Positions 1-64,000 of a DNA stretch of 64,000 nt are shown one piece after another. Below the pieces are notes generated by a model that saw only the letters and a program-made list of their open reading frames with translations, was not told the DNA's origin and searched no databases. Within the stretch, counting starts at the first letter, position 1, and each line of letters opens with the position of its first letter. The stretch spans positions 94,199,319 to 94,263,318 of the forward strand of contig CP136066.1 in the NCBI GenBank assembly GCA_032622095.1, in the 5' to 3' direction. The stretch comes from Siphonodentalium dalli (Eukaryota; Mollusca; Scaphopoda; Gadilida; Siphonodentaliidae). The translations under genes and the position numbers were made by a program.

Positions 1-820
1 TTAAAGGGACCCGAGGTCTTCCGTGGGTAAATGTGCAAAAAAATGTAAAAATCAGTAAAAACATCACCCACATGTTATGAAAGCAGTTGTCATACCATAT
101 TTCATTCAGATCTGATAATCCTAATAATGGCCGCGATATATACACAGACGGACAAACATACAAAGTCAATCAGGTACACCGCACCCACATTTTTATCAAA
201 AAGTGGGGATATAACAAATGGATTTCTCAGAATGTCTATGCATCTATATAGCAACAAGAGGAGAAGTCATCGAAAATAACTAAAAAAAAATTCCATTGGG
301 ATGCTCCATATCTATCAACAACTTCTTTGATGCTACTCATATTCTCATGATAACAGTGCATCTGTGGGGTCACAACACAGAAAAAAGTATGCTAAATTCA
401 TGGTATAAAGACACTAACCTTAATTTTCACCACTTTAGCTTTCCCGGGATGATAATTAGAGTAATGCTTCTTCACGGTTGTTTTCTGCAATTAGAGAGAT
501 TAGATCTGATTATTACATCACGCAGGGTTTTTTATGTTTTCTGTACCTCATTTCAAGGACAATAATTCACGATGGTAGATAATAATATGAAGTCCCTGAA
601 AGGGGAAGCACAGGTGGAGTTTTCTAACTGTATAATTATTAGATCTTTCAAATGAATTGGAAGCTTTGATGTGCTTCTACGACAAGTATGATTTTGTGTA
701 CATCTGTATTAAAGCTTTACGTAATGTTTGAAGATATGCGTATCAGGGCCAGGCACCTACGTCATAATTTGCTCTAAAATGGCGGGAAGATATCACTCTT
801 GGCAATATCAACATTTGTTT
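1..820. other. no gene or clear repeat recognised
   Basis: AT-rich. Short open frames lack splice or composition support. Confidence 0.6.
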
Positions 821-826
821 TTCTAT

Positions 827-860
827 TTTAAAGTGATGTGAAACACTCCGGTGGGGCGAT
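827..860 (-). repeat. end fragment of F repeat
   Basis: TTTAAAGTGATGTGAAACAC followed by TCCG is the reverse complement of the right ends of the F repeats at 24431 and 31413. Confidence 0.5.
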
Positions 861-866
861 CAAATA

Positions 867-979
867 CAGTAATGCTCTAAATAATCGACTCCTTAACCAC
901 AGCAGAATTATGGGTAACTTTTCAGGATTTAGTCGGAAATATGGCTTGTTGCCATTCAATGGAAAGCTCTCAGTGAGTG
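867..979 (+). mobile_element. M element, left half only
   Basis: Starts TA|CAGTAATGCTCTAAATAATC and runs to the apex motif GGAAAGCTCTCAGTGAG, after which unrelated sequence follows. The right arm is absent. M is a foldback MITE flanked by TA, as for Tc1/mariner relatives. Confidence 0.85.
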
Positions 980-1119
980 AAATATGACTATATTTACTGT
1001 CTGCAATGAGTTTGATAAAGATTCTAGATTATGATGCAAGCTGTGTTCTGTATTCATTCCACACCCTTGTGTCAGATAAGTTTAACCCATGACTGACTAT
1101 CCTGAATTCAACTATTATA

Positions 1120-1252
1120 TTAAGGAGATAAACGTACCCTGTTGAGTTGTACATTCCGGGATTCGAGCAAGGCGGCTTGCCGGCGAGTACACAAACTGTT
1201 TTCATGCTCGATTCCCAGAATGTACAACTCAACATGTACGTTTATCTCCATT
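1120..1252. repeat. foldback element with about 48-bp arms
   Basis: GGAGATAAACGTACCCTGTT plus GAGTTGTACATTC on the left pairs with GAATGTACAACTCAACATG plus TACGTTTATCTCC on the right, with a 30-40-bp loop. Seen only once here. No clear target duplication. Confidence 0.7.
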
Positions 1253-2167
1253 GTAATTCAATCTAGCAAGGAATTTGCAAAAAAACTGTATAAAAATGAT
1301 CATTTAGTAATTTTCATGACACAAATCGAGACTTTCATTTTGCCGTTGTCACCGTGCACAAATCGTTGGGTTTGTTCATTGTGTAATCGGAACACTGCTC
1401 CGTAACAATTTCCTATCGCTACTCTGTTCTGCGCCGATGAAATTTTACCGTGCTACATTCAGATTTGATGCAGGCTGAAGCGGCCGATGTCGGTGAATCG
1501 AAAACTAAAGTTAGCCGCTCTCGGCCAATCAGAATGCTTGTTTTTAGTGACAAATACTCATTTGAATTACAATAAGTTATATCTAACTATTATAGTTGAA
1601 TATGGATATTGCCGTTTTGTGACTTCAATAAAAGAAGGTTAATCCAAAATCATATTTCACAAAAATGATTCAAAATCAGAGCTAATTAATCAGTACTAAT
1701 TGTTCAAAATGTAAATGTCATGTAAGGGTACGTATGATTTTTCTAGGGTATGAAAAAAATTGGGTGGTCCGCCCCAAGCAGAGAATTGTTTGTTTGCCAG
1801 CTGCCCAGCCATTAGCGTTAAGAGTTCCACACTATATCAGGATCCTGCCGACTATTGGTTGTCTGGAACCATTGAGCCTGTAATTTACAAATGTCTGCGA
1901 GCCCAAAATGGCCATTGTTAGGAGAAACCTCTATTACCACATCAATCGCATAGCGAAATGCCACCAATGCTCATGCCGACACTAATGACAGAAGCACTGG
2001 AATTATACCCATTGAACAGCACTTTCATATTATATAACATTGTAGATTTTGTGGTTGTAATTCCACAGCAACTCTATTTCTATTGATTGTTGGTGATTGA
2101 TGATCTCTTTGGGAGTTGGTCCTTTATAGGTGTTAGTGGTTTATGTAAATTTTTATAGGCTGTTTAA

Positions 2168-2524
2168 CCCTTTACCCAACAGAAGGGCCCTGTGCCAATG
2201 CATTCTCTTATATATGCGAGTCGACCATAGGTCGCCTCGCATATATAAGAGAATGCATTGGCTTAACACATATTAAAGAAAAAATGGTAAAAAGTGTTAA
2301 AAAAAAGTTTTTTTTAGGCCAATGCATTCTCTTATATATGCGAGGCGACCTATGGTCGACTCGCATATATAAGAGAATGCATTGGCACAGGGCATAACTG
2401 TAACTATCACAATGTGCTCAATGAGCCGGTTCCAATGATACCCATATTTCCATGGTTTTATTGAGACAGACCGAAGATAATTTAGGCTGTTAGGGCGTTT
2501 CTGGGCGTTCTGTTGGGTAAAGGG
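2168..2524. mobile_element. A element (piggyBac-like MITE) with twin hairpins
   Basis: TTAA flanks both sides (2164-2167, 2525-2528). Ends are CCCTTTACCCAACAGAA and TTGGGTAAAGGG. Inside are two mirrored copies of a hairpin based on GCCAATGCATTCTCTTATAT, separated by an A/T-rich spacer. The TTAA duplication and CCCTTT ends are typical of piggyBac-type elements. No transposase is encoded. Confidence 0.85.
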
Positions 2525-2704
2525 TTAACAACTTACAGGCCTTGACATTCTTAGTATAGGAATTAACCACCCTAATCTCTGGGTTATTGAGAATTCTGCC
2601 CTATTCCTGGCCCATGTAATTATATCAGCCACTTCAGACAACGACATCAGATAACGGTTTGGTTTTTCTGTTTTGTATCTGACTGTTTATGCATGACTCA
2701 AATA

Positions 2705-2933
2705 ATATCTTTTCGTTACTAAATGGATTCTCCCAGTCAGTTAAAAAGTGTACATCGGAATGGTCTATTATTGATCTGCAGGGATGTACGGGTAATAATA
2801 GCAGATGACAGATAAATAACAGTACAGAAGGTGTCACATTTATTGAGAGAAATGTTTAGATAATAATTTGAACATTAACTGAACATTTCCTATGGGATAA
2901 CTACTCACCGATGATTCTTTAGTATAAAAAGGG
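2705..2933 (-). mobile_element. E element (TTAA MITE), reverse orientation
   Basis: Right flank is TTAA (2934-2937) after TAGTATAAAAAGGG. The left end is degraded (TTTTCGTTACTAAATGG). The inside holds the E-family block GAACATTTCC and GGATTCTCCCAGTCAG. Confidence 0.7.
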
Positions 2934-3528
2934 TTAAATTTTAACTATGTTGAGGACGATTATTGGTTTTGAACATATGAGCACCACACCCCAGCATAGT
3001 GCTTCAACTTTAAAGCTAAGTATTAAACTTAAAGGCGTTTGCGATGAGTACAGCTGAAAAATCATACATTGTTATGTTAAAACATTATTACCAAGAACAT
3101 GAAAAAATAGAACAAATTGTTCTTATTTTCATTATCAATAGTGACTAGATTCCGTATATTGAAAACAAAATTTGTATTTGTTATCACGCTTTTATGGCAG
3201 TCACTTTCGACGTTATCGCATTATTTTCGACATTTCATTTTCACACTTTCGCGTCAAAAGTTTTTCGACATTATCGACAATTTTTTCCCATATCTGAGAA
3301 TAGCTTTGACATGCCCTTTTAAATATAGACAATATTGATTCTGATCAAATACGGCCGGGGCAGAGCATATTTCATTATCAACTTATTTGCATCAGCATTC
3401 AAGTCAATCTATATTAATATTTTCTTTGAATTAAAAACAAAAGAATAAATTATTTCTGACACTTTGCATAAAGTGTAAAAACTGCAAAGTGTAAAATTTT
3501 AACACATTGAGACGAACATATGTTTTTA

Positions 3529-3797
3529 CAGTAATGCTCTAAATAATCGACACCTTAACCACAGCAGAATTATGGGTAACTTTTCAGGATTTAGTCGGAA
3601 ATCTGGCTTGTTGCCATTCATCGGAAAGCTCTCGGGGTAAATTTTCAGGATTTAGTAGGAAATATGGCTTGTTGCCATTCATCGGAAAGCTCTCGGGGAG
3701 AGCTTTCCGATGAATGGCAACAAGCCATATTTTCGACTAAATCCTGAAAAGTTACCCATAATTCTGCTGTGGTTAAGGATTATTTAGAGCATTACTG
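3529..3797. mobile_element. M element with partial internal duplication
   Basis: TA-flanked, from CAGTAATGCTC to GAGCATTACTG. The left arm is followed by a second partial copy of its inner half (3638-3702, TTTTCAGGATTTAGTAGG...), so the element is about 70 bp longer than usual. Right arm complete. Confidence 0.9.
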
Positions 3798-4234
3798 TAA
3801 TTGGGGGGATATGTTGTTTTCTGATTTCATCCAAATGACTGCAAATAATACCTAAATGGTATTTGTCTCCTAAATATTCTCTACATATGTTGTATATCCT
3901 ATTGTCATTATCATATCACTTCTCAATGGGAGTTGTTGATGGAACCGCACCTCTTGGGGCCATATGTGTTATAAGTGCATGGCGAAATATCAGGTCTTAA
4001 TACAATGCCATTTGTTCCTCATATGAGCTTACCTCAATCCTCTTAGCTTTCTCCCATCTTACCGTGAAAATTGGCTTCAGAAGCCTATGAATGCTCCTCT
4101 TATAAACCTGGCACCAGATAAATAATACACGGACTGCTTATTACATTGAATGCTTCAACATTTGTGATATCGAAACATATAATACTGTACATATAAAAGC
4201 ATTGCAAGTACTCTTGTATAGTCTACCTATGGTA

Positions 4235-4378
4235 CAGTAATGCCCTAAATAATTGACTCCTTAACCACAGTAGAATTATGGGTAACTTTTCAGGATTTAG
4301 TCGGAAATATGGCTTGTTGCCATTCATCGGAAAGCTCTCACTGAGAGATTTCCGATGAATGTCAACAAGCCATATTTC
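4235..4378. mobile_element. M element, right arm truncated
   Basis: Complete left arm from CAGTAATGCCC, then the apex and the first part of the right arm up to CAAGCCATATTTCAT. The remaining right arm is missing. Confidence 0.85.
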
Positions 4379-4464
4379 ATATTGGGAGAAGTATACTTCT
4401 CTCTGTCTATTTATTATCAGTTGTTAAGTTGTTAGCCAGGGGTGTGGCTAGAGGATTATTGGAG

Positions 4465-4510
4465 GGGGGCACAGGGTTTCCGCAAAATTATAGGAAGCTC
4501 CAGTCATGTA
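4465..4510 (+). repeat. right-end fragment of a C element
   Basis: CCGCAAAATTATAGGAAGCT and CAGTCATGTAAGGG lead to TTAA. This matches the C-family right end (see 58120-58379). Confidence 0.55.
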
Positions 4511-4631
4511 AGGGTTAACAAGAGGTGGCATCAGAGATGCTGTGTCTCGTTTTCGGTGGCTTACCGCCGGTGGCTACCGCCAATTGGTGTGCATCAGTAT
4601 CGGTAGACTAATTAATAGGTAAAATCAAAAA

Positions 4632-5480
4632 ATGACTAATTATGGGCCATAACTCCATCAAATTTTATCGGGCCAGGCTGGTTTTCGAACTCGTCCGAAA
4701 TATTCTTGGCAAGTATGTCTATTCCAAATTTTAAACAAATCGGAGGACGTTTGTTGAAGTTATCGTGCTAACGAGCTCAAAATTCACGAAAAATGACTAC
4801 TTAAGGACCATAACTCTATCAAATTTTATCGGACCGGGCCGGTTCTCTAACTCGTCCGAGGTATTCTTGGGAGACACCTATATATCAAATTTTCAATAAA
4901 ATAGGATGATGTTTGTTAAATTATCGCGCTAATGAGCTGAAAATTTGTGAAAAAATGACTAATTAAGGGCCATAACTCTATCAAATTTTATCGGACCAAG
5001 CCGGTTTTCGAAATCGTCCGAGATATTCTTGGGAGACACCTATATATACAAAATTTCAATCAAATCGGATAACGTTTGTTGAAGTTATCGCGATAACGAG
5101 CTGAAAATTCGTGAAAAATGACTAATTAAGGGCCATAACTCTATCAAATTTTATCGGACCAGGCCGGTTTTCGAACTCATCCGAGATATTCTTGGGAGAC
5201 ACCTATATACCAAATTTCAATCAAATCGGATAACGTTTGTTGAAGTTATCGCGCTAACGAGCTGAAAATTCGTGAAAAATGGCAAAGGGCCATAACTCTG
5301 TAATAAATGTGCGGAGGAACCCGATTTTTTGTCTGCAGCTTACGTGCATGGATATGTACTCACACACCAAATTTTGGATAATCCGTCAATAAACGGTTGA
5401 GTTATAAGCAAAACACGTCGCCCATCCGCCCGCCCGCCCACCGTCCCTCATCAAACTATAAGTCGAGTTTTGGAAAAAAA
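4632..5480. repeat. tandem array, unit 161-163 bp, about 4 copies plus tail
   Basis: Units begin near 4632, 4793, 4955 and 5118, with a fifth partial unit near 5279. Each carries GGGCCATAACTCTATCAAAT, then TTTTATCGGACC, CGTCCGAGATATTCTTGG and AAGTTATCGCGCTAACGAGC. Copies 2-4 are closest. The tail (5290-5480) holds a C-rich CCGCCCGCCC stretch and ends in a hairpin AGTCGAGTTTTGG...AAACTCGACT. It could be the 3' part of a larger transposon or a satellite-like expansion. Confidence 0.85.
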
Positions 5481-5828
5481 CTCGACTAATAATCTAGGTT
5501 ATACCAAAATTAATATGCTGCATCGATTAGAGATAAGAGTACGGTCTTCCAGCTGCCCCTGGGTAATATTTAAAAGTGAAATATAGTCCAAAAACTATAC
5601 AAAATTGTCATGAAGATAGACCACATCTAGACTGGCTACACACCCACCATGATCGCAGCCTTACAAACCAGTTGGCTGGGATTGTTCTCCGATGCGAACA
5701 AAACAATCGCGCAGTAATCATCTCCAGAATCTATCTTGGTTCAAAACAACAATTGATTCATTTCAAGCGAGTCAAATCAATTGCTTCAATAGTAACTCCC
5801 ACTGTAGTAATCACTGGGGGGGAGATAG

Positions 5829-6029
5829 CAGTAATGCCTTAAATAATCGACTCCTTAACCACAGCAGAATTATGGGTAATTTTTCAGGATTTAGTCGGAA
5901 ATATGGCTTGCTGCCATTCTCACTGAGAGCTTTCCGATGTATGGCAACAAGCCATATTTTCGACTAAATCCTGAAAAGTTAGCCATAATTCTGCTGTGGT
6001 TAAGGAGTCGATTATTTAGGGCATTACTG
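5829..6029. mobile_element. M element
   Basis: Full foldback from CAGTAATGCCTTAAATAATC to GGGCATTACTG, with TA flanks and arms of about 95 bp. A short deletion affects the left apex. Confidence 0.9.
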
Positions 6030-6239
6030 TACAATATCATAAAACAAAATCCTCTTTTGTTCATAAAACAGGAGAATTTCTGTGAATTTGGAATTTTGAG
6101 GTAAGAAATTGGGAAAAACCTGACTTTTTATTTCCCATATATGGAACGGGACTCATTTATGGCTCTAGCTGTCAAAAGTCCCTGAAATCCCACAGCTATC
6201 AATGTTGAAATAAGCCATCTCACAACCTTAATTCGTCTC

Positions 6240-6335
6240 TGGTGTAGGGACCAATGGCCTTTATTAATTGGCCTTCAGCATGCAAAAGCTGCATGATTTA
6301 TCCATTAGACCAAGCACTTAGGCATAAAAAACAAA
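6240..6335 (-). ncRNA. possible degenerate tRNA-like sequence
   Basis: On the minus strand TTGGTCTAATGGATAAATCA resembles a tRNA D-arm/A-box. It is followed by a hairpin CATGC-AGCTTTT-GCATG at the anticodon-arm position and a weak TGGT...ACCA stem. Position 33 is not T and no good B-box is present, so a functional tRNA is unlikely. Confidence 0.2.
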
Positions 6336-7589
6336 GAATCAGTGATAGCTAGGTGTCTGAATTTTTTCCTTTCGACTCTCCTCTGAGAGGAACATAAAAA
6401 AATATCGGTCAGAAGCTGGAATAAGGATAATTGATTTAATGCATATATTTGTTCAATACCATTTATGTATGATTGTCTCATAACTCAACTTTAAACATAT
6501 ATGGCTCGATCCAGTCTGTAGTAAACTACATACCCACATATACAATAGTGGGTCTGATGACTTTTCATATAGTTTTCATTTCCCAATCAGAACTCACTAT
6601 TAGTAGCACCGAGATTAAGGAGTCCAATCAAAACGATTAACGTAGCGTAATGTGACGTAATTCTGGGGAACACCGCAAGCCTTCCAAGAAATGAAAAATA
6701 TAGGGCGGAATACAATCGACACAGTATCCGTATGAATCTGAGTGTATGTTTACAAAGACTGGGCTCGTTTGAACCCCAAATTATGTTTTCATAATTATCT
6801 CAAAACATACATTCGCGGAAGATTTCCAAACAAATTTATCAATATAGTGCTGAAAATATGTGTTTTGCTTCTTGTATTTTTCAATAAATTTGAGATCGTT
6901 AAGTGTTCTTTCAAATTTTTTAATCATTGGTCACATACAAATTGCACCACATGGGAAGAATGTCTACAGCTGTCTTCACTCTGAAAGTTTATTTTACTAC
7001 ATAATTTTGACAGTATTATATCGTTTTCATGGAAAATATGTTATAGGGAACTGCTTCATTAATTTTCATCAAAACTTTCAGAATTTTGTCTCCTGTACTG
7101 GTATGATCAATTAGCAAGAAAAGCCCAATCAAAATTTACAGTTTCAATCCCCGGGTTTTATAGAGTTCAATTCCATTCAATGGTTCCTTGGAAAACCTTG
7201 GCCTGCTTCGAGTTGCAAATATAATTACATGTAAACAACCACCCAGTATGCACTATATACCCGTACCATACACACTGCTCCCTCAAAGTGCCTCCAATTG
7301 ATTGGTCTTTGTTTGCGGAACATGGTTGTGGGTTTAGTGCAGGAGACACCTGGTTACAGATCACCACATCAATCAAGTCACCTTTACCTGCAGTGAGTTC
7401 TGTATAAAGGCCATATAACAGCACAGAAATCCAACTGTGCAAGTATTCAGCAGCTATTGTGGGAGCTTTTATGAAAGACAGGTAAACATGGCTTCACACT
7501 GTGTGCAATAAATGTTGAATGTATGTTTGTCCTTATGAATAAGGAAAAATTGTTTGGCTCAGTCAGCGCATTGATGGATAAATATGCAA
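6336..7589. other. no gene or clear repeat recognised
   Basis: AT-rich intergenic or intronic sequence with scattered short frames that overlap on both strands. Confidence 0.55.
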
Positions 7590-7832
7590 ATCTTTTTCAG
7601 GACTTCACAAAAGTCGGAATGATTCAAAAATTCTAATGGGTAAACATCACCAACTTCAACTGGGGAACTTAAATTTGATCCTAGGTCTCCCATAAATAGT
7701 TGAGACCTAAGCAGAATGAGGTCACCAGAGGGTGAATTTGGTAGAGCTAGCCTGCCGTGAGGGATAGCGTCACTAATTTCACCCTATGGGGACCTCATTC
7801 TGCAAATGGCAGACACACTATTTGCAGGCTTG
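7590..7832. mobile_element. N element, right part
   Basis: Contains the N right palindrome (AGAATGAGGTCACCAGAGG ... GGGGACCTCATTCTGC) and the terminal CACACTATTTGCAGGCTTG. The left terminus is lost. Confidence 0.75.
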
Positions 7833-8032
7833 ACTGGCCCCCCTTTACATTTATATGTGTGGATTTACAAGAATCTTGTAGGAACTTTGAACAGCACCAA
7901 GAGAGAATGGTAACACTGAGAGAATTAATCAAGAATGAACCTAGCCCAATACACAATACCAACTGAACCACCATTATGCACTATACCATGTGACACATTA
8001 TGTGTGAATTTCCTCATATTTACAACTTTGAA

Positions 8033-8451
8033 CAGGCCTCAAAATATTGTGCCGGACATTTGCATCACTAAATTCACCTCTCTGGGGACCTCATTCTGCT
8101 AAGGCCCCATCTCTCGAAAGTATCTTTATTATCAAATTAACAAGTTTTTTTTAGTTTCTTTCGAAACTTCTTTAGAAATGTTCTTTTTTTAGTTCAGTTT
8201 CGCTATATCCCCAACTTGGCATATGAAACAATGCATAATTAATCGAGGTTTCCAATGGGGCCACATCACCATCTTCACCATCTGGGAACTTAAATGCTAG
8301 TCTAGGTCTCCCATAGGAGATGAGGCAATTCAGAATGAGGTCCCTAGAGGAAGAATTTGGTGATGGTAGCCCACTGTGCAGGGTAGAGTCACTAAATTCA
8401 CCCTCTGGGGACCTCATTCTGCATATGACCAGCACCATATTATGAGGCCTG
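8033..8451. mobile_element. N2 element (hAT-like MITE)
   Basis: Ends are CAGGCCTCAAAATATTGTG and CACCATATTATGAGGCCTG. The flanking octamers ACTTTGAA and ACTTTATA match at 6 of 8 bases. The interior matches N apart from its termini, so this is a subfamily. Confidence 0.7.
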
Positions 8452-8772
8452 ACTTTATACATTGCTGATCACCAAGAGAGAACTCGAGGATGACCCTAGC
8501 CCTACTCTAAGGACATCCAATATTGATTTAAACCAAGTGTCCTTCATTATGTATATTATATAGTGTCCACTCTCAGTCCACGACGGTCTGTCAGTCCTTT
8601 AGTAGATTCTTACCATGCAGTGCACAGAAGATATACCAATGGAACTGTCTATAAAAAGGCTTCATTTCATTGTGATGAAAAAAGCAATTATGATCATGAT
8701 ATCACAAGGAAGACCCGCAAGAAAGGTCTCATGAGTGTAGATGACTCTTTCAATGTCACAATGCCTAGAGTA

Positions 8773-8975
8773 AACGCCCTAATTAATCGACTCCCTAACC
8801 ACAGCAGAATTATGGGTAACTTTTCAGGATTTAGTCGGAAATATGGCTTGTTGCCATTCATCGGAAAGCTCTCAGTGAGAGCTTTCCGATGAATGGCAAC
8901 AAGCCATATTTCCGACTAAATCCTGAAAAGTTACCCATAATTCTGCTGTGGTTACGATTACTTAGGGCATTACTG
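8773..8975. mobile_element. M element
   Basis: Foldback with both arms almost complete. The left terminus has drifted (ACGCCCTAATTAATCGACTC); the right ends GGGCATTACTG|TA. Confidence 0.85.
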
Positions 8976-8985
8976 TAGTTGTCTG

Positions 8986-9420
8986 CATGCCTGGACATAG
9001 TGTGTCTGATATTTGCAGAATGAGGTCCCCAGAGGGTGAATTTAGTGATGCTACCCTGCATAGAGGGCTAGCATCCCCAAATTCACCTCATTCTGTTTAG
9101 GCATCATCTTCTTGTAAGTATCTAGTCTCAAATTAACATTGTCTTTAGTTACTTTTCCCCTTCTGTTCAGTTTCTATATCCCATGATTTGCAGAAGATAA
9201 AATGCATAATCGAGAAGACTAATGAGTGAATATCACCAACTTCAACTGGGGAACTTCAATCTGATCCTAGGTCTCCCATAGCAGTTGAGGCCTGAGAATA
9301 GTGTGGTACATTCCCAGAGGGTGAATTTGGTGATGCTAGCACACCATGCAGGATAGAGTCACTAAATTCACCCTCTGGGGACCTCATTCTGCAAACGTCA
9401 GACACACTAATCCAGACTTG
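8986..9420. mobile_element. N element
   Basis: Begins CATGCCTGGACATAGTGTGT and ends CACACTAATCCAGACTTG, with both internal palindromes (TGAGGTCCCCAGAGGGTGAA type). Abuts the M element ending at 8975. Confidence 0.8.
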
Positions 9421-9557
9421 GTTGAATTGGCAGACCATAACAATGAATTTCGTATGGATATGAATGTAATTTTATAAAGTCGGAAAACACAAAAGGGTAG
9501 TTAGATCTGAACATCCCCAGTTCCAAAGCAGAGTACATGTATGTACCGGTAGATTAA

Positions 9558-9883
9558 CCTCTTCGCTGCTAAATGAAATTATGACATCATGTGCTGGCCT
9601 GTTGTCGTTGCAATTTTCCAATGGAAAAATATAATGGGAGTATCACAAGAACCATAAAACTGACTCAGTTAAAAGGCTATTATCGTTCACAATCGTGGAA
9701 CATGATAAACTGTTTGAAACTTCGAGATACAGTGATTCCTTTGCACCAATCTCTGAGTTCCGGTTATGAATGATGGCCTGCTGCTAGTGTGCTGAAATTA
9801 GTCCGTAGGTAATACGGACCATATAGCACATGAGGTGCACTTTTATGTCCGTAAAAGTTACGGAGGTCATAGCAGCGAAGAGG
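9558..9883. mobile_element. D element (TTAA-flanked)
   Basis: TTAA at 9554-9557 and 9884-9887. Terminal repeats are CCTCTTCGCTGCTA and TAGCAGCGAAGAGG. No coding capacity. The interior (AACCATAAAACTGACTCAGT) recurs at 21.4 kb and 21.9 kb; the 31.5 kb piece keeps other parts of the family. Confidence 0.8.
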
Positions 9884-10381
9884 TTAAATGTTCTGACAGT
9901 ATCAAATCTTGAGTTAAGAACCAGATTTCAAAATTCTAACCCAGGAGAAGGGATCGAGGGTGTGCATAGAGTTAGTAGACATTTCATCTGGTCATATGTC
10001 AAGGGAGTGGTACAAAAACTGATGCCGTGCCTCCCACAAACAAAGGCCCTTGATCCATATTGATGTACCAAGAAACTGAAGTGAAAATAAGACAACATAT
10101 AGGCGTGGCATGGCTCAATACACACACATATGAGAATTCCCAGAGGTCTCAGCTATCTGGAATGCCAGAGAAATCAATTGACTCCAGACAGTAAAGTACC
10201 ATACTCAAGGTCTCGCTGACCGGGTACGCATGTCCTCAACAACGATCTCAGCATGAGAGGCATGACTTCCCTGGCAACAGACTTATTCCTGAAACCCAGA
10301 GGGGAGATCTGTTATGTAATGTGACAGAAGCATGCTAACAGGAACCCTGGGGATCCTCATAATCGTACACATCATCCTACG

Positions 10382-10539
10382 TGGCGGGCTTGCAAATATA
10401 AGAGAATATTCATTGGCCTTACAATATTTACTTTGACCGTGTATAAAGCCAGTGCAATGGGAGACTCGCATATATTAGAGAATGCACTAGAACAGGATCT
10501 TTAACTGAATGCACAAGCGCAGCTCCCGTCAAGGAAGGT
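10382..10539. mobile_element. degraded C element, right part
   Basis: Contains GCAAATATAAGAGAATATTC and CGCATATATTAGAGAATGCA, then CAGCTCCCGTCAAGGAAGG before TTTAA. Left end missing. Confidence 0.55.
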
Positions 10540-10601
10540 TTAAGGTGCCTGCGGGCCTATGGAGAAATGAACATCTTAATGAAACTGTACAAATTTTCTT
10601 C

Positions 10602-10708
10602 TGAGACCTTTCCGATGAATGGCAACAAGGCATATTTCCGACTAAATCCTGAACAATTACCCATAATTCTGCTGTGGTTAAGGAAATCGATTATTTAGGG
10701 CATTACAG
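10602..10708. mobile_element. M element, right arm only
   Basis: Runs from CCTTTCCGATGAATGGCAAC to GGGCATTACAG|TA with no left arm. Confidence 0.8.
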
Positions 10709-10857
10709 TACCTGGGGACTTGTATTATTGAATGGAGTGATATTAAATCGTCATCCTGGATTGAGACCCTGTGGGTATTAATGAGGGAATGTATTCCATC
10801 TCAGGGACGTGGACACTGAAACACTGGGGTGTTCCAGTGCACTGAAATTTTACTAGC

Positions 10858-11045
10858 TGTCCAATGAATGGCAGCAAGCCATATTTGCGACTAAATCCTG
10901 AAAAATTTCCCATAAATATGGCTTGGTGCCATTCATCGGAAAGCTCTCATCCGATGAATGGCAGCAAGCCATATTCCTGAATAAATCCTGAAAATTTCCC
11001 ATAATTATGCTGTGGTTAAAGGGTAATATACTTCAGGCATTACTG
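10858..11045. mobile_element. rearranged M element
   Basis: Two right-arm-like segments face a short inverted segment (GGCTTGGTGCCATTCATCGG), and the sequence ends CAGGCATTACTG|TA. It is an older, diverged copy. Confidence 0.7.
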
Positions 11046-11403
11046 TATGAATTGACTAATGTGATGATCGTCACCCGGGCAATAGATGTGTAGTGTGCAT
11101 TAACATGCCTTGGGGAATTTCAATAGATTATTGAATCTTGTCAAGTTGTGCTTTAAAAAGAGTTCACTTGTGCACACACTGAAGCAGACGACATGCATTT
11201 CAATGCGCCTGAAGATTCAGAACATTAGTGAGCCTTCAGGGCATTATGGGATAAAAGGAAGCTGTATCATCACCGCGTCTGTCCATTATCCAGGGTCGAC
11301 ACGTTCTCGTGTACTGATTCGGTGCATCGTGCACTTCCATGTTGGAATCGTATCAACATCGGATAAGTGGATCTTTCTAAAAGAGACGTTATAGGTCTGG
11401 AAA

Positions 11404-11842
11404 CAAGCCTGCAAATAGTGTGTCTGTCATTTGCAGAATGATGTCCCCAGAGGGTGAATTTAGTTACATTATCCCGCATGGCAGGCTAGTGTCACCAAAT
11501 TTACCCTCTAGGAACCTCATTCTGCTTAGGCCTCAACTGCTATGGGAGACCTAGAATCAGATTGTAGTTCCCCAATTGAATTTTGTGATGTTGACCCGTT
11601 AGTCACCTCGATTATGCATTTTATCTTCTGTAGGGGATATAGAAACTGAACAGAAGGGAAAAAGTCACTAAAAATAATGTTAATTTTGAGACTTTTAATA
11701 CTTCCGTGAAGATGAGGCCTAAGCAGAATGAGGTCCCCAGAGGGTGAATTTGATGATCCTAGTCCGCTGTGTTGGATAGCGTCACTAAATTCACCCTCTG
11801 GGTACCTCATTCTGCAAATTACAGACACTATTTGCAGGCTTG
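11404..11842. mobile_element. N element, full length, with 8-bp target duplication
   Basis: Ends are CAAGCCTGCAAATAGTGTG and CACTATTTGCAGGCTTG. Flanking octamers are TCTGGAAA (11396-11403) and TCTTGAAA (11843-11850), one mismatch. Two palindromic blocks sit at the ends and a mirrored middle (TAGAAACTGAACAGAAGGG) between them. The 8-bp duplication points to mobilisation by a hAT transposase. Confidence 0.85.
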
Positions 11843-11973
11843 TCTTGAAAACTCCCTCCTGCAATTTTAGTTGCCTCATAAATGTGCTCAAGCAGTTATG
11901 AACTATTGATGATGATACTATTATAAAAGGGTTGTTTGAAAGTGGAAGCATCTGATCTTCATATCAACTTTAA

Positions 11974-12365
11974 CCCTTTACCCAACAGAAGGGCCCTGTG
12001 CCAATGCATTCTCTTATATATGCGAGTCGACCATAGGTCGCCTCGCATATATAAGAGAATGCATTGGCTTAACACATTAAAAATTATAAAATTGTTAAAG
12101 AATGTCAAAAAAATGGTAAAAAGTGTTAAAAAAAGATTTTTTTTAGGCCAATGCATTCTCTTATATATGCGAGGCGACCTATGGTCGACTCGCATATATA
12201 AGAGAATGCATTGGCACAGGGCATAACTGTAACTATCACAATGTGGTCAAGGAGCCGGTTCCAATGATATCCATATTTGTATGGTTCTATTGAGACAGAC
12301 CGAAGATATTTTAGGCTGTTGAAGCTTTATTTGGCCGGTTTTGGCCGGTTTGTTGGGTAAAGGGG
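11974..12365. mobile_element. A element with twin hairpins
   Basis: TTAA at 11970-11973 and 12366-12369. Ends CCCTTTACCCAACAG and GGTAAAGG. Two mirrored hairpins (GCCAATGCATTCTCTTATAT type) flank an A/T-rich spacer. Confidence 0.85.
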
Positions 12366-12369
12366 TTAA

Positions 12370-13533
12370 CACAAGTTCACATGTTCTAAAACAAGCTCTT
12401 CAACTTTATGGACTATTTCCTGTTTTCAAAGAATGGCAAGACACATGTATCGCTAATTTACTGTGCAATAAACCTTTGAATATATAGCTGTTAGATGTCC
12501 CTTGTAGGTTTAAAATAGATACATCCACACATATGTGTGAACTTTTTAATAGTGTTGCACGAGTTTGTTGTGATGTGATGGCAAAAACCTGAACAATAAA
12601 CTCCAGTTTTACCTCGTGCAAGACAAACTAATGCAATAATGTTAAACATGTTCACACAACTGTGTTGTATCCCCAGTATTTGACAATGCTTTTCTAAATC
12701 TTAATTGAGAAAGACCCCCCTGAAACCTTGAAGCTGGATACAGCCACCTGCCTTGCATACCATATTATGCTACAAGTCCTATGCTCCCTATATTTAGAAA
12801 CAGGTGCTCATATCATTGGCTGACCCTAGCCAAATGTTACTCATTTTAGTACTTACCAGAACATATATGCCAATTACTACAATTACTGTTTCTATTTGGT
12901 TTAAAATGAATTACATAATTTGAGGCAGCCTCAGTGCTGTCACAGCAATTACAAATCATTTAATAAGGAAATACGCAGTGCACCGCAACTGATCATGATC
13001 AAAGGTTCTCTGTTTTTTTAAAGTTATTGTTCTTTGCTGAATGCATACACATTGGCTTCTGTTACAGTAGATTGTTTACCAACATTGCTTCAACATGCCA
13101 ACTTTCGTCACTTGAGGGTTATTGATAATGGAAATAGGAACAAATTCCTTCTATGTTTTCATGTTCTTTTTGCATTAATGGTTTAATAAACTGAGTATGA
13201 ATACCCAGGTGAACCCAGCGCAAATGCCTAACTGTAGCTTTAAAATCAGCTCCCTATTGCAAATTAGCGCTTGTAGAATGGTGCACCTCTGAAACGCATC
13301 ACCACATCATAATATCAGCTCCATAATCTCTGGAATCAAGCGAGATCCCAATTAGTTTTGTACCTGAACACATAGTGCCCACCATATATGAAATCTCTCC
13401 AGGGAATTATCAATATGAAAATAAATGATTATATGCAGAAAATATCTCATCTGATAAAAAGTGCCGCAGAGCATGGCCAAGCAAGCCAATCCCTGTTGTG
13501 TGGAAGCAAAATGAACCGAAACAAACTCTACAA
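12370..13533. other. no feature recognised
   Basis: Unique-looking AT-rich sequence between an A and an M element. Confidence 0.55.
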
Positions 13534-13745
13534 CAGTAATGCCCTAAGTAATTGACTCCTTAACCACAGCAGAATTATGGGTAACTTTTCAGGATTTAGT
13601 CGGAAACATGGCTTGTTGCCATTCATCGGAAAGCTCTCCCGAGAGCTTTCCGATGAATGGCAACAAGCCATATTTCCGACTAAATCCTGAAAAGTTACCC
13701 ATAATTCTTCTGTGGTTAAGGAGTTGATTATTTAGAGCATCACTG
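13534..13745. mobile_element. M element
   Basis: Complete foldback from CAGTAATGCCCTAAGTAATT to AGAGCATCACTG|TA. Arms are over 90 bp and almost perfectly paired at the apex (GGAAAGCTCTCCCGAGAGC). Confidence 0.9.
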
Positions 13746-13869
13746 TAACTAGGCAGGCCATCAAAGCAATACAATATGCCCCATGGCTCCACAAACACAG
13801 TCAACATGCACTCAAGGTCGCCATGTAATTGGATATTAATACAAAATATGATGCAGGGACATTAAGTCT

Positions 13870-14150
13870 GCAGGCCATAAACAGGTGTAAACACTGCACA
13901 CCCCAAAGTTAATTATATGACAGACCTGTGGCCAGTACTAAAACTATAGACAAGTGCAAAACACTGCACACAGAGTTATATGACAGAGCTGTGGCCAGTA
14001 TTAAAACTATAAACATATTTAAAACACTACACTCCAGTTATATGACAGACCTGTAGCCAGTATTAAAACTATAAACAGATTAAAAACACAACACACCACA
14101 GTTATATGACAGACAATATTAAAGCTATATAACAGATGCAAAACATTGGA
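13870..14150. repeat. tandem array, unit about 63 bp, about 4.5 copies
   Basis: The motif TATATGACAGACCTGTGGCC recurs at 13914, 13977, 14039 and 14103, spaced 62-64 bp. Each is followed by AGTATTAAAACTATAAACA and an ACACTGCACAC-type stretch. Confidence 0.85.
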
Positions 14151-14245
14151 AAAAAACAATGTCAAACCACAGAAGTCTTTAACTCTTTCGCTGCCAATCT
14201 CGCATAAATGTGAGTTATCCAGTTGCCGCCAATAGCGCATGGCAT

Positions 14246-14372
14246 GGCTTAGCAGAAAGAGGTTCCTAGAGGGTGAATTTAGTGATGCTTGCCCGCTATG
14301 TGGGATAGCGTCACTGAATTCACCCTCTGGGGACCTCATTCTGCAAATGACAGATACACTATTTGCAGACTA
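14246..14372. mobile_element. N element, right palindrome only
   Basis: GAGGTTCCTAGAGGGTGAAT pairs with ATTCACCCTCTGGGGACCTC, then CACTATTTGCAGACTAG. The left half is absent and a D-like CTCTTTCGCTGCC precedes it. Confidence 0.7.
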
Positions 14373-14947
14373 GTACAGTGTCAATGTAATAAAATAATTC
14401 CTGAATAGTCCCTCATCCATGCCCGATGCAGAGAAGAAGCACTTTATTGTGAAAGCTGTGCTTTGATTCAATACAAAAGTGAGACAGCACTTAGCCATGG
14501 AACTATCACAAAGACTATTATTACCAGCGAATTCATCAACGTCAACACCGTACCAGCAGAAAAAAAACACTCCTAAGAATCAGCAGAACAGGAAATCACC
14601 AAGTTCATCAGCCAAATGGGAGAGTTGTAAAAAGTTATATGTCTTTTTTATGATGACACTGACTCAAATAAACATCAGAAATTTTTACAAATGACTTGGA
14701 TTTCTTTGCTCCTAATTACAAGCTGAGGTATAAAATGAGGGAAAAGCACAATGAGTTTTCAATAAATTGCCCTGAGAGGTCTTGGCAATAAAGAACGTCA
14801 CGCGGTGATGACAAAATACTTCCCTCTTTTATCACAGAACTGGATACTCGGTTTATGACAGGAGTTGGTTCATTAGACAGAGGACATACTAATGGTCTGG
14901 AGATATACAACTTAGGCCTCTAACTACCAGGCCTGAATTAAGATGTA

Positions 14948-14972
14948 TAGTAATGCCCTAATTAATCAACTG
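14948..14972. repeat. M element terminal scrap
   Basis: AGTAATGCCCTAATTAATCA matches an M left end; nothing further of the element remains. Confidence 0.5.
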
Positions 14973-15642
14973 TAGATACTCTGATTTGGATGGCAAAAAC
15001 TCTGAAATGCCCATAAACATACTCAGGGTTCAGAATAAGTTTTAAGGAATATAAATTGTTGATTTAGATATCAGAATATAGTTTGGCTTGAAAATTACCA
15101 CCATATTGAAAATTGTATGTGGAAATAGAACTATTTGATCGTTATATTCTGGTTTTCTGAATAATAGCCACAAAAATTTCCCAAAAGAAATTTCTGCCCA
15201 GCATGGACCCTGACTGAGTTGGCCTCATTAACCAAACAGATAACACATTCTCCCTTTTGTACATGGACACATTATTCTATTGTGAATGTTTGTTTTGAAG
15301 AAATCTTCCTCGGAGCATCCACTAGTCCGTTATCAGCGTGACATTGTCTGCTTTTGACGAATCACACTTCAAATGTGTATTAATCCGGAATTGAGATGTC
15401 TAGAATAGCTGGTTGCCATACAGTTTCTGTGTGTTATCAGTAATGACGCCTGGAGGATATTGAAATCTAGATTCTAATGTCAAACAAAGCTACTCGGAGG
15501 GTTGTATTTGCAACAAAATATATATTGACCAGTAATGGTACTTTATTTTTTCAGCAAACAAACTGCGAGATAATTTGACCATTCCGCCCTCGGGACGTCT
15601 AGGCAATTACACCTCAGAAATAGTTTTGGTTCAAGGTGTTAA

Positions 15643-15713
15643 CCTCTTCGCTGCTATACAACAGTACTGAGTACGGAGGTAAAATGTTACATCTTATGCT
15701 GTACAGGGATGTA
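15643..15713. repeat. D element left-end fragment
   Basis: TTAA followed by CCTCTTCGCTGCTAT, then unrelated sequence before the next TTAA (15714). Confidence 0.5.
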
Positions 15714-15717
15714 TTAA

Positions 15718-15940
15718 CCCTTTCTATATTAAATACTCATTGACGAGTAGTTCCCTTAGGAAATGTTCAGATAGGTCGTTTGTTGAACTTATTATCTGAA
15801 CATTTACCACCAAAAAATAAGAATAATTCTGTTTTTGTGTTATCTGTTTTTCTATCTGCAGTTAGCATTTATTACCTGAAAACCCCCCCAAACAATTAAT
15901 AAATCATTCCAATGTACACTTTTATAACTGTCCATTCAGT
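15718..15940 (+). mobile_element. E element, left part
   Basis: TTAA then CCCTTTCTATATTAAATACT, a GTTCAGATA...TTATCTGAACATTT hairpin, and AATCATTCCAATGTACACTT. The expected right end is missing where a palindrome begins at 15941. Confidence 0.75.
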
Positions 15941-16115
15941 ATAGGTTGGCCACAAAAGCTGAACACATGAAATGACGAAACAGGAAATTATCTCCATGTG
16001 ATATTTAATATGGAAGATTCTTCATCTTCCATATTAAATATTACATGGAGATAATTTCCTGTCTATTCAATCAGGTTTCGTCATTTCATGTGTTCAGCTT
16101 TTGTGGCCAACCTAT
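15941..16115. repeat. long palindrome with about 85-bp arms
   Basis: ATAGGTTGGCCACAAAAGCT and onward pairs with AGCTTTTGTGGCCAACCTAT. The apex is ATGGAAGATTCTTCATCTTCCAT. A 6-10-bp insertion in the right arm is the main mismatch. It sits at the point where the E element breaks off. Confidence 0.85.
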
Positions 16116-16165
16116 GAGCGCTCAGCCTCAAAGAAGTGATCACTTTCGTAAGACTTTTTTTGGTT

Positions 16166-16612
16166 ATTTCAAACTTAAAAGCCCACTTAATTTTCGATTT
16201 CACCAGATCACATTACACACAATATATTCCATATTATATACCATTTGAAAGAGGAACCAAATGTATATATATGCCATCATAATATGGAACAGCTGTGGCC
16301 TAGGAGTGTCCACCAAGTGATAGAGATTCTCAGATTCACCCAAGACTTTACCCGTTATTTATCCCAGAGTGCAAAGTAACTCACACCTAAGAAATAGAGT
16401 ATATATTCCCCTTCAATTAAGAATAATAGACTGACAGTACAGACCAGATCAAAATAAAACACAGAACACACGTCGGTATCATGACAAAAACAACATGTTC
16501 GCAGTTTATTTTACCAGATAAGTTGATAATACAATGTTTTGGAGCTTCCTCTTTCAAATGGTATATAATGTGATCTGGAGATCCAAAAATTAAGTGGGCC
16601 TTTAATATAGCT
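16166..16612. repeat. inverted repeat pair with about 190-bp spacer or more
   Basis: Left arm AAGCCCACTTAATTTTCGAT ... CATTTGAAAGAGGAACC pairs imperfectly with right arm AGCTTCCTCTTTCAAATGG ... AATTAAGTGGGCCTTTAA. The left arm carries a short insertion. Probably a MITE of its own. Confidence 0.6.
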
Positions 16613-17095
16613 AGGAGCTGAACCCCAACAAACAAAACCAGGCTTCCAACATAACTGGTTCAACTTCAATTTACAGTAAATGATAAATCACCAAGATTTA
16701 TTTGCCATAGCTCTTAGACAGTCAACAGCGGTTGATCAAATCCTATATAAAAAAATCAATAACAAATTTCTAGGCAATATTTGGTCCTATACCAAATATT
16801 GTGGTTTGATCAGCTGGTTTGATTCCATATATTGGTCAAGGAATCATGACAATGGTATACCAATAATCTGCAAGCACTTCACTTCATAAGTTCCCACTGG
16901 ACCCCACAACCTGGTTCAGTGAATAAACACGACATCGCAATCGAACTGTGTATTCTCGATGTTGACCATAGGGCTTTGTGGGATGTCCGGTCATTCAAGC
17001 TATATTAGACGGTGGCAAGAATAATATCTCATTACCATATAAAAACTGGGGCAATTTGGCACAAATAATATTTCTTAGGTTCATGCACTTTTAAG

Positions 17096-17180
17096 ATGGC
17101 ATGGGAGACTGGTATATATAAGAGAATGCATTGGCAGAGGGTTTTTCACAAAATTTCAGAAAGCCGCAGTCATGAATGGG
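17096..17180. mobile_element. C element, right end
   Basis: TATATAAGAGAATGCATTGGC, TTCACAAAATTTCAGAAAGC and CAGTCATGAATGGG lead to TTAA (17181-17184). Confidence 0.65.
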
Positions 17181-17517
17181 TTAAGGGATTCAAAGGAAGG
17201 TATACCAAACTCGTATCAGAAACAGTTTTATTTATTTATGGCTGGTCCACCTATATGAGTTGTCAGGCAGACTATTTTTGCATTGAGTCTTTTCAATCCA
17301 GAGATAAAAGTACTATAAAATTATGAGTGAGCATTCAATTCGGTATACCTCTGGGCACCTATATGCCTTTGGAGACAAAAATAATCAAATGTTCTGAGTG
17401 ATCCTTCATGGTGCTTATAGTGCTAACATTTTAATCCCATTATTTTAATTTAATTTCCAACCATTATGATTTATCGCTGAGAGTTTCTGTAACTAAACAT
17501 AGAGCAATATATAACTA

Positions 17518-17693
17518 CAGTATTATGCCCTAAATAATCGACTCCTTAACCACAGCAGAATTATGGGTAATTTTTCAGGATTTAGTCGGAAATATGGCTT
17601 GTTGCCATTCATCAGAAAGCTCTCACTGAATCCTGAAAAATTACCCATAATTTTACTGTGGTTAGGGAGTCGATTATTTAGGGCATTATAGTG
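17518..17693. mobile_element. M element, short apex
   Basis: From CAGTATTATGCCCTAAATAA to GGGCATTATAGTG. About 40 bp of the right inner arm is missing. Confidence 0.85.
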
Positions 17694-18325
17694 TAGAACA
17701 GAAAGATAAACGTCATTTTCCCCTCCTTTGAATGCAGTCATGACAATGAACCTCCATAAAAACTTCATTCTGATCTGATAAGCCATGCGTGGATGGACAA
17801 AAATATTTCCATATAAATAAAGAAGGATAACTCTAGAGCAGAAAATGTGAACGTCGATCATTTGCTCCTCTTTTGAAAGCAGTCATATTCCCCCAAATTC
17901 AAGCCAGAAAAGGATGTGCCGAAAATATGGAATTGTGTCCAAATTAGAGCAGATAAAAACATAACTTCTTCATGCATATGAGCATATGAAACTGCAATAT
18001 TTCTTATTTCAGCAAGAAAAAAAATCATTTTTGAAGCAGGAATTGAGGCCCCCAAATTAAGGTAAAGAGGTTGTTTGTTTTGATGTCAAATTTCAAAATT
18101 TTCTCACCATAAGCCAAACCATGTAGAGCCTATGTTACTTTGTGTCTGCAGATAGCCGTGGTATGCACAATTTAGGGTAATCGAAAGGCCTATGGTTAGC
18201 ATAATCAAGGATGCCATGCAAATTTCACAGCCAGTAAAGTACATGCCACCAGCACAAATTGTACAAAAGTCAGTATGACATGTACTACTATGGCATACCA
18301 GTAAGTTTTAAATCCACCTATTTAA

Positions 18326-18569
18326 CCCTTTGAGTGCCAGGTCCGATTTTTGTATCAACCCATATACCCTGTGCCAATGCATTCTCTTATATATGCGAGT
18401 CGACCATAGGTCGCCTCGCATATATAAGAGAATGCATTGGCCTAACAATTTTTTTTTTTTTTTTTTTTTTTACAATTTTTTACAATTTTAATAATTCATT
18501 CTTATATTCTTAAACAGACTTATTGTGTAGGTTTAGGGCCGATAATATCGGCCCCTGGCACTCAAAGGG
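18326..18569. mobile_element. B element (TTAA MITE) carrying the shared hairpin
   Basis: TTAA at 18322-18325 and 18570-18573. Ends CCCTTTGAGTGCCAGG and CCTGGCACTCAAAGGG. Inside is one copy of the GCCAATGCATTCTCTTATAT hairpin, then a poly-T run and GGCCGATAATATCGGCC. Confidence 0.85.
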
Positions 18570-18833
18570 TTAATGGGCATGTTAATAATAATCCCCATCC
18601 AGATGATACACACATAATGGGAATTTTATTCATTTTGGCACCAGCTTTGTCCTGTAATACGGTTTGTTTTCAATTGTTGTACTTCAGGTCTACCCTGGAG
18701 AAGTAGGAGATAATTTAATTTAATGTCAGGGACCTGGTATGACATTTTAATGATTCTGTTTCCCTGAGGACTTAAATCATTCAGGTCTTTACTGTCCAAT
18801 ATATTGCTATATCCAATATAGTGGGGACAGATA

Positions 18834-19022
18834 CAGTAATGCCCTAAATAATCAACTTCTTTATAACCACTGCAGAATTATGGGTAACTTTTCAGGATTT
18901 AGTCTAGAGCTCTCACTGAGAGCTTTCCGATGAATGGCAACAAGCCATATTTCCGACTAAATCCTGAAAAGTTACCCATAATTCTGCTGTGGTTAAGAAG
19001 TTGATTATTTAGGGCATTACTG
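18834..19022. mobile_element. M element with arm-specific variants
   Basis: Left CAGTAATGCCCTAAATAATC then AACTTCTT; right AAGAAGTTGATTATTTAGGG. The unusual AACTTC/GAAGTT pair is present in both arms. The inner left arm is shortened. Confidence 0.88.
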
Positions 19023-19253
19023 TATATGCCACATTGTGCTGGCAGTTGTGGAAAATGCTTTTAAGTATATGAGTCTTGGGCTGAGTGCTATAGTGTTCCA
19101 TGTCGTGTTCTAGTTTTTTTGTGGGAAACCTCGGATTTGAAAATCTGACTACCCGGTTTTCACATAAATGTTCCTTATTTTTGTTGTATGTTGTTTTTAT
19201 TTGATCGGTGGTATTGAAAAACAAATCAGTTTGAATTTTCTTGCCTTATATAA

Positions 19254-19593
19254 CCCTTTCATGATTGGAGCTCCTGAAATTTTGCGAAAACCCCTGTGCC
19301 AATGCATTCTCTTATATATGCAAGTCTCCCATAGGAATATATAAGAGAATACATTGGCCTAACAATATTTACCTTGACCTTGTAATTAAGCCAGTGCATT
19401 ATTTTTTATATGCAAGGCTCCCTATGCCTGACTCGTATATAAGAGAATACATTGGCCTAACAATATTTACCTTGACCTTGTAAGCCAGTGCATTCACTTC
19501 TATATGGTCTCCCATATATAATAGAATTCACTGCACTGGCACAGGTTCTTTTTTTTACAATGCTGCGCCAGTGCAGCTCCCATCATGAAAGGG
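19254..19593. mobile_element. C element
   Basis: Begins CCCTTTCATGATTGGAGCTC (left TTAA drifted to ATAA) and ends GCAGCTCCCATCATGAAAGGG|TTAA. Several diverged copies of the GCCAATGCATTCTCTTATAT segment lie inside. Confidence 0.8.
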
Positions 19594-19953
19594 TTAATAT
19601 TTGAAACGTGATTGGAGATAGAACGATTTTCTGAAGATTTAAGTTTTTCCAGTCAATGGTAGAATGGTTTTTGAATTTTTCAATCATATAAAAGTACAAA
19701 GATCCAACATCATGCCATTTTCTGTGTTATTTTAATAATAATTCCCATAGAAATAAGATTTTTTCATCTAGGAATAAGAAAGCACCATTTCCAACCAGTC
19801 ACTTCACTGGCACTCTGCCAATTTCGTAATTTTGGTTTCCATTGCTTATTCATTGAAGGCTGGAGATACATGTACAACATGATAGCACTGAAATTTATTT
19901 GATCAGATGGTACAAAATAAATAAATTCTTTGGTCCACAGTGGAGATATAGAG

Positions 19954-20101
19954 GATCTACAACGAGTCCCCAGTTTATAGCGGAATTTACAAAACGAGTC
20001 CAGTAAATTAGGTCTGGACTGAGCCTTTGGCGAGGTCCAGACCTAATTTACTGGACGAGTTTTGTAATTTCCGCTATAAACTGGGGACGAGTTGTAGATT
20101 C
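19954..20101. repeat. near-perfect palindrome, about 68-bp arms
   Basis: CTACAACGAGTCCCCAGTTT ... GGTCTGGACTGAGCC faces GGTCCAGACCTAATTTACTG ... GGGGACGAGTTGTAG. Only a few mismatches. Confidence 0.85.
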
Positions 20102-20502
20102 TATTTATTACATGATCCAAAACATCGACAAAACATACTTAAATCGACAAATGTGACGCGAAATTAACGTCGGCTTCTATAAGGCATGCGATGACGTTTC
20201 ACGTAACTATTCGTCATTTTCCCGCGTAACGAAATAGTCCCAGATAAATACAGACTTTTTAGCGCATTTAATGGCGTATATTTAATGACATAACTTTTCA
20301 AACTCTTCATTCGTAATAGTTTGTTGGAAAAATATTGGAAGCCATAGTATTTTGAGACGTAGCGTACGGAATGTTAACAGGTCGACAAACCGGAAGTCAA
20401 AGGTCACCTGGGACTATTTCCTGTTATTAAACGAACGTTTAATATCACAATTTATAGAATGGGTTTATTGAATGGAATAAGGGTAGGATCATGTAATAAA
20501 TA
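20102..20502. repeat. possible MITE with 17-bp inverted ends
   Basis: TATTTATTACATGATCC at the left and GGATCATGTAATAAATA at the right enclose about 365 bp richer in CpG (GACGCGAAATTAACGTCGG). It directly abuts the palindrome to its left. The ORF overlapping its right end is not supported as a gene. Confidence 0.5.
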
Positions 20503-21134
20503 ACAATATACAACTGAAAAAAATAGTTTAGAGATGGAACAGATTGCATAAGCTCTAGTTAAAATTTGGTATACACGATATCTGGTGATTTTTGGACAGG
20601 AATTCCTGCACTGTATCGAATGATACCTAAATTTATCAATTTCTTGCCAAAATGGACTTAGAACACAATAGCAGTCAGCTGAAGAAATCGTATGTGGGTG
20701 TGCTCCTATTAAATGCCCCTCTCTGACTGACTGTTCTATATCCAATCTTATTCCATATTCTTTTGGTAACGATTGTACATAGTTGCCCATGACTGGGCCA
20801 TGGGATATATGGTATAATGTATTGATCAACAGTGCCAAGTTCAATAGAAAAATATTGACATGATGAGAAAAGGCCAAAATTACACTTCATTGCTCTACGT
20901 AAGATTCTTAATGAATCCCGCGAAGTGAAGCACCTTGCCGTTACTAATATTATTTGTTACTTTATCAGTGCCCAGAGATTTTACAATAAGAAATGATTAG
21001 AACTGCTGCCAACTCTTTATTCTTCTGTGATGACGGCTCGAATGATGGCAGAATGTCAGAGTCTTAACAAATCCCTAAAACACGTTTTGTAATTATAATA
21101 TCATTTCTTAACTGAGAACTGCATGATTTGTATA

Positions 21135-21314
21135 CAGTAATGCCCTAAATAATTGACTCCTTAACCACAGCAGAATTATAGGTAACTTTTCAGGATTTAG
21201 TCGGAAATATGGCTTGTTGCCATTCATCGGAAAAAGCCATATTTCCGACAAAATCCTGAAAAGTTACCCATAATTCTGCTGTGGTTAAAGCATCAATTAT
21301 TTAGGGCATTACAG
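21135..21314. mobile_element. M element with internal deletion (left arm of large inverted duplication)
   Basis: From CAGTAATGCCCTAAATAATT to GGGCATTACAG. The apex is deleted (CATCGGAAAAAGCCATA), and ACAAAATCC replaces the usual ACTAAATCC. The same marks recur inverted at 22092-22275. Confidence 0.9.
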
Positions 21315-21573
21315 TACCTATGGACCGGACCTACTTCAGCACACTAGCAGTAGGCCATTATTATTCATAACTGGAATTCAGAGATTGGTGCATCGTAATA
21401 CATGTAACTGTATCTTGAAGTTTCAAACAGTCTATGAAGTTCCACGATTCTGAACGATAATAGCCTTTCAACTGAGTCAGTTCTATGGTTCTTGTGATAT
21501 TCCCATTATAATTTGCCACAGGAAAATGGCAATAATGTCAACAGTCCAGCACACGGAATCATATTAAAGTCAT
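21315..21573 (-). mobile_element. D element part, inverted
   Basis: CTTCAGCACACTAGCAGTAG to GTCCAGCACACGGAATCAT is the reverse complement of the D element that follows at 21814-22338. Confidence 0.75.
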
Positions 21574-21575
21574 AT

Positions 21576-21731
21576 AGGATTTAGTCGGAAATATGGCTTG
21601 TTGCCATTCATCGGAAAGCTCTCAGTGAGAGCTTTCCGATGAATGGCAACACGCCATATTTCCGACTAAATCCTGAAAAGTTACCCATAATTCTGCTGTG
21701 GTTAAGGAGTCGATTATTTAGGGCATTACTG
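21576..21731. mobile_element. M element, left terminus missing
   Basis: Starts abruptly at GGATTTAGTCGGAAATATGG and ends GGGCATTACTG|TA. It lies near the centre of the inverted duplication. Confidence 0.85.
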
Positions 21732-21813
21732 TAGTCTGCCAACAATATGAGACAACTACCTCATCCCTCTTGTATCCAGAATACAGCTTTATCAAGGCCA
21801 TGAAATCCAGGAT

Positions 21814-22338
21814 CCAGTTTAACCTCTGCTATATGACTTTAATATGATTCCGTGTGCTGGACTGTTGACATTATTGCCATTTTCCTGCAGCAAAATATAA
21901 CGGGAATATCACAAGAACCATAAAACTGACTCAGTTGAGTTCAGGCTATTATCATTCAGAATCGTGGAACATCATAGACTGTTTGAAACTTCAAGATACA
22001 GTTACATGTATTACGATGCACCAATCTCTGAATTCCAGTTATGAATAATTGCCTACTGCTAGTGTGCTGAAGTAGGTCCGGTCCATAGGTACTGTAATGC
22101 CCTAAATAATTAAGTAATGCTTTAACCACAGCAGAATTATGGGTAACTTTTCAGGATTTTGTCGGAAATATGGCTTTTTCCGATGAATGGCAACAAGCCA
22201 TATTTCCGACTAAATCCTAAAAAGTTACCCATAATTCTGCTGTGGTTAAGAAGTCAATTATTTAGGGCATTACTGTACTACAGACCATATAGCAAATGAC
22301 TTTTATGTCTGTAGAAGTTACGGACGTCATATCAGCGA
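21814..22338 (+). mobile_element. D element interrupted by an M element
   Basis: Begins TTAACCTCTGCTATATGACT and ends GTCATATCAGCGAAGAGG before TTAA near 22343. The M element at 22092-22275 is inserted in it. Confidence 0.75.
22092..22275. mobile_element. M element with internal deletion (right arm of large inverted duplication)
   Basis: From CTGTAATGCCCTAAATAATT to GGGCATTACTG. GGATTTTGTCGGAAATATGG and GGCTTTTTCCGATG mirror the variants of the copy at 21135-21314. Confidence 0.9.
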
Positions 22339-23131
22339 AGAGGTTAAGGATAATCAATTTGATATATGTGGACTAGATTGTATTTTGGAGTAAAACAAAC
22401 ACAAGAGGCAGTAAATAATAAGAAAATAAAAATGACTCTGAATTTTAAGATTCCACAAAAGATGAGAGAGTGTAGTAAGAATCCAGTGTATGATACAGTT
22501 GGAATCCGACATAAAGTTCTAAAAGAGCGGGGTGGTGATATCCAAGATGTGAAATACCCCGTCTGTTAATCTCTGGCTAAGTAAAACAAAAAATACATGC
22601 AGATGAATGAATAAATTAGTTCGGACAAAAACATAAGGGAATATATACAATCATAAAATAAAACTTTACATATCCACGACCAGCTGTGAGTTAGTATATG
22701 TGACAGAAGCGATGTCATATTGATCGACCTTTTAGTTTACCGTTATACAACTTCTTCAAATTGAACAGGATCTGTTTTGTCGGGCAAAAAAAAAATAAGG
22801 TCGTAGGAAGTACATCTTGAGACATTCATACTCAACGAGATTCAATACCCCCACACTCAAAGTAGGCATACTTCTTCAGAATTTATCACTTATATATGGA
22901 AACAAGTCTACGTCTGGACGATCACACGAGGAACAGTTAATCAATCAGATCACTGATGAACTAATTTTGTAAATTGCCAACATAAACTCTGCCAGGAAGG
23001 TTGCTGTCAAATGAGAGAAACTGATGATCGGAGCGGAAACAACGAATATTAGTAAAGTCTGTCAAGTATGATGAGTCTTTCTGGAAGGGTCATGCATCTC
23101 TAAGCATCGTTTATTATTATTCATGGCATTT

Positions 23132-23144
23132 GGGGGGGGGGGGG
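23132..23144 (+). repeat. poly-G tract, 13 bases
   Basis: Uninterrupted G run. Similar runs lie at 41574-41585, 51123-51140, 58792-58809 and, as C, at 62460-62474. Confidence 0.9.
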
Positions 23145-23192
23145 AGCCTTTCTATACTTCTATGGATTCTCCCACTCAGTTATATGTATGTA

Positions 23193-23417
23193 CAGTTATG
23201 CCCTTAGTAATCGACTCCTTAACTACAGTAGGATTATGGGTAACTTTTCAGGATTTATTTATATCGGAAATATGGCTTGTTGCCATTCATCGGAAAGCTC
23301 TTGTTGTCTCAGTGAGCTTTCCGATGAATGGCAACAAGCCATATTTCCGACTAAATCCTGAAAAGTTACCCATAATTCTGCTGTGGTTAAGGAGTCGATT
23401 AATTAGGGCATTACTGT
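23193..23417. mobile_element. M element
   Basis: From CAGTTATGCCCTTAGTAATC to GGGCATTACTG|TA, both arms present. The left arm has a short insertion (TATTTATAT) and the apex has TTGTTGTCTC. Confidence 0.9.
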
Positions 23418-23505
23418 ATGTACATGGAGGGATGATGGAGGGATGTAAAGGATATACATGCGTGCACATATAGTTTTAACACGGGCCCACTTCTTCATTT
23501 CAGCG

Positions 23506-23720
23506 CACCACGCATGGCTCACTCAGCAACGTCAACAACATCAACAAAACGGACACCCCCCTACCCCTCATTAAAGCTTGTGGCTCTATCCAATCTATCT
23601 TTGCCACGGTCAGACATGCAGACTTTTGATGATCTTTTGTTTCCAAGATATCGTCAAAACAACAAATCGGGGGGTGAAGGAGAAGATCTCTTGATCTTTT
23701 CGACCATCCTGGGCGCTTAA
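23506..23720 (+). CDS. exon-like patch after a strong splice acceptor, function unknown
   Basis: A good acceptor (CTTCTTCATTTCAG) is followed by a patch more GC-rich than its surroundings. One frame runs to TAA at 23718 and includes a Ser/Thr-rich start, then LPRSDMQTFDDLLFPRYRQN and a Gly/Glu segment. Another frame is open for 42 codons (including KTDTPLPLIKACGS). A possible donor GTGAAG lies near 23676. The two frames cannot be separated and no family is recognised. Confidence 0.18.
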
Positions 23721-23744
23721 TTTGCACCCTATTACAACTTCTAT

Positions 23745-23864
23745 GTAAAGGTTATATCAGCAGATGACAGCCAGATGAAATGATAATATAAGTGCAGAAG
23801 AATTCATATTCATTGGTGGTAAAATTGTTTAGATAATAAGTTCATCTATGGTCATTTGTTGAAC
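23745..23864 (-). repeat. E-like fragment
   Basis: GCAGATGACAGCCAGATG, GTTTAGATAATAAGTTCA and CATTTGTTGAACTTAA match the interior of reverse-orientation E copies (2705-2933). The B palindrome begins at its TTAA. Confidence 0.5.
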
Positions 23865-23868
23865 TTAA

Positions 23869-24075
23869 CCCTTTCAGTGCCAAGTCCGATTTTTGTATCA
23901 ACCCGTATTTCATTGATCATTTTTCAAATTTATTGATTATAATAATGTGATACATTGATGGAAAGAGCTCTTAGAGCTCTTTCCATCAATGTATCACATT
24001 ATTATAATCAATAAATTTGAAAAATGATCAATGAAATACGGGTTGATACAAAAATCGGACTTGGCACTGAAATCG
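23869..24075. mobile_element. B-type palindrome, about 100-bp near-perfect arms
   Basis: TTAA (23865-23868) then CCCTTTCAGTGCCAAGTCCG; right end CGGACTTGGCACTGAAATCG then TTAA (24076-24079). The apex is GAAAGAGCTCTTAGAGCTCTTTC. It has B-type termini but lacks the shared hairpin of the other B copies. Confidence 0.9.
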
Positions 24076-24227
24076 TTAAAGACATATTACCGGTATGTAT
24101 ATAATATCATTGAATAAAACAAAACAGTTAGTATCCAAACACTATCCCCATTGGAAGGATGTACTAGTAGCAATGAACCAAGATTGTTGAAAGTTCCAAC
24201 ATCATCGGCTATAACATTTCAGAGAAC

Positions 24228-24431
24228 ACAACGTTTGAACTATGCACAAATGTAAATATTTACTTCTAAATTCGGGATGCTTTATTCAGCATAAACATAA
24301 CAGCAACAATAATTATAATTGTCAGCTGTTTTCTGACTAATTAATTGATATCAAATATATGAAAATAACTTATTTTGGCATGACTATATTTTATTCCGTT
24401 CGGAACACCTCAGCGGAGTGTTTCACATCAC
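24228..24431 (+). repeat. F repeat
   Basis: ACAAATGTAAATATTTACTT and TTCGGGATGC near the start, CAGCGGAGTGTTTCACATCA at the end. The same order is seen at 31194-31413. Confidence 0.55.
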
Positions 24432-24434
24432 TTT

Positions 24435-24495
24435 AATATTTGAACATTTCCTAAGGGGAATGCTCGCCAATTATTATTTAGTACAGAAAGGATGA
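24435..24495 (-). repeat. E-like fragment
   Basis: TTTGAACATTTCCTAAGGGG and TTATTTAGTACAGAAAGG match the outer part of reverse E copies. Confidence 0.45.
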
Positions 24496-25076
24496 ACAAA
24501 AGAATATATAGCCAGGGGTTAATGTTTGTTGAACATAAAAATAAAAATTGTAAATCAATATCGATAGTATGTCCTGAATAATTCATTTGAATTTCTAAAT
24601 AATGGCCCCTCCCCAAATGTACAGTATTTCCCAGAGTTGTGTCACCCGCATTTCAATATGAATTTGTGATTTGTTAGAGCAAAGTTGAATTTTTTTCCAT
24701 ATGATTGGTAATTCTTGTATTTATGTATTAAATAGGTGAAATTTAAAACGTTGGTGTCGCAGGACTGCCCACCCACCTCTCCAACCCCAAACCGTCATAG
24801 GTATATCAATCCCTGAGATATGGTAATGTGAATTTTATGAGCTTCTATGAGCTTTTGAAGGATATACAAGTCTGCGAGAAAAATCCAACATATTTTCCAA
24901 AAATCCAAACTCTTCTGTTATAATTTTTTGAAAATTCTCTGTGACCGCAAAAGCAAGAGTAAAATTCCATAAATATACTAAACTGCCGACAGAGTTGTGA
25001 TCTTCCTATAATCTGGGACATGAAAAGTAATTCTGAAAAGCCATGACTTCATAAGATTTCAACAGAGAGGTACCTA

Positions 25077-25220
25077 CAGTTGCCCTAAATAATCGACTCC
25101 TTAACCACCGCAGAAGAGAACTTTCCGATGAATGGCAACAAGCCATATTTCTGACTAAATCCTGAAAAAATACCCATAATTCTGCTGTGGTTAAGGAGTC
25201 GATTATTTAGGGCATTACTT
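25077..25220. mobile_element. M element, left inner arm deleted
   Basis: Left CAGTTGCCCTAAATAATCGA breaks off at ACCGCAGAAG and jumps to the apex. The right arm is complete to GGGCATTACTT. Confidence 0.85.
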
Positions 25221-26787
25221 TACCTATAACCAGGGGTTAATAATTGTTGAAAATAATCAAAATGTCTCTGTGTTGTACACCATAATCAATGACACGCTCA
25301 ATGCCTTCTTAATGTGTTGAAAATCAATGCAACAATTTCTCATAAAAAGCTCTGACATTCACCGAAACGTTTCTATTCATTCATTGCGGGTGTTGTGCGC
25401 ACGCTTCACAAACATGCTTTGTTTGCGCCGTGCTTGTCAAACTATAGAATGAGTTGTTCGAACCCTTTATCTACATTTCGATGATCGGAATTGCCTTCAG
25501 TGATCGTTAAAATTAGACAGTTTACATATGTAAAGCATACAATCAACCATTCTGTATAAAGTACATGACAGAGTTTCTTGCTCATAAAATGTGGTTTTAA
25601 CTGTCTTATGAAGATCGGTTTCCAGTTCATAAAACCCCTTTGGAAAATATTTTGAATTAGCTTATATCCTTAAAATTGTGTCAAAGAAATGAAAGGTGAC
25701 TTGCCTGTGCTCAGGGATGTAGGCCAGGGGTTTATGACAGCCAAAATTCAGTAGTTTGAGGGTCTAAACAAAGAAAGTGAGAAATTTCAAACTTAATGCT
25801 ACTAGAAATATGTTGAAATACGTGCTATATACATTTATAATATAACTAAAATGTAAATTTAGTGAAAATCAAGTCAAATTTAAAGACAAAAAGTTGGAAA
25901 TGTTTATTATTATTAATAATTCTCTGTTGTTTATAAATCTCTGCCTTACAATTGTGGACAAAACATAGACAAAATCATGAAAACCTTTTTTCATCAGAGT
26001 GAAAATCGGTAAGTGAAACTCTATTGAATGGGAAAATAAATAACAAAATAATACATACAAATGCCTAAGGGCATAAAATAAGCTGAGAACAGATGGAGAA
26101 GGAATTTTGGGTTATTTCTGAACACCAGTGTAAAGTGTTTTTCAGAAAACACATCATAATTGCTAGAAACCTGACACCGCCTAATATCGAAATTATCTGG
26201 CATCAATATAACTGATTACTGTACTGGTCAGCTTGTTTGTACAGGCTTCCAATGTCAAATACAAATGGTGAGCTTTCGGGGAAAAAACGCCATTATTTGC
26301 TCAACCAATTCAAAAGGAAGAATCTGAAATAAAGTGCCGAAGAAAACATTGACGAAATCATATCAGGTTATATTGAGCCTGCCCGAGATTGAATACTTCT
26401 GCCTCTGGACTCTATTCACAGACCTGGGATCTCATTTCGACAGGAAAATTGCCTCTTAGTTCTCAAAACAAGGTTTTGATTGTGGAACATGCCTGCTTGA
26501 TGGTACTTAGAATTATTTTTTGCGAGAACTAATTTCCTCCCCGTTTATGGCTGTTTATGGACGGGATGTTTTTCCACACGAATCGATTGTATTGGCAGTT
26601 TTGATTGTAATCTTCAATGAACTGAGCCAGGAGATGTGGTGCCAATGCATTGAGGTAGTTAGAAATATTGATGCTGTAAATCAATGCTGAGTTGGTCCCT
26701 TATTTCTACATGATCAAGATAGAGGAGGCCAAACATGTCCAGCTTTCAAAGGATGCTATATAGCAAGATGTGCGCAATTTCTATAAA

Positions 26788-26876
26788 ATTTATTAAAAGT
26801 CAAGCTTTTCAAGACATTTGAGAATTTTTCAATTTATTAAAAGTCAAGCTTTTCAAGATATTTGAGAATTTTTCAA
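26788..26876. repeat. tandem duplication, 44-bp unit, two copies
   Basis: ATTTATTAAAAGTCAAGCTT with TTGAGAATTTTTCA occurs at 26788 and again at 26832. Confidence 0.85.
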
Positions 26877-27681
26877 GACCCTCCCAAAATGAAATTTTGT
26901 TCTCCAAAGTTTGCAGTTTAGGAAGGTGAAAAAATTAGCTATTTAAGAGATTTCAAGTCTGGAGACCGTTTTCTGAAAATTCAAAACTCCCCAGTATGAA
27001 TAAATACCGATTGAAGATATTTTCTGCAGAAAAACAGATCGCAAATAAATATTTAACAAAGATAAAGCAAAAAAGTTCTAGCTGTGCTGCCTTGACTTTC
27101 TAGCTTTGAATCATTGAAAGATTAAGAGAAACATTGAGCCAAGAAAAACCTGTGGGCGACCAATGTGTGAGACTGTTTCAGTATGATGGGGTCAATAAAC
27201 AATCCCTAGGGAGATTCTTCAACTTTTCCAAAGCTTTCATTTCTATCATCAAAATTTGCTTCATTAGCAATGTTAATTCAGCCTAAATTCGCAGCATGCT
27301 TGTTGTCCTAAGGAACGCAATTCTGGAATACGGACAAAGCCTCATGTTTTGAAACAACACAGGCAAGCCGTCTCAGTGTAAGATATCCACATAGAGAGCA
27401 AAGCCGGCCTACCTATTGTATATTGTGTAAAGTAGCTAGATTTATGTACATAACAAGTTTCTCAAAGGTCAAAAGCAGAAAAATCAACAAAGTGCGATAA
27501 CAGCAGGTTTGGAGAAGGCAAATTTGCTCTATAAAGTTCCACGAGAGTGGGCGTCTGATAACTGATGCATGCCAAGGCCATGCAATTCGGGAACTGTGGG
27601 AATTATTTCAGCTGATCGCTTATAGAGAAATGTGCGAGCTTCGTGAATAATGGATGGGTCAGAAGAAACTTATTGCCCGTC

Positions 27682-27935
27682 CAAGCCTTGAAATAGGGTG
27701 TCTGTCATTTGCAGAATGAGGTCCCCAGAGGGTGAATTTAGTGATGCTACCCCGCATAGCGGGCTAGCATCACCAAATTCACCCTCTGGGAACCTCATTC
27801 TGCTGAGGTGTAAGCCGAATGAGGTCCCCAGAGGGTGAACATGGTGATGCTAGCCCGCTATGTGGGGTAGCATCACTAAATTCACCCTCTGGGGACCTCA
27901 TTCTGCAAATGACAGACACGCTATTTCAAGGCTTG
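27682..27935. mobile_element. short N element with perfect 8-bp target duplication
   Basis: CAAGCCTTGAAATAGGGTGT to CACGCTATTTCAAGGCTTG, flanked by TGCCCGTC on both sides (27674-27681, 27936-27943). Two palindromes are joined with the long middle removed. Confidence 0.92.
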
Positions 27936-27970
27936 TGCCCGTCTCCTGTATTTATTAAGAGACCTTGCTG

Positions 27971-28401
27971 TGATGTTAGCAGAAGTTCATCACCATTATT
28001 ACTTCACTTCTCTAAACTCCTCTTATAGATTCCTGGCTATAAAGTAATAATTCTGATGGGAGACAGTGAGATACAAATGTTAAAATTTTACAATACAGTG
28101 ATGCCCTAAATAATCGACTCATTAACCACAGCAGAATTATGGGTAACTTTTTAGGATTTAGTCGGAAAGAGCTTTCCGATGAATGGCAACAAGCCATATT
28201 TCCGACTAAATCCTGAAAAGTTACCCATAATTCTGCTGCGGTTAAGGAGTTGATTATTTAGAGCATTACTGTAGCTTTGATGTTAGCAGAAGTTCATCAT
28301 TGTTATTACTTCTCTTAACTCCTCTTATAGATTTCGGGCTATAAAGGAATAATTCTGATGCAAGGAAGTGAGATATAAATGTTCAAGTTTTACAATATTT
28401 C
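27971..28401. repeat. direct duplication of about 125 bp around an M element
   Basis: GATGTTAGCAGAAGTTCATC to AATGTTAAAATTTTACAATA at 27971-28095 recurs with changes at 28279-28401. The M element at 28096-28271 lies between the copies. Confidence 0.75.
28096..28271. mobile_element. M element
   Basis: From CAGTGATGCCCTAAATAATC to AGAGCATTACTG, TA on both sides. The left inner arm is shortened (GTCGGAAAGAGCTTTCCG). Confidence 0.9.
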
Positions 28402-28423
28402 TCTGTTTGCCAGTGATGAGATT

Positions 28424-28560
28424 TGGCCTGAGTTTAGTGTGCCTGTCATTTGCAGAATGAGGTCCCCCAGATGGTGGTGAATTTAGTAACGCTATCCCGC
28501 ATAGCGGGCTAGCATCACCAAATTAACCCTCTGGGGATCTCATTCTGCATAGCCTTATCC
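28424..28560. mobile_element. N element, left palindrome
   Basis: GGCCTGAGTTTAGTGTGCCT, then AGAATGAGGTCCCCCAG and its inverse GGGGATCTCATTCTGC. The right half is absent. Confidence 0.75.
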
Positions 28561-29644
28561 TCTAACTCAGAAGTTTTTTGCATGTTTTTCAAGAAAGTCT
28601 TGGGTTGATTTCACAACAAATATCCTTAATCATGTTATACCATTACTATCATAAAGCCGCACCAATATTTAGCCTGTATTACGAATATTTGGATGGGAAA
28701 CAGACACAGGAGGGAAACAAATTGTGTAAAAAAATCGCAACAATCGACAAAATTGGTGAAATTGTACATGAATTTCAAGATGTTATTGAAACCGATATTT
28801 GAAAGTTATTTTCCCCCTGAAAAGTAGATAAAGTTGAACTTCAGAGTTAGGCAAACTAAACCTAGCTGTGACTCAAGTCTTTCATTTCACTATCTATATA
28901 TTGAGCGAATTATCAGATAGAAGCCAGGGATATAAAAACATAACTCTTTTCAACTTTTTTGTTACTGTGTTTTATTTGTTTCTTCAAATGTTAACTACTA
29001 TTGTGTATACCTTTAACATAGTATTGACATTCATTGTAGGCATATCGCTTCATAAATGTCACGCATTGCACACGATGTTCAACACCTTTGTCCAAAATAA
29101 TTTCCACAGTAAAAATAAAATGTGCACTCTTAACGTTGACTACTCTTTTCTTCGTGCGTTGATTGTTTGATTGAATGCAAATTTTTCTCATCGATCACTG
29201 CACAGACGTGTAGATAAAAGCTGTTATTCGGGGGGAGATCAAATTGTTCATTGCGACCTGGAGTACAAAAGCTGCAGCAAAATGCACACCTAAATATCGG
29301 GTGCAATTATAAAATATTCATTCTCATAAGATGGTTAGGGAGGCGCTGTGTCAATAATCTATGATCGCGTTCCAGTGTAATCTGAGGTCACATACGACTA
29401 GGTCATTGTCAAGAAACCCAGTATGTTTGTTTGTCAACGTCTTAGCAGTTCAATATGAACACTTTGATGGGAAACGAAACACAAAACTTGCTGAATGAAG
29501 CAATGTTTGCGTAAACATCTACATGTATGTTTAGGGAATTTCTCCAGTCCTCTGTTGTATTGTTCATCAGTAGTTTTCAAACTGTCTTGCATTCTTATGG
29601 GATTTGGGGAATATTAATATGTTCTTAGGGAATACAGGGATTTT
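28561..29644. other. no supported feature
   Basis: A 100-codon plus-strand frame (28868-29170) is hydrophobic and Phe-rich but has no splice context or family resemblance. Confidence 0.5.
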
Positions 29645-29648
29645 TTAA

Positions 29649-29894
29649 CCCTTTGAGTGCCAGGGGCCGATATTATCGGCCCTAAACCTACACAATAAGT
29701 CTGTTAAAGAATATAATAAAATATATTAAAATTGTAAAAAATTGTAAAAAAAAAAACAAAACAAAAAACAAATTGTTAGGCCAATGCATTCTCTTATATA
29801 TGCGAGGCGACCTATGGTCGACTCGCATATATAAGAGAATGCATTGGCACAGGGTATATGGGTTGATACAAAAATCGACCTGGCACTCAAAGGG
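29649..29894. mobile_element. B element carrying the shared hairpin
   Basis: TTAA at 29645-29648 and 29895-29898. Ends CCCTTTGAGTGCCAGG and CTGGCACTCAAAGGG. Relative to 18326-18569 it is in the opposite orientation. Confidence 0.87.
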
Positions 29895-30004
29895 TTAAAG
29901 CAACAACAGGGGCTGAAAATGAGCCCCAGTCCCAATGGGAAATAATAAGGTTTTCCCCTTTTTATGACCACGAAAATTCCCAATTCACAGAAAGTGAAGT
30001 AAAC

Positions 30005-30078
30005 TGCAGTAATGTCCTAAATAATCGACCCCTAAACCACATCAGAATTATGGGAAATTTATCAGGATTTAAATTCTG
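30005..30078. mobile_element. M element, left arm fragment
   Basis: CAGTAATGTCCTAAATAATC to ATCAGGATTTAAATTC, then an N element begins abruptly. Confidence 0.75.
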
Positions 30079-30382
30079 AGAAGTATCTAAAGTCTCAAAT
30101 TAACATTGTTTTTAGTTACTTTTTCCTTTCTGTTCAGTTTCTATATCCCTAAATTTTCAGAAGTTAAAATGCATAATCGAGGTGACTAATGGGTGAACAT
30201 CAACAACTTCAACTGGGGAACTTCAATCTGATCCTATGTCTCCCATATCAATTGAGGCCTAAGCAGAATGAGGTTCCCAGAGGGTAAAATTTGGTGATGC
30301 TAGCCTGCCGTGTGGATATCGTCACTAAATTCACCCACAGGGGACATCATCCTGCAAATATCAGACACACTATTTCAAGGCT
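30079..30382. mobile_element. N element, middle and right part
   Basis: Contains GAAGTATCTAAAGTCTCAAA, the right palindrome (AATGAGGTTCCCAGAGGG / CACCCACAGGGGACATCAT) and the end CACACTATTTCAAGGCTTG. Confidence 0.75.
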
Positions 30383-30796
30383 TGCTCGGCTGCCCTCAGT
30401 CATTCTGATGGAGATAAATGATAAGCCAAGAATATCATTTATTTAGACAATAGGAGATATCTACGGGCTGGACTATCATTTAGAAATTGGATACTGATCC
30501 TAGACACTACTCCAATATGCCCAAACGATGATTAATCCACTTTCCAATTTTCCAACGCACCAGAGTCTGTGTTTTTGGATAGCCCTGGAAATCTGTGATC
30601 GTGTTGAGTTGACGATTAAATTACAGTAGACTGGTCAGTTCAATCAGGGGTCGAAAGCCTTGGTAATTAAATTACGCAGAATGAGTCGGAACCAAATACC
30701 ATCCAAACAGCGGCAAATTAATTGAAATGAAAATCATGAAGATGGAGAACAAATCACAGCTACAAGCTGGTAAATGCGCCGCACAAAACAAAGCTA

Positions 30797-30998
30797 CAGT
30801 AATGCTCTAAATAATCGACTCCTTAACCACAGCAGAATTATGGGTAACTTTTCAGAAATATGGCTTGTTGCAATTCATCGGAAAGCTCTCGCTGAGAGCT
30901 TTCTGATGAATGGCAACAAGCCATATTTCCGACTAAATTCTGAAAAGTTACCCATAATTCTGCTGTGGTTAAGGAGTCGATTATTTAGAGCATTACTG
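30797..30998. mobile_element. M element
   Basis: CAGTAATGCTCTAAATAATC to GATTATTTAGAGCATTACTG. Both ends carry the GCTC/GAGC variant. A small deletion lies in the left arm (TTTTCAGAAATATGG). Confidence 0.92.
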
Positions 30999-31193
30999 TA
31001 TCTTGAATGCCATCAATGCAGCGCCATCTCCAGGGCTTTTTCTTTAATGACATATTATGGACTTGTCGGGTGCGTGAAATTGATAAGTTGGTACTCAGGT
31101 GCTATGCCAACCTGGGGAATGGAACATTCTACTAACATCGCCAAAAATTTCAAAGAAATCGACCATACCACACCATAGAAACCATCGTCTTAA

Positions 31194-31413
31194 CTACGCC
31201 CAATTGTAAATATTTACATCTCGATTCGGGAAGCAACTATCGGCGATAATCTAACACAAATAATTTCGCCATTGAGAGTCATTGGATTTAATTAATATAT
31301 AAGAATGACCATGTGCATCGCCAATTTGGATTAATATTCATAACAAATAACTAATTTGAGCAAGATTATTCTCATTTCTATTTGATCACCCTATCGGAGT
31401 GTTTCACATCACT
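31194..31413 (+). repeat. F repeat
   Basis: Flanked by TTAA (31190-31193, 31414-31417). Holds AATTGTAAATATTTACATCT near the start and TATCGGAGTGTTTCACATCA at the end. Inverted termini are not evident. Confidence 0.55.
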
Positions 31414-31493
31414 TTAACTATTTGCTGATGGACCAAACCAACTCAAAAATGTTTATTCTGTGTTAAATAAAAAAATTTAAGTTGATTTTAACC

Positions 31494-31693
31494 TCTTCGC
31501 TACTATGACATCGATAACTATTATGGATGTAAAAGTGCATGTCGTGTGCCATATGGTCCATAGTACCTACAGACCTACTTCAGCACACTAGCAGTAGGCC
31601 ATTATTCATAACTGGAACTCAGAGATTGGTGCATTGGAATAACTGTATCTCGAAGTTTCAAACAATGTATGATGTTCCACGATTGTGAATGAT
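31494..31693 (-). mobile_element. D element part
   Basis: TTAA then CCTCTTCGCTACTATGACAT, later CACACTAGCAGTAGGCCATT. Breaks into a C element near 31694. Confidence 0.65.
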
Positions 31694-31893
31694 GAAAGCC
31701 ATGCTGGTGTAGCATTAAAGATCCTGTGCCAGTGCATTCTCTTATATATGTGAGTCTTCCATGGGGAGACTTGCATATATAAGATAATGCACTGGCTTAC
31801 AAGGTCAAAGTAAATATTGTTTGACCAATGTATTCTCTTATAAATGCGAGGCTCCCTGTGGGTTTTCGCAAAACTTCTGGAAGCTCCGGTAGA
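31694..31893. mobile_element. C element part
   Basis: TGTAGCATTAAAGATCCTGT, CAGTGCATTCTCTTATATAT, the mirrored TATATAAGATAATGCACTGG and TTCGCAAAACTTCTGGAAGC. The termini are lost. Confidence 0.65.
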
Positions 31894-31995
31894 TATATAG
31901 AAAATTCTATATCTAACAGAATGGACCTTTCTGCGTGGCACTTCTCAGTTAAAACATGTTACTTTGCAGCAAAATTATTGATTGATTGGGTTTAA

Positions 31996-32436
31996 AGGTA
32001 CTCAATCTGATCAGATGGTCCCCGTATCATGATACAACAACAACATTTATTCAAAATACGCTTTAGTTATCAGAATCGATTAATTGCAACAAAATATTGC
32101 TAACCACTGTCAATTATAGTATCAAATTTCCCAAAACATGTTATTTATCAACATTTTGTTCAATGAAATATAGCCTTATTATGACTTGAGTATCACAAAA
32201 TTTGGCCCTTTTGCCACTTGATTTTAGTTATCCATCTTCATCCGTAATTTTGTCCGAGACCGTCCATTTGATGATCAGTTTCTGGGCCACAAATAATAGA
32301 GAAATAACAAACTTCAAATTCGATATCTGATCACTCTGAGCTTTGATGGGTGGGTTCATCGACTCGAATCAAATATTTTTTACCCCCGAAGCCAAAGATA
32401 TAGTAACTTAGGAGCGTTATTTCGAATAATGCGTCT
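31996..32436 (+). mobile_element. G element (TTAA-flanked)
   Basis: TTAA at 31992-31995 then AGGTACTCAATCTGATCAGA. The same order of sequence (ATTTATCAACATTTTGTTCA, TTGTCCGAGACCGTCC) is seen at 49.8-52.5 kb and inverted at 51.1-51.5 kb. It gives an empty-site reference for the insertion at 50096. Confidence 0.75.
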
Positions 32437-32544
32437 TTAACATTGTGCTAGCCACTTGGCTTTATAATGGCTAAATTTTATAGACCATAATTAAAGTGAA
32501 ATAGGTCAGAATATCATAGCCTAGAATGATGACTACATCATTAA

Positions 32545-32770
32545 CCCTTTACTTACTAAATACTAATTGATGAGTAGTTCCCTTTGGAAATGTTCAGATA
32601 TTAAGTTCAACAAATGGCCACACTTATTATATGAACATGTCCCACCAATGGATAGGAATCCTCCTTTTCATGTCTGCTCATTTTTCTGAACACCCCTCCA
32701 AATAAATAATTGAGCATTCCAATATATACTTTTATGACTGAATGGGAGAATCCATTTAGTAAAGAAATGG
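32545..32770 (+). mobile_element. E element
   Basis: TTAA at 32541-32544 and 32771-32774. Ends CCCTTTACTTACTAAATACT and TTTAGTAAAGAAATGG. The internal GTTCAGATATTAAG...TTATATGAACATG forms a hairpin. Confidence 0.8.
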
Positions 32771-32774
32771 TTAA

Positions 32775-33731
32775 CAAAATGAAAGGGAAAAAAATACTCT
32801 TAGGCGAGTAATAATAGAATCAGTTGGAGCAGGTTGTAGTTGTAATTCACAGATCACAAGCAATTTACACCAGGACAAGACAGAATGAGAATGGAAAGAG
32901 AAGCCTGGATCAGAAAGGCGAATAGTACCCAGGAGGTTTGACGGAAATTCATTAAATTACAAAGATATCAAGTGCCAAATTATATGGCTGAACATTTGTT
33001 GTAATCAAATATGGTCAGATGACCAGATAGGCAATTCTATCTCAATTGATCTACTGAGAAAATGTGTCTTCCAGAAGGCAAACTAATCCCCTTTTGCTGT
33101 CCGAAATGGAATTCATCCTCAATAATGGGCTTTCAAAATAATAGAGAAAAAACAAGTCTGGGCCAGCCGCTTGATGGTTGCTAATTTTTTATGAATTAAG
33201 GTGAATTTGTGTAGGCCCGATAATGCTATTCGATCTCGCTATTATTTGTCGACTGAGTGACGGTTATTGTATTTTGGTGAGAGATCATTGGACTTCATAA
33301 AGAATAGTGTATGCACAAATATCACACAAAACTCAATTATTGTAGATATCCGCTCAGTTAATCTGGCAGCCTGCCAAGTTCTTTCTTTGAATGCGAGTAC
33401 CTTATATGGAAATACATAGTGACTGATGGAATTACAGTCAACGAAGCACACATGAGAAGAAAATGAATTTTGCTAATTCTGTATCCTTTATAACGTGAAC
33501 CGCAGGCGAAAAGCACTATAAAGCCGGCTTCCTAGTGGGAAGACAAGTTCAACTGTGTCTTATTTTTTTTGTAAGGCGCTGGTCACTAAGGGATAATCGA
33601 TAGTGAGAAATTAGGGGTGTGAACTAAGTCTGTGGGGAAATAAGGGACATCATGGGGTGATATTTCTTGTAAGGCATTGTTACATCGTAATTATTCTTTA
33701 GGGTTTTCACATCATAAACTGACCCATATAC
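32775..33731. other. no feature recognised
   Basis: Mixed unique-looking sequence with no inverted repeats or supported frames. Confidence 0.5.
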
Positions 33732-33837
33732 GGGGAGAGCTTTCCGATGAATGGCAACAAGCCATATTTCCGACTAAATCCTGAAAAGTTACCCATAATT
33801 CTGCTGTGGTTAAGAAGTTGATTACTTAGAGCATTAC

Positions 33838-34786
33838 CAGGCTTGTCAAAGTACCGCCGGTACCAAGGTAGTCGGTACCTAAACCGGTACTGCGTTAGAA
33901 CCGCGGGTACCGGTATCGGTACTGATGTTGTATTGTTTATTCCACTACATATCACACATTTAAAAGAGTATATTCTAATGTGGTAATTATTGGTAATGTA
34001 TGACACTTTGTGCCAGTTTTTGGTGATTGTTGTATATGACAGATACAACCATGTCAGACTATCCTAATGCACGTATGCCACAGCAGCCACACATAAATGT
34101 GTGACATACATGCATTAGTATAGTCTGAAATAGTTGGATTTATCACCCACAACAATCACCTAAAATGTGCCATAATTTAGGCAGCCTGATAGAACTTTTA
34201 TGTTTAGGGCTTCAGGTGCTCAAATACATACATCGGAAAATTGGGTATATATATATGGTGAATGACAATTTAAACTGAAATAAATTTTATGTACCTGCAA
34301 TGCGGCTGGACCTCATTATCATTGCACTACACTGTACACATATCGCCTTAGTTTTGTCATTAATGTACGCTACGTAATAGTCCCACACATTACTTTTACG
34401 TCTGGGTCCACTGGGAGCTGTTTTGGATTTCGAAGTTGATGCCATTGTGATTTGCGATACTGAGAAATACTGACTTATCTGCTGTCCACTTACAAGCACA
34501 ACTGACTAGACTGATGCAATAATTTGTTGACATGTCACAGGTAACGTGACAGGTCACAGGTGCCGACATCAAAGTAATCAAACTCAAAGGAAACAGAGAA
34601 TGTTCCAGACTTCCGTGCGTGGGCCACACTCAAAAGAGCAAAGTTCCTTCAATTTAATCGATCTATACTGATCTATTTACTTTTTTTGGCGAGTACCAAG
34701 AACCGTCGGTACTGAGTATCAGAACCGGTACCGTTGAAAGGGCCAAGTACCGCCGGTACCGGTACTGGTACCGGTTGACAAGCCTG
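33838..34786 (-). mobile_element. non-autonomous hAT transposon inserted in an M element
   Basis: Terminal inverted repeats CAGGCTTGTCAAAGTACCG and the matching end GGTTGACAAGCCTG bound 949 bp. Both flanks carry AGCATTAC (33830-33837 and 34787-34794), a perfect 8-bp target duplication as made by hAT transposases. Removing the element restores the end of an M element (TTAGAGCATTACTGTA). Both subterminal regions are dense in short GGTACC/ACCGG repeats, probable transposase-binding sites. The interior keeps the BED-finger first exon of a hAT transposase on the minus strand. Confidence 0.9.
34295..34445 (-). CDS. BED zinc-finger first exon of a hAT transposase (remnant)
   Basis: The minus-strand ATG at 34445 opens 50 codons starting MASTSKSKTAPSGPRRKSN. 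Next comes a BED-finger start: aromatic VWDYYV, then KTKAICVQC with the first two zinc-binding Cys (residues 36 and 39). The exon ends in phase 1 at a good donor (TTGCAG then GTACAT). The His/Cys second half of the finger and the whole RNase-H-like catalytic domain are missing from this 949-bp element, so the protein cannot transpose. It could at most bind DNA if spliced to a host exon. The position inside hAT terminal repeats supports the assignment independently of the motif. Confidence 0.7.
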
Positions 34787-34925
34787 AGCATTACTGTATA
34801 TTGACCCATATATCTTATGGATTCTTCTATCATTCTGTTCAACATATGACAGAATAAATGTCAGGTCAGATTCAAGGTTATCGAGTGTTACAGCCTGGTA
34901 CAATCAACAGAAAAGTGGTCAATCT

Positions 34926-35034
34926 GGTGAAATAATTCATTCGAGGCAGGGACGTTGTACAAACACGAGAGCGCATTGCGCTCGAGTGTTTTACAAAACA
35001 GTCCCTGCCTCGAATGAATTATTTCACATCACCA
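34926..35034. repeat. palindrome around AGCGCATTGCGCT
   Basis: GGTGAAATAATTCATTCGAG plus GCAGGGAC pairs with GTCCCTGCCTCGAATGAATT plus ATTTCACATCACC. The centre is GAGAGCGCATTGCGCTCG. Confidence 0.85.
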
Positions 35035-35378
35035 GTTCAATCAAGTGATTATTCTAGCTGTATATTCCACTAAAACATTTCAATTTACCAGAAATCCGAA
35101 TAATATCGCCATTATACCCATGACGCATAAATTTTAATAGTGCATATGAATACATAACATACTTGTTAAAGTGACATAATACACTAGTAAAATTATAGTT
35201 TATAACTTGAGAAATCAAGGTAAATCACACATAGGAATGTAGTGAAGGCCTCTATGGTACAAACTTTCCCAGTACCCAGGGACCCTTCGCAAAAACAGGT
35301 AGAAAACCCTGCTTATAAAAAATTGGACTGGAACCATGCTCAATATTTTGGAGAGCCTGGTGGCATTATGTTCAGTTA

Positions 35379-35534
35379 CGGTATTGCTCTAAGTAATCGA
35401 CTTCTTAACCACAGCATAATTATGGGTAATTTTTCAGGATTTAGTCGGAAATATAGCCATATTTCCGACTAAATCCTGAAAAATTACCCATAATTCTGCT
35501 GTGGTTAAGAAGTCGATTACTTAGAGCATTACTG
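35379..35534. mobile_element. compact M element
   Basis: CGGTATTGCTCTAAGTAATC to GATTACTTAGAGCATTACTG in 156 bp, without the apex. Both arms share the rare GACTTC/GAAGTC variant. Confidence 0.92.
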
Positions 35535-36275
35535 TATCTATGTCTGTGCCTGCATGCATGGTTTATCTGATATGAAGAGGGATATAACAAACAATGGTCT
35601 ACCAGACCTGACCTCTATTGGCTATTGCTTCATAAATACTAGAGGGAACAGGACAGAATGGCATTTTTATGCCTGATCACTCAAAGCCAAACAGGCCTGG
35701 ACTAAATAGTGTTCCATTTGAAATATTTATGTGAGGGTTGCTTTTGACAACAGGCCAGGTGCCATGTGAGAGGCTGTGTTCGTCCTTAAGGCATACTCCT
35801 GGCAGGTTGCCCACTTCAGAAACTGGCCAGGAAATGCAGCCACTTCTATACAAGATTCAAATAGGATATTCAGATTACATTCACAGGGTAATTAGTTTAC
35901 TTCAAGAATACACAGGGCCACTGGAAATAACTATCGCCAATGAATAGGGGTCAACCATCGCCAAGGGATGGGGTCAACTTCCAGAACAGGCTAAAGCCTA
36001 AAACCACAATGACAACATTTTGCCACTCAAACTCCATTGTTAACCTACAAATTCATATAACCTGATGGTTTGCTTCAACAAAACATATTTTGCGCAGAGG
36101 CGCCAGAAGAAACCGAAGGCAAGGGGGAGCCAGAGGCACAACTTCCAGACAAGGGGCACTTTAAGTCAGAGGTATTGGCATAAATAGAAAAATTGCAAAA
36201 TGTTGATAATCATAACACATTTTAAAGCACTTTCAAGGTTAAGATGCTAGAATGGGGTATACATGTATTTGCCTC
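35535..36275. other. no feature recognised
   Basis: The sequence is less AT-rich around 35740-35900, but the frame there has no start or splice support. Confidence 0.5.
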
Positions 36276-36279
36276 TTAA

Positions 36280-36644
36280 CCCTTTACCCAACAGAACGGC
36301 CCTGTGCCAATGCATTCTCTTATATATGCATAGGTCGCCTCGCATATATAAGAGAATGCATTGGCTTAACACATTAAAAATTATAAAATTGTTAAAGAAT
36401 GTAAGAAAAAATGGTAAAAAAAGATTTTTTTTAGGCCAATGCACATTCTCTTATATATGCGAGGCGACCTATGGTCGACTCGCATATATAAGAGAATGCA
36501 TTGGCACAGGGCATAACTGTAACTATCACAATGTGGTCAAGGAGCCGGTTCCAATGATATCCATATTTGTATGGTTCTATTGAGACAGACCGAAGATATT
36601 TTAGGCTGTTGAAGCTTTATTTGGCCGGTTTGTTGGGTAAAGGG
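36280..36644. mobile_element. A element with twin hairpins
   Basis: TTAA at 36276-36279 and 36645-36648. Ends CCCTTTACCCAACAG and TTGGGTAAAGGG. The left hairpin lost about 10 bp at its loop. Confidence 0.87.
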
Positions 36645-37142
36645 TTAAGAAATACAATGCTGTTTTAGCTGATATTTGAAGAAATACATTCTATGAAACA
36701 TTAAAGGGCATTTTGTGCCCCCCTTGGATTTGGGTTTGGGAGGCATGTTCTCCCATTTTCCCGTGGCACCCCTGATTTTCCGTCTGGATTTTCATTCCAA
36801 AATTTCAATAAATTAGCATCACATTATGGGGCTTCAAGAATATATGGCTTGAATTTCCTGAAAGTTCCCTATAACACCAAATATATTGTAAAGTAGAAGA
36901 ATTGATTTTTCTCGCACTTAACATAAAAGGTTTCATTTTGAATGGGTGGGGTCTGAAATTTGCTCTGTATTTGTCTTTTGAAATATAAGAACAACATTTG
37001 TCATGAATGAAAATAGAGCCGCATCCCTAAGAGTACACACTATCAAGGCAATATGTCTCCAGAAGGCAATTTTCTCCTGCTCTCTAAGTGCGGCCCTCAA
37101 CACTCTATCAAGCGAAATTAAAAGCAAATATTATTTCTTCAT

Positions 37143-38497
37143 CATGATTACTATAATACTGCTAATCGGGTCAATGTCTGCTTGTCTTCATTCGTCCCAA
37201 TTCCAAGAGTCTGATTATCCCATCAATGGTATTGTGATTAAGATGGAGTAAGTTAACATGTCCAATTCTTCATCCTGGCATAAATCAGTTTGCCATAACT
37301 CGAAATTTGAGTTGACGCTATACTGTAAAAAAATATACGTTTGGAAAAAATATGCAACCTGAAAAACACGATCTTGTTTGATATTTTCCACTCATTTATT
37401 TCATGTAGATTCAATGTTTTAGAGTGAGAGCAATCATTATTTTGTTAATTTTTCAATAGCAAAAATGACATTCTTTGATGGCATATATATGTCTTTAAAC
37501 AAGAAGAATTTGTCCTCTGAGATGAGTGCCTGCTGACATGAAGAATTGAATTAAAAGAGGTATCCGTTCATTGTTCATTATTCATCACATCTTCATCATC
37601 TTGGCCTTGTCAATAGCTTAACTGGTATAGCTATGTAACTAATTGTGTATTTAAATAATCAACAATGAACAGATAACTCTTTTAATTTTCAAACTATATA
37701 TATATCTAATATATGTCACATTTTGTATTCAACATTTTTTCAGCGGTACATCAGGGTACATATCACTAAACTAGATTTTAATTGCTGTTGTTGTAACTAG
37801 AAGTCTGGAACCCTGAATTCCTCTTTAAGTAAAACAAAACTATTTCTAAAAACTAAATCATATCAATTTAAAATTGAATGCTAGTGACAATGACAGGAAC
37901 TGAAGGCTAATTGTGCTTGCGTCATTGATTTATTTCTGTGAAAAATGTGAAAATATTAGTACAAAAAAAAATTCCCATGAAAACTATACAACATTCTCCA
38001 AATGTGTGCCATTTTTTTCAGAAAGAACTAAATCATTTATAATAAAAAAATTATGCTAAGAATTATGTGAAAACAATTAAGTCATGATGGGGTCCACACA
38101 AACTCTACATTGTGTCTCCTGTTGTGTAAATTCTCCAGAGATTTATCCCAGTTATTGAATTATAAGCTGATAAAAAAAGCTCAAGGAATTAAAAAGTTTT
38201 GTGCCATTGTTTGCGATATGGACATTATTGACTTTCATTGATTGGCAATTTCATGTACTAAATCTTATCAATATAACTTCCTGAGAATAGTAGGTCAAGT
38301 GTGATTCTTTTTGTGTTTTCTTTGTTTACAGAAATTGTCAGTCCGAAAAGCCTTTCCGCACTAAACAACTTGACATGAATTTCTGATGGTTTTTCAGGAT
38401 TGAAGAAACAATTGTACTCAAAGAGGACAATGCAGCACCACGTTGCAGACCATTGTGGCTAGGAGAATTCAATCAGATGTATAGAAGTCATCAATAA
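37143..38497 (+). CDS. candidate two-exon small secreted peptide
   Basis: Exon 1 (37143-37247) starts MITIILLIGSMSACLHSS, which resembles a signal peptide with a hydrophobic core and small residues before a cleavage site. It ends at a consensus donor (GGA then GTAAGT). An acceptor with a T-run (TTTTTCAG) at 38397 opens exon 2 (38398-38497). The phase matches: the split codon becomes GAG. The second exon adds about 33 residues with one Cys (PRCRPLWLGEF) and stops at TAA 38495-38497. The full product would be about 68 residues. An in-frame upstream ATG at 37003 would give a longer N terminus without the clean signal peptide. The segment VLKEDNAAPRC also resembles the C-terminal part of BEL/Pao retrotransposon polyproteins, so exon 2 could be a retroelement scrap. 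No homologue recognised; weak call. Confidence 0.25.
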
Positions 38498-38601
38498 CAC
38501 ATCTCTTGAAATTATTGCAAAAGAAGGAAAATAGGTCCACTCATCAACGTACCTTATTTGAAAGACGTGAGACAAGATAAATCCAATGTAAGGCACTGTA
38601 A

Positions 38602-38830
38602 CCCTTTCTATACTAAATACTCACGGATGAGTAGGCCCCTTACTAAATGTTCAGATAATAATTTCAACAAATGTTGAACTTATTATCTGAACATTTCCCT
38701 CCAATGAATAGGATCCTCTGGTCTGTCGTCTTGCTTATATTTCCTGAACTACCCACCAAATGAATAATAGACCATTCCAATGTATACTTTGATGACTATA
38801 CCGCAAGAATCCAGTTTGTAAAGAAAGGAT
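38602..38830 (+). mobile_element. E element
   Basis: CCCTTTCTATACTAAATACT to GTTTGTAAAGAAAGGAT|TTAA. Internal inverted GTTCAGATAATAATTTCAAC / GTTGAACTTATTATCTGAAC. The left TTAA has drifted to GTAA. Confidence 0.8.
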
Positions 38831-39009
38831 TTAATAACCCACTTACTCCTGAATGGACTCACCCATGCACTACTAATAGTATACATCGGAATGGCCTATT
38901 TTTTATTTGCTGGGAAATTCCAGATAATATAAAAAGAATACATACAAAAAACTTCCCTATATATTCACATTTATTCATCGAGACGAATAATCAAATAATA
39001 AATAAAGAA

Positions 39010-39070
39010 ACCCTTTCATGATGGAGGCTTCCTGAAATTTTGCGAAAAACCATGCGCCAATGCATTTTTC
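39010..39070 (+). repeat. C element left-end fragment
   Basis: CCCTTTCATGATGGAGGCTT and GAAATTTTGCGAAAAACCAT, then CGCCAATGCATTTTTC before the match ends. Confidence 0.6.
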
Positions 39071-40611
39071 TCAACAAAAATTTTTTTTTTATAGAAAAAT
39101 TTGAAAAACTAACGCCATTATACCCGCTGAGGTACCCGAATTACCACACCAAATTTGGTTGAACTTGGTCCAGGGGGTTGGGAGATCCGTGGGGTGATTA
39201 TTTTTCTTCAGAGAACAGCCATTATGGTTGTACTATAAATATATAGATTTTATGAAAAATTAATGTTGTTGCATCTGGTCTCCACGAAGTAGGCTCTATC
39301 TATAATCGGAGGTGTGTTCCATTATCTATTTGTCTGTGTTCCATATTACTAAGTAAGATAATCCAATAGTCTGAGGTATATTGAGTGCCTTACATTTCCA
39401 TTGAAAGTTCAACATTGATTGAACAAGAGGTTGCACCGCGGGTACTGGTGTATATAACCCCATGGTGGTAAATTGAAACATGGTCAGGAAAAATCCAAAT
39501 TTTAAATAAACAATAGAGAATAGCCATAAAAGGAAAAATGCATATTTGTGTATCACAGACACTTCATTGAAAGCCCTTGTATTATTAAATGGTGAACATA
39601 CATTCTGAATTTCATTGAGATCAAATAACCCATGGCTGGAATACTCAGGTGCATGGACAAAAAAACATTAATTTCAGATGAACAAAACCGGAAAAATAAC
39701 GAAGTGAAATAAGCTTTGTAAGGTGCAAAATATTCGGAAAATTAATATACTTGTATCCACATTTATTTGGTACAATTGATGAGAAAATTATTCAAGACGA
39801 TGACATGATCATGGCAACCGCAGCAATGAAGTCAGTTCCAACATAAGGAATAAAGTGTACATCATTGTTTTGGAAGACTTGCTCTTCATTTTGGCTGCAG
39901 TGGTATGACAGGTTTTTGTGATGTCTTGGATGCCTTGCTGTAGTAATATTTCACATTGGGGAGGTAAATTGCTGGATTGTTCCTACTAAATTAAGCGGAA
40001 CACTAAATGGGATATATTGCCAGCATACCTGACACATTCAGAGCATAGCAGCCATCAATGCTACTTTTCTTGTCAAGAGAATTCCTCCTGGTCATTAACA
40101 AACAACACAAGGTGAGAATTAGGCTCATGTTCTTGCTCTCAGTATCTGGTGAGTGAAACATATTCACCAAACACTGAATAATGTTATTGGTGGGGTCACG
40201 GGTCTCACCTCCTGCACAAAGGCAACCTTTTAAAATTTTGAGTCTAAAAAGTTTGAATTGGTGCCAATACTACAGCTTAACCAAATAAATACGTTTTTAG
40301 AATAAATTTTCATTAAAAAATTCATAATTTAAAAGAATTCTGTGATACAATGTATATATGTTAACAAAATATGAAAAAGTTGACAATTTGGCTTAATTCC
40401 CAAAGTTAAGCGTAAATAGTATTTCGCAGAGTTGGAAATTTGGTCTGCAGGAGGGGACTGCACTTAGAAAATCAGGTGGCGGGGACTGCATTTAGACGCA
40501 CTCCAAATGACCTTCTATTTATGTACCCCGCATGAGTTATTACCATGTAATATTTTTCACACATGCACACAATTTGGGTACACAAAATCAAGCGTGCCCA
40601 AACTCAGTAAA
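39071..40611. other. no feature recognised
   Basis: Contains GAACTTGGTCCAGGGGGTTG near 39160, which could belong to an unlisted repeat. Otherwise nothing. Confidence 0.45.
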
Positions 40612-40615
40612 TTAA

Positions 40616-40864
40616 ACCTTTCCATACTAAATTCTCATTCACGTGTAGTTAATCCTTAGGAAATGATCAGATAATAAGTTCAACAAACAACCAAAAATTA
40701 ACTTATTATCTGAACATTTCCCAACAATGAATAGTATTCCTTCAGCAATTTCTATTGTTTGTCACCTGCGCATTTTTCCAGAACACCCCTCAAAATGAAT
40801 TATAGACCACATTCAATGTATACTTTAATGACAGAAGGGGAGAATCTATTTAGTATAGAAAGGG
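40616..40864 (+). mobile_element. E element
   Basis: TTAA at 40612-40615 and 40865-40868. Right end TTTAGTATAGAAAGGG. Internal AGATAATAAGTTCAACAAAC and TTATTATCTGAACATTTCCC pair. Confidence 0.8.
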
Positions 40865-41062
40865 TTAAATCAATTGAAGTGGGTAAAAAAATCACTCGAG
40901 ATCACACTATACGCTATATCAGTCCTCGAAATTGGCTGCGGCAAATAAGCAATGCCTGGAAAATGCCATGGCAACATGTGGAGTCTATAATGATACGGCA
41001 TTAAATTTGCCACAAGTTGGATATTTTTCCTAATTTCGGGGGCTGCTATATGGGTATACCAC

Positions 41063-41790
41063 TCCAGTAATACAGCCGGTATTGACTGTGGGGATGCAGC
41101 CGTTGCTAGGTCAGAATATATCTGTATCCTGATAACATAATATTGTTCTGGTAAATTTTATCGCAACCCCTTTGCAACAGTTGGAAAGTTTATGACATAA
41201 AAAGAACAGAAAATAACTGAAATTTTACTTTCCCAACAAATGTCTATTTTAAAAGATGTGTCATTAGATCAAGTGTTAAACTTAAACATATTGCAATGCT
41301 CTAAATAATCGACTCCTTAACCACAGCAGAATTATGGGTAACTTTTCAGGATTTAGTCTGAAATATGGCTTGTTGCCATTCATCGGAAAGCTCTCACCGA
41401 CTAAATCCTGAAAAGTTACCCATAATTCTGCTGTGGTTAAGGAGTCGATTACTTAGGGCATTACTGTATTGCATATCAGATTATAAACTCTCAAAGGGCC
41501 CCTCACTGAAGACATTTTAAAATTAAGGGTGTTGATATTTGACCAAAGGACGGAGTGCATATGGTAAAATCAAGGGGGGGGGGGGTACAATGTTACACAC
41601 CACCTCATGAATTGAGACTCTCTAACTCCATCCCTGGTTCACAAACTCAGTATAATGTGTGCAAATTATACATTACTCTACTATAATACTGGTAGGTAGA
41701 CTCCAGTATTACAGCGGGTGTATTGAATGTGGGGGATGCAGCCATTGCTAGGTCAGAATTTATCTGTATCCTGACAACATTACATTGTTT
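41063..41790 (+). repeat. dispersed direct repeat, about 95 bp, two copies
   Basis: GGATGCAGCCGTTGCTAGGT and TATCTGTATCCTGATAACAT (41063-41155) recur as GGATGCAGCCATTGCTAGGT and TATCTGTATCCTGACAACAT (41700-41790). Confidence 0.75.
41290..41466. mobile_element. M element
   Basis: From TTGCAATGCTCTAAATAATC to GGGCATTACTG. The right inner arm is deleted after GGAAAGCTCTCACC. Confidence 0.88.
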
Positions 41791-41887
41791 TCCTAAGATG
41801 TTTGCCCGATATCTTCCCCTGTAAAATGTTTATGGAGTTGTTTGGACAACCAGGTTTAACAGATTGCTTCGTGTATTGGAATTCTTG

Positions 41888-42100
41888 CCAAGTAAGCGAT
41901 ACTCTTTATATGGTACCTGGGCTATGTTATCCTGTTCTCCTAAACATGGTTTAAGGCCCAGCATAATATGTATGCGAAACAGCACAGACACGTCCTAATT
42001 TCGCCGAATAAGCGTCACTCTTTATAATAGTTTATACCTGGGCTAAGTTATTGTGTGATCCTAAACAGGCCAAAAACTATATATCGGAAACAGCACAGCA
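41888..42100 (+). repeat. diverged tandem duplication, about 112 bp
   Basis: GCCAAGTAAGCGATACTCTT ... GCGAAACAGCACA is followed by GCCGAATAAGCGTCACTCTT ... TCGGAAACAGCACA. Confidence 0.7.
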
Positions 42101-42115
42101 TATAATATACAGTAA

Positions 42116-42469
42116 GGCGACACCAATTTTTAAGTCTGGTTTACGAACATGTGGGGAGAAAAAAAGTATATGCAGGAGGGAAAAAAAATTTAAAAAAAAT
42201 TGTCCCCCTAATTTATATCAAGTAAATCGTGGAATTTTACAAAAATTGTTTTTGAATGAAATTCTGAACCAAACAAGACATTTCTTGTCATGAAATACAT
42301 GAAACTATGGATCTGTAAATGATTATAAGCAGAACCGGCTGCGACAGCACAATGAAAATCAGTATGTGTGTAAACAAATTTGGGAGAATTTTTTTTTTAT
42401 TTTTTTTCATGAAATGGAAAAATAGTTGTAGGAGGTGTTCGTAAACCAGACTTAAAAATTGGTGTCGCC
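42116..42469. mobile_element. PIF/Harbinger-like MITE inserted in an M element
   Basis: Termini GGCGACACCAATTTTTAAGT plus CTGGTTTACGAACA and the exact inverse at the right, about 34 bp each. Target duplication TAA (42113-42115, 42470-42472) lies within the M terminus CAGTAATGCCC. A TAA duplication and GG-starting termini fit PIF/Harbinger. No transposase. Confidence 0.82.
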
Positions 42470-42472
42470 TAA

Positions 42473-42504
42473 TGCCCTTAATAATCGATTCCTTAACCAG
42501 ACAT
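42473..42504. mobile_element. M element left-end remainder
   Basis: ATGCCCTTAATAATCGATTC then CTTAACCA continues the M end that starts CAGTAA at 42110. A minisatellite takes over and no right arm follows. Confidence 0.75.
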
Positions 42505-42630
42505 GACTTTTCCACCAAGTGCATATCCATTGCAATACCAAGTGCATATCCATTGCAATCCATTGCAATACCATGACATGACTTTTCCACCAAGTGCATA
42601 TCCATTGCAATACCATAGGAACTTTCGCCA
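42505..42630. repeat. short minisatellite
   Basis: Units made of CCAAGTGCATATCCATTGCA with ATACCATGACATGACTTTTCC occur in partial and full copies, at least three times. Confidence 0.8.
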
Positions 42631-43052
42631 CATGCACTTGTAACATGTAACATGTGTTACTATGGTATTACAATGCCACGCAACCTGGCTATTATGAACA
42701 GTACATGTGAAAAAATATACCTCTGACAGCAGGCGACAAGCTAATTTAGGTTAGTCTTCAGGACTTTTAAAGAACCCAAACATTTTCAAGGACCTCATTT
42801 GAGAAAACTTACAATATAGATTAGGCTTAAAACTAAAAAAGTTCCTAATTTCAAATTGCTGACATTTTGGACTTCTGTATTCATCATTTTGATGGTACAG
42901 ATTAGTTAGCAACATCTAATGTATATGTGCTGTAAACTGTAACAAAGAGCATGTTCATAGAACTTAATATATATAACTCTTGGCAAATAAATAGGTTATG
43001 TATGCACCTCTATGAACCCGTCTTACAACCCCTGTAAGATTGACAAACTCAC

Positions 43053-43648
43053 CTGCATCTTCTCGAAGTTGAGACAGGGCCTGCTTATCACAGATGTCGG
43101 CTCGAAGTCGACCACATAGTCTGAGGTAGAAGTATGGCGATGCCTCTTTCTGGGTGAGACCGAATTCACTGTTATTGGCGTCACATTATCACGAACCCTG
43201 ATATCAGCGAAAAATAGTTTTGGAGGAGGCGTTCCATCTGGAGATAACCCGTTTAAGTGACTGACAATAGCGTCTATTGGCGGAGGGGATGACCTGAATT
43301 CTAATGGCTGAGGTAAAAAACAATCGCGAACCTCCTCATCAGAAGATCCTGAACTATCACAACAACTGCTGCGGTTCGTTTGTGACCACTTGCGTTTTTC
43401 GCAAACTGAAACCTCTTTCTGAATCTGCGAGAGTTCTTCCTCCGAACTGTGTCTCTCGAAATCGAGGCTCTGTCGCTCATAGTCTGACGTACAACTTATG
43501 TTGTCGAGGCTTTGTGAACTCAGCTCCTGCATGTGACCGAGGACGACCCCGCACGACGACAGATGAACGGGACTCCGAGAGCAGACGTGATCGGGAGTGA
43601 GGCAACCACAACTGGATCTGTTGTCGAGCTGGCCACCATTATCCAGAT
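43053..43648 (-). CDS. internal exon of an unrecognised serine-rich, probably nuclear or cytosolic protein
   Basis: This is the clearest host coding exon in the window. Read on the minus strand it begins after a strong acceptor (CTCCCTGTTTCAG) and ends with ATGCAG before a consensus donor GTGAGT. It holds 2 nt plus 198 codons, so it enters in phase 1 and leaves in phase 0. The product is rich in Ser, Asp and Glu. It has many Ser-Pro or Thr-Pro pairs, an acidic run SSGSSDEE, proline-rich RSSPPPIDA and DGTPPPK, a basic patch SPRKRHRH, and ends RPCLNFEKMQ. I see no signal peptide, membrane segment or catalytic motif, and the composition suggests a disordered regulatory protein that is phosphorylated. 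The frame stays open upstream to an ATG at 43721, so an alternative start there (MVIHKQ...) cannot be excluded. I do not recognise the family. Coding status is fairly secure; function is unknown. Confidence 0.7.
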
Positions 43649-43795
43649 CTGAAACAGGGAGGTAACTCTCGTCAAATTGAATCTTAATCAATTGTGGATC
43701 ATACTGCTTATGAATCACCATGGGGGAAAGTTGTGAATTCTTTTGTAGTGATGTTCAGATAATATGCTCAACAATCACTAGACATTCCTGAAGTA

Positions 43796-44008
43796 CAGTA
43801 ATGCCCTAAGAAATTGACCCCTTAACCACAGCAGAATTATGGGTAACTTTTCAGGATTTAGTCGGAAATATGGCTTGTTGCCATTCATCGGAAAGCTCTC
43901 GGGGAGAGCTTTCCGATGAATGGCAACAAGCCATATTTCCGACTAAATCCTGAAAAGTTACCCATAATTCTGCTGTGGTTAAGGAGTCGATTACTAAGGG
44001 CATTACTG
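43796..44008. mobile_element. M element, nearly complete foldback
   Basis: CAGTAATGCCCTAAGAAATT to GGGCATTACTG|TA, apex GGAAAGCTCTCGGGGAGAGC. It lies about 150 bp from the acceptor of the serine-rich exon, in its upstream intron. Confidence 0.92.
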
Positions 44009-44379
44009 TATGTATATTGACTATCTCCACATTGTAACTAACAACCAATGAGTATTAAATTATCAGGGGTTAAAAAGCTGACCTGGTTATAAAAAAAGAC
44101 AGGAATATAAGTGGATTAAACCTTAATTTAAAAGCAAATTAATAAATGCTAAATCCTTTCTGTGGAGACATTAGGAGAGTCCCATGATACCTGAACAGAT
44201 CAATACAGACTATATATAATATATAGTTCAGTTAACTTTGCATACTGTAATTACAGTTCATATAAAGGTTGATGACCCAAATGTCTCCTTTGTAATAGTT
44301 ATTGCATGGTAATGACTATAGGGCCTGTTTATACGAAATCGGGCTAGCACATACAACAAAGTCAGCCCGGTTAACCAAC

Positions 44380-44505
44380 AAGCCTGAATTTAGTGTGTCT
44401 GACATTTTTAGAATCAGGTCCCCAGAGGGTGAATTTAGTGACATTATCCCGCACGGTGGGCTAGCATCACCAAATTCACCCTCAGGGGACCTCATTCTGC
44501 TTACT
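44380..44505. mobile_element. N element, left palindrome
   Basis: CAAGCCTGAATTTAGTGTGT to GGGGACCTCATTCTGC. Confidence 0.75.
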
Positions 44506-44833
44506 TTTGATTCCCGATGATTCATTTCTAGGGTTGTTGAGCTAATATTTTCCAATGGTAGACATAGTCATTTGTTGAACATAAATATCTAGACATTCCT
44601 ATTATATAAAGGGAACTACTCATCAATGAACATTGAGTAAAAACAAAGAGATAAAGCTGCTCGTATTGTACCGGTATGTAGGAAATAAAGCCCCTTTAAA
44701 ATATGTTGCAGCTAAATCAAACTTTTCAGGTTTTTCATTTGGACCAAGGATTGTGAATTAAACTGACCATGCAGACCTAAAAAATGTGTTGGACCAACAA
44801 ATCAGAGAAAACTGTATGTTCTGTCAATGTTTA

Positions 44834-45071
44834 TTCCAGATGGTCAGTTTGCTCTCGATTACGTGATATTTACAGACAAACAGTCCAGTCGAGACTACGT
44901 GGAGTCCAGCGCATATGTGTCAAACTCCAAGGATTACATTTGGATCAAATCAATGCAGAACCCGGAATATTACTGGGGACACAATTCTACCATTGTTACT
45001 ATAATCGAGCCAACAAATAACATGGAATTCGGTCACATTGTCATGTCCAAACAAGGGCCAGACTGGATTTA
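44834..45071 (+). CDS. exon-like open frame of unknown family, possibly a gene fragment
   Basis: After a plausible acceptor (ATGTTTATTCCAG, ending 44842) one frame stays open for about 75 codons to TAG at 45070. Its composition looks like real protein: FALDYVIFTDKQ, DYIWIKSMQNPEYYW, then GHNSTIVTIIEP with an N-glycosylation sequon. Aromatic and beta-branched residues alternate as in a beta-sheet domain. No clear donor follows, and the frame runs into an N-family element at about 45066, so the gene may be cut off by the insertion. It lies on the plus strand inside the long intron of the minus-strand gene. An ATG at 44827 exists but need not be the start. I cannot name the domain. Confidence 0.35.
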
Positions 45072-45150
45072 GTGTGTCTCACATTTGCAGAATGAGGTCC
45101 CCACTGAGGGTGAAATTAGTGACGCTATCCTGCACGGTGGTGTTGGAGGA
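45066..45150. repeat. N element left-end fragment
   Basis: GGATTTAGTGTGTCTCACAT and AGAATGAGGTCCCCACTGAG, then the match stops. Confidence 0.65.
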
Positions 45151-45159
45151 TCCTAATTC

Positions 45160-45275
45160 ATTTGTGGGAAATGTTCAGATTTTAAATAAGTTCAACAAAC
45201 ATTTTTTACTCTAGAATGTCGCTTGTTGATCTTACTTATTATCTGAACATTTCCTAAAGTAACTACTGGTCATTG
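45160..45275. repeat. E-derived hairpin
   Basis: GGGAAATGTTCAGATTTTAA faces TTATTATCTGAACATTTCC, with AGTAACTACTGGTCATTGAC beyond it. The terminal CCCTTT is absent. Confidence 0.6.
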
Positions 45276-45279
45276 ACTA

Positions 45280-45475
45280 CAGTAATGCCCTAAATAATCG
45301 ACTCCTTAACCACAGCATAATTATGGGTGACTTCTCAGGATTTAGTCGGAAATATGGCTTGTTGCTCAATGAGAGCTTTCCGATTAATGGCAAAAAGCCA
45401 TATTTCCGACTAAATCCTGAAAAATTACTCATAATTCTGCTGTGGTTAAGGAGTCGATTATTTAGGACATTACTG
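45280..45475. mobile_element. M element
   Basis: CAGTAATGCCCTAAATAATC to AGGACATTACTG|TA. Left inner arm shortened (GGCTTGTTGCTCAATGAGAG). Confidence 0.9.
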
Positions 45476-45589
45476 TACAAAGTAGAAATTATTAATAGAT
45501 TTCTTGTTGATAATAGGAATATTTCTAATTTCTTTTTCATAAGTTTGGGCTTCATGTGAAAAGAATTGGCTGTTTATGACTAAAGAAGC

Positions 45590-45628
45590 CAATTATTTAG
45601 GGCATTACTGTATTTAGTAAAGAAAGGG
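45590..45628. repeat. M terminus next to E terminus
   Basis: CAATTATTTAGGGCATTACTG|TA is followed directly by TTTAGTAAAGAAAGGG|TTAA, two element ends in contact. Confidence 0.6.
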
Positions 45629-46337
45629 TTAAAGGGAAGGGGGGCTATTGTGCCCCCTCCACCCCTTCTGTCCTGTCATCAGGGGTGACATTGAATATAC
45701 TTGAATAACCCTCAATATCATTGTTCATCTTCTACCTTTTAACCTGTCAAACTTAAAATTGTAGTGAATTTAGTTAAAACACCAATCAATACTTAGACAT
45801 GGTGTAATGTCAAAATTATAAATGTTACATCCACACCTATTTGTTTGAAACATAAACTCAAGTGTTGTTGATGCCCTTGTACTTGGCTCAAAATGACAAT
45901 GTCACGGAAAATCAATTGCACTGCCCATGCACCACACCAGTATGACAGGATGTTAAAACTATTAGTACTAAATGGTGCCTAAATAACCTTCTAATGGTAA
46001 GTCAGGCTAAGAACTCCTCATGCTGGGAAGTATTGTTTGCTCTTCGATCAATTAATTCAAACAGACAATGGCTTAACCCTTTGACGGGTGAGTATGGCTA
46101 AAACAAAAAATATCTGTGTCCGATAACATTGTGATAATTTTCCAGACAGGCAGGCAGGGTTTTTTTTTTTTACAATTGTTTTTTTTTTAAACGTTTTATA
46201 GTGTAGTCATGGTCCCATGGAAAATGTAGATCAATGTGTATTGAAAAGGAGCCAAGCAATTGGATAAATACATGTTGTCCCTTGAATTCATTCACTCCGC
46301 AGTAAGATCTTACCAATGTTGAGTTTAATAACCGACT
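45629..46337. other. no feature recognised
   Basis: Poly-T runs near 46155-46190 only. Confidence 0.5.
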
Positions 46338-46420
46338 TAATTTCATATTTCCGACTAAATCCTGAAAAGTTACCCATAATTCTGCTGTGGTTATGGAGTC
46401 GATTACTTAGGGCATTACTG
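46338..46420. mobile_element. M element, right arm only
   Basis: From CATATTTCCGACTAAATCC to GGGCATTACTG|TA. Confidence 0.82.
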
Positions 46421-47735
46421 TAGCAAAGTCCCAGGAAGTTCCGGGCTTGGATACCAGGAGCACAGACAGAACATGTCCTGTGGGAAGATTGACTACCCAT
46501 CATTTGCTCATTGGCATATGGAGAAATTAATGATATCGACATGGGATTTGATGAAACTCATCAATTCATTTTTCGTGGCCGACATGTACTACAGCGGACT
46601 GGCACAAGTTGATTGATGGGAAGGTTTTTTGCATAATCGCACGTTCTATCAGTAGGTATGAAAAGGTCCCTTAACCACGCACAGTACACACTATTTCATA
46701 TTACGTCATCCCCCTCATTTTTTTGTGATGATTGATCTTCAATGTTTATGTAATCTTTCAAACTATCGCATAGATTCATATAGATATGGACAGGTTTGGA
46801 TCAACCCACATTATCTATTTATGGTGAATATCAGAGCTGACAAAACGTGATGTATTAAGCTTGGGTGCATTCCATCTTCCATCGTCTGGTGTACTTGATT
46901 GTCCCTGCATGGTCTGGAGTCACCTGAGTAGGATTGATGAGGACGACAGCATGACTGCAATGGCAGACCAGACATTAGCCTGTGATTACTGAATAACAAG
47001 GTTCGTGCTCTGCTTGCCAAATGCAAAAATAATTCACATTTGGCAAAAGTTATAAGAATCAATTTTCCAAACCCCTTAATTTCGTTCCGACTTCACTTGG
47101 AAAATAATTGAAGGCAAAAAATTGTAAGGCAACGGTATTTAATAGCCTGGTTTACGAACCCATTTCGCAATTTTGTTCTCATCAAATTGCTTCAATTTTG
47201 CTATGGCCTAAAAGTATTTTTTTTGGTACCGAAACATGGAACCCCTTTCAGTCATCTGTATGTTCAAATAAGTTCTAAATGTATACATTGGAATAGTCTA
47301 TTCATCATTTGAGGGTAATATAAGAAAATTACAGATAAACGCTCTATGGACTCTGTTATTTTCCTTTCATTTGTATATTAAGGCTGAATGTTGAACTCCA
47401 GATACGTGAATTTGATGATGCATGTCCCTATAAAATGAATGGGAATCTGATAATTATTCTCAGCCATTTTAATCTAGACCTAAACCAAGTCTGCCATGAC
47501 AATGGACCAAGTTTCAATTGTAAACCGAAGTTATATGTGTAGAGCATTCAACTTTGACGATCCTAGGCTTTTTAGCCATGGAAAAAATTATAGCTTAAGC
47601 AGCTGGCCTAAGCAATTTTTAAGCCTAGACTCATTTCTGCTAATAAACAGGGCTCCCTATATTTATGCAGAGGCCAACAAGAGTGGTGGAAGCATTGAAG
47701 AGCAAGCGTTGTTCAACTCCACAATGGCACTTTTC
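46421..47735. other. no supported gene; weak E-like traces near 47240-47400
   Basis: ACCCCTTTCAGTCATCTGT and GTATACATTGGAATAGTCTA resemble E interior sequence but no ends are intact. Confidence 0.4.
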
Positions 47736-48195
47736 CAAGCCTGCAAATAGTGTGTATCATTTGCAGAAAAAGGTCCCCAGAGGGTGATTTAGTAATGCCA
47801 CCCTGCACAGTGGGCTAGCATCACCAAATTCACCCTCTGGGGACCTCACCAAATTCACCCTCTGAGGACCTCATTCAGCTTAGGCCTTATCTTCTGGGTG
47901 AATATTGTCTCAAATCAACATTGTCTTTAGTTACTTTTTCCCTTTTGGCAATTTCTATATCCCCTAATTTGCAGAAGATAAAAGCGTAATCGAGGTAACT
48001 AATGGGTGAACATCACCAACATCAACTGGGTAACTTCAGCCTGACCCTAGGTCTCCCATAGCAGTTGAGGCCTAAGCAGAATGAGGTTCCAAGAGGGTGA
48101 ATATGGTGATGCTAACCCACTATGGGGGATAGCGTCACTAAATTCATCCTCTGTGGACCTCATTCTGCAAATGACAGATACTCTTTCCAGACTTG
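47736..48195. mobile_element. N element, full length
   Basis: CAAGCCTGCAAATAGTGTGT to ACTCTTTCCAGACTTG. Flanking CACTTTTC and AACCTTTC match at 6 of 8. The left palindrome has a short internal duplication (CTCACCAAATTCACCCTCTG). Confidence 0.8.
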
Positions 48196-48789
48196 AACCT
48201 TTCCCCAATGTAAAATCCAGTCAAGGGCAAGGGGGACTGGTACCCCTCCAGCCCCTCCCCACCACATGCACCATCGTCCATGGAAACCAACCCTCACCCA
48301 CCTCGCTTTGTCATGTACTTTTAATTGGGCTCCAATACAGCCTTAGACACATAAAATGATCAATTCCAAGAAGTCACCTGTGGAGTACTGACATGCAATT
48401 AACATGGGGTCTACTGCCACCTGTGGTTTGCACACATGTCAGTCAATGGAATGCAATTATAAGTGCTGCATTTTTGCACATAATATGCAATCGCTGTTAG
48501 TTCAGGCGGTGCATTCACTGTGCCCTAGTCTAGACCTTCCCCACCACTAATACTCATGATTCTCAGGAGACTTGTTATCAGAAAGGTTGCAGGAACTCTT
48601 ACCAAATACCGATGCTTATCAAAAGCAAATAAATTAATATACTGCAACATCCATGGCAGCGAAATATGTGCATTTTATGATATTAAATGTGTGCATTTTA
48701 TGACAACAGATAAGAAACACATGAATTTTATGACATGATATATGTTCCTTTATGGTAGGAAATGTACGGATTTGGATTCAGGAATGTGT

Positions 48790-48907
48790 CTAGAGGGTCT
48801 TCATTGGCTCAGAGGGCAGCTTCAAACTCAAATTTCACAATCCCAGGTGGATATGATCATCGCAGTCTCGGATAGACAAGGTTGGTGCAGGTTCGAACCC
48901 CAACATA
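48790..48907 (+). repeat. possible tRNA-derived SINE scrap
   Basis: An A-box-like TGGCTCAGAGGG (48805) and a perfect B-box core GGTTCGAACCC (48890) are 85 bp apart, more than in a normal tRNA. The T-stem is not complementary. An M element begins right after. Confidence 0.25.
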
Positions 48908-49097
48908 CAGTAATGCCCTAAGTAATCGACCCCTTAACCACAGCAGAATTATGGGTAATTTTTCAGGATTTAGTCGGAAATATGGCTCTCCTAGAGAGCT
49001 TTCCGATGAATGGCAACAAGCCATATTTCCGACTAAATCCTGAAAAGTTACCCATAATTCTGCTGTGGTTAAGGAGTCATTACTTAGGGCATTACTG
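48908..49097. mobile_element. M element
   Basis: CAGTAATGCCCTAAGTAATC to ATTACTTAGGGCATTACTG. Both arms carry the AAGTAAT/ATTACTT variant. The left inner arm is deleted. Confidence 0.92.
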
Positions 49098-49375
49098 TAG
49101 GTGAAAATCAGCACCGATTTTCAAGCCTGATCTGAGTTGAGGGACATCTCAATGTGCCATACTGATCGATACATGGCCATTTCAATAAGAAATGAGAATT
49201 TGTTAACGCTGGCATACTTCGTCCACTGTGGACTGAAAAAAAAGGTGTTTGGCAACCAAGTGACGAACTGTTTAATAGAGTACAACAAAAAAGGAACAAT
49301 GTCCTCTCAACCTGACACCATTCTGGTTTGAAGCTGGCCGATGATCTAATATAAATTAACATTTGCCATATAAGT

Positions 49376-49607
49376 ACAGTAATGCCATGAATTTGTACTC
49401 TGGCTAACACCCGTACTAGTAACGGGTATTACCCAGAGTGGAGATTCAGGCATGGAAATACAATAATGCCCGATGTATATGACCCTTTAACCACAGTCTC
49501 ACTGAGAGCTTTCCAATGAATGGCAACAAGCCATATTTCCGTCTAAATCCTGAAAAGTTACCCATAATTCTGCTGTGTTTAAGGAGTCGATTACTTAGGG
49601 CATTACA
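49376..49607. mobile_element. M-derived composite
   Basis: An M left-end scrap (CAGTAATGCCATGAAT), a short palindrome around CCCGTACTAGTAACGGGT, then CAATAATGCCCGATGTATAT and an M right arm ending GGGCATTAC. Part is repeated inverted at 53.6 kb. Confidence 0.75.
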
Positions 49608-49639
49608 TGTATATGTTGTTACTTCATTTTTATAACCTG

Positions 49640-49735
49640 TCCATTTCCTTGTCTTGTTATTCTATGTTAATGTACATTTCACCATACATGGTGTAATATA
49701 CAAATAAACTTGATTGATTGATTGACTAAAGCAAA
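49640..49735 (+). repeat. 3' end of a LINE-like retroelement
   Basis: A polyadenylation-type AAATAAACTTG followed by the microsatellite tail TTGATTGATTGATTGA, as at the 3' ends of many CR1/L2-type LINEs. No coding part is present. Confidence 0.4.
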
Positions 49736-51073
49736 CACATTTGAAGCGATGAACACTCATATAGAGTCTGTGCCTCCATAAATCTGATATATTTATATAT
49801 ATTATGGACATATAACATAACATATAGATTAAAGGTACTCAATCCGATCAGACAGTCCCCATATCATCAAGATACAACAACAACAACATTTCTTCAAAAT
49901 ACACTTTGGTTATCAGAATCGATTTATTGCAACAAAATAATGCTAACCACTGTCAACTATGGTATCAAATTTCCCAACACTTGTTATTTATCAACATTTT
50001 GTTGAACAAAATATGGCCGTATTATCACTTTAAGTATCACAAAATTTGGCCACATTACCACCTGATTTTAGAGTTATCCACCTCCATCCATAATTGAGGG
50101 TGACGACCCCCCTTTTCGTACGCCGGATGCAGGGTCTGTTATGGCGTATTCCGGATGCCAGACCACCGTACGCCGGATGCCGTCAGGCACATATATCGGA
50201 TGCCGGATGCTTCCATTGATAATTTTTCTTGACGTTAAACAGCAAACTTAAACACAACGAAATTACGTCCGCTAATTTATATTTCTTTGCTCGGACACTC
50301 TATTTCCCACAATTTAGCTAATTATACGTCTCGTTATCACATCTGACATATCTAAATAGTGATATTAATATTTAGTACCTACTGTTAAAATAAATCGCAA
50401 TGCTGATCTGCGATATCGGTTTGTTATATTATCCGATAGAATTGTCGCACATCTGATGTCTGCTTGGCAATAATTTTGACTATGTAATTAATTTTTAATA
50501 AATTTTGAAAAATGTATTTAGAAGCCTCCATGCGACTTCAATTTAATAACACCATTAAAACTTCAACGGAGAAGACAATCTAAGTACAATCAGGGCGGTG
50601 TTGACAAAAGAATATGCCCTGGCCTTGGCGAATGGCGAATGGCGAATGGGTTAAGACACTCGGAGTCTCGAACTACAGGTTCAAAGTTGCACTGAAGAGG
50701 CTTGAAAAAGATCCCGAGTCTCCAAATGGAAGATTTTTACAGGCGGAGACGGAGAAAGAGTGGCATGGACATATGTACTGTATCGACATGGAATGCAGGG
50801 AGGCGACAAGTGCCAAATATTTACAAGTTCACGGATATGAAATAATATGCTACAAAATATAATTGGGCGGGACCATGAGTGCCCGTGCCTCACAAATGCT
50901 TCAATAATTAATCACTGATCAAATTGCATGATATTGCGAGTGTGTGGTGTGACATGATGAGGTGTTTGTAAACATGAATTATTATAATCTTAACTCCTAG
51001 AGTTATGTGAAATCATAACATTGTTAAATTTATTATACTATACTGCACATGTATAATGCTATACGTTTGTTAA

Positions 51074-51532
51074 AGGTACTCAATCCGAATAAACGCTCGC
51101 AAATTACTATTTCCTTGGCTTCGGGGGGGGGGGGGGGGGGTTAAAACATATATGATTCGAGTCGAGGAACCCATCCATCACAGCTCAGAGTGATCAAATA
51201 TCGATGTTTGAAATCTATTATTTTAGGTGGCCCAATAGACAGTCAACGAGAAGAATTTCATTGACCAAATTGCGGGTAAAGATGGATAACTCTAAAATCA
51301 AGTGGCTTTTTGTGTTAGATATTTGACAAACCGGCAAAATTTCGTTGAACAAAATGTTGATAAATAACAGGTTTTGCAGGGTTTTGTGGAATTTTATACT
51401 ATAGTTGTAGTTGATTGTGCTTTTCGTTATATTTGGGCAATTATTAGATTATGATAACTGAAGCGGCATTTCAAAACATGTTGTCGTTTTTGTTGGAATG
51501 TGATGATATGGAGACCCTCTGATTGAGTACCT
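51074..51532 (-). mobile_element. G element, inverted, nested in H
   Basis: TTAA at 51070-51073 and 51533-51536. Terminal AGGTACTCAATCCGA and TCTGATTGAGTACCT form clean inverted repeats. An 18-G run lies at 51123-51140. Confidence 0.8.
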
Positions 51533-51764
51533 TTAATTTGAAATATTAAATATTAAAAAGATGTTAGTTTTCTATTTGCGTGTCCCTGGTGTTCAATACT
51601 ACCGTGTACGACCATGAACGGTCACCCAAGATTTGCTATATAGGTGGTTTCCGCACGTATGCCACTTCAACTTCTCCTCATTCAGTATATTATACCACTC
51701 CTGTCATTTGAACATGGTCTATGCCTTTCACCCCCACCCAATACGCCCTATCATGTCATTATAA

Positions 51765-52011
51765 CTCGCGGCCATATTAGATCCACCATGCTTGCAGGTC
51801 CGGTTCCATGGTATCAGAGATTCTTCCATGCAGTCCCGGTTGTTTTATTGCTACAGATCAAAGTTCTGGCCGGGAGTAGCATTTCCATATGTGGAGCTTT
51901 TGAATATTCATGACTTCCATTTATGTCATATATGGAAATGCTACTCCAAAACTTTGAACTGTAGCAGTAAAACCACGGAACCTGACCTGGTGGATCCAAT
52001 ATGGCCGCGAG
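51765..52011. mobile_element. PIF-like MITE nested in H
   Basis: CTCGCGGCCATATTAGATCC at the left, GGATCCAATATGGCCGCGAG at the right, TAA on both sides. Arms of about 110 bp with indels (GTAGCATTTCCATAT paired around the centre). Confidence 0.75.
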
Positions 52012-52522
52012 TAAGTTAGACAGGGCGTATATATATATGTATGATATGAGATCATACATTTAGTAAAAAGTTTAATCTTTCCGTAAAGCTGCTAAATCAA
52101 ATCATTACTAGTCAATACAGAGACTAATTCCAATACCTCATGCCAACGTTCACTTCGTTCCCGAGTCTGTTTTCAATAAATTTAATCAAATAGTATTCCG
52201 GATGCCGCCTCTCTGTTATGGCGTATCCGGATGCCGGGGTCCATTTTAAGCCGGATGCCGGATGCCAGGGGGAGGTGGGTCGTCACCTCATAATTTTGTC
52301 CGAGACTGTCCGTTTGACCACGTGTTTTTGGGCCACATATAATTGCACATCTCGAGAAATAACAAACTTCAACAATTGATATCTGATCACTGAGCTTTGA
52401 TGGGTGGGTTCATCGACTCTTATCAAATATTTGTATCCCCGAAGCCAAAGAAATAGTAATTTAGGAGCCTTAATTTAGATAATGCATCTTTAAACAGGAA
52501 TAAGCACACATTGTACCTTTAA

Positions 52523-53237
52523 ATAAATGTGAAGGCAGATTGAACTAATTCATGAGGTATCTCATACAGAAACAGAAGGCTCACTGCTACAGAGTTCCAA
52601 TAATGCCAGCAAGCAACCTGCCAAATAGTGTTTGGCTAAAACAATTACACTATATTGATGCCTATCAAATCACCAGCACATGTTCAACACCAACAAATGT
52701 TTTCTTCTACATCACTACAAGGTCATAAAGGTCATATAGGCTGATTTTCACACAGCAGCAGAAGACAGGCATAAAATAGAAGGTCTTCATAGTCAAGAGA
52801 GTAGTAAAACACCATACTAAGTTGATTTGGGTTCCAGCAGCTAGCCCATATCACATTGTTTTCATCAATATTAATATGCAGTTTTGGAATTTCCACCTAC
52901 TATGAAACATCCATAAAAATCAACCAATGAGAAAGGGGGTAGCATTTGGTGATGATTAATGACGACTATTAAAAGGCTATGCCAAAGGTTCGCCCAGATG
53001 TACATGTATTTAGTATCAATTTGAAGTTTAAAAAAAAACGTTTAAATTGATTATTTCACTGCATTGAACAGGGTATTAGGTTTTCTATCTATTTGGAAGC
53101 ATAAATATTTGTGACAATGCGCTTACCTGGCCATAATTGGTGCAGTAAGTCAGGAATTAAACACTATTGCGATCATGGGTATCACAAGTTGTAATCCTCT
53201 TCTTTATATATTGGTTCATATTATAATACATGTTATA
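52523..53237. other. no feature recognised
   Basis: AT-rich sequence with a short direct repeat of AAGGTCATA near 52720. Confidence 0.5.
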
Positions 53238-53341
53238 CAGTAATGCCCTAAATAATCGACTCATTAACCACAGCAGAATTATGGGTAATTTTTCAGATTT
53301 AGTCAGAAATATGGTTTGTTGCCATTCATCGGAAAGCTCTC
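53238..53341. mobile_element. M element, left arm only
   Basis: CAGTAATGCCCTAAATAATC to CATCGGAAAGCTCTCATTG. Confidence 0.82.
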
Positions 53342-53500
53342 ATTGTTTATAAGATGTAGGCCTATAGTACGATCTGTAGTTTTACCGAATCAGGTCATTA
53401 GAAGAGTTTTTTTCAAGAGATGCTAAAGGAAGTTCATTTATATTCTCCGAATATGGAATAGTTATACATTGGCACAGTGACCAGTCCATTTCAATAGCTA

Positions 53501-53735
53501 CAGTAATGTCCTAAATAATCGACCCCTAAACCACAGCAGAATAATGGGTAACTTTTCAGGATTTAGTCGGAAATATGGCTTTCTGCCATTCATTGAAAAG
53601 CTCTCAGTGAGACTGTGGTTAAAGGGTCATATACATCGGGCATTATTGTATTTCCATGCCTGAATCTCCACTCTGGGTAATACCCGTTACTAGTACGGGT
53701 GTTAGCCAGAGTACAAATTCATGGCATGATCTATT
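53501..53735. mobile_element. M-derived composite, inverted partner of 49376-49607
   Basis: An M left arm (CAGTAATGTCCTAAATAATC to AAAGCTCTCAGTGAG) followed by CTGTGGTTAAAGGGTCATAT, ATACATCGGGCATTATTG and the inverted CCGTTACTAGTACGGGTG palindrome. Confidence 0.75.
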
Positions 53736-54088
53736 CCAAGGTATACCATCACCTGCACAATTATTCCGCCCTCTATGTTTATTTGGATCCCAAGAGTATA
53801 CAAAGACACATTGACCAGTCCATTTCACTGGCTATTCCCAGGTATACCATCACCATTAAGTATGCATGACTGGTCAGAACATTAATACCTAAATATAAGA
53901 AGCAGCTATTTTATTCTGATATATCAGGATATATCACCCATTAGTAATTCTCACCTGACAGTATACACCTGATTGTAATTGACTATCTATATGGGACATG
54001 ATTAATTGGGTGCCTGTTATCTTACCTGTTTTACAGGATACATGAATGAATAATGGGAACCACATGATTACTGGGCTACCTGTAACTA

Positions 54089-54301
54089 CAGTAATGCCCT
54101 AAATAATCGACTCCTTAACCACAGCAGAATTATGGGTAATTTTTCAGGATTTAGTGGGAAATATGGCTTGTTGTCATTCGTCGAAAAGCTCTCAGTTAGA
54201 GCTTTCCGATGAATGGCAACAAGCCATATTTCCGACTAAATACTGAAAAGTTACCCATAATTCTGCTGTGGTTAAGGAGTCAATTATTTAGGGCTTTACT
54301 G
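54089..54301. mobile_element. M element
   Basis: CAGTAATGCCCTAAATAATC to AGGGCTTTACTG|TA. Complete arms with scattered mismatches. Confidence 0.9.
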
Positions 54302-54335
54302 TATCATCCAGTCACGTATCCACTGATTTGTCTAA

Positions 54336-54766
54336 AGCCTCAAAATATGGTGCCTGGACATAAGGTCCCCAGAGGGTGAATTTAGTGATGCTACCCTATA
54401 CAGCGGGCTAGCATCACTAAATTCACCCTATCTGGAACTCATTCTGCTTAGGCCTCCTCTTCTCTAGAAAGTATCTATAGTCTCAAATTAGCAAGATTTT
54501 AAGTTTCTTTTTCTATTTTAGTTCCCCAAATTAGCAGAGGACACAATGCATAATGGAGGTGCCCAATTGATGCACATCACCATCTTCACCATCTGGGAAC
54601 TTAAATCTGTGTCTAGGTCTCTCATAGCAGATGAGACCATGCAGGATGTGATCCCCAGAGGATGAATTTAGTGATGCTAGCCTGCTGTGCGGGGTAGCGT
54701 AACTAAATTCACCCTCTGATGACGTCATTCTGCAAATGTCCGTCACCATATTTTGAGGTCTGCATG
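54336..54766. mobile_element. N2 element
   Basis: AAAGCCTCAAAATATGGTGC to CACCATATTTTGAGGTCTG. Interior as in 8033-8451. Confidence 0.75.
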
Positions 54767-54815
54767 GTTTGTTTTAACAGCACCCCTCCCCACATCATTA
54801 CAGGGAAGTGACCTA

Positions 54816-55123
54816 CAGTAATGCAATAAAGCTCTCACTGGGTTTAGTCGGAAATATGGCTTGTTGCCATTCATCGGAAATCTCTCAGCAGCTCTCTTAA
54901 TTCAGATTGTTTGGCTTCGGCAATCTGCTACGCCAATAGTATGCCGTGGCCCAGTTTGCTTCAGCAAATTGCTTCGGCAATGCTGATTGCCGTAGCCAAT
55001 TATGAAGGCTGTCTCAGTGAGAGCTTTCCGATGAATGGCAACAAGCCATATTTCCGACTAAATCCTGAAAAATTAACCACAATTCTGCTATGATTAAGGA
55101 GTCGATTATTTAGGGCATTACTG
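54816..55123. mobile_element. M element with foreign apex
   Basis: Left CAGTAATGCAATAAAGCTCT is rearranged; right arm complete to GGGCATTACTG|TA. The apex region (about 54895-55010) is replaced by a GCTTCGGCAAT-type repeat with inverted partners. Confidence 0.8.
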
Positions 55124-55899
55124 TAGCTTGTTCAGTTATTAGCTACCTTATTGTCAACAAATGTATTTGAGAAAAAAATTAATTAATTCTCTCATCATTC
55201 TAAAATCAATCAAGTCCACAAGCGCTAAACAAAATGGTAATTATGTGCTCCGCTAAGGTAAATTGTGCTGGTGGAACGCTGATAAAATATTTCAAACTGT
55301 TTACTAATGGCATACCAAGGGTGGGTGGTCAATACAGGACTGGACTAAAAGTCATCATCATTATCACTGATTGATGTTAAAATGTGAGGTACAATATGAG
55401 ATATATCTGCAAAATGATACGAGTTGATGGCCGAAATGGATTGCAATTTGTTACGTTTGAAGGCTAATTTAGCATCAGTCATGGGACCGGAGCTGGGTTC
55501 GTGTTTCTGTAGAAGTCAGCTAACATTACTAATGGTGGTCATCATTAGACGATGTCGAAAAGCTGTCTACTCAGCATATAATATTCCCGGAGTATGAATT
55601 ATTTCAGCCATTTGGAACGCAGTTCGCTATACCGAGGTGCTGACATGTGGCTCAATTTTAACACAGCTTGCCTATGAGTGATTGGTTTAGTTATATAGTC
55701 TTAAGGTTTTCATGTGCCATGGAGGGGAGAGCGGTGGAGGGGAGAGCGAATGCAGGGACACCAGCCTTCTTGCCCTCACCAAAGCCTGTACAAATACAAA
55801 ATTTACACTGGTATGGGGAACAGAGCCCTTCGGCCAAAGAACAAAATATTTGTGGTACTGGTTTCCCTACCAGTACCTACCCTATTTTAAACCCACTAT
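55124..55899. other. no feature recognised
   Basis: A small purine repeat (GGAGGGGAGAGCG-type, 55720-55750) only. Confidence 0.5.
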
Positions 55900-56043
55900 C
55901 CTAAAGTTTTGTTCAGGGTTTTTCAGCACTTTTATTATCTGTCGTCAGCTTATTCTTCCTGAAAACCCCTCCAGATGAATAATAGACCATTCCAATACAT
56001 ACTTTTATGACTGATTGGCAGAATCCATATAGAAAAGAAAGGG
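55900..56043 (+). mobile_element. E element, right half
   Basis: CCTGAAAACCCCTCCAGATG, ATAGACCATTCCAATACATA and TATAGAAAAGAAAGGG|TTAA (56044-56047). Confidence 0.7.
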
Positions 56044-56430
56044 TTAAGATACAGTTGGAAAATTCAAATATTGGGGGGGGGGGAGGTTGTGCAAATGGTA
56101 TTCCTCGGAAATTTCAGTATGATTCAGAGGGGGAGGGGATGCAGTTGGAAATTTTGGGTATATCCTGTCTACCCGGCAGGCAGAGATTAACGACTTGGCC
56201 GGCGGAGATTATAGTCCATATCAAAACACCTGCGGTCCAGTGTTGTCACAGTCCATAACTGTTGGTGCATGGTGAATAACGTTTAATAGCGTGAGCCACA
56301 TTCAGTTTATTTATTTTACACGTTTTATTATTTGTTTGTAAAGATGTATTATGCATTATTATCAGTGTTTTAAGTAGAGTTCACTACTGAATATATATAC
56401 TGTTAGATTCCCTGGTCTGACATAAAAACG

Positions 56431-57590
56431 ATGGCAAGCACACAAGTGAACGTAAATTATATTCCAAATACTAGAGGTGGAAAGTATCTGGTATATGATG
56501 ACTACAAATTCTCCGTTAAATCAAGGAGAATGATCGAATTCATTGGCGATGTTGTAAGAAAGACTGCCGTGCAACCACCAACACTGAGAACGATATGGTG
56601 ATATCCAACAGCGGCAACCATAACCACGAACCTGATTTCAACCAAGTAGCAGCAGATTCCTTGATTGCAGACCTCAAAAAGCTTGTTAAGAGAAGTAACA
56701 AGCTAGTAACAACGCTATACCAGGAAGAAATAGGAAGTATGTACTGAGTAAATTTAATTTCGCATTCGCATTAATCTGGCAACGCTCTTTATATTAGTAT
56801 TCAGAAATAAAACTAAGCGAGTAATAACTAAAGTAAAACTGGTGTAATGTTATATTATATATATTATAATTATTATTAAAGAATAGAGAATACTAAGCAA
56901 GTAATAACTCTATTACAGCGTCAAAACAGCATTGTATCATGCCAGAGCCGAAAACCAGCCAAAGTTACCAATTCATCGTTCAGGAGTCGACCTTCCTGAT
57001 GTATACAAAACAACAGCCAACAACCATAACTTCCTACTAGCCGATGACGGATAGACTGAAAAGATTCTGATATTCGCGACCAGAGAAAATCTAGAAAATT
57101 TAGCTGTTGCCGGAACGATCTTCTGTGATGGAACGTTTGAGAAAAGCCCAACGATCTTCTTTCAACTGTACACGATACACGCATTCGTCGCCGGAAAGAT
57201 GTGCCCTTTGGTGTATGGCTTACTTCCCAACAAGACCCAACACACATACCAACGTTTCTTCAATCTGGTGAAAGAAAGGGCAGCAGAACTCGACATCACC
57301 ATCAGCCCAAGTGGATTTTTCACAGATTATGAGACAGCTGCCCAAAACTGCAGTTGGTGTTATCTTGCTCACACCCGAACATCTTCAGGTTGATATATTT
57401 CCTGAAGAAAGAGCAAGCTTACCAGGAAGCAACCATCATCCAATTGAGAGCGGGTGGAAGCCTTGGCCCACGGAAGATGCGATATCGCAAAGTTGACAAT
57501 TCCATCAGACATTTCAAGAGAGTTTTCGGCGCAGGCGAAATAGATATTCTCGAATACATGGATTCAGTATCAAACAGTATCAAACATTAA
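56431..57590 (+). pseudogene. broken FLYWCH zinc-finger / MULE (Mutator-like) transposase
   Basis: The first part (56431-56736) encodes a FLYWCH zinc finger: RGGKYLVYDDYKF, then after a frameshift near 56528 HWRCCKKDC and GNHNHEPD, with the Cys and His ligands intact. The second part (56919-57393) matches the MULE transposase domain: FLLADDG, ILIFATRENL, the catalytic FCDGTF (Asp at 57127), QLYTIHAF, PLVYGLLPNKT and the second catalytic FTDYE (Asp at 57325). A third part (57375-57590, another frame) matches the family C terminus: HPNIFRLIYFLKKEQ, KMRYRKVD and ILEYMDSVSNSIK. Defects: the frameshift, an in-frame TAG at 57052-57054, and loss of roughly 100 or more residues between AQN (57345) and HPNIF, which removes the GC-FH region and the third acidic catalytic residue. 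A possible intron (donor GTATGT 56737, acceptor TTACAG 56918) is off by one base in phase. A polyadenylation-type AATAAA lies at 57648. It cannot be an active transposase. Confidence 0.85.
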
Positions 57591-57679
57591 TGTGCTATAA
57601 TTCATGTTATATTGATAGTATTTGTTATATATATATCTTGAGTATTTAATAAATTTGTTGAAATATATCACATGTGCAT

Positions 57680-58080
57680 TTCTTCGTTCATAAAGCAACT
57701 TCCGGTGTCCGTTCAGGGCAAGTTCAGGGCGAATATCGGCCTTTCGTTAGACACCAAAATGAGCCCTCTACGCGCTGTATTCCTCGAGTTTTGAATTTTC
57801 CAAAAACCCCAATTATCCTCATCGTCCGGCCGCTCATCGCCGTCGAAATTAGCCATCGCCACCAATTCCCAGTAACAATTATGATAAAAACTATAGTCGG
57901 CAGCTCTGTGATGTTGAGGATTATCACACCTGCCCCAACACCTACCCGAAACAATAGCCGCCGGGTGAACAGGACGACCCCGAAATTTTAAGGTGGACAT
58001 CCCCAACAGAGACCCACTAGCCACGTCACAGATCCCAGCAAAGGAAGAATAAACAATTCCTGTGTATAGTTTTAGAATCA
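57680..58080. other. CpG-rich patch open in three frames, unassigned
   Basis: Richer in GC and CpG than the neighbourhood (TCATCGTCCGGCCGCTCATC). Frames are open at 57674-57991 on the plus strand and 57713-58081 and 57724-57954 on the minus strand. No motif is recognised. It may be part of the MULE-related element just upstream or an old exon. Confidence 0.3.
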
Positions 58081-58119
58081 AATGGGAGCATCCATTCAGA
58101 AATTGAAATCATGGGTTAA

Positions 58120-58379
58120 CCCTTTCATGAAGGGAGCTGCGCTGGTGCAGCATTAAAGATCATGTGCCAGTGCATTCTCTTATATATGCGAGTCTCCCAG
58201 AGACTCACAAATATAAGAGAATGCACTGGCATACAAGGTCATGGTAAATATTGTTAGGCCAATGTATTCTCTTATATATACAACGCACCTTATGGAGACT
58301 CGAATATATAAAAGAATACATTGGCATGGGGTTTTCGCAACATTTCAGGAAGCTCCAGTCGTGAAAGAGTTAAAAATAA
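58120..58379. mobile_element. C element, complete
   Basis: TTAA at 58116-58119 and 58380-58383. Ends CCCTTTCATGAAGGGAGCTG and AGCTCCAGTCGTGAAAGAG. Two hairpins of the CAGTGCATTCTCTTATATAT / CAATGTATTCTCTTATATAT type. Confidence 0.85.
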
Positions 58380-58524
58380 GAAACCCCATCACATCCTGTC
58401 ACCTACTGCCTGCAAGAATTTATGAGTACTATAAACCTCATGGATATCACCCTAATTATCTGAGGTGCTGTCAGTGCAAAAAAGATAGGAGAGGTCTAAC
58501 AAATCCCTGGTGTGCAATCATATA

Positions 58525-58706
58525 CAGTAATGCCCTAAATAATCGACTCCTTAACCACAGCAGAATTATGGGTAATTTTTTAGGATTTAGTCGGAATTAC
58601 GGCATTTTGCCATTCATCGGAAAGCTCTCAGTATTTCCGACTAAATCCTGAAAAGTTACCCATAATTCTGCTGTGGTTAAGGAGTTGATTATTTAGGGCA
58701 TTACTG
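58525..58706. mobile_element. M element
   Basis: CAGTAATGCCCTAAATAATC to GGGCATTACTG|TA. Right inner arm deleted after AAAGCTCTCAGTATTTCC. Confidence 0.9.
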
Positions 58707-58791
58707 TACATCATCGGGTGCAAGGGGGTACTATCCTCAGAAGGACATTTTTTCCCAATGAAAATTACAGGCATCAGTTGAGGGCAAGTGT

Positions 58792-58809
58792 GGGGGGGGG
58801 GGGGGGGGG
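58792..58809 (+). repeat. poly-G tract, 18 bases
   Basis: Uninterrupted G run within GGGCAAGTGTGG context. Confidence 0.9.
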
Positions 58810-59528
58810 TTATGCCCCTGCACGACCTACTTCATCCATCCCTTCCCACTGCCTGAAAGAATTTACCAGAGATAAAAACACATGAATTTCATCAGGCCAA
58901 TTAACCAAGGGGGCTGTCAGTGCAGAGGAGTTAGGGCAAATCTCATGTCTGTAATTAGAGACAGAGGAGAGCCCCTATTCCCCAATATCTCCGCTAGAAC
59001 ACTAAGTCCATTGATTCCGGGGTATTATCCAAATTTTATCACATTCTGCTCTTATTAATTATCATTCCCTTCTCCAGACACATTCTCCGCGTTTTATTGA
59101 ATTACAATACATTATATTGTAGCAGAGATATGCGATATGAAAATAATTTGACGTGATTTCAGTCTGAATTCAGATCGAGAGATTTTTATTTTGTAATTTT
59201 TCCTACATTGCCAATCATTGCGGATAATTTTTTTCTATGTTTATTGTATTATTGGCATAGTAGAAATATAACCTTATATTTGCCCATTCCCAGCCAAATT
59301 ACTTTTCTGGGGTCGTTTCCTGCTAGAGATTGATGGGCCGGCAACTGATTTCTATTCAAAAGGCTATCAGACAGTGTAATCACATAACCTTAAGGATCTC
59401 ATGATTGGGTGGCGAGCTCACATTACACATCACATCACGGCAAGTATCACTTTTCTTAAATAAAGATCCAAGATCAAGCAGTTCAGGTGATTTCCACAAA
59501 GAGATGCGCATCAATGAATAGATATATG
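58810..59528. other. no feature recognised
   Basis: AT-rich sequence without inverted repeats or frames. Confidence 0.5.
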
Positions 59529-59906
59529 CAAGCCTGGATATAGTGTGCCTGACATTTGCAGAATGATGTCACCAAATTCACCAGTCTGGGAACAGCATTC
59601 TGCTTTGGCCTCAACTGCTATGAGAGACCTATAGGATCAGATTGAAGTTCCCCAGATGAAGTCAGTAATGTTCACCCATCAGTAACCTCGATTGTGCATT
59701 TTATTGTCTGCAAATTAGGGAATATAGAATCCTAACAGAAGGGAAAAAGTAACTAAAACAATACTTCACAGAAGATGAGGCCTAAGCAGAATGAGGTCCC
59801 TAGAGGGTGAATTTGGTAATCTCGCCCACTGTGCGGGGTAGCATCATTAAGTTCACCCTCTGGGGACCTCATTCTGCAAATGTCAGACACACTATATCCA
59901 GGTTTG
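59529..59906. mobile_element. N element with 8-bp target duplication
   Basis: CAAGCCTGGATATAGTGTGC to CACTATATCCAGGTTTG. Flanks GATATATG (59521-59528) and GATACATG (59907-59914), one mismatch. The left palindrome is shortened. Confidence 0.85.
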
Positions 59907-59983
59907 GATACATGTACGTTAAAGATCCCTACCATGGAGAAATCACGGAATCGCAAAATTTATGGACAAATTGGGTCGATCTG

Positions 59984-60192
59984 CAGTAATGCTCTAAATA
60001 ATCCTTAACCACAGCAGAATTATGGGTAATTTTTCAGGATTTAGTCGGAAATATGGCTTGTTGCCCTTTCATCGGAAAGCTCTCAGTAAGAGCGTTCCGA
60101 TGAATGGCAACAAGCCATATTTCCAACTAGATACTGAAAAATTACCCATAATTCTGCTGTGGTTAAGGAGTCGATTATTTAGAGCATTACTG
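59984..60192. mobile_element. M element
   Basis: CAGTAATGCTCTAAATAATC to GATTATTTAGAGCATTACTG. The GCTC/GAGC variant is matched in both arms. Confidence 0.9.
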
Positions 60193-60696
60193 TACTTGAT
60201 CCCGGCTTGTAATAGTCAGGATAATGAGGCCAAGCCATACCAAGGAGTGTGTACATGTATCACCTTCAAGCTCCCAGGACCCTATTGTTGAACTGGTTAT
60301 CCCAATTTATCAGAAAAGAAAACTGATGAGCTCAGCAGATCATATAAAACCTACAGTGACTGATATAAGCTGCTCAAATTAAGACCCTGATAAGGATTAT
60401 AACCCACTTGATGATTAGAGCTAGAAACCAGGCCTGATGAAGTCTGAGATTACAGTTTTACACAGTGATTAGAAGTTCAGTGATTATCACACCATGGGCT
60501 GATGAGCTGGGAAGGAAAATGAAATCTTCAACAGGAATGGGAGACCTGCTGAGTTATTAGAGCCAAGCAGCTGCTCTGGCCTGACTCAATCAGTGTTGCT
60601 GGTGGGATGACAGATTTACAACATCCTTATATACCCCAGACTGGTCATGTTCTACAGATATAGTGCAGAGTGATAAGTAATAAAATAATAGCATGG
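60193..60696. other. no feature recognised
   Basis: Unique-looking sequence. Confidence 0.5.
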
Positions 60697-60700
60697 TTAA

Positions 60701-60793
60701 CCCTTTCAGTGCCAAGTCCGATTTTTGTATCAATTTGAAAAATGATCAAGGAAGTATGGGTTGATTCAAAAATTGGACTTGGCACTGAAAGGG
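60701..60793. mobile_element. short B-type element
   Basis: TTAA at 60697-60700 and 60794-60797. CCCTTTCAGTGCCAAGTCCG and GGACTTGGCACTGAAAGGG. Only 93 bp. Confidence 0.87.
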
Positions 60794-60797
60794 TTAA

Positions 60798-61012
60798 CCC
60801 TTCCATGACTGGACCTTCCTGAAATTTTGTGATCACCCTGTGCCATACATAGTGAGCCTGCCCTCGCATATAAGAGAATACATTGGCCTAAAAATAGTTA
60901 CCTTGACTTTGTAAGCCAGAGAATTATCATACATATGCGCGGCTCCATATGGGAGAATGCACTGGCACAGGATCTTTAATGCTGCACCAGCGTAGCTCTC
61001 GTTATGAAATGG
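60798..61012. mobile_element. C element sharing a TTAA with its neighbour
   Basis: CCCTTCCATGACTGGACCTT to GTAGCTCTCGTTATGAAATGG|TTAA (61013). The shared hairpin sequences are degraded (CGCATATAAGAGAATACATT). Confidence 0.78.
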
Positions 61013-61079
61013 TTAAGAACATTTGTGGAATGATAAAATCCTCAGGATTTGCCGACTTACAAGTTATTTATTATTCATA

Positions 61080-61230
61080 CAGTAATGCCCTAAGTAATAG
61101 ACTCCTTAACCAGAGCAGAATTATGGGTAACTTTTCAGGATTTAGTCTGATTTAGTCAGAAATATGGCTTATTGTCATTCATCGGAAAGCTCTCAACTGG
61201 TTAATAAGTCGATTACTTAGGGCATTACTG
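61080..61230. mobile_element. M element, right inner arm deleted
   Basis: CAGTAATGCCCTAAGTAATA to GATTACTTAGGGCATTACTG. Small duplication GATTTAGTCTGATTTAGTCAG. Confidence 0.88.
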
Positions 61231-61394
61231 TAGTTCACTCAAGGACTGGCAAAATTTAGAACAGCAATATTGTTCAACCCAAAGAGGCGTTTGTATGGTG
61301 TAGGAAGATAATTGTTGAATAGGAAATATAAGTGGACATCTCTTTCTCTTTATAGATATACAGCAATGTGGATCAGGATCTATAATAAAGTTGA

Positions 61395-61644
61395 AAGAGG
61401 ACCCCAAAGCTGGGGACCTCATTTTGCAGATTAAAACTCGGATTAATAAGTTCCTATTTCTAAAGAAACTAAAAAAAAATGTTTTTCTTGATAATAAAGA
61501 TACTTTCCAGAGAAGATGAGGCCTAAGCAGAATGAGGTCCATAGAGGATGAACTTAGCGATGCTAGCATGCTGTGCAGGTATGCCACTAAATTCACTCTC
61601 TGGGGACCTCATTCTGCAAATGTCTACACCTTATATTGAGCCCC
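61395..61644. mobile_element. N2 element, middle and right part
   Basis: GGGGACCTCATTTTGCAGAT, AAGATGAGGCCTAAGCAGAA and the right palindrome ending ACACCTTATATTGAGCC. Confidence 0.7.
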
Positions 61645-61652
61645 AGTGGCTG

Positions 61653-61988
61653 CAAGTCTGATTATAGTATGCCTGTCATTTGCAGAATGAGGTCCCCAGA
61701 TGGTGAACTTAGTGGTGAATATTGTGATGTACACCCAATGGGGAACCTCAATTATACAATGTGTCGTCTGCCAATTTGGGGATACAGAGGATCAAAACTA
61801 AAAAAGAAATAGCATCTATGTGAAGAAGTTTCTATAGAAATAATAAAGGAAATATCCAGAGAAGATGAGGCCTAAGCAGAATGAGGTCCCCAGAGGGTGA
61901 ATTTAGTATGCTATGCAGGATGGCATCACTAAATTCACTCTCTGGGGACCTCATTCTGCAAATGACAGGCACACTATACTCAGGCTTC
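61653..61988. mobile_element. N element with perfect 8-bp target duplication
   Basis: CAAGTCTGATTATAGTATGC to CACACTATACTCAGGCTTC. AGTGGCTG on both sides (61645-61652, 61989-61996). Confidence 0.9.
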
Positions 61989-62459
61989 AGTGGCTGGTGG
62001 GATGACAGCTTTACAAATCCTTATATACCAAGGCTGACCCCATTCTACGCTCTAGTGCAAAGTGCAGGACATGTGCTGAGGTAAAACTTGAACCCTTGAG
62101 ATTTGCTGACATATTTATTATTTATTCACCAAGGGACTGGCACCATTTAGACAAGTCCTACTGTATATATATATTGAATGAAGGAACTGTTAATTCCTCT
62201 CTCAGGTGAATGAACAGCCTATGGATCAATATGTACATTATGGAGATGAACTGTGATATTTTTTTGCACTCTTAAACTATTAGGACTGATTGTCAAGACT
62301 AGAGTATCAATGATGATGAACCAATAATTTATTTGCAATGAAAAAGTCAAAAATCAAGATCCAAAAAGTCGTGTTTGGGAATGGTATATGAATATAGGGC
62401 AGCCAGGTTACTGGAAACATACATCCATTATTTTGGACATATATATGTCCAAAATATGT

Positions 62460-62474
62460 CCCCCCCCCCCCCCC
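62460..62474 (-). repeat. poly-C tract, 15 bases
   Basis: Uninterrupted C run, the minus-strand version of the poly-G tracts listed elsewhere. It lies about 90 bp from the acidic exon, on its intron side. Confidence 0.9.
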
Positions 62475-62565
62475 AGCTGAGGACCATATACTAATTGCCA
62501 ATAAATTTACCAGATGTTTAAATACGAAAAAGAGCTGCCATTTTCGACTGTTACAGAAAACTTAC

Positions 62566-62635
62566 TTTGGTTAATTTCTTCAATCTCCGCATTCTCATCA
62601 TCTGATTCCGTGCCCGAATCATGATCATCATCCAA
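62566..62635 (-). CDS. short acidic exon, probably upstream exon of the same minus-strand gene
   Basis: On the minus strand a 70-nt stretch lies between an acceptor preceded by a T-rich tract (TTTTTTATCATTTCAG) and a consensus donor (CCAAA then GTAAGT). One frame gives LDDDHDSGTESDDENAEIEE and then INQ, a highly acidic segment with casein-kinase-2-like Ser/Thr-acidic sites. It leaves in phase 1, the phase needed by the serine-rich exon at 43053-43648. Joined, the border codon reads AAT (Asn) and the frame continues. A second frame is also open, but it gives a Met/Arg-rich string that looks unnatural. The linking intron would be about 18.9 kb and hold most of the transposons between the two exons. 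Upstream exons should lie further right or beyond the window. Splice sites are clear; the link to the second exon is inference. Confidence 0.55.
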
Positions 62636-62964
62636 CTGAAATGATAAAAAATATATATATCGGAATGGGTGGCACATCATACCAGGATAATGGCAGGATT
62701 GGTCATTAGGGCTAAAGATACAGATTCGTGTTGAGGCAGCGGATCAAAGGAATTGAATATCAAGATACATGTATATCATATTGTTTAGATGCATGTTAAA
62801 TTTGTATTTTTTTTTAAATTTATTTTAGATACATATATTTAATGACATGGGCCCCCTGCATGTACAACGGAGCAGTGAACTATGGATTGATCGGACATAA
62901 TTTCATGTATGGTTTGCTTCCAACAATGATTTTAATCTCAAATTAAAGACGGTTGATTGGTGAA

Positions 62965-63285
62965 TGAATATTAATTAACATTAAAACAGCCGTACAGCTG
63001 ACAGAGACATCTCCCATTTAGTGTTGTGACAAGGGGGGGAAACGGCATATATGTGAAGTCGAGCCAGAGAATTACAGAATCATTGCTTATATTAAACTCA
63101 TTCTTTATTCATCAATACAATACAAAAACATACAACAATAATATAATAACATAATAATACGTTAACAACAAATTTATAAACTTAAATGGCGTCAATTTCG
63201 CTGTCTGTGATTGTCACAGAAATCTTAATTAACAAAAACAGCCATCTACCATTTAGTGTTGTGACTCTCCTGTCTGTTCATTGGC
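62965..63285 (+). repeat. direct repeat pair, about 50 bp, 235 bp apart
   Basis: AACAGCC with CCATTTAGTGTTGTGAC occurs near 62986-63032 and again near 63235-63267. The sequence between includes TCATTCTTTATTCATCAATA, an AATAAAG-type signal on the minus strand. It may be a retroelement end. Confidence 0.5.
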
Positions 63286-63479
63286 TGTGTTCAAAATCAA
63301 GGTAACTTTGAAGTTTAAAAGACTGGATTCTGATCTAATCTTGTGTTAAAATAAAACGTATAGTAACGTTACTTCATCAGCCACAGTATCCATTATCTCA
63401 ATAAGATATTAATGAAAATAATATAGTAAACGATACGCAAGAAAACTTCAAACGCTTTGATTACATTGTCCACAGGTAA

Positions 63480-63620
63480 GACACCGATTCCATGTCCATG
63501 TCAATTATTGTTACTGTTAGTTCCCACTTCCTGTTGGGTTTTCGCGCGTAAAAATTGAAAATAGTTATCACGTGACAGGTGAAACGAACTGGAATGCGTT
63601 TCGATATGAACTAACGATGC
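63480..63620 (-). promoter_or_regulatory. possible promoter-like patch with ETS, E2F and E-box matches
   Basis: This stretch is less AT-rich than its surroundings and packs three known motif types within 60 bp: CACTTCCTG (ETS type, 63525-63533), TTTTCGCGCG (E2F type, 63539-63548) and CACGTG (E-box, 63569-63574). It lies upstream of the minus-strand acidic exon. No start site or first exon could be identified, so the assignment is speculative. Confidence 0.2.
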
Positions 63621-64000
63621 CCGCAATGTGTTTCTAAAATGCCACGCACTGCTTTGGCCCGAACATGCATCTTTTTTGCATAATCTACCGGGTTATTTTT
63701 ATGGAGGCAAATAGTTTCTTTTTGTGTTTCATTCCACTGTGGATGATCGGAAGTAATTATTTGTACGCGTTTTCTTAGTACTGTAATTCGAGTCAGATAG
63801 AGAGAACATATTAAGTTTGTACAGTGAGTAGAATTATGTTATTTTCAGCTCTATTTCTAAGCCAAATTGTCCCGAACAGGATACCGGAGCGGAATTTCGA
63901 ACAGCCCAACGCCGAACATACAACATTGGCACAAACGAGTAGCAGCATTTATTTTCAAACAGCTATTCGAGGTCGGTGTCTCGGCATAAATTCACACCGT

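Follow-up and report, generated by a model that had tools for sequence, protein, structure and literature searches.

Structure of a hairpin module shared between element families

The window, a 64,000-nucleotide stretch of the Siphonodentalium dalli genome (contig CP136066.1, positions 94,199,319 to 94,263,318), carries elements of three TTAA families, A, B and C, as well as two elements of a palindromic TTAA family, P (Table 1). Pfam gave no match for one exon-like frame. Allowing up to three mismatches, the window contains 30 instances of a 20-base hairpin arm, compared with none in 100 shuffles; its exact form occurs 315,613 times in the 2.23-Gb genome, and the arm was found in nine of 20 random stretches (exact in six). 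An initial sequence-only reading had placed this arm in all three families, and we find it twice per A copy, in the single hairpin of B and in diverged form in C. As that reading also held, the complete arm and loop are near-identical in A and B, with GCGAGTCGACCATAGGTCGC present seven times, always exact and always within an A or B element. Its notion of one hairpin for all three families is right for A and B, but the C hairpins differ, partly by paired changes.

Table 1. Elements and hairpins in the window
Feature	Positions	Strand
A element running from TTAA to TTAA, with a mirrored pair of hairpins	2164..2528	+
Hairpin 1 of A element 2164..2528, 69 bases	2194..2262	+
Hairpin 2 of A element 2164..2528, reverse complement of hairpin 1	2318..2386	-
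A element	11970..12369	+
A element; hairpin 1 lacks 9 bases of its inner part	36276..36648	+
B element, single hairpin at 18373-18441	18322..18573	+
B element, single hairpin at 29780-29848	29645..29898	-
C element, two diverged hairpins	58116..58373	+
C element with three hairpin-like units; internal duplication of 98 bases	19250..19597	+
C element, decayed; adjoins P element at one TTAA	60794..61016	+
C fragment, decayed hairpins, approximate limits	31722..31870	+
C fragment, approximate limits	10380..10543	-
C fragment with one arm, approximate limits	17090..17184	-
P element, palindromic TTAA element, about 44 bp in common with B left end, no hairpin module	23865..24079	+
P element, shorter, no hairpin module	60697..60797	+

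Sharing of an interior is real, but the common part is larger than the hairpin that had been proposed. The module consists of an end, CCCTGTG, outside a 69-base hairpin, followed inward by an A/T-rich spacer and usually a mirrored second hairpin, and it is present in a further family, D, in addition to A, B and C. Its exact end (a 35-mer) occurs 120,097 times genome-wide. Folding was strong for two A/B hairpins (z of -16 and -14.5), and we rejected a known structured RNA, as the window gave no Rfam match at the gathering threshold. The copies at 23869 and 60701, previously taken for B-type elements without the hairpin, do lack it; since they belong to P, a separate palindromic TTAA family with about 44 bp of the B left end, they are not plain hairpin-less B copies.

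Ends and targets of the families

A and B copies examined in full have TTAA at both ends; the exceptions are L037 (TTGACCC), the truncated B copies L038/L039 and C or C' ends that have decayed, among them TATAACCC (19250) and TTTTACCC (L061). D has ends unrelated to those of A, B or C and 4-bp AT-rich flank duplications: identical ATAT, AAAT or ATTT flanks were found in five of seven two-ended copies (L033 and L036 being one duplicated locus) and in L051, and were lacking in L029 and L067. We therefore rejected D as a TTAA element. The termini differ between families, as first described: comparing one representative per family, the outer parts have at most 10 bases in common, A, B and C sharing just TTAACCCTTT and D sharing at most 9 bases with any of them. 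Going inward from CCCTGTG, by contrast, 80-158 bp are common to A, B, D and C'. TTAA directly outside CCCTGTG was found at 315 places (24-mer) versus the 120,097 exact module ends (35-mer), so the module itself was rejected as a TTAA-targeting element.

The module is linked to the ends of A and D. It lies behind 37 of 37 A left ends among those listed up to C1:5.99 Mb (36 with an exact junction or exact core, the 37th, L073, mutated) and, as far as 4.82 Mb, behind all 18 D ends (an exact junction in 12, a mutated one in the six of L069-L072). Genome-wide, 39,832 of 44,535 A left ends run exactly into the module. One search pattern found no closed-up A from which the module was missing, and every checked end carries it; a parent of A without the hairpin was thus not found, and we rejected this candidate. 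Six closed-up D candidates were obtained, three of which were examined: L051 is a D element without the module, and L049 and L050 were rejected as unrelated repeats. The hairpin-less A or B elements suggested as a check are thus absent among the 37 A ends, and D offers one lone copy.

The hairpin is common to A, B and D

The majority hairpin is identical over its 69 bases in A (18 copies), B (11), D (19) and unassigned elements (11). The exact hairpin is present in 35 of 63 copies, a count that retains the near-duplicates L004/L007, L033/L036, L038/L039 and L030/L048, as do the family comparison and the decay counts below, and that omits L002/L003/L005/L008 as overlaps. Loci L001-L008, L029-L048 and L060-L073 were selected from match lists close to the start of contig C1 and lie partly in tandem arrays, which biases the hairpin identity of most of them upward; L009-L028 and the window were picked independently of the hairpin, although the window was supplied because of it. 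Hairpins of A, B and D are not sorted by family: between-family minus within-family distance was negative, and values as high or higher arose in 976 of 1000 shuffles for all copies and 814 of 1000 for the unbiased copies.

Two loci, L061 and L066, combine C ends with a new-type hairpin and the module spacer, a form we call C'. Relative to the A/B/D form, three left hairpins of C' have one, two and two changed sites, with one change common to two of them, and the second hairpin of L066 differs at five. Judged from these sequences, C' is the apparent link between C and A/B/D, and C appears to be the older; the order from C through C' to the rest has two clear C' loci and the divergence of C as its basis, which we count against our favoured explanation.

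A further locus, L018:8865-9940, holds a tandem duplication of 520 bases (98.8% identical) in which a crossover within hairpin arms, in a tract of 36 bases of the right arms, has connected a D end with a C hairpin. It is the one crossover locus seen, and it duplicated flanks and founded no family, which also weighs against the favoured explanation.

piggyBac transposases and related systems

The piggyBac transposase domain PF13843 had 128 matches in the genome (best E 2.2e-94; in some cases two matches are parts of a single locus) and was found in none of 14 control genomes. Loci of eight of the 128 matches were examined, five having TTAACCCCCG-type ends and three no recognisable end. None of the eight had A, B or C ends, and the arm or module end was found at 0 of 8, a result that counts against the explanation we favour. 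Like piggyBac-type miniature elements, these families are short and non-coding, with TTAA at both ends, CCC...GGG tips and transposase genes in the same genome; unlike them, they have a large interior common to families with other ends, and no matching transposase at the eight loci.

For Galileo, a Drosophila element of the P superfamily, chimeric copies are described whose ends come from one subfamily and whose centre comes from another, with long inverted repeats exchanging sequence, as here (PMC3573991). There the exchange is within one transposon family, whereas here it extends across TTAA families and to D, which has a different target, with about 120,000 exact module ends. In the foldback element Tetris, repeats inside the inverted ends seed tandem arrays, comparable to the duplication in L018; its ends are common with DAIBAM, and one interior under different ends does not appear in the available portion of that source (PMC4079207). 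A search of the open-access literature with narrow terms returned no title on a single interior combined with ends from more than one superfamily.

Origin of the shared interior

The account that we favour, with moderate confidence, is that recombination gave a C-derived interior new ends on a few occasions, after which it was carried along by the transposases that act on these ends. The module hairpin would have arisen as the end part of the interior in the old TTAA family C, and in the C' step two different C hairpins would have been replaced by one near-perfect version, mirrored on both sides. This interior would then have been joined, probably few times, to the new outer ends of A and B (TTAA) and D (4-bp AT-rich), through inter-copy recombination or repair, a process in which the long identical hairpin arms may be natural crossover tracts. 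Each combination would have multiplied through a transposase recognising its outer ends, of piggyBac type for the TTAA families, and the module would thereby have hitchhiked to its present number. We infer that crossovers like that at L018 founded A, B and D, as well as their number and which transposases act. Among the origins initially offered, recombination or capture gains from the identical A/B/D hairpin under unlike outer parts, the C' link and the one arm crossover.

That the module is instead mobile in its own right, with inverted ends that bear hairpins (CCCTGTGCC...GGCACAGGG), and entered the ancestors of A, B, C and D by insertion to give composites spread by their outer ends, is rather unlikely in our judgement. 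CCCTGTG is the outer limit in every context examined, and its constancy across families fits a fixed-end mobile unit at least as well as recombination. Outside the module there is TA in B, in D and in several of the stand-alone copies, P has the B left end but not the module, and L051 is D without it; the A and C junctions examined, however, are without TA. The independent palindromic insertion suggested earlier has in its favour that stand-alone modules exist (L010 and L035, each with both ends, as well as L047, L030/L048 and L043/L062), but it is weakened by the module at all A and D ends checked, the lack of a closed-up A and the rarity of adjoining TTAA. Target duplications of their own, as had been envisaged for solo hairpins, were not clear in the stand-alone copies, which are few and have TA at most; the TTTTTTA/TAAAAAA there is itself an inverted repeat. 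Descent of all four families from one element with merely diverged ends is highly improbable; TTAACCCTTT speaks for it, but A, B and D have the same hairpin under unalignable outer parts, and D has a different target.

We also consider it improbable that the hairpin is common because it is functional, for instance as a transposase-binding or replication structure selected in all families. Besides strong folding, this reading draws on palindromic sites near piggyBac and piggyBat ends that are bound by transposase C-terminal domains (PMC11707139). Between C and new hairpins there are paired changes (near the loop, TC/GA in one and GA/TC in the other), which indicates that pairing was kept in subfamilies, and 10 C hairpins, subtypes mixed, have five pairs changed on both sides with pairing, three without and 58 on one side. 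In the 63 new-type copies, however, 45 pairs were changed on one side, one on both sides unpaired and none on both sides with pairing; this decay of one arm at a time leaves the proposed selection on the hairpin in individual copies unsupported and led us to reject arm-to-arm correction within single copies. Hairpins of eight unbiased A copies differ at 9/1028 cells and outer parts at 29/1396, a mild gap, much of which lies in one copy. B, moreover, has one hairpin and P none, yet P has TTAA ends.

Classification of miniature elements usually relies on their ends, and interiors are viewed as passengers. In the present case it is the interior that persists as a lineage, under changing ends, suggesting that such elements, themselves of a known sort, are able to exchange ends and interiors. 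A tentative and more speculative extension is that hairpin-ended interiors are docking parts, in which arm recombination switches the transposase and crosses superfamilies while the interior outlives each. If this is general, end-defined families misstate descent, and an interior could evade silencing or loss of one transposase by adopting another; the exact module ends in this genome provide material for a statistical test of a lineage of interiors over ends.

Structure and spread of the shared hairpin module

The hairpin arm CAATGCATTCTCTTATATAT, which the sequence-only reading had described as recurrent, gave 30 matches at up to 3 mismatches in the window against 0 in 100 shuffles, and the GCGAGTCGACCATAGGTCGC sequence occurs there 7 times; the positions that this reading assigned to the TTAA miniature element families A, B and C agree with the elements we read. 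The window lies on contig C6; the whole genome, 2.23 Gb in 9 contigs, holds 157,847 exact arms on one strand, 157,766 on the other and 119,192 copies of the 25-base A/B hairpin core. Among 20 spaced 10-kb genomic stretches, 9 bear the arm at up to 4 mismatches and 6 bear it exactly.

The arm belongs to a module that starts on its outer side with CCCTGTG and continues with a 69-base hairpin, which has 32 pairs and a single mismatch close to the loop, and a spacer rich in A/T that contains TTCTTACATTCTTTAACAATTTTATAATTT-like repeats. Folded as single-stranded DNA, two A/B hairpins gave -36 kcal/mol (z -16 and -14.5). B elements have one hairpin each; a second hairpin that mirrors the first as its reverse complement is present in A, in D (a further family) and in L066, the sole locus read through of C' (C ends with a new-type hairpin), and this allows a whole A element to form a single long stem as well. 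Among the best six BLAST matches per pair of representative copies, those between A, B, C and D stop at CCCTGTG or a few bases off, with A and B 98.8% alike over 81 bp and B and C' 85% over 158 bp; C and C' also have their outer ends in common. Once the module is removed, representative copies of A, B and C still have TTAACCCTTT in common, and D has no more than 9 bases in common with the others.

In their behaviour, A, B and C resemble miniature elements of the piggyBac type. D, with GTGACCCGCCATATCAAATCCAGTCGTAAGTCGGGATTTTTTTTA ends, has the same interior module as A and B, and identical 4-bp AT-rich words flank 5 of its 7 two-ended copies (L033 and L036 being one duplicated locus) and also L051, differing in L029 and L067; such flanks indicate that D is not a TTAA element. 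At its centre lies a further palindromic unit, GAGCCCC...GAGCAGACGACAC...GTGTGGGGCTCCC, and L067 contains a diverged, stand-alone relative of this unit with TTAACCC-like ends; D thus resembles a set of nested palindromes. A D-like element in L018 holds, between its two hairpins, a ~2.1-kb insert that is bordered by TTAGCTCAACTTACTTTTGTAAG and AAGTTGAGCTA and made up of tandem units (GGCGCGGGCTACAGGTCGTA...ATCTTGGATTTTAC). Other repeats in the window include a palindromic one that is a source of false open frames (Table).

Locations of the repeats, hairpin arms and module ends discussed in the text
Feature	Location	Remark
Right arm of D hairpin	L018:8865-8900	36-base shared tract
Right arm of C hairpin	L018:9905-9940	36-base shared tract
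Tandem duplication	L018:8865-9940	520-base
Insert of tandem units	L018:6430-8600	D-like element
Relative of D central palindrome	L067:600-690	
Palindromic repeat, GGGTAACTTTTCAGGATTTAGT...CCATTCATCGGAAAGCTCTC	window 3574-3698, 8527-8892, 18870-19000, 23075-23473, 30774-31178, 58217-58651	
Tandem array	window 4628-5299	period 161, 4.2 copies
Repeat with GAATGAGGTCCCCAGAGGGTGAA ends	window 27714-27906, 47821-47873	also in L010, L017
Tandem arrays	C1 ~727,800-786,000, 820,000-921,000	units ~14.56 kb and ~11.18 kb
Pattern-less C1 ends, C	L060, L064	
Pattern-less C1 ends, C'	L061, L066	
Pattern-less C1 ends, B	L063	
Pattern-less C1 ends, A	L065	
Pattern-less C1 ends, D	L067, L068, L034	two ends each in L067 and L034
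Pattern-less C1 ends, stand-alone	L035, L062	two ends in L035; L062 repeats stand-alone locus L043
Pattern-less C1 ends, further read	L030, L043, L048	

Linkage of the module to family ends

Exact module ends (35-mer) number 120,097 genome-wide. Junction patterns assign 77 of the first 100 listed on contig C1, a list inflated, like related ones, by tandem arrays, to A, B or D; 17 of the 23 outside were read individually (Table). The ~14.56-kb array units have A ends, and the ~11.18-kb units have one B end plus a hairpin pair spaced as in A.

Exact junctions amount to 12,197 for B left, 15,270 for D and 39,832 for A left, the last being the 89% of 44,535 genomic copies of the A left end ACCCAACAGAASGG (reversed control, 69) that run exactly into CCCTGTGCC. 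The D end AGTCGGGATTTTTT has 18,195 copies (control, 218) against the D junctions, the two patterns being not fully nested. Of 37 A left ends on contig C1 as far as 5.99 Mb, 36 are followed by an exact junction or exact core and the remaining one by a mutated junction; among 18 D ends as far as 4.82 Mb, 12 junctions are exact and 6 mutated. Where inspected, A and D ends lacking the exact junction are thus mutated junctions. A search by one pattern found no closed-up A without the module; D gave six closed-up candidates, and one of the three read, L051, proves to be a module-less D. The supposed B-type copies without a hairpin at 23865 and 60697 do lack the module, but they are palindromic TTAA elements sharing the left 44 bp of B.

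The constant CCCTGTG boundary suits a mobile unit with fixed ends, and stand-alone modules do exist (L010, L035, L047, L030/L048 and L043/L062). TA often lies outside these modules, but no longer duplication was observed around those read. TA is, moreover, absent from the A and C junctions read, and TTAA lies outside the module at only 315 places genome-wide. We consider it unlikely that the module transposes independently.

Descent and pairing of the hairpin

A, B, D and unassigned copies all have the same majority hairpin, which 35 of 63 copies match exactly. Hairpins did not sort with family termini: distances between A, B and D were not above those within them in the 63 copies, many of which were selected by exact match, and an unbiased subset of 23 (A 14, B 3, D 2, C' 1, unassigned 3) points, thinly, in the same direction. 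C' hairpins differ from the A/B/D form at 1 to 5 sites. C hairpins diverge more, with a paired change (GAGTC[TC]CCATAGG[GA]GCCTC versus GAGTC[GA]CCATAGG[TC]GCCTC in A/B/D). Two C copies are 71-79% alike and A copies 0.4-2.7% off their own consensus, by segment, which marks C as the older family. L061 and L066, with C ends around a new-type hairpin and spacer, are the link between C and the other families. In weighing the competing explanations, the weaker C' hairpin identity and the stronger A/D-module linkage pull in opposite directions and leave the balance as it was.

Repair of, or selection for, pairing in single copies finds no support in the 63 new-type hairpins (1953 pairs), in which one-sided changes prevail (45, with 1 two-sided unpaired and 0 two-sided paired). 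Ten C hairpins of mixed subtypes had 58, 3 and 5, respectively, and subfamilies retained pairing between one another. In 8 unbiased A copies, variable cells were fewer in hairpins (9/1028) than in outer parts (29/1396; Fisher p 0.02), much of the outer-part excess sitting in one copy.

Crossover in the hairpin arms and known systems

The two ends of the L018 tandem duplication, 98.8% identical, share a 36-base tract with one difference, which is the right arm of a D hairpin at one end and of a C hairpin at the other (Table); the middle hairpin has a C-type left side and a D-type right side. This locus gives direct evidence for crossover between families within hairpin arms. A D variant in L069-L072 (C1: 4.50-4.82 Mb), which keeps the outer hairpin arm and changes close to the loop to a GC-rich (CCGCCGGCGG) interior, is another join inside the hairpin.

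The genome has 128 matches to PF13843 (piggyBac), some being two pieces of one locus; of eight loci whose ends were read, five had TTAACCCCCG-type ends and three no recognisable end, and none (0/8) carried the hairpin arm or module end. In piggyBac and piggyBat, the transposase binds palindromic sites close to the ends (PMC11707139), so the hairpin may be a transposase-binding site. In Tetris, repeats inside inverted ends seed satellites (PMC4079207). Galileo forms chimeric copies through exchange between inverted repeats within one family (PMC3573991), whereas here the interior is common to families with different targets, an arrangement absent from the titles that a narrow search of the open-access literature listed. 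Arm crossover of the kind seen in L018 may have founded families A, B and D.
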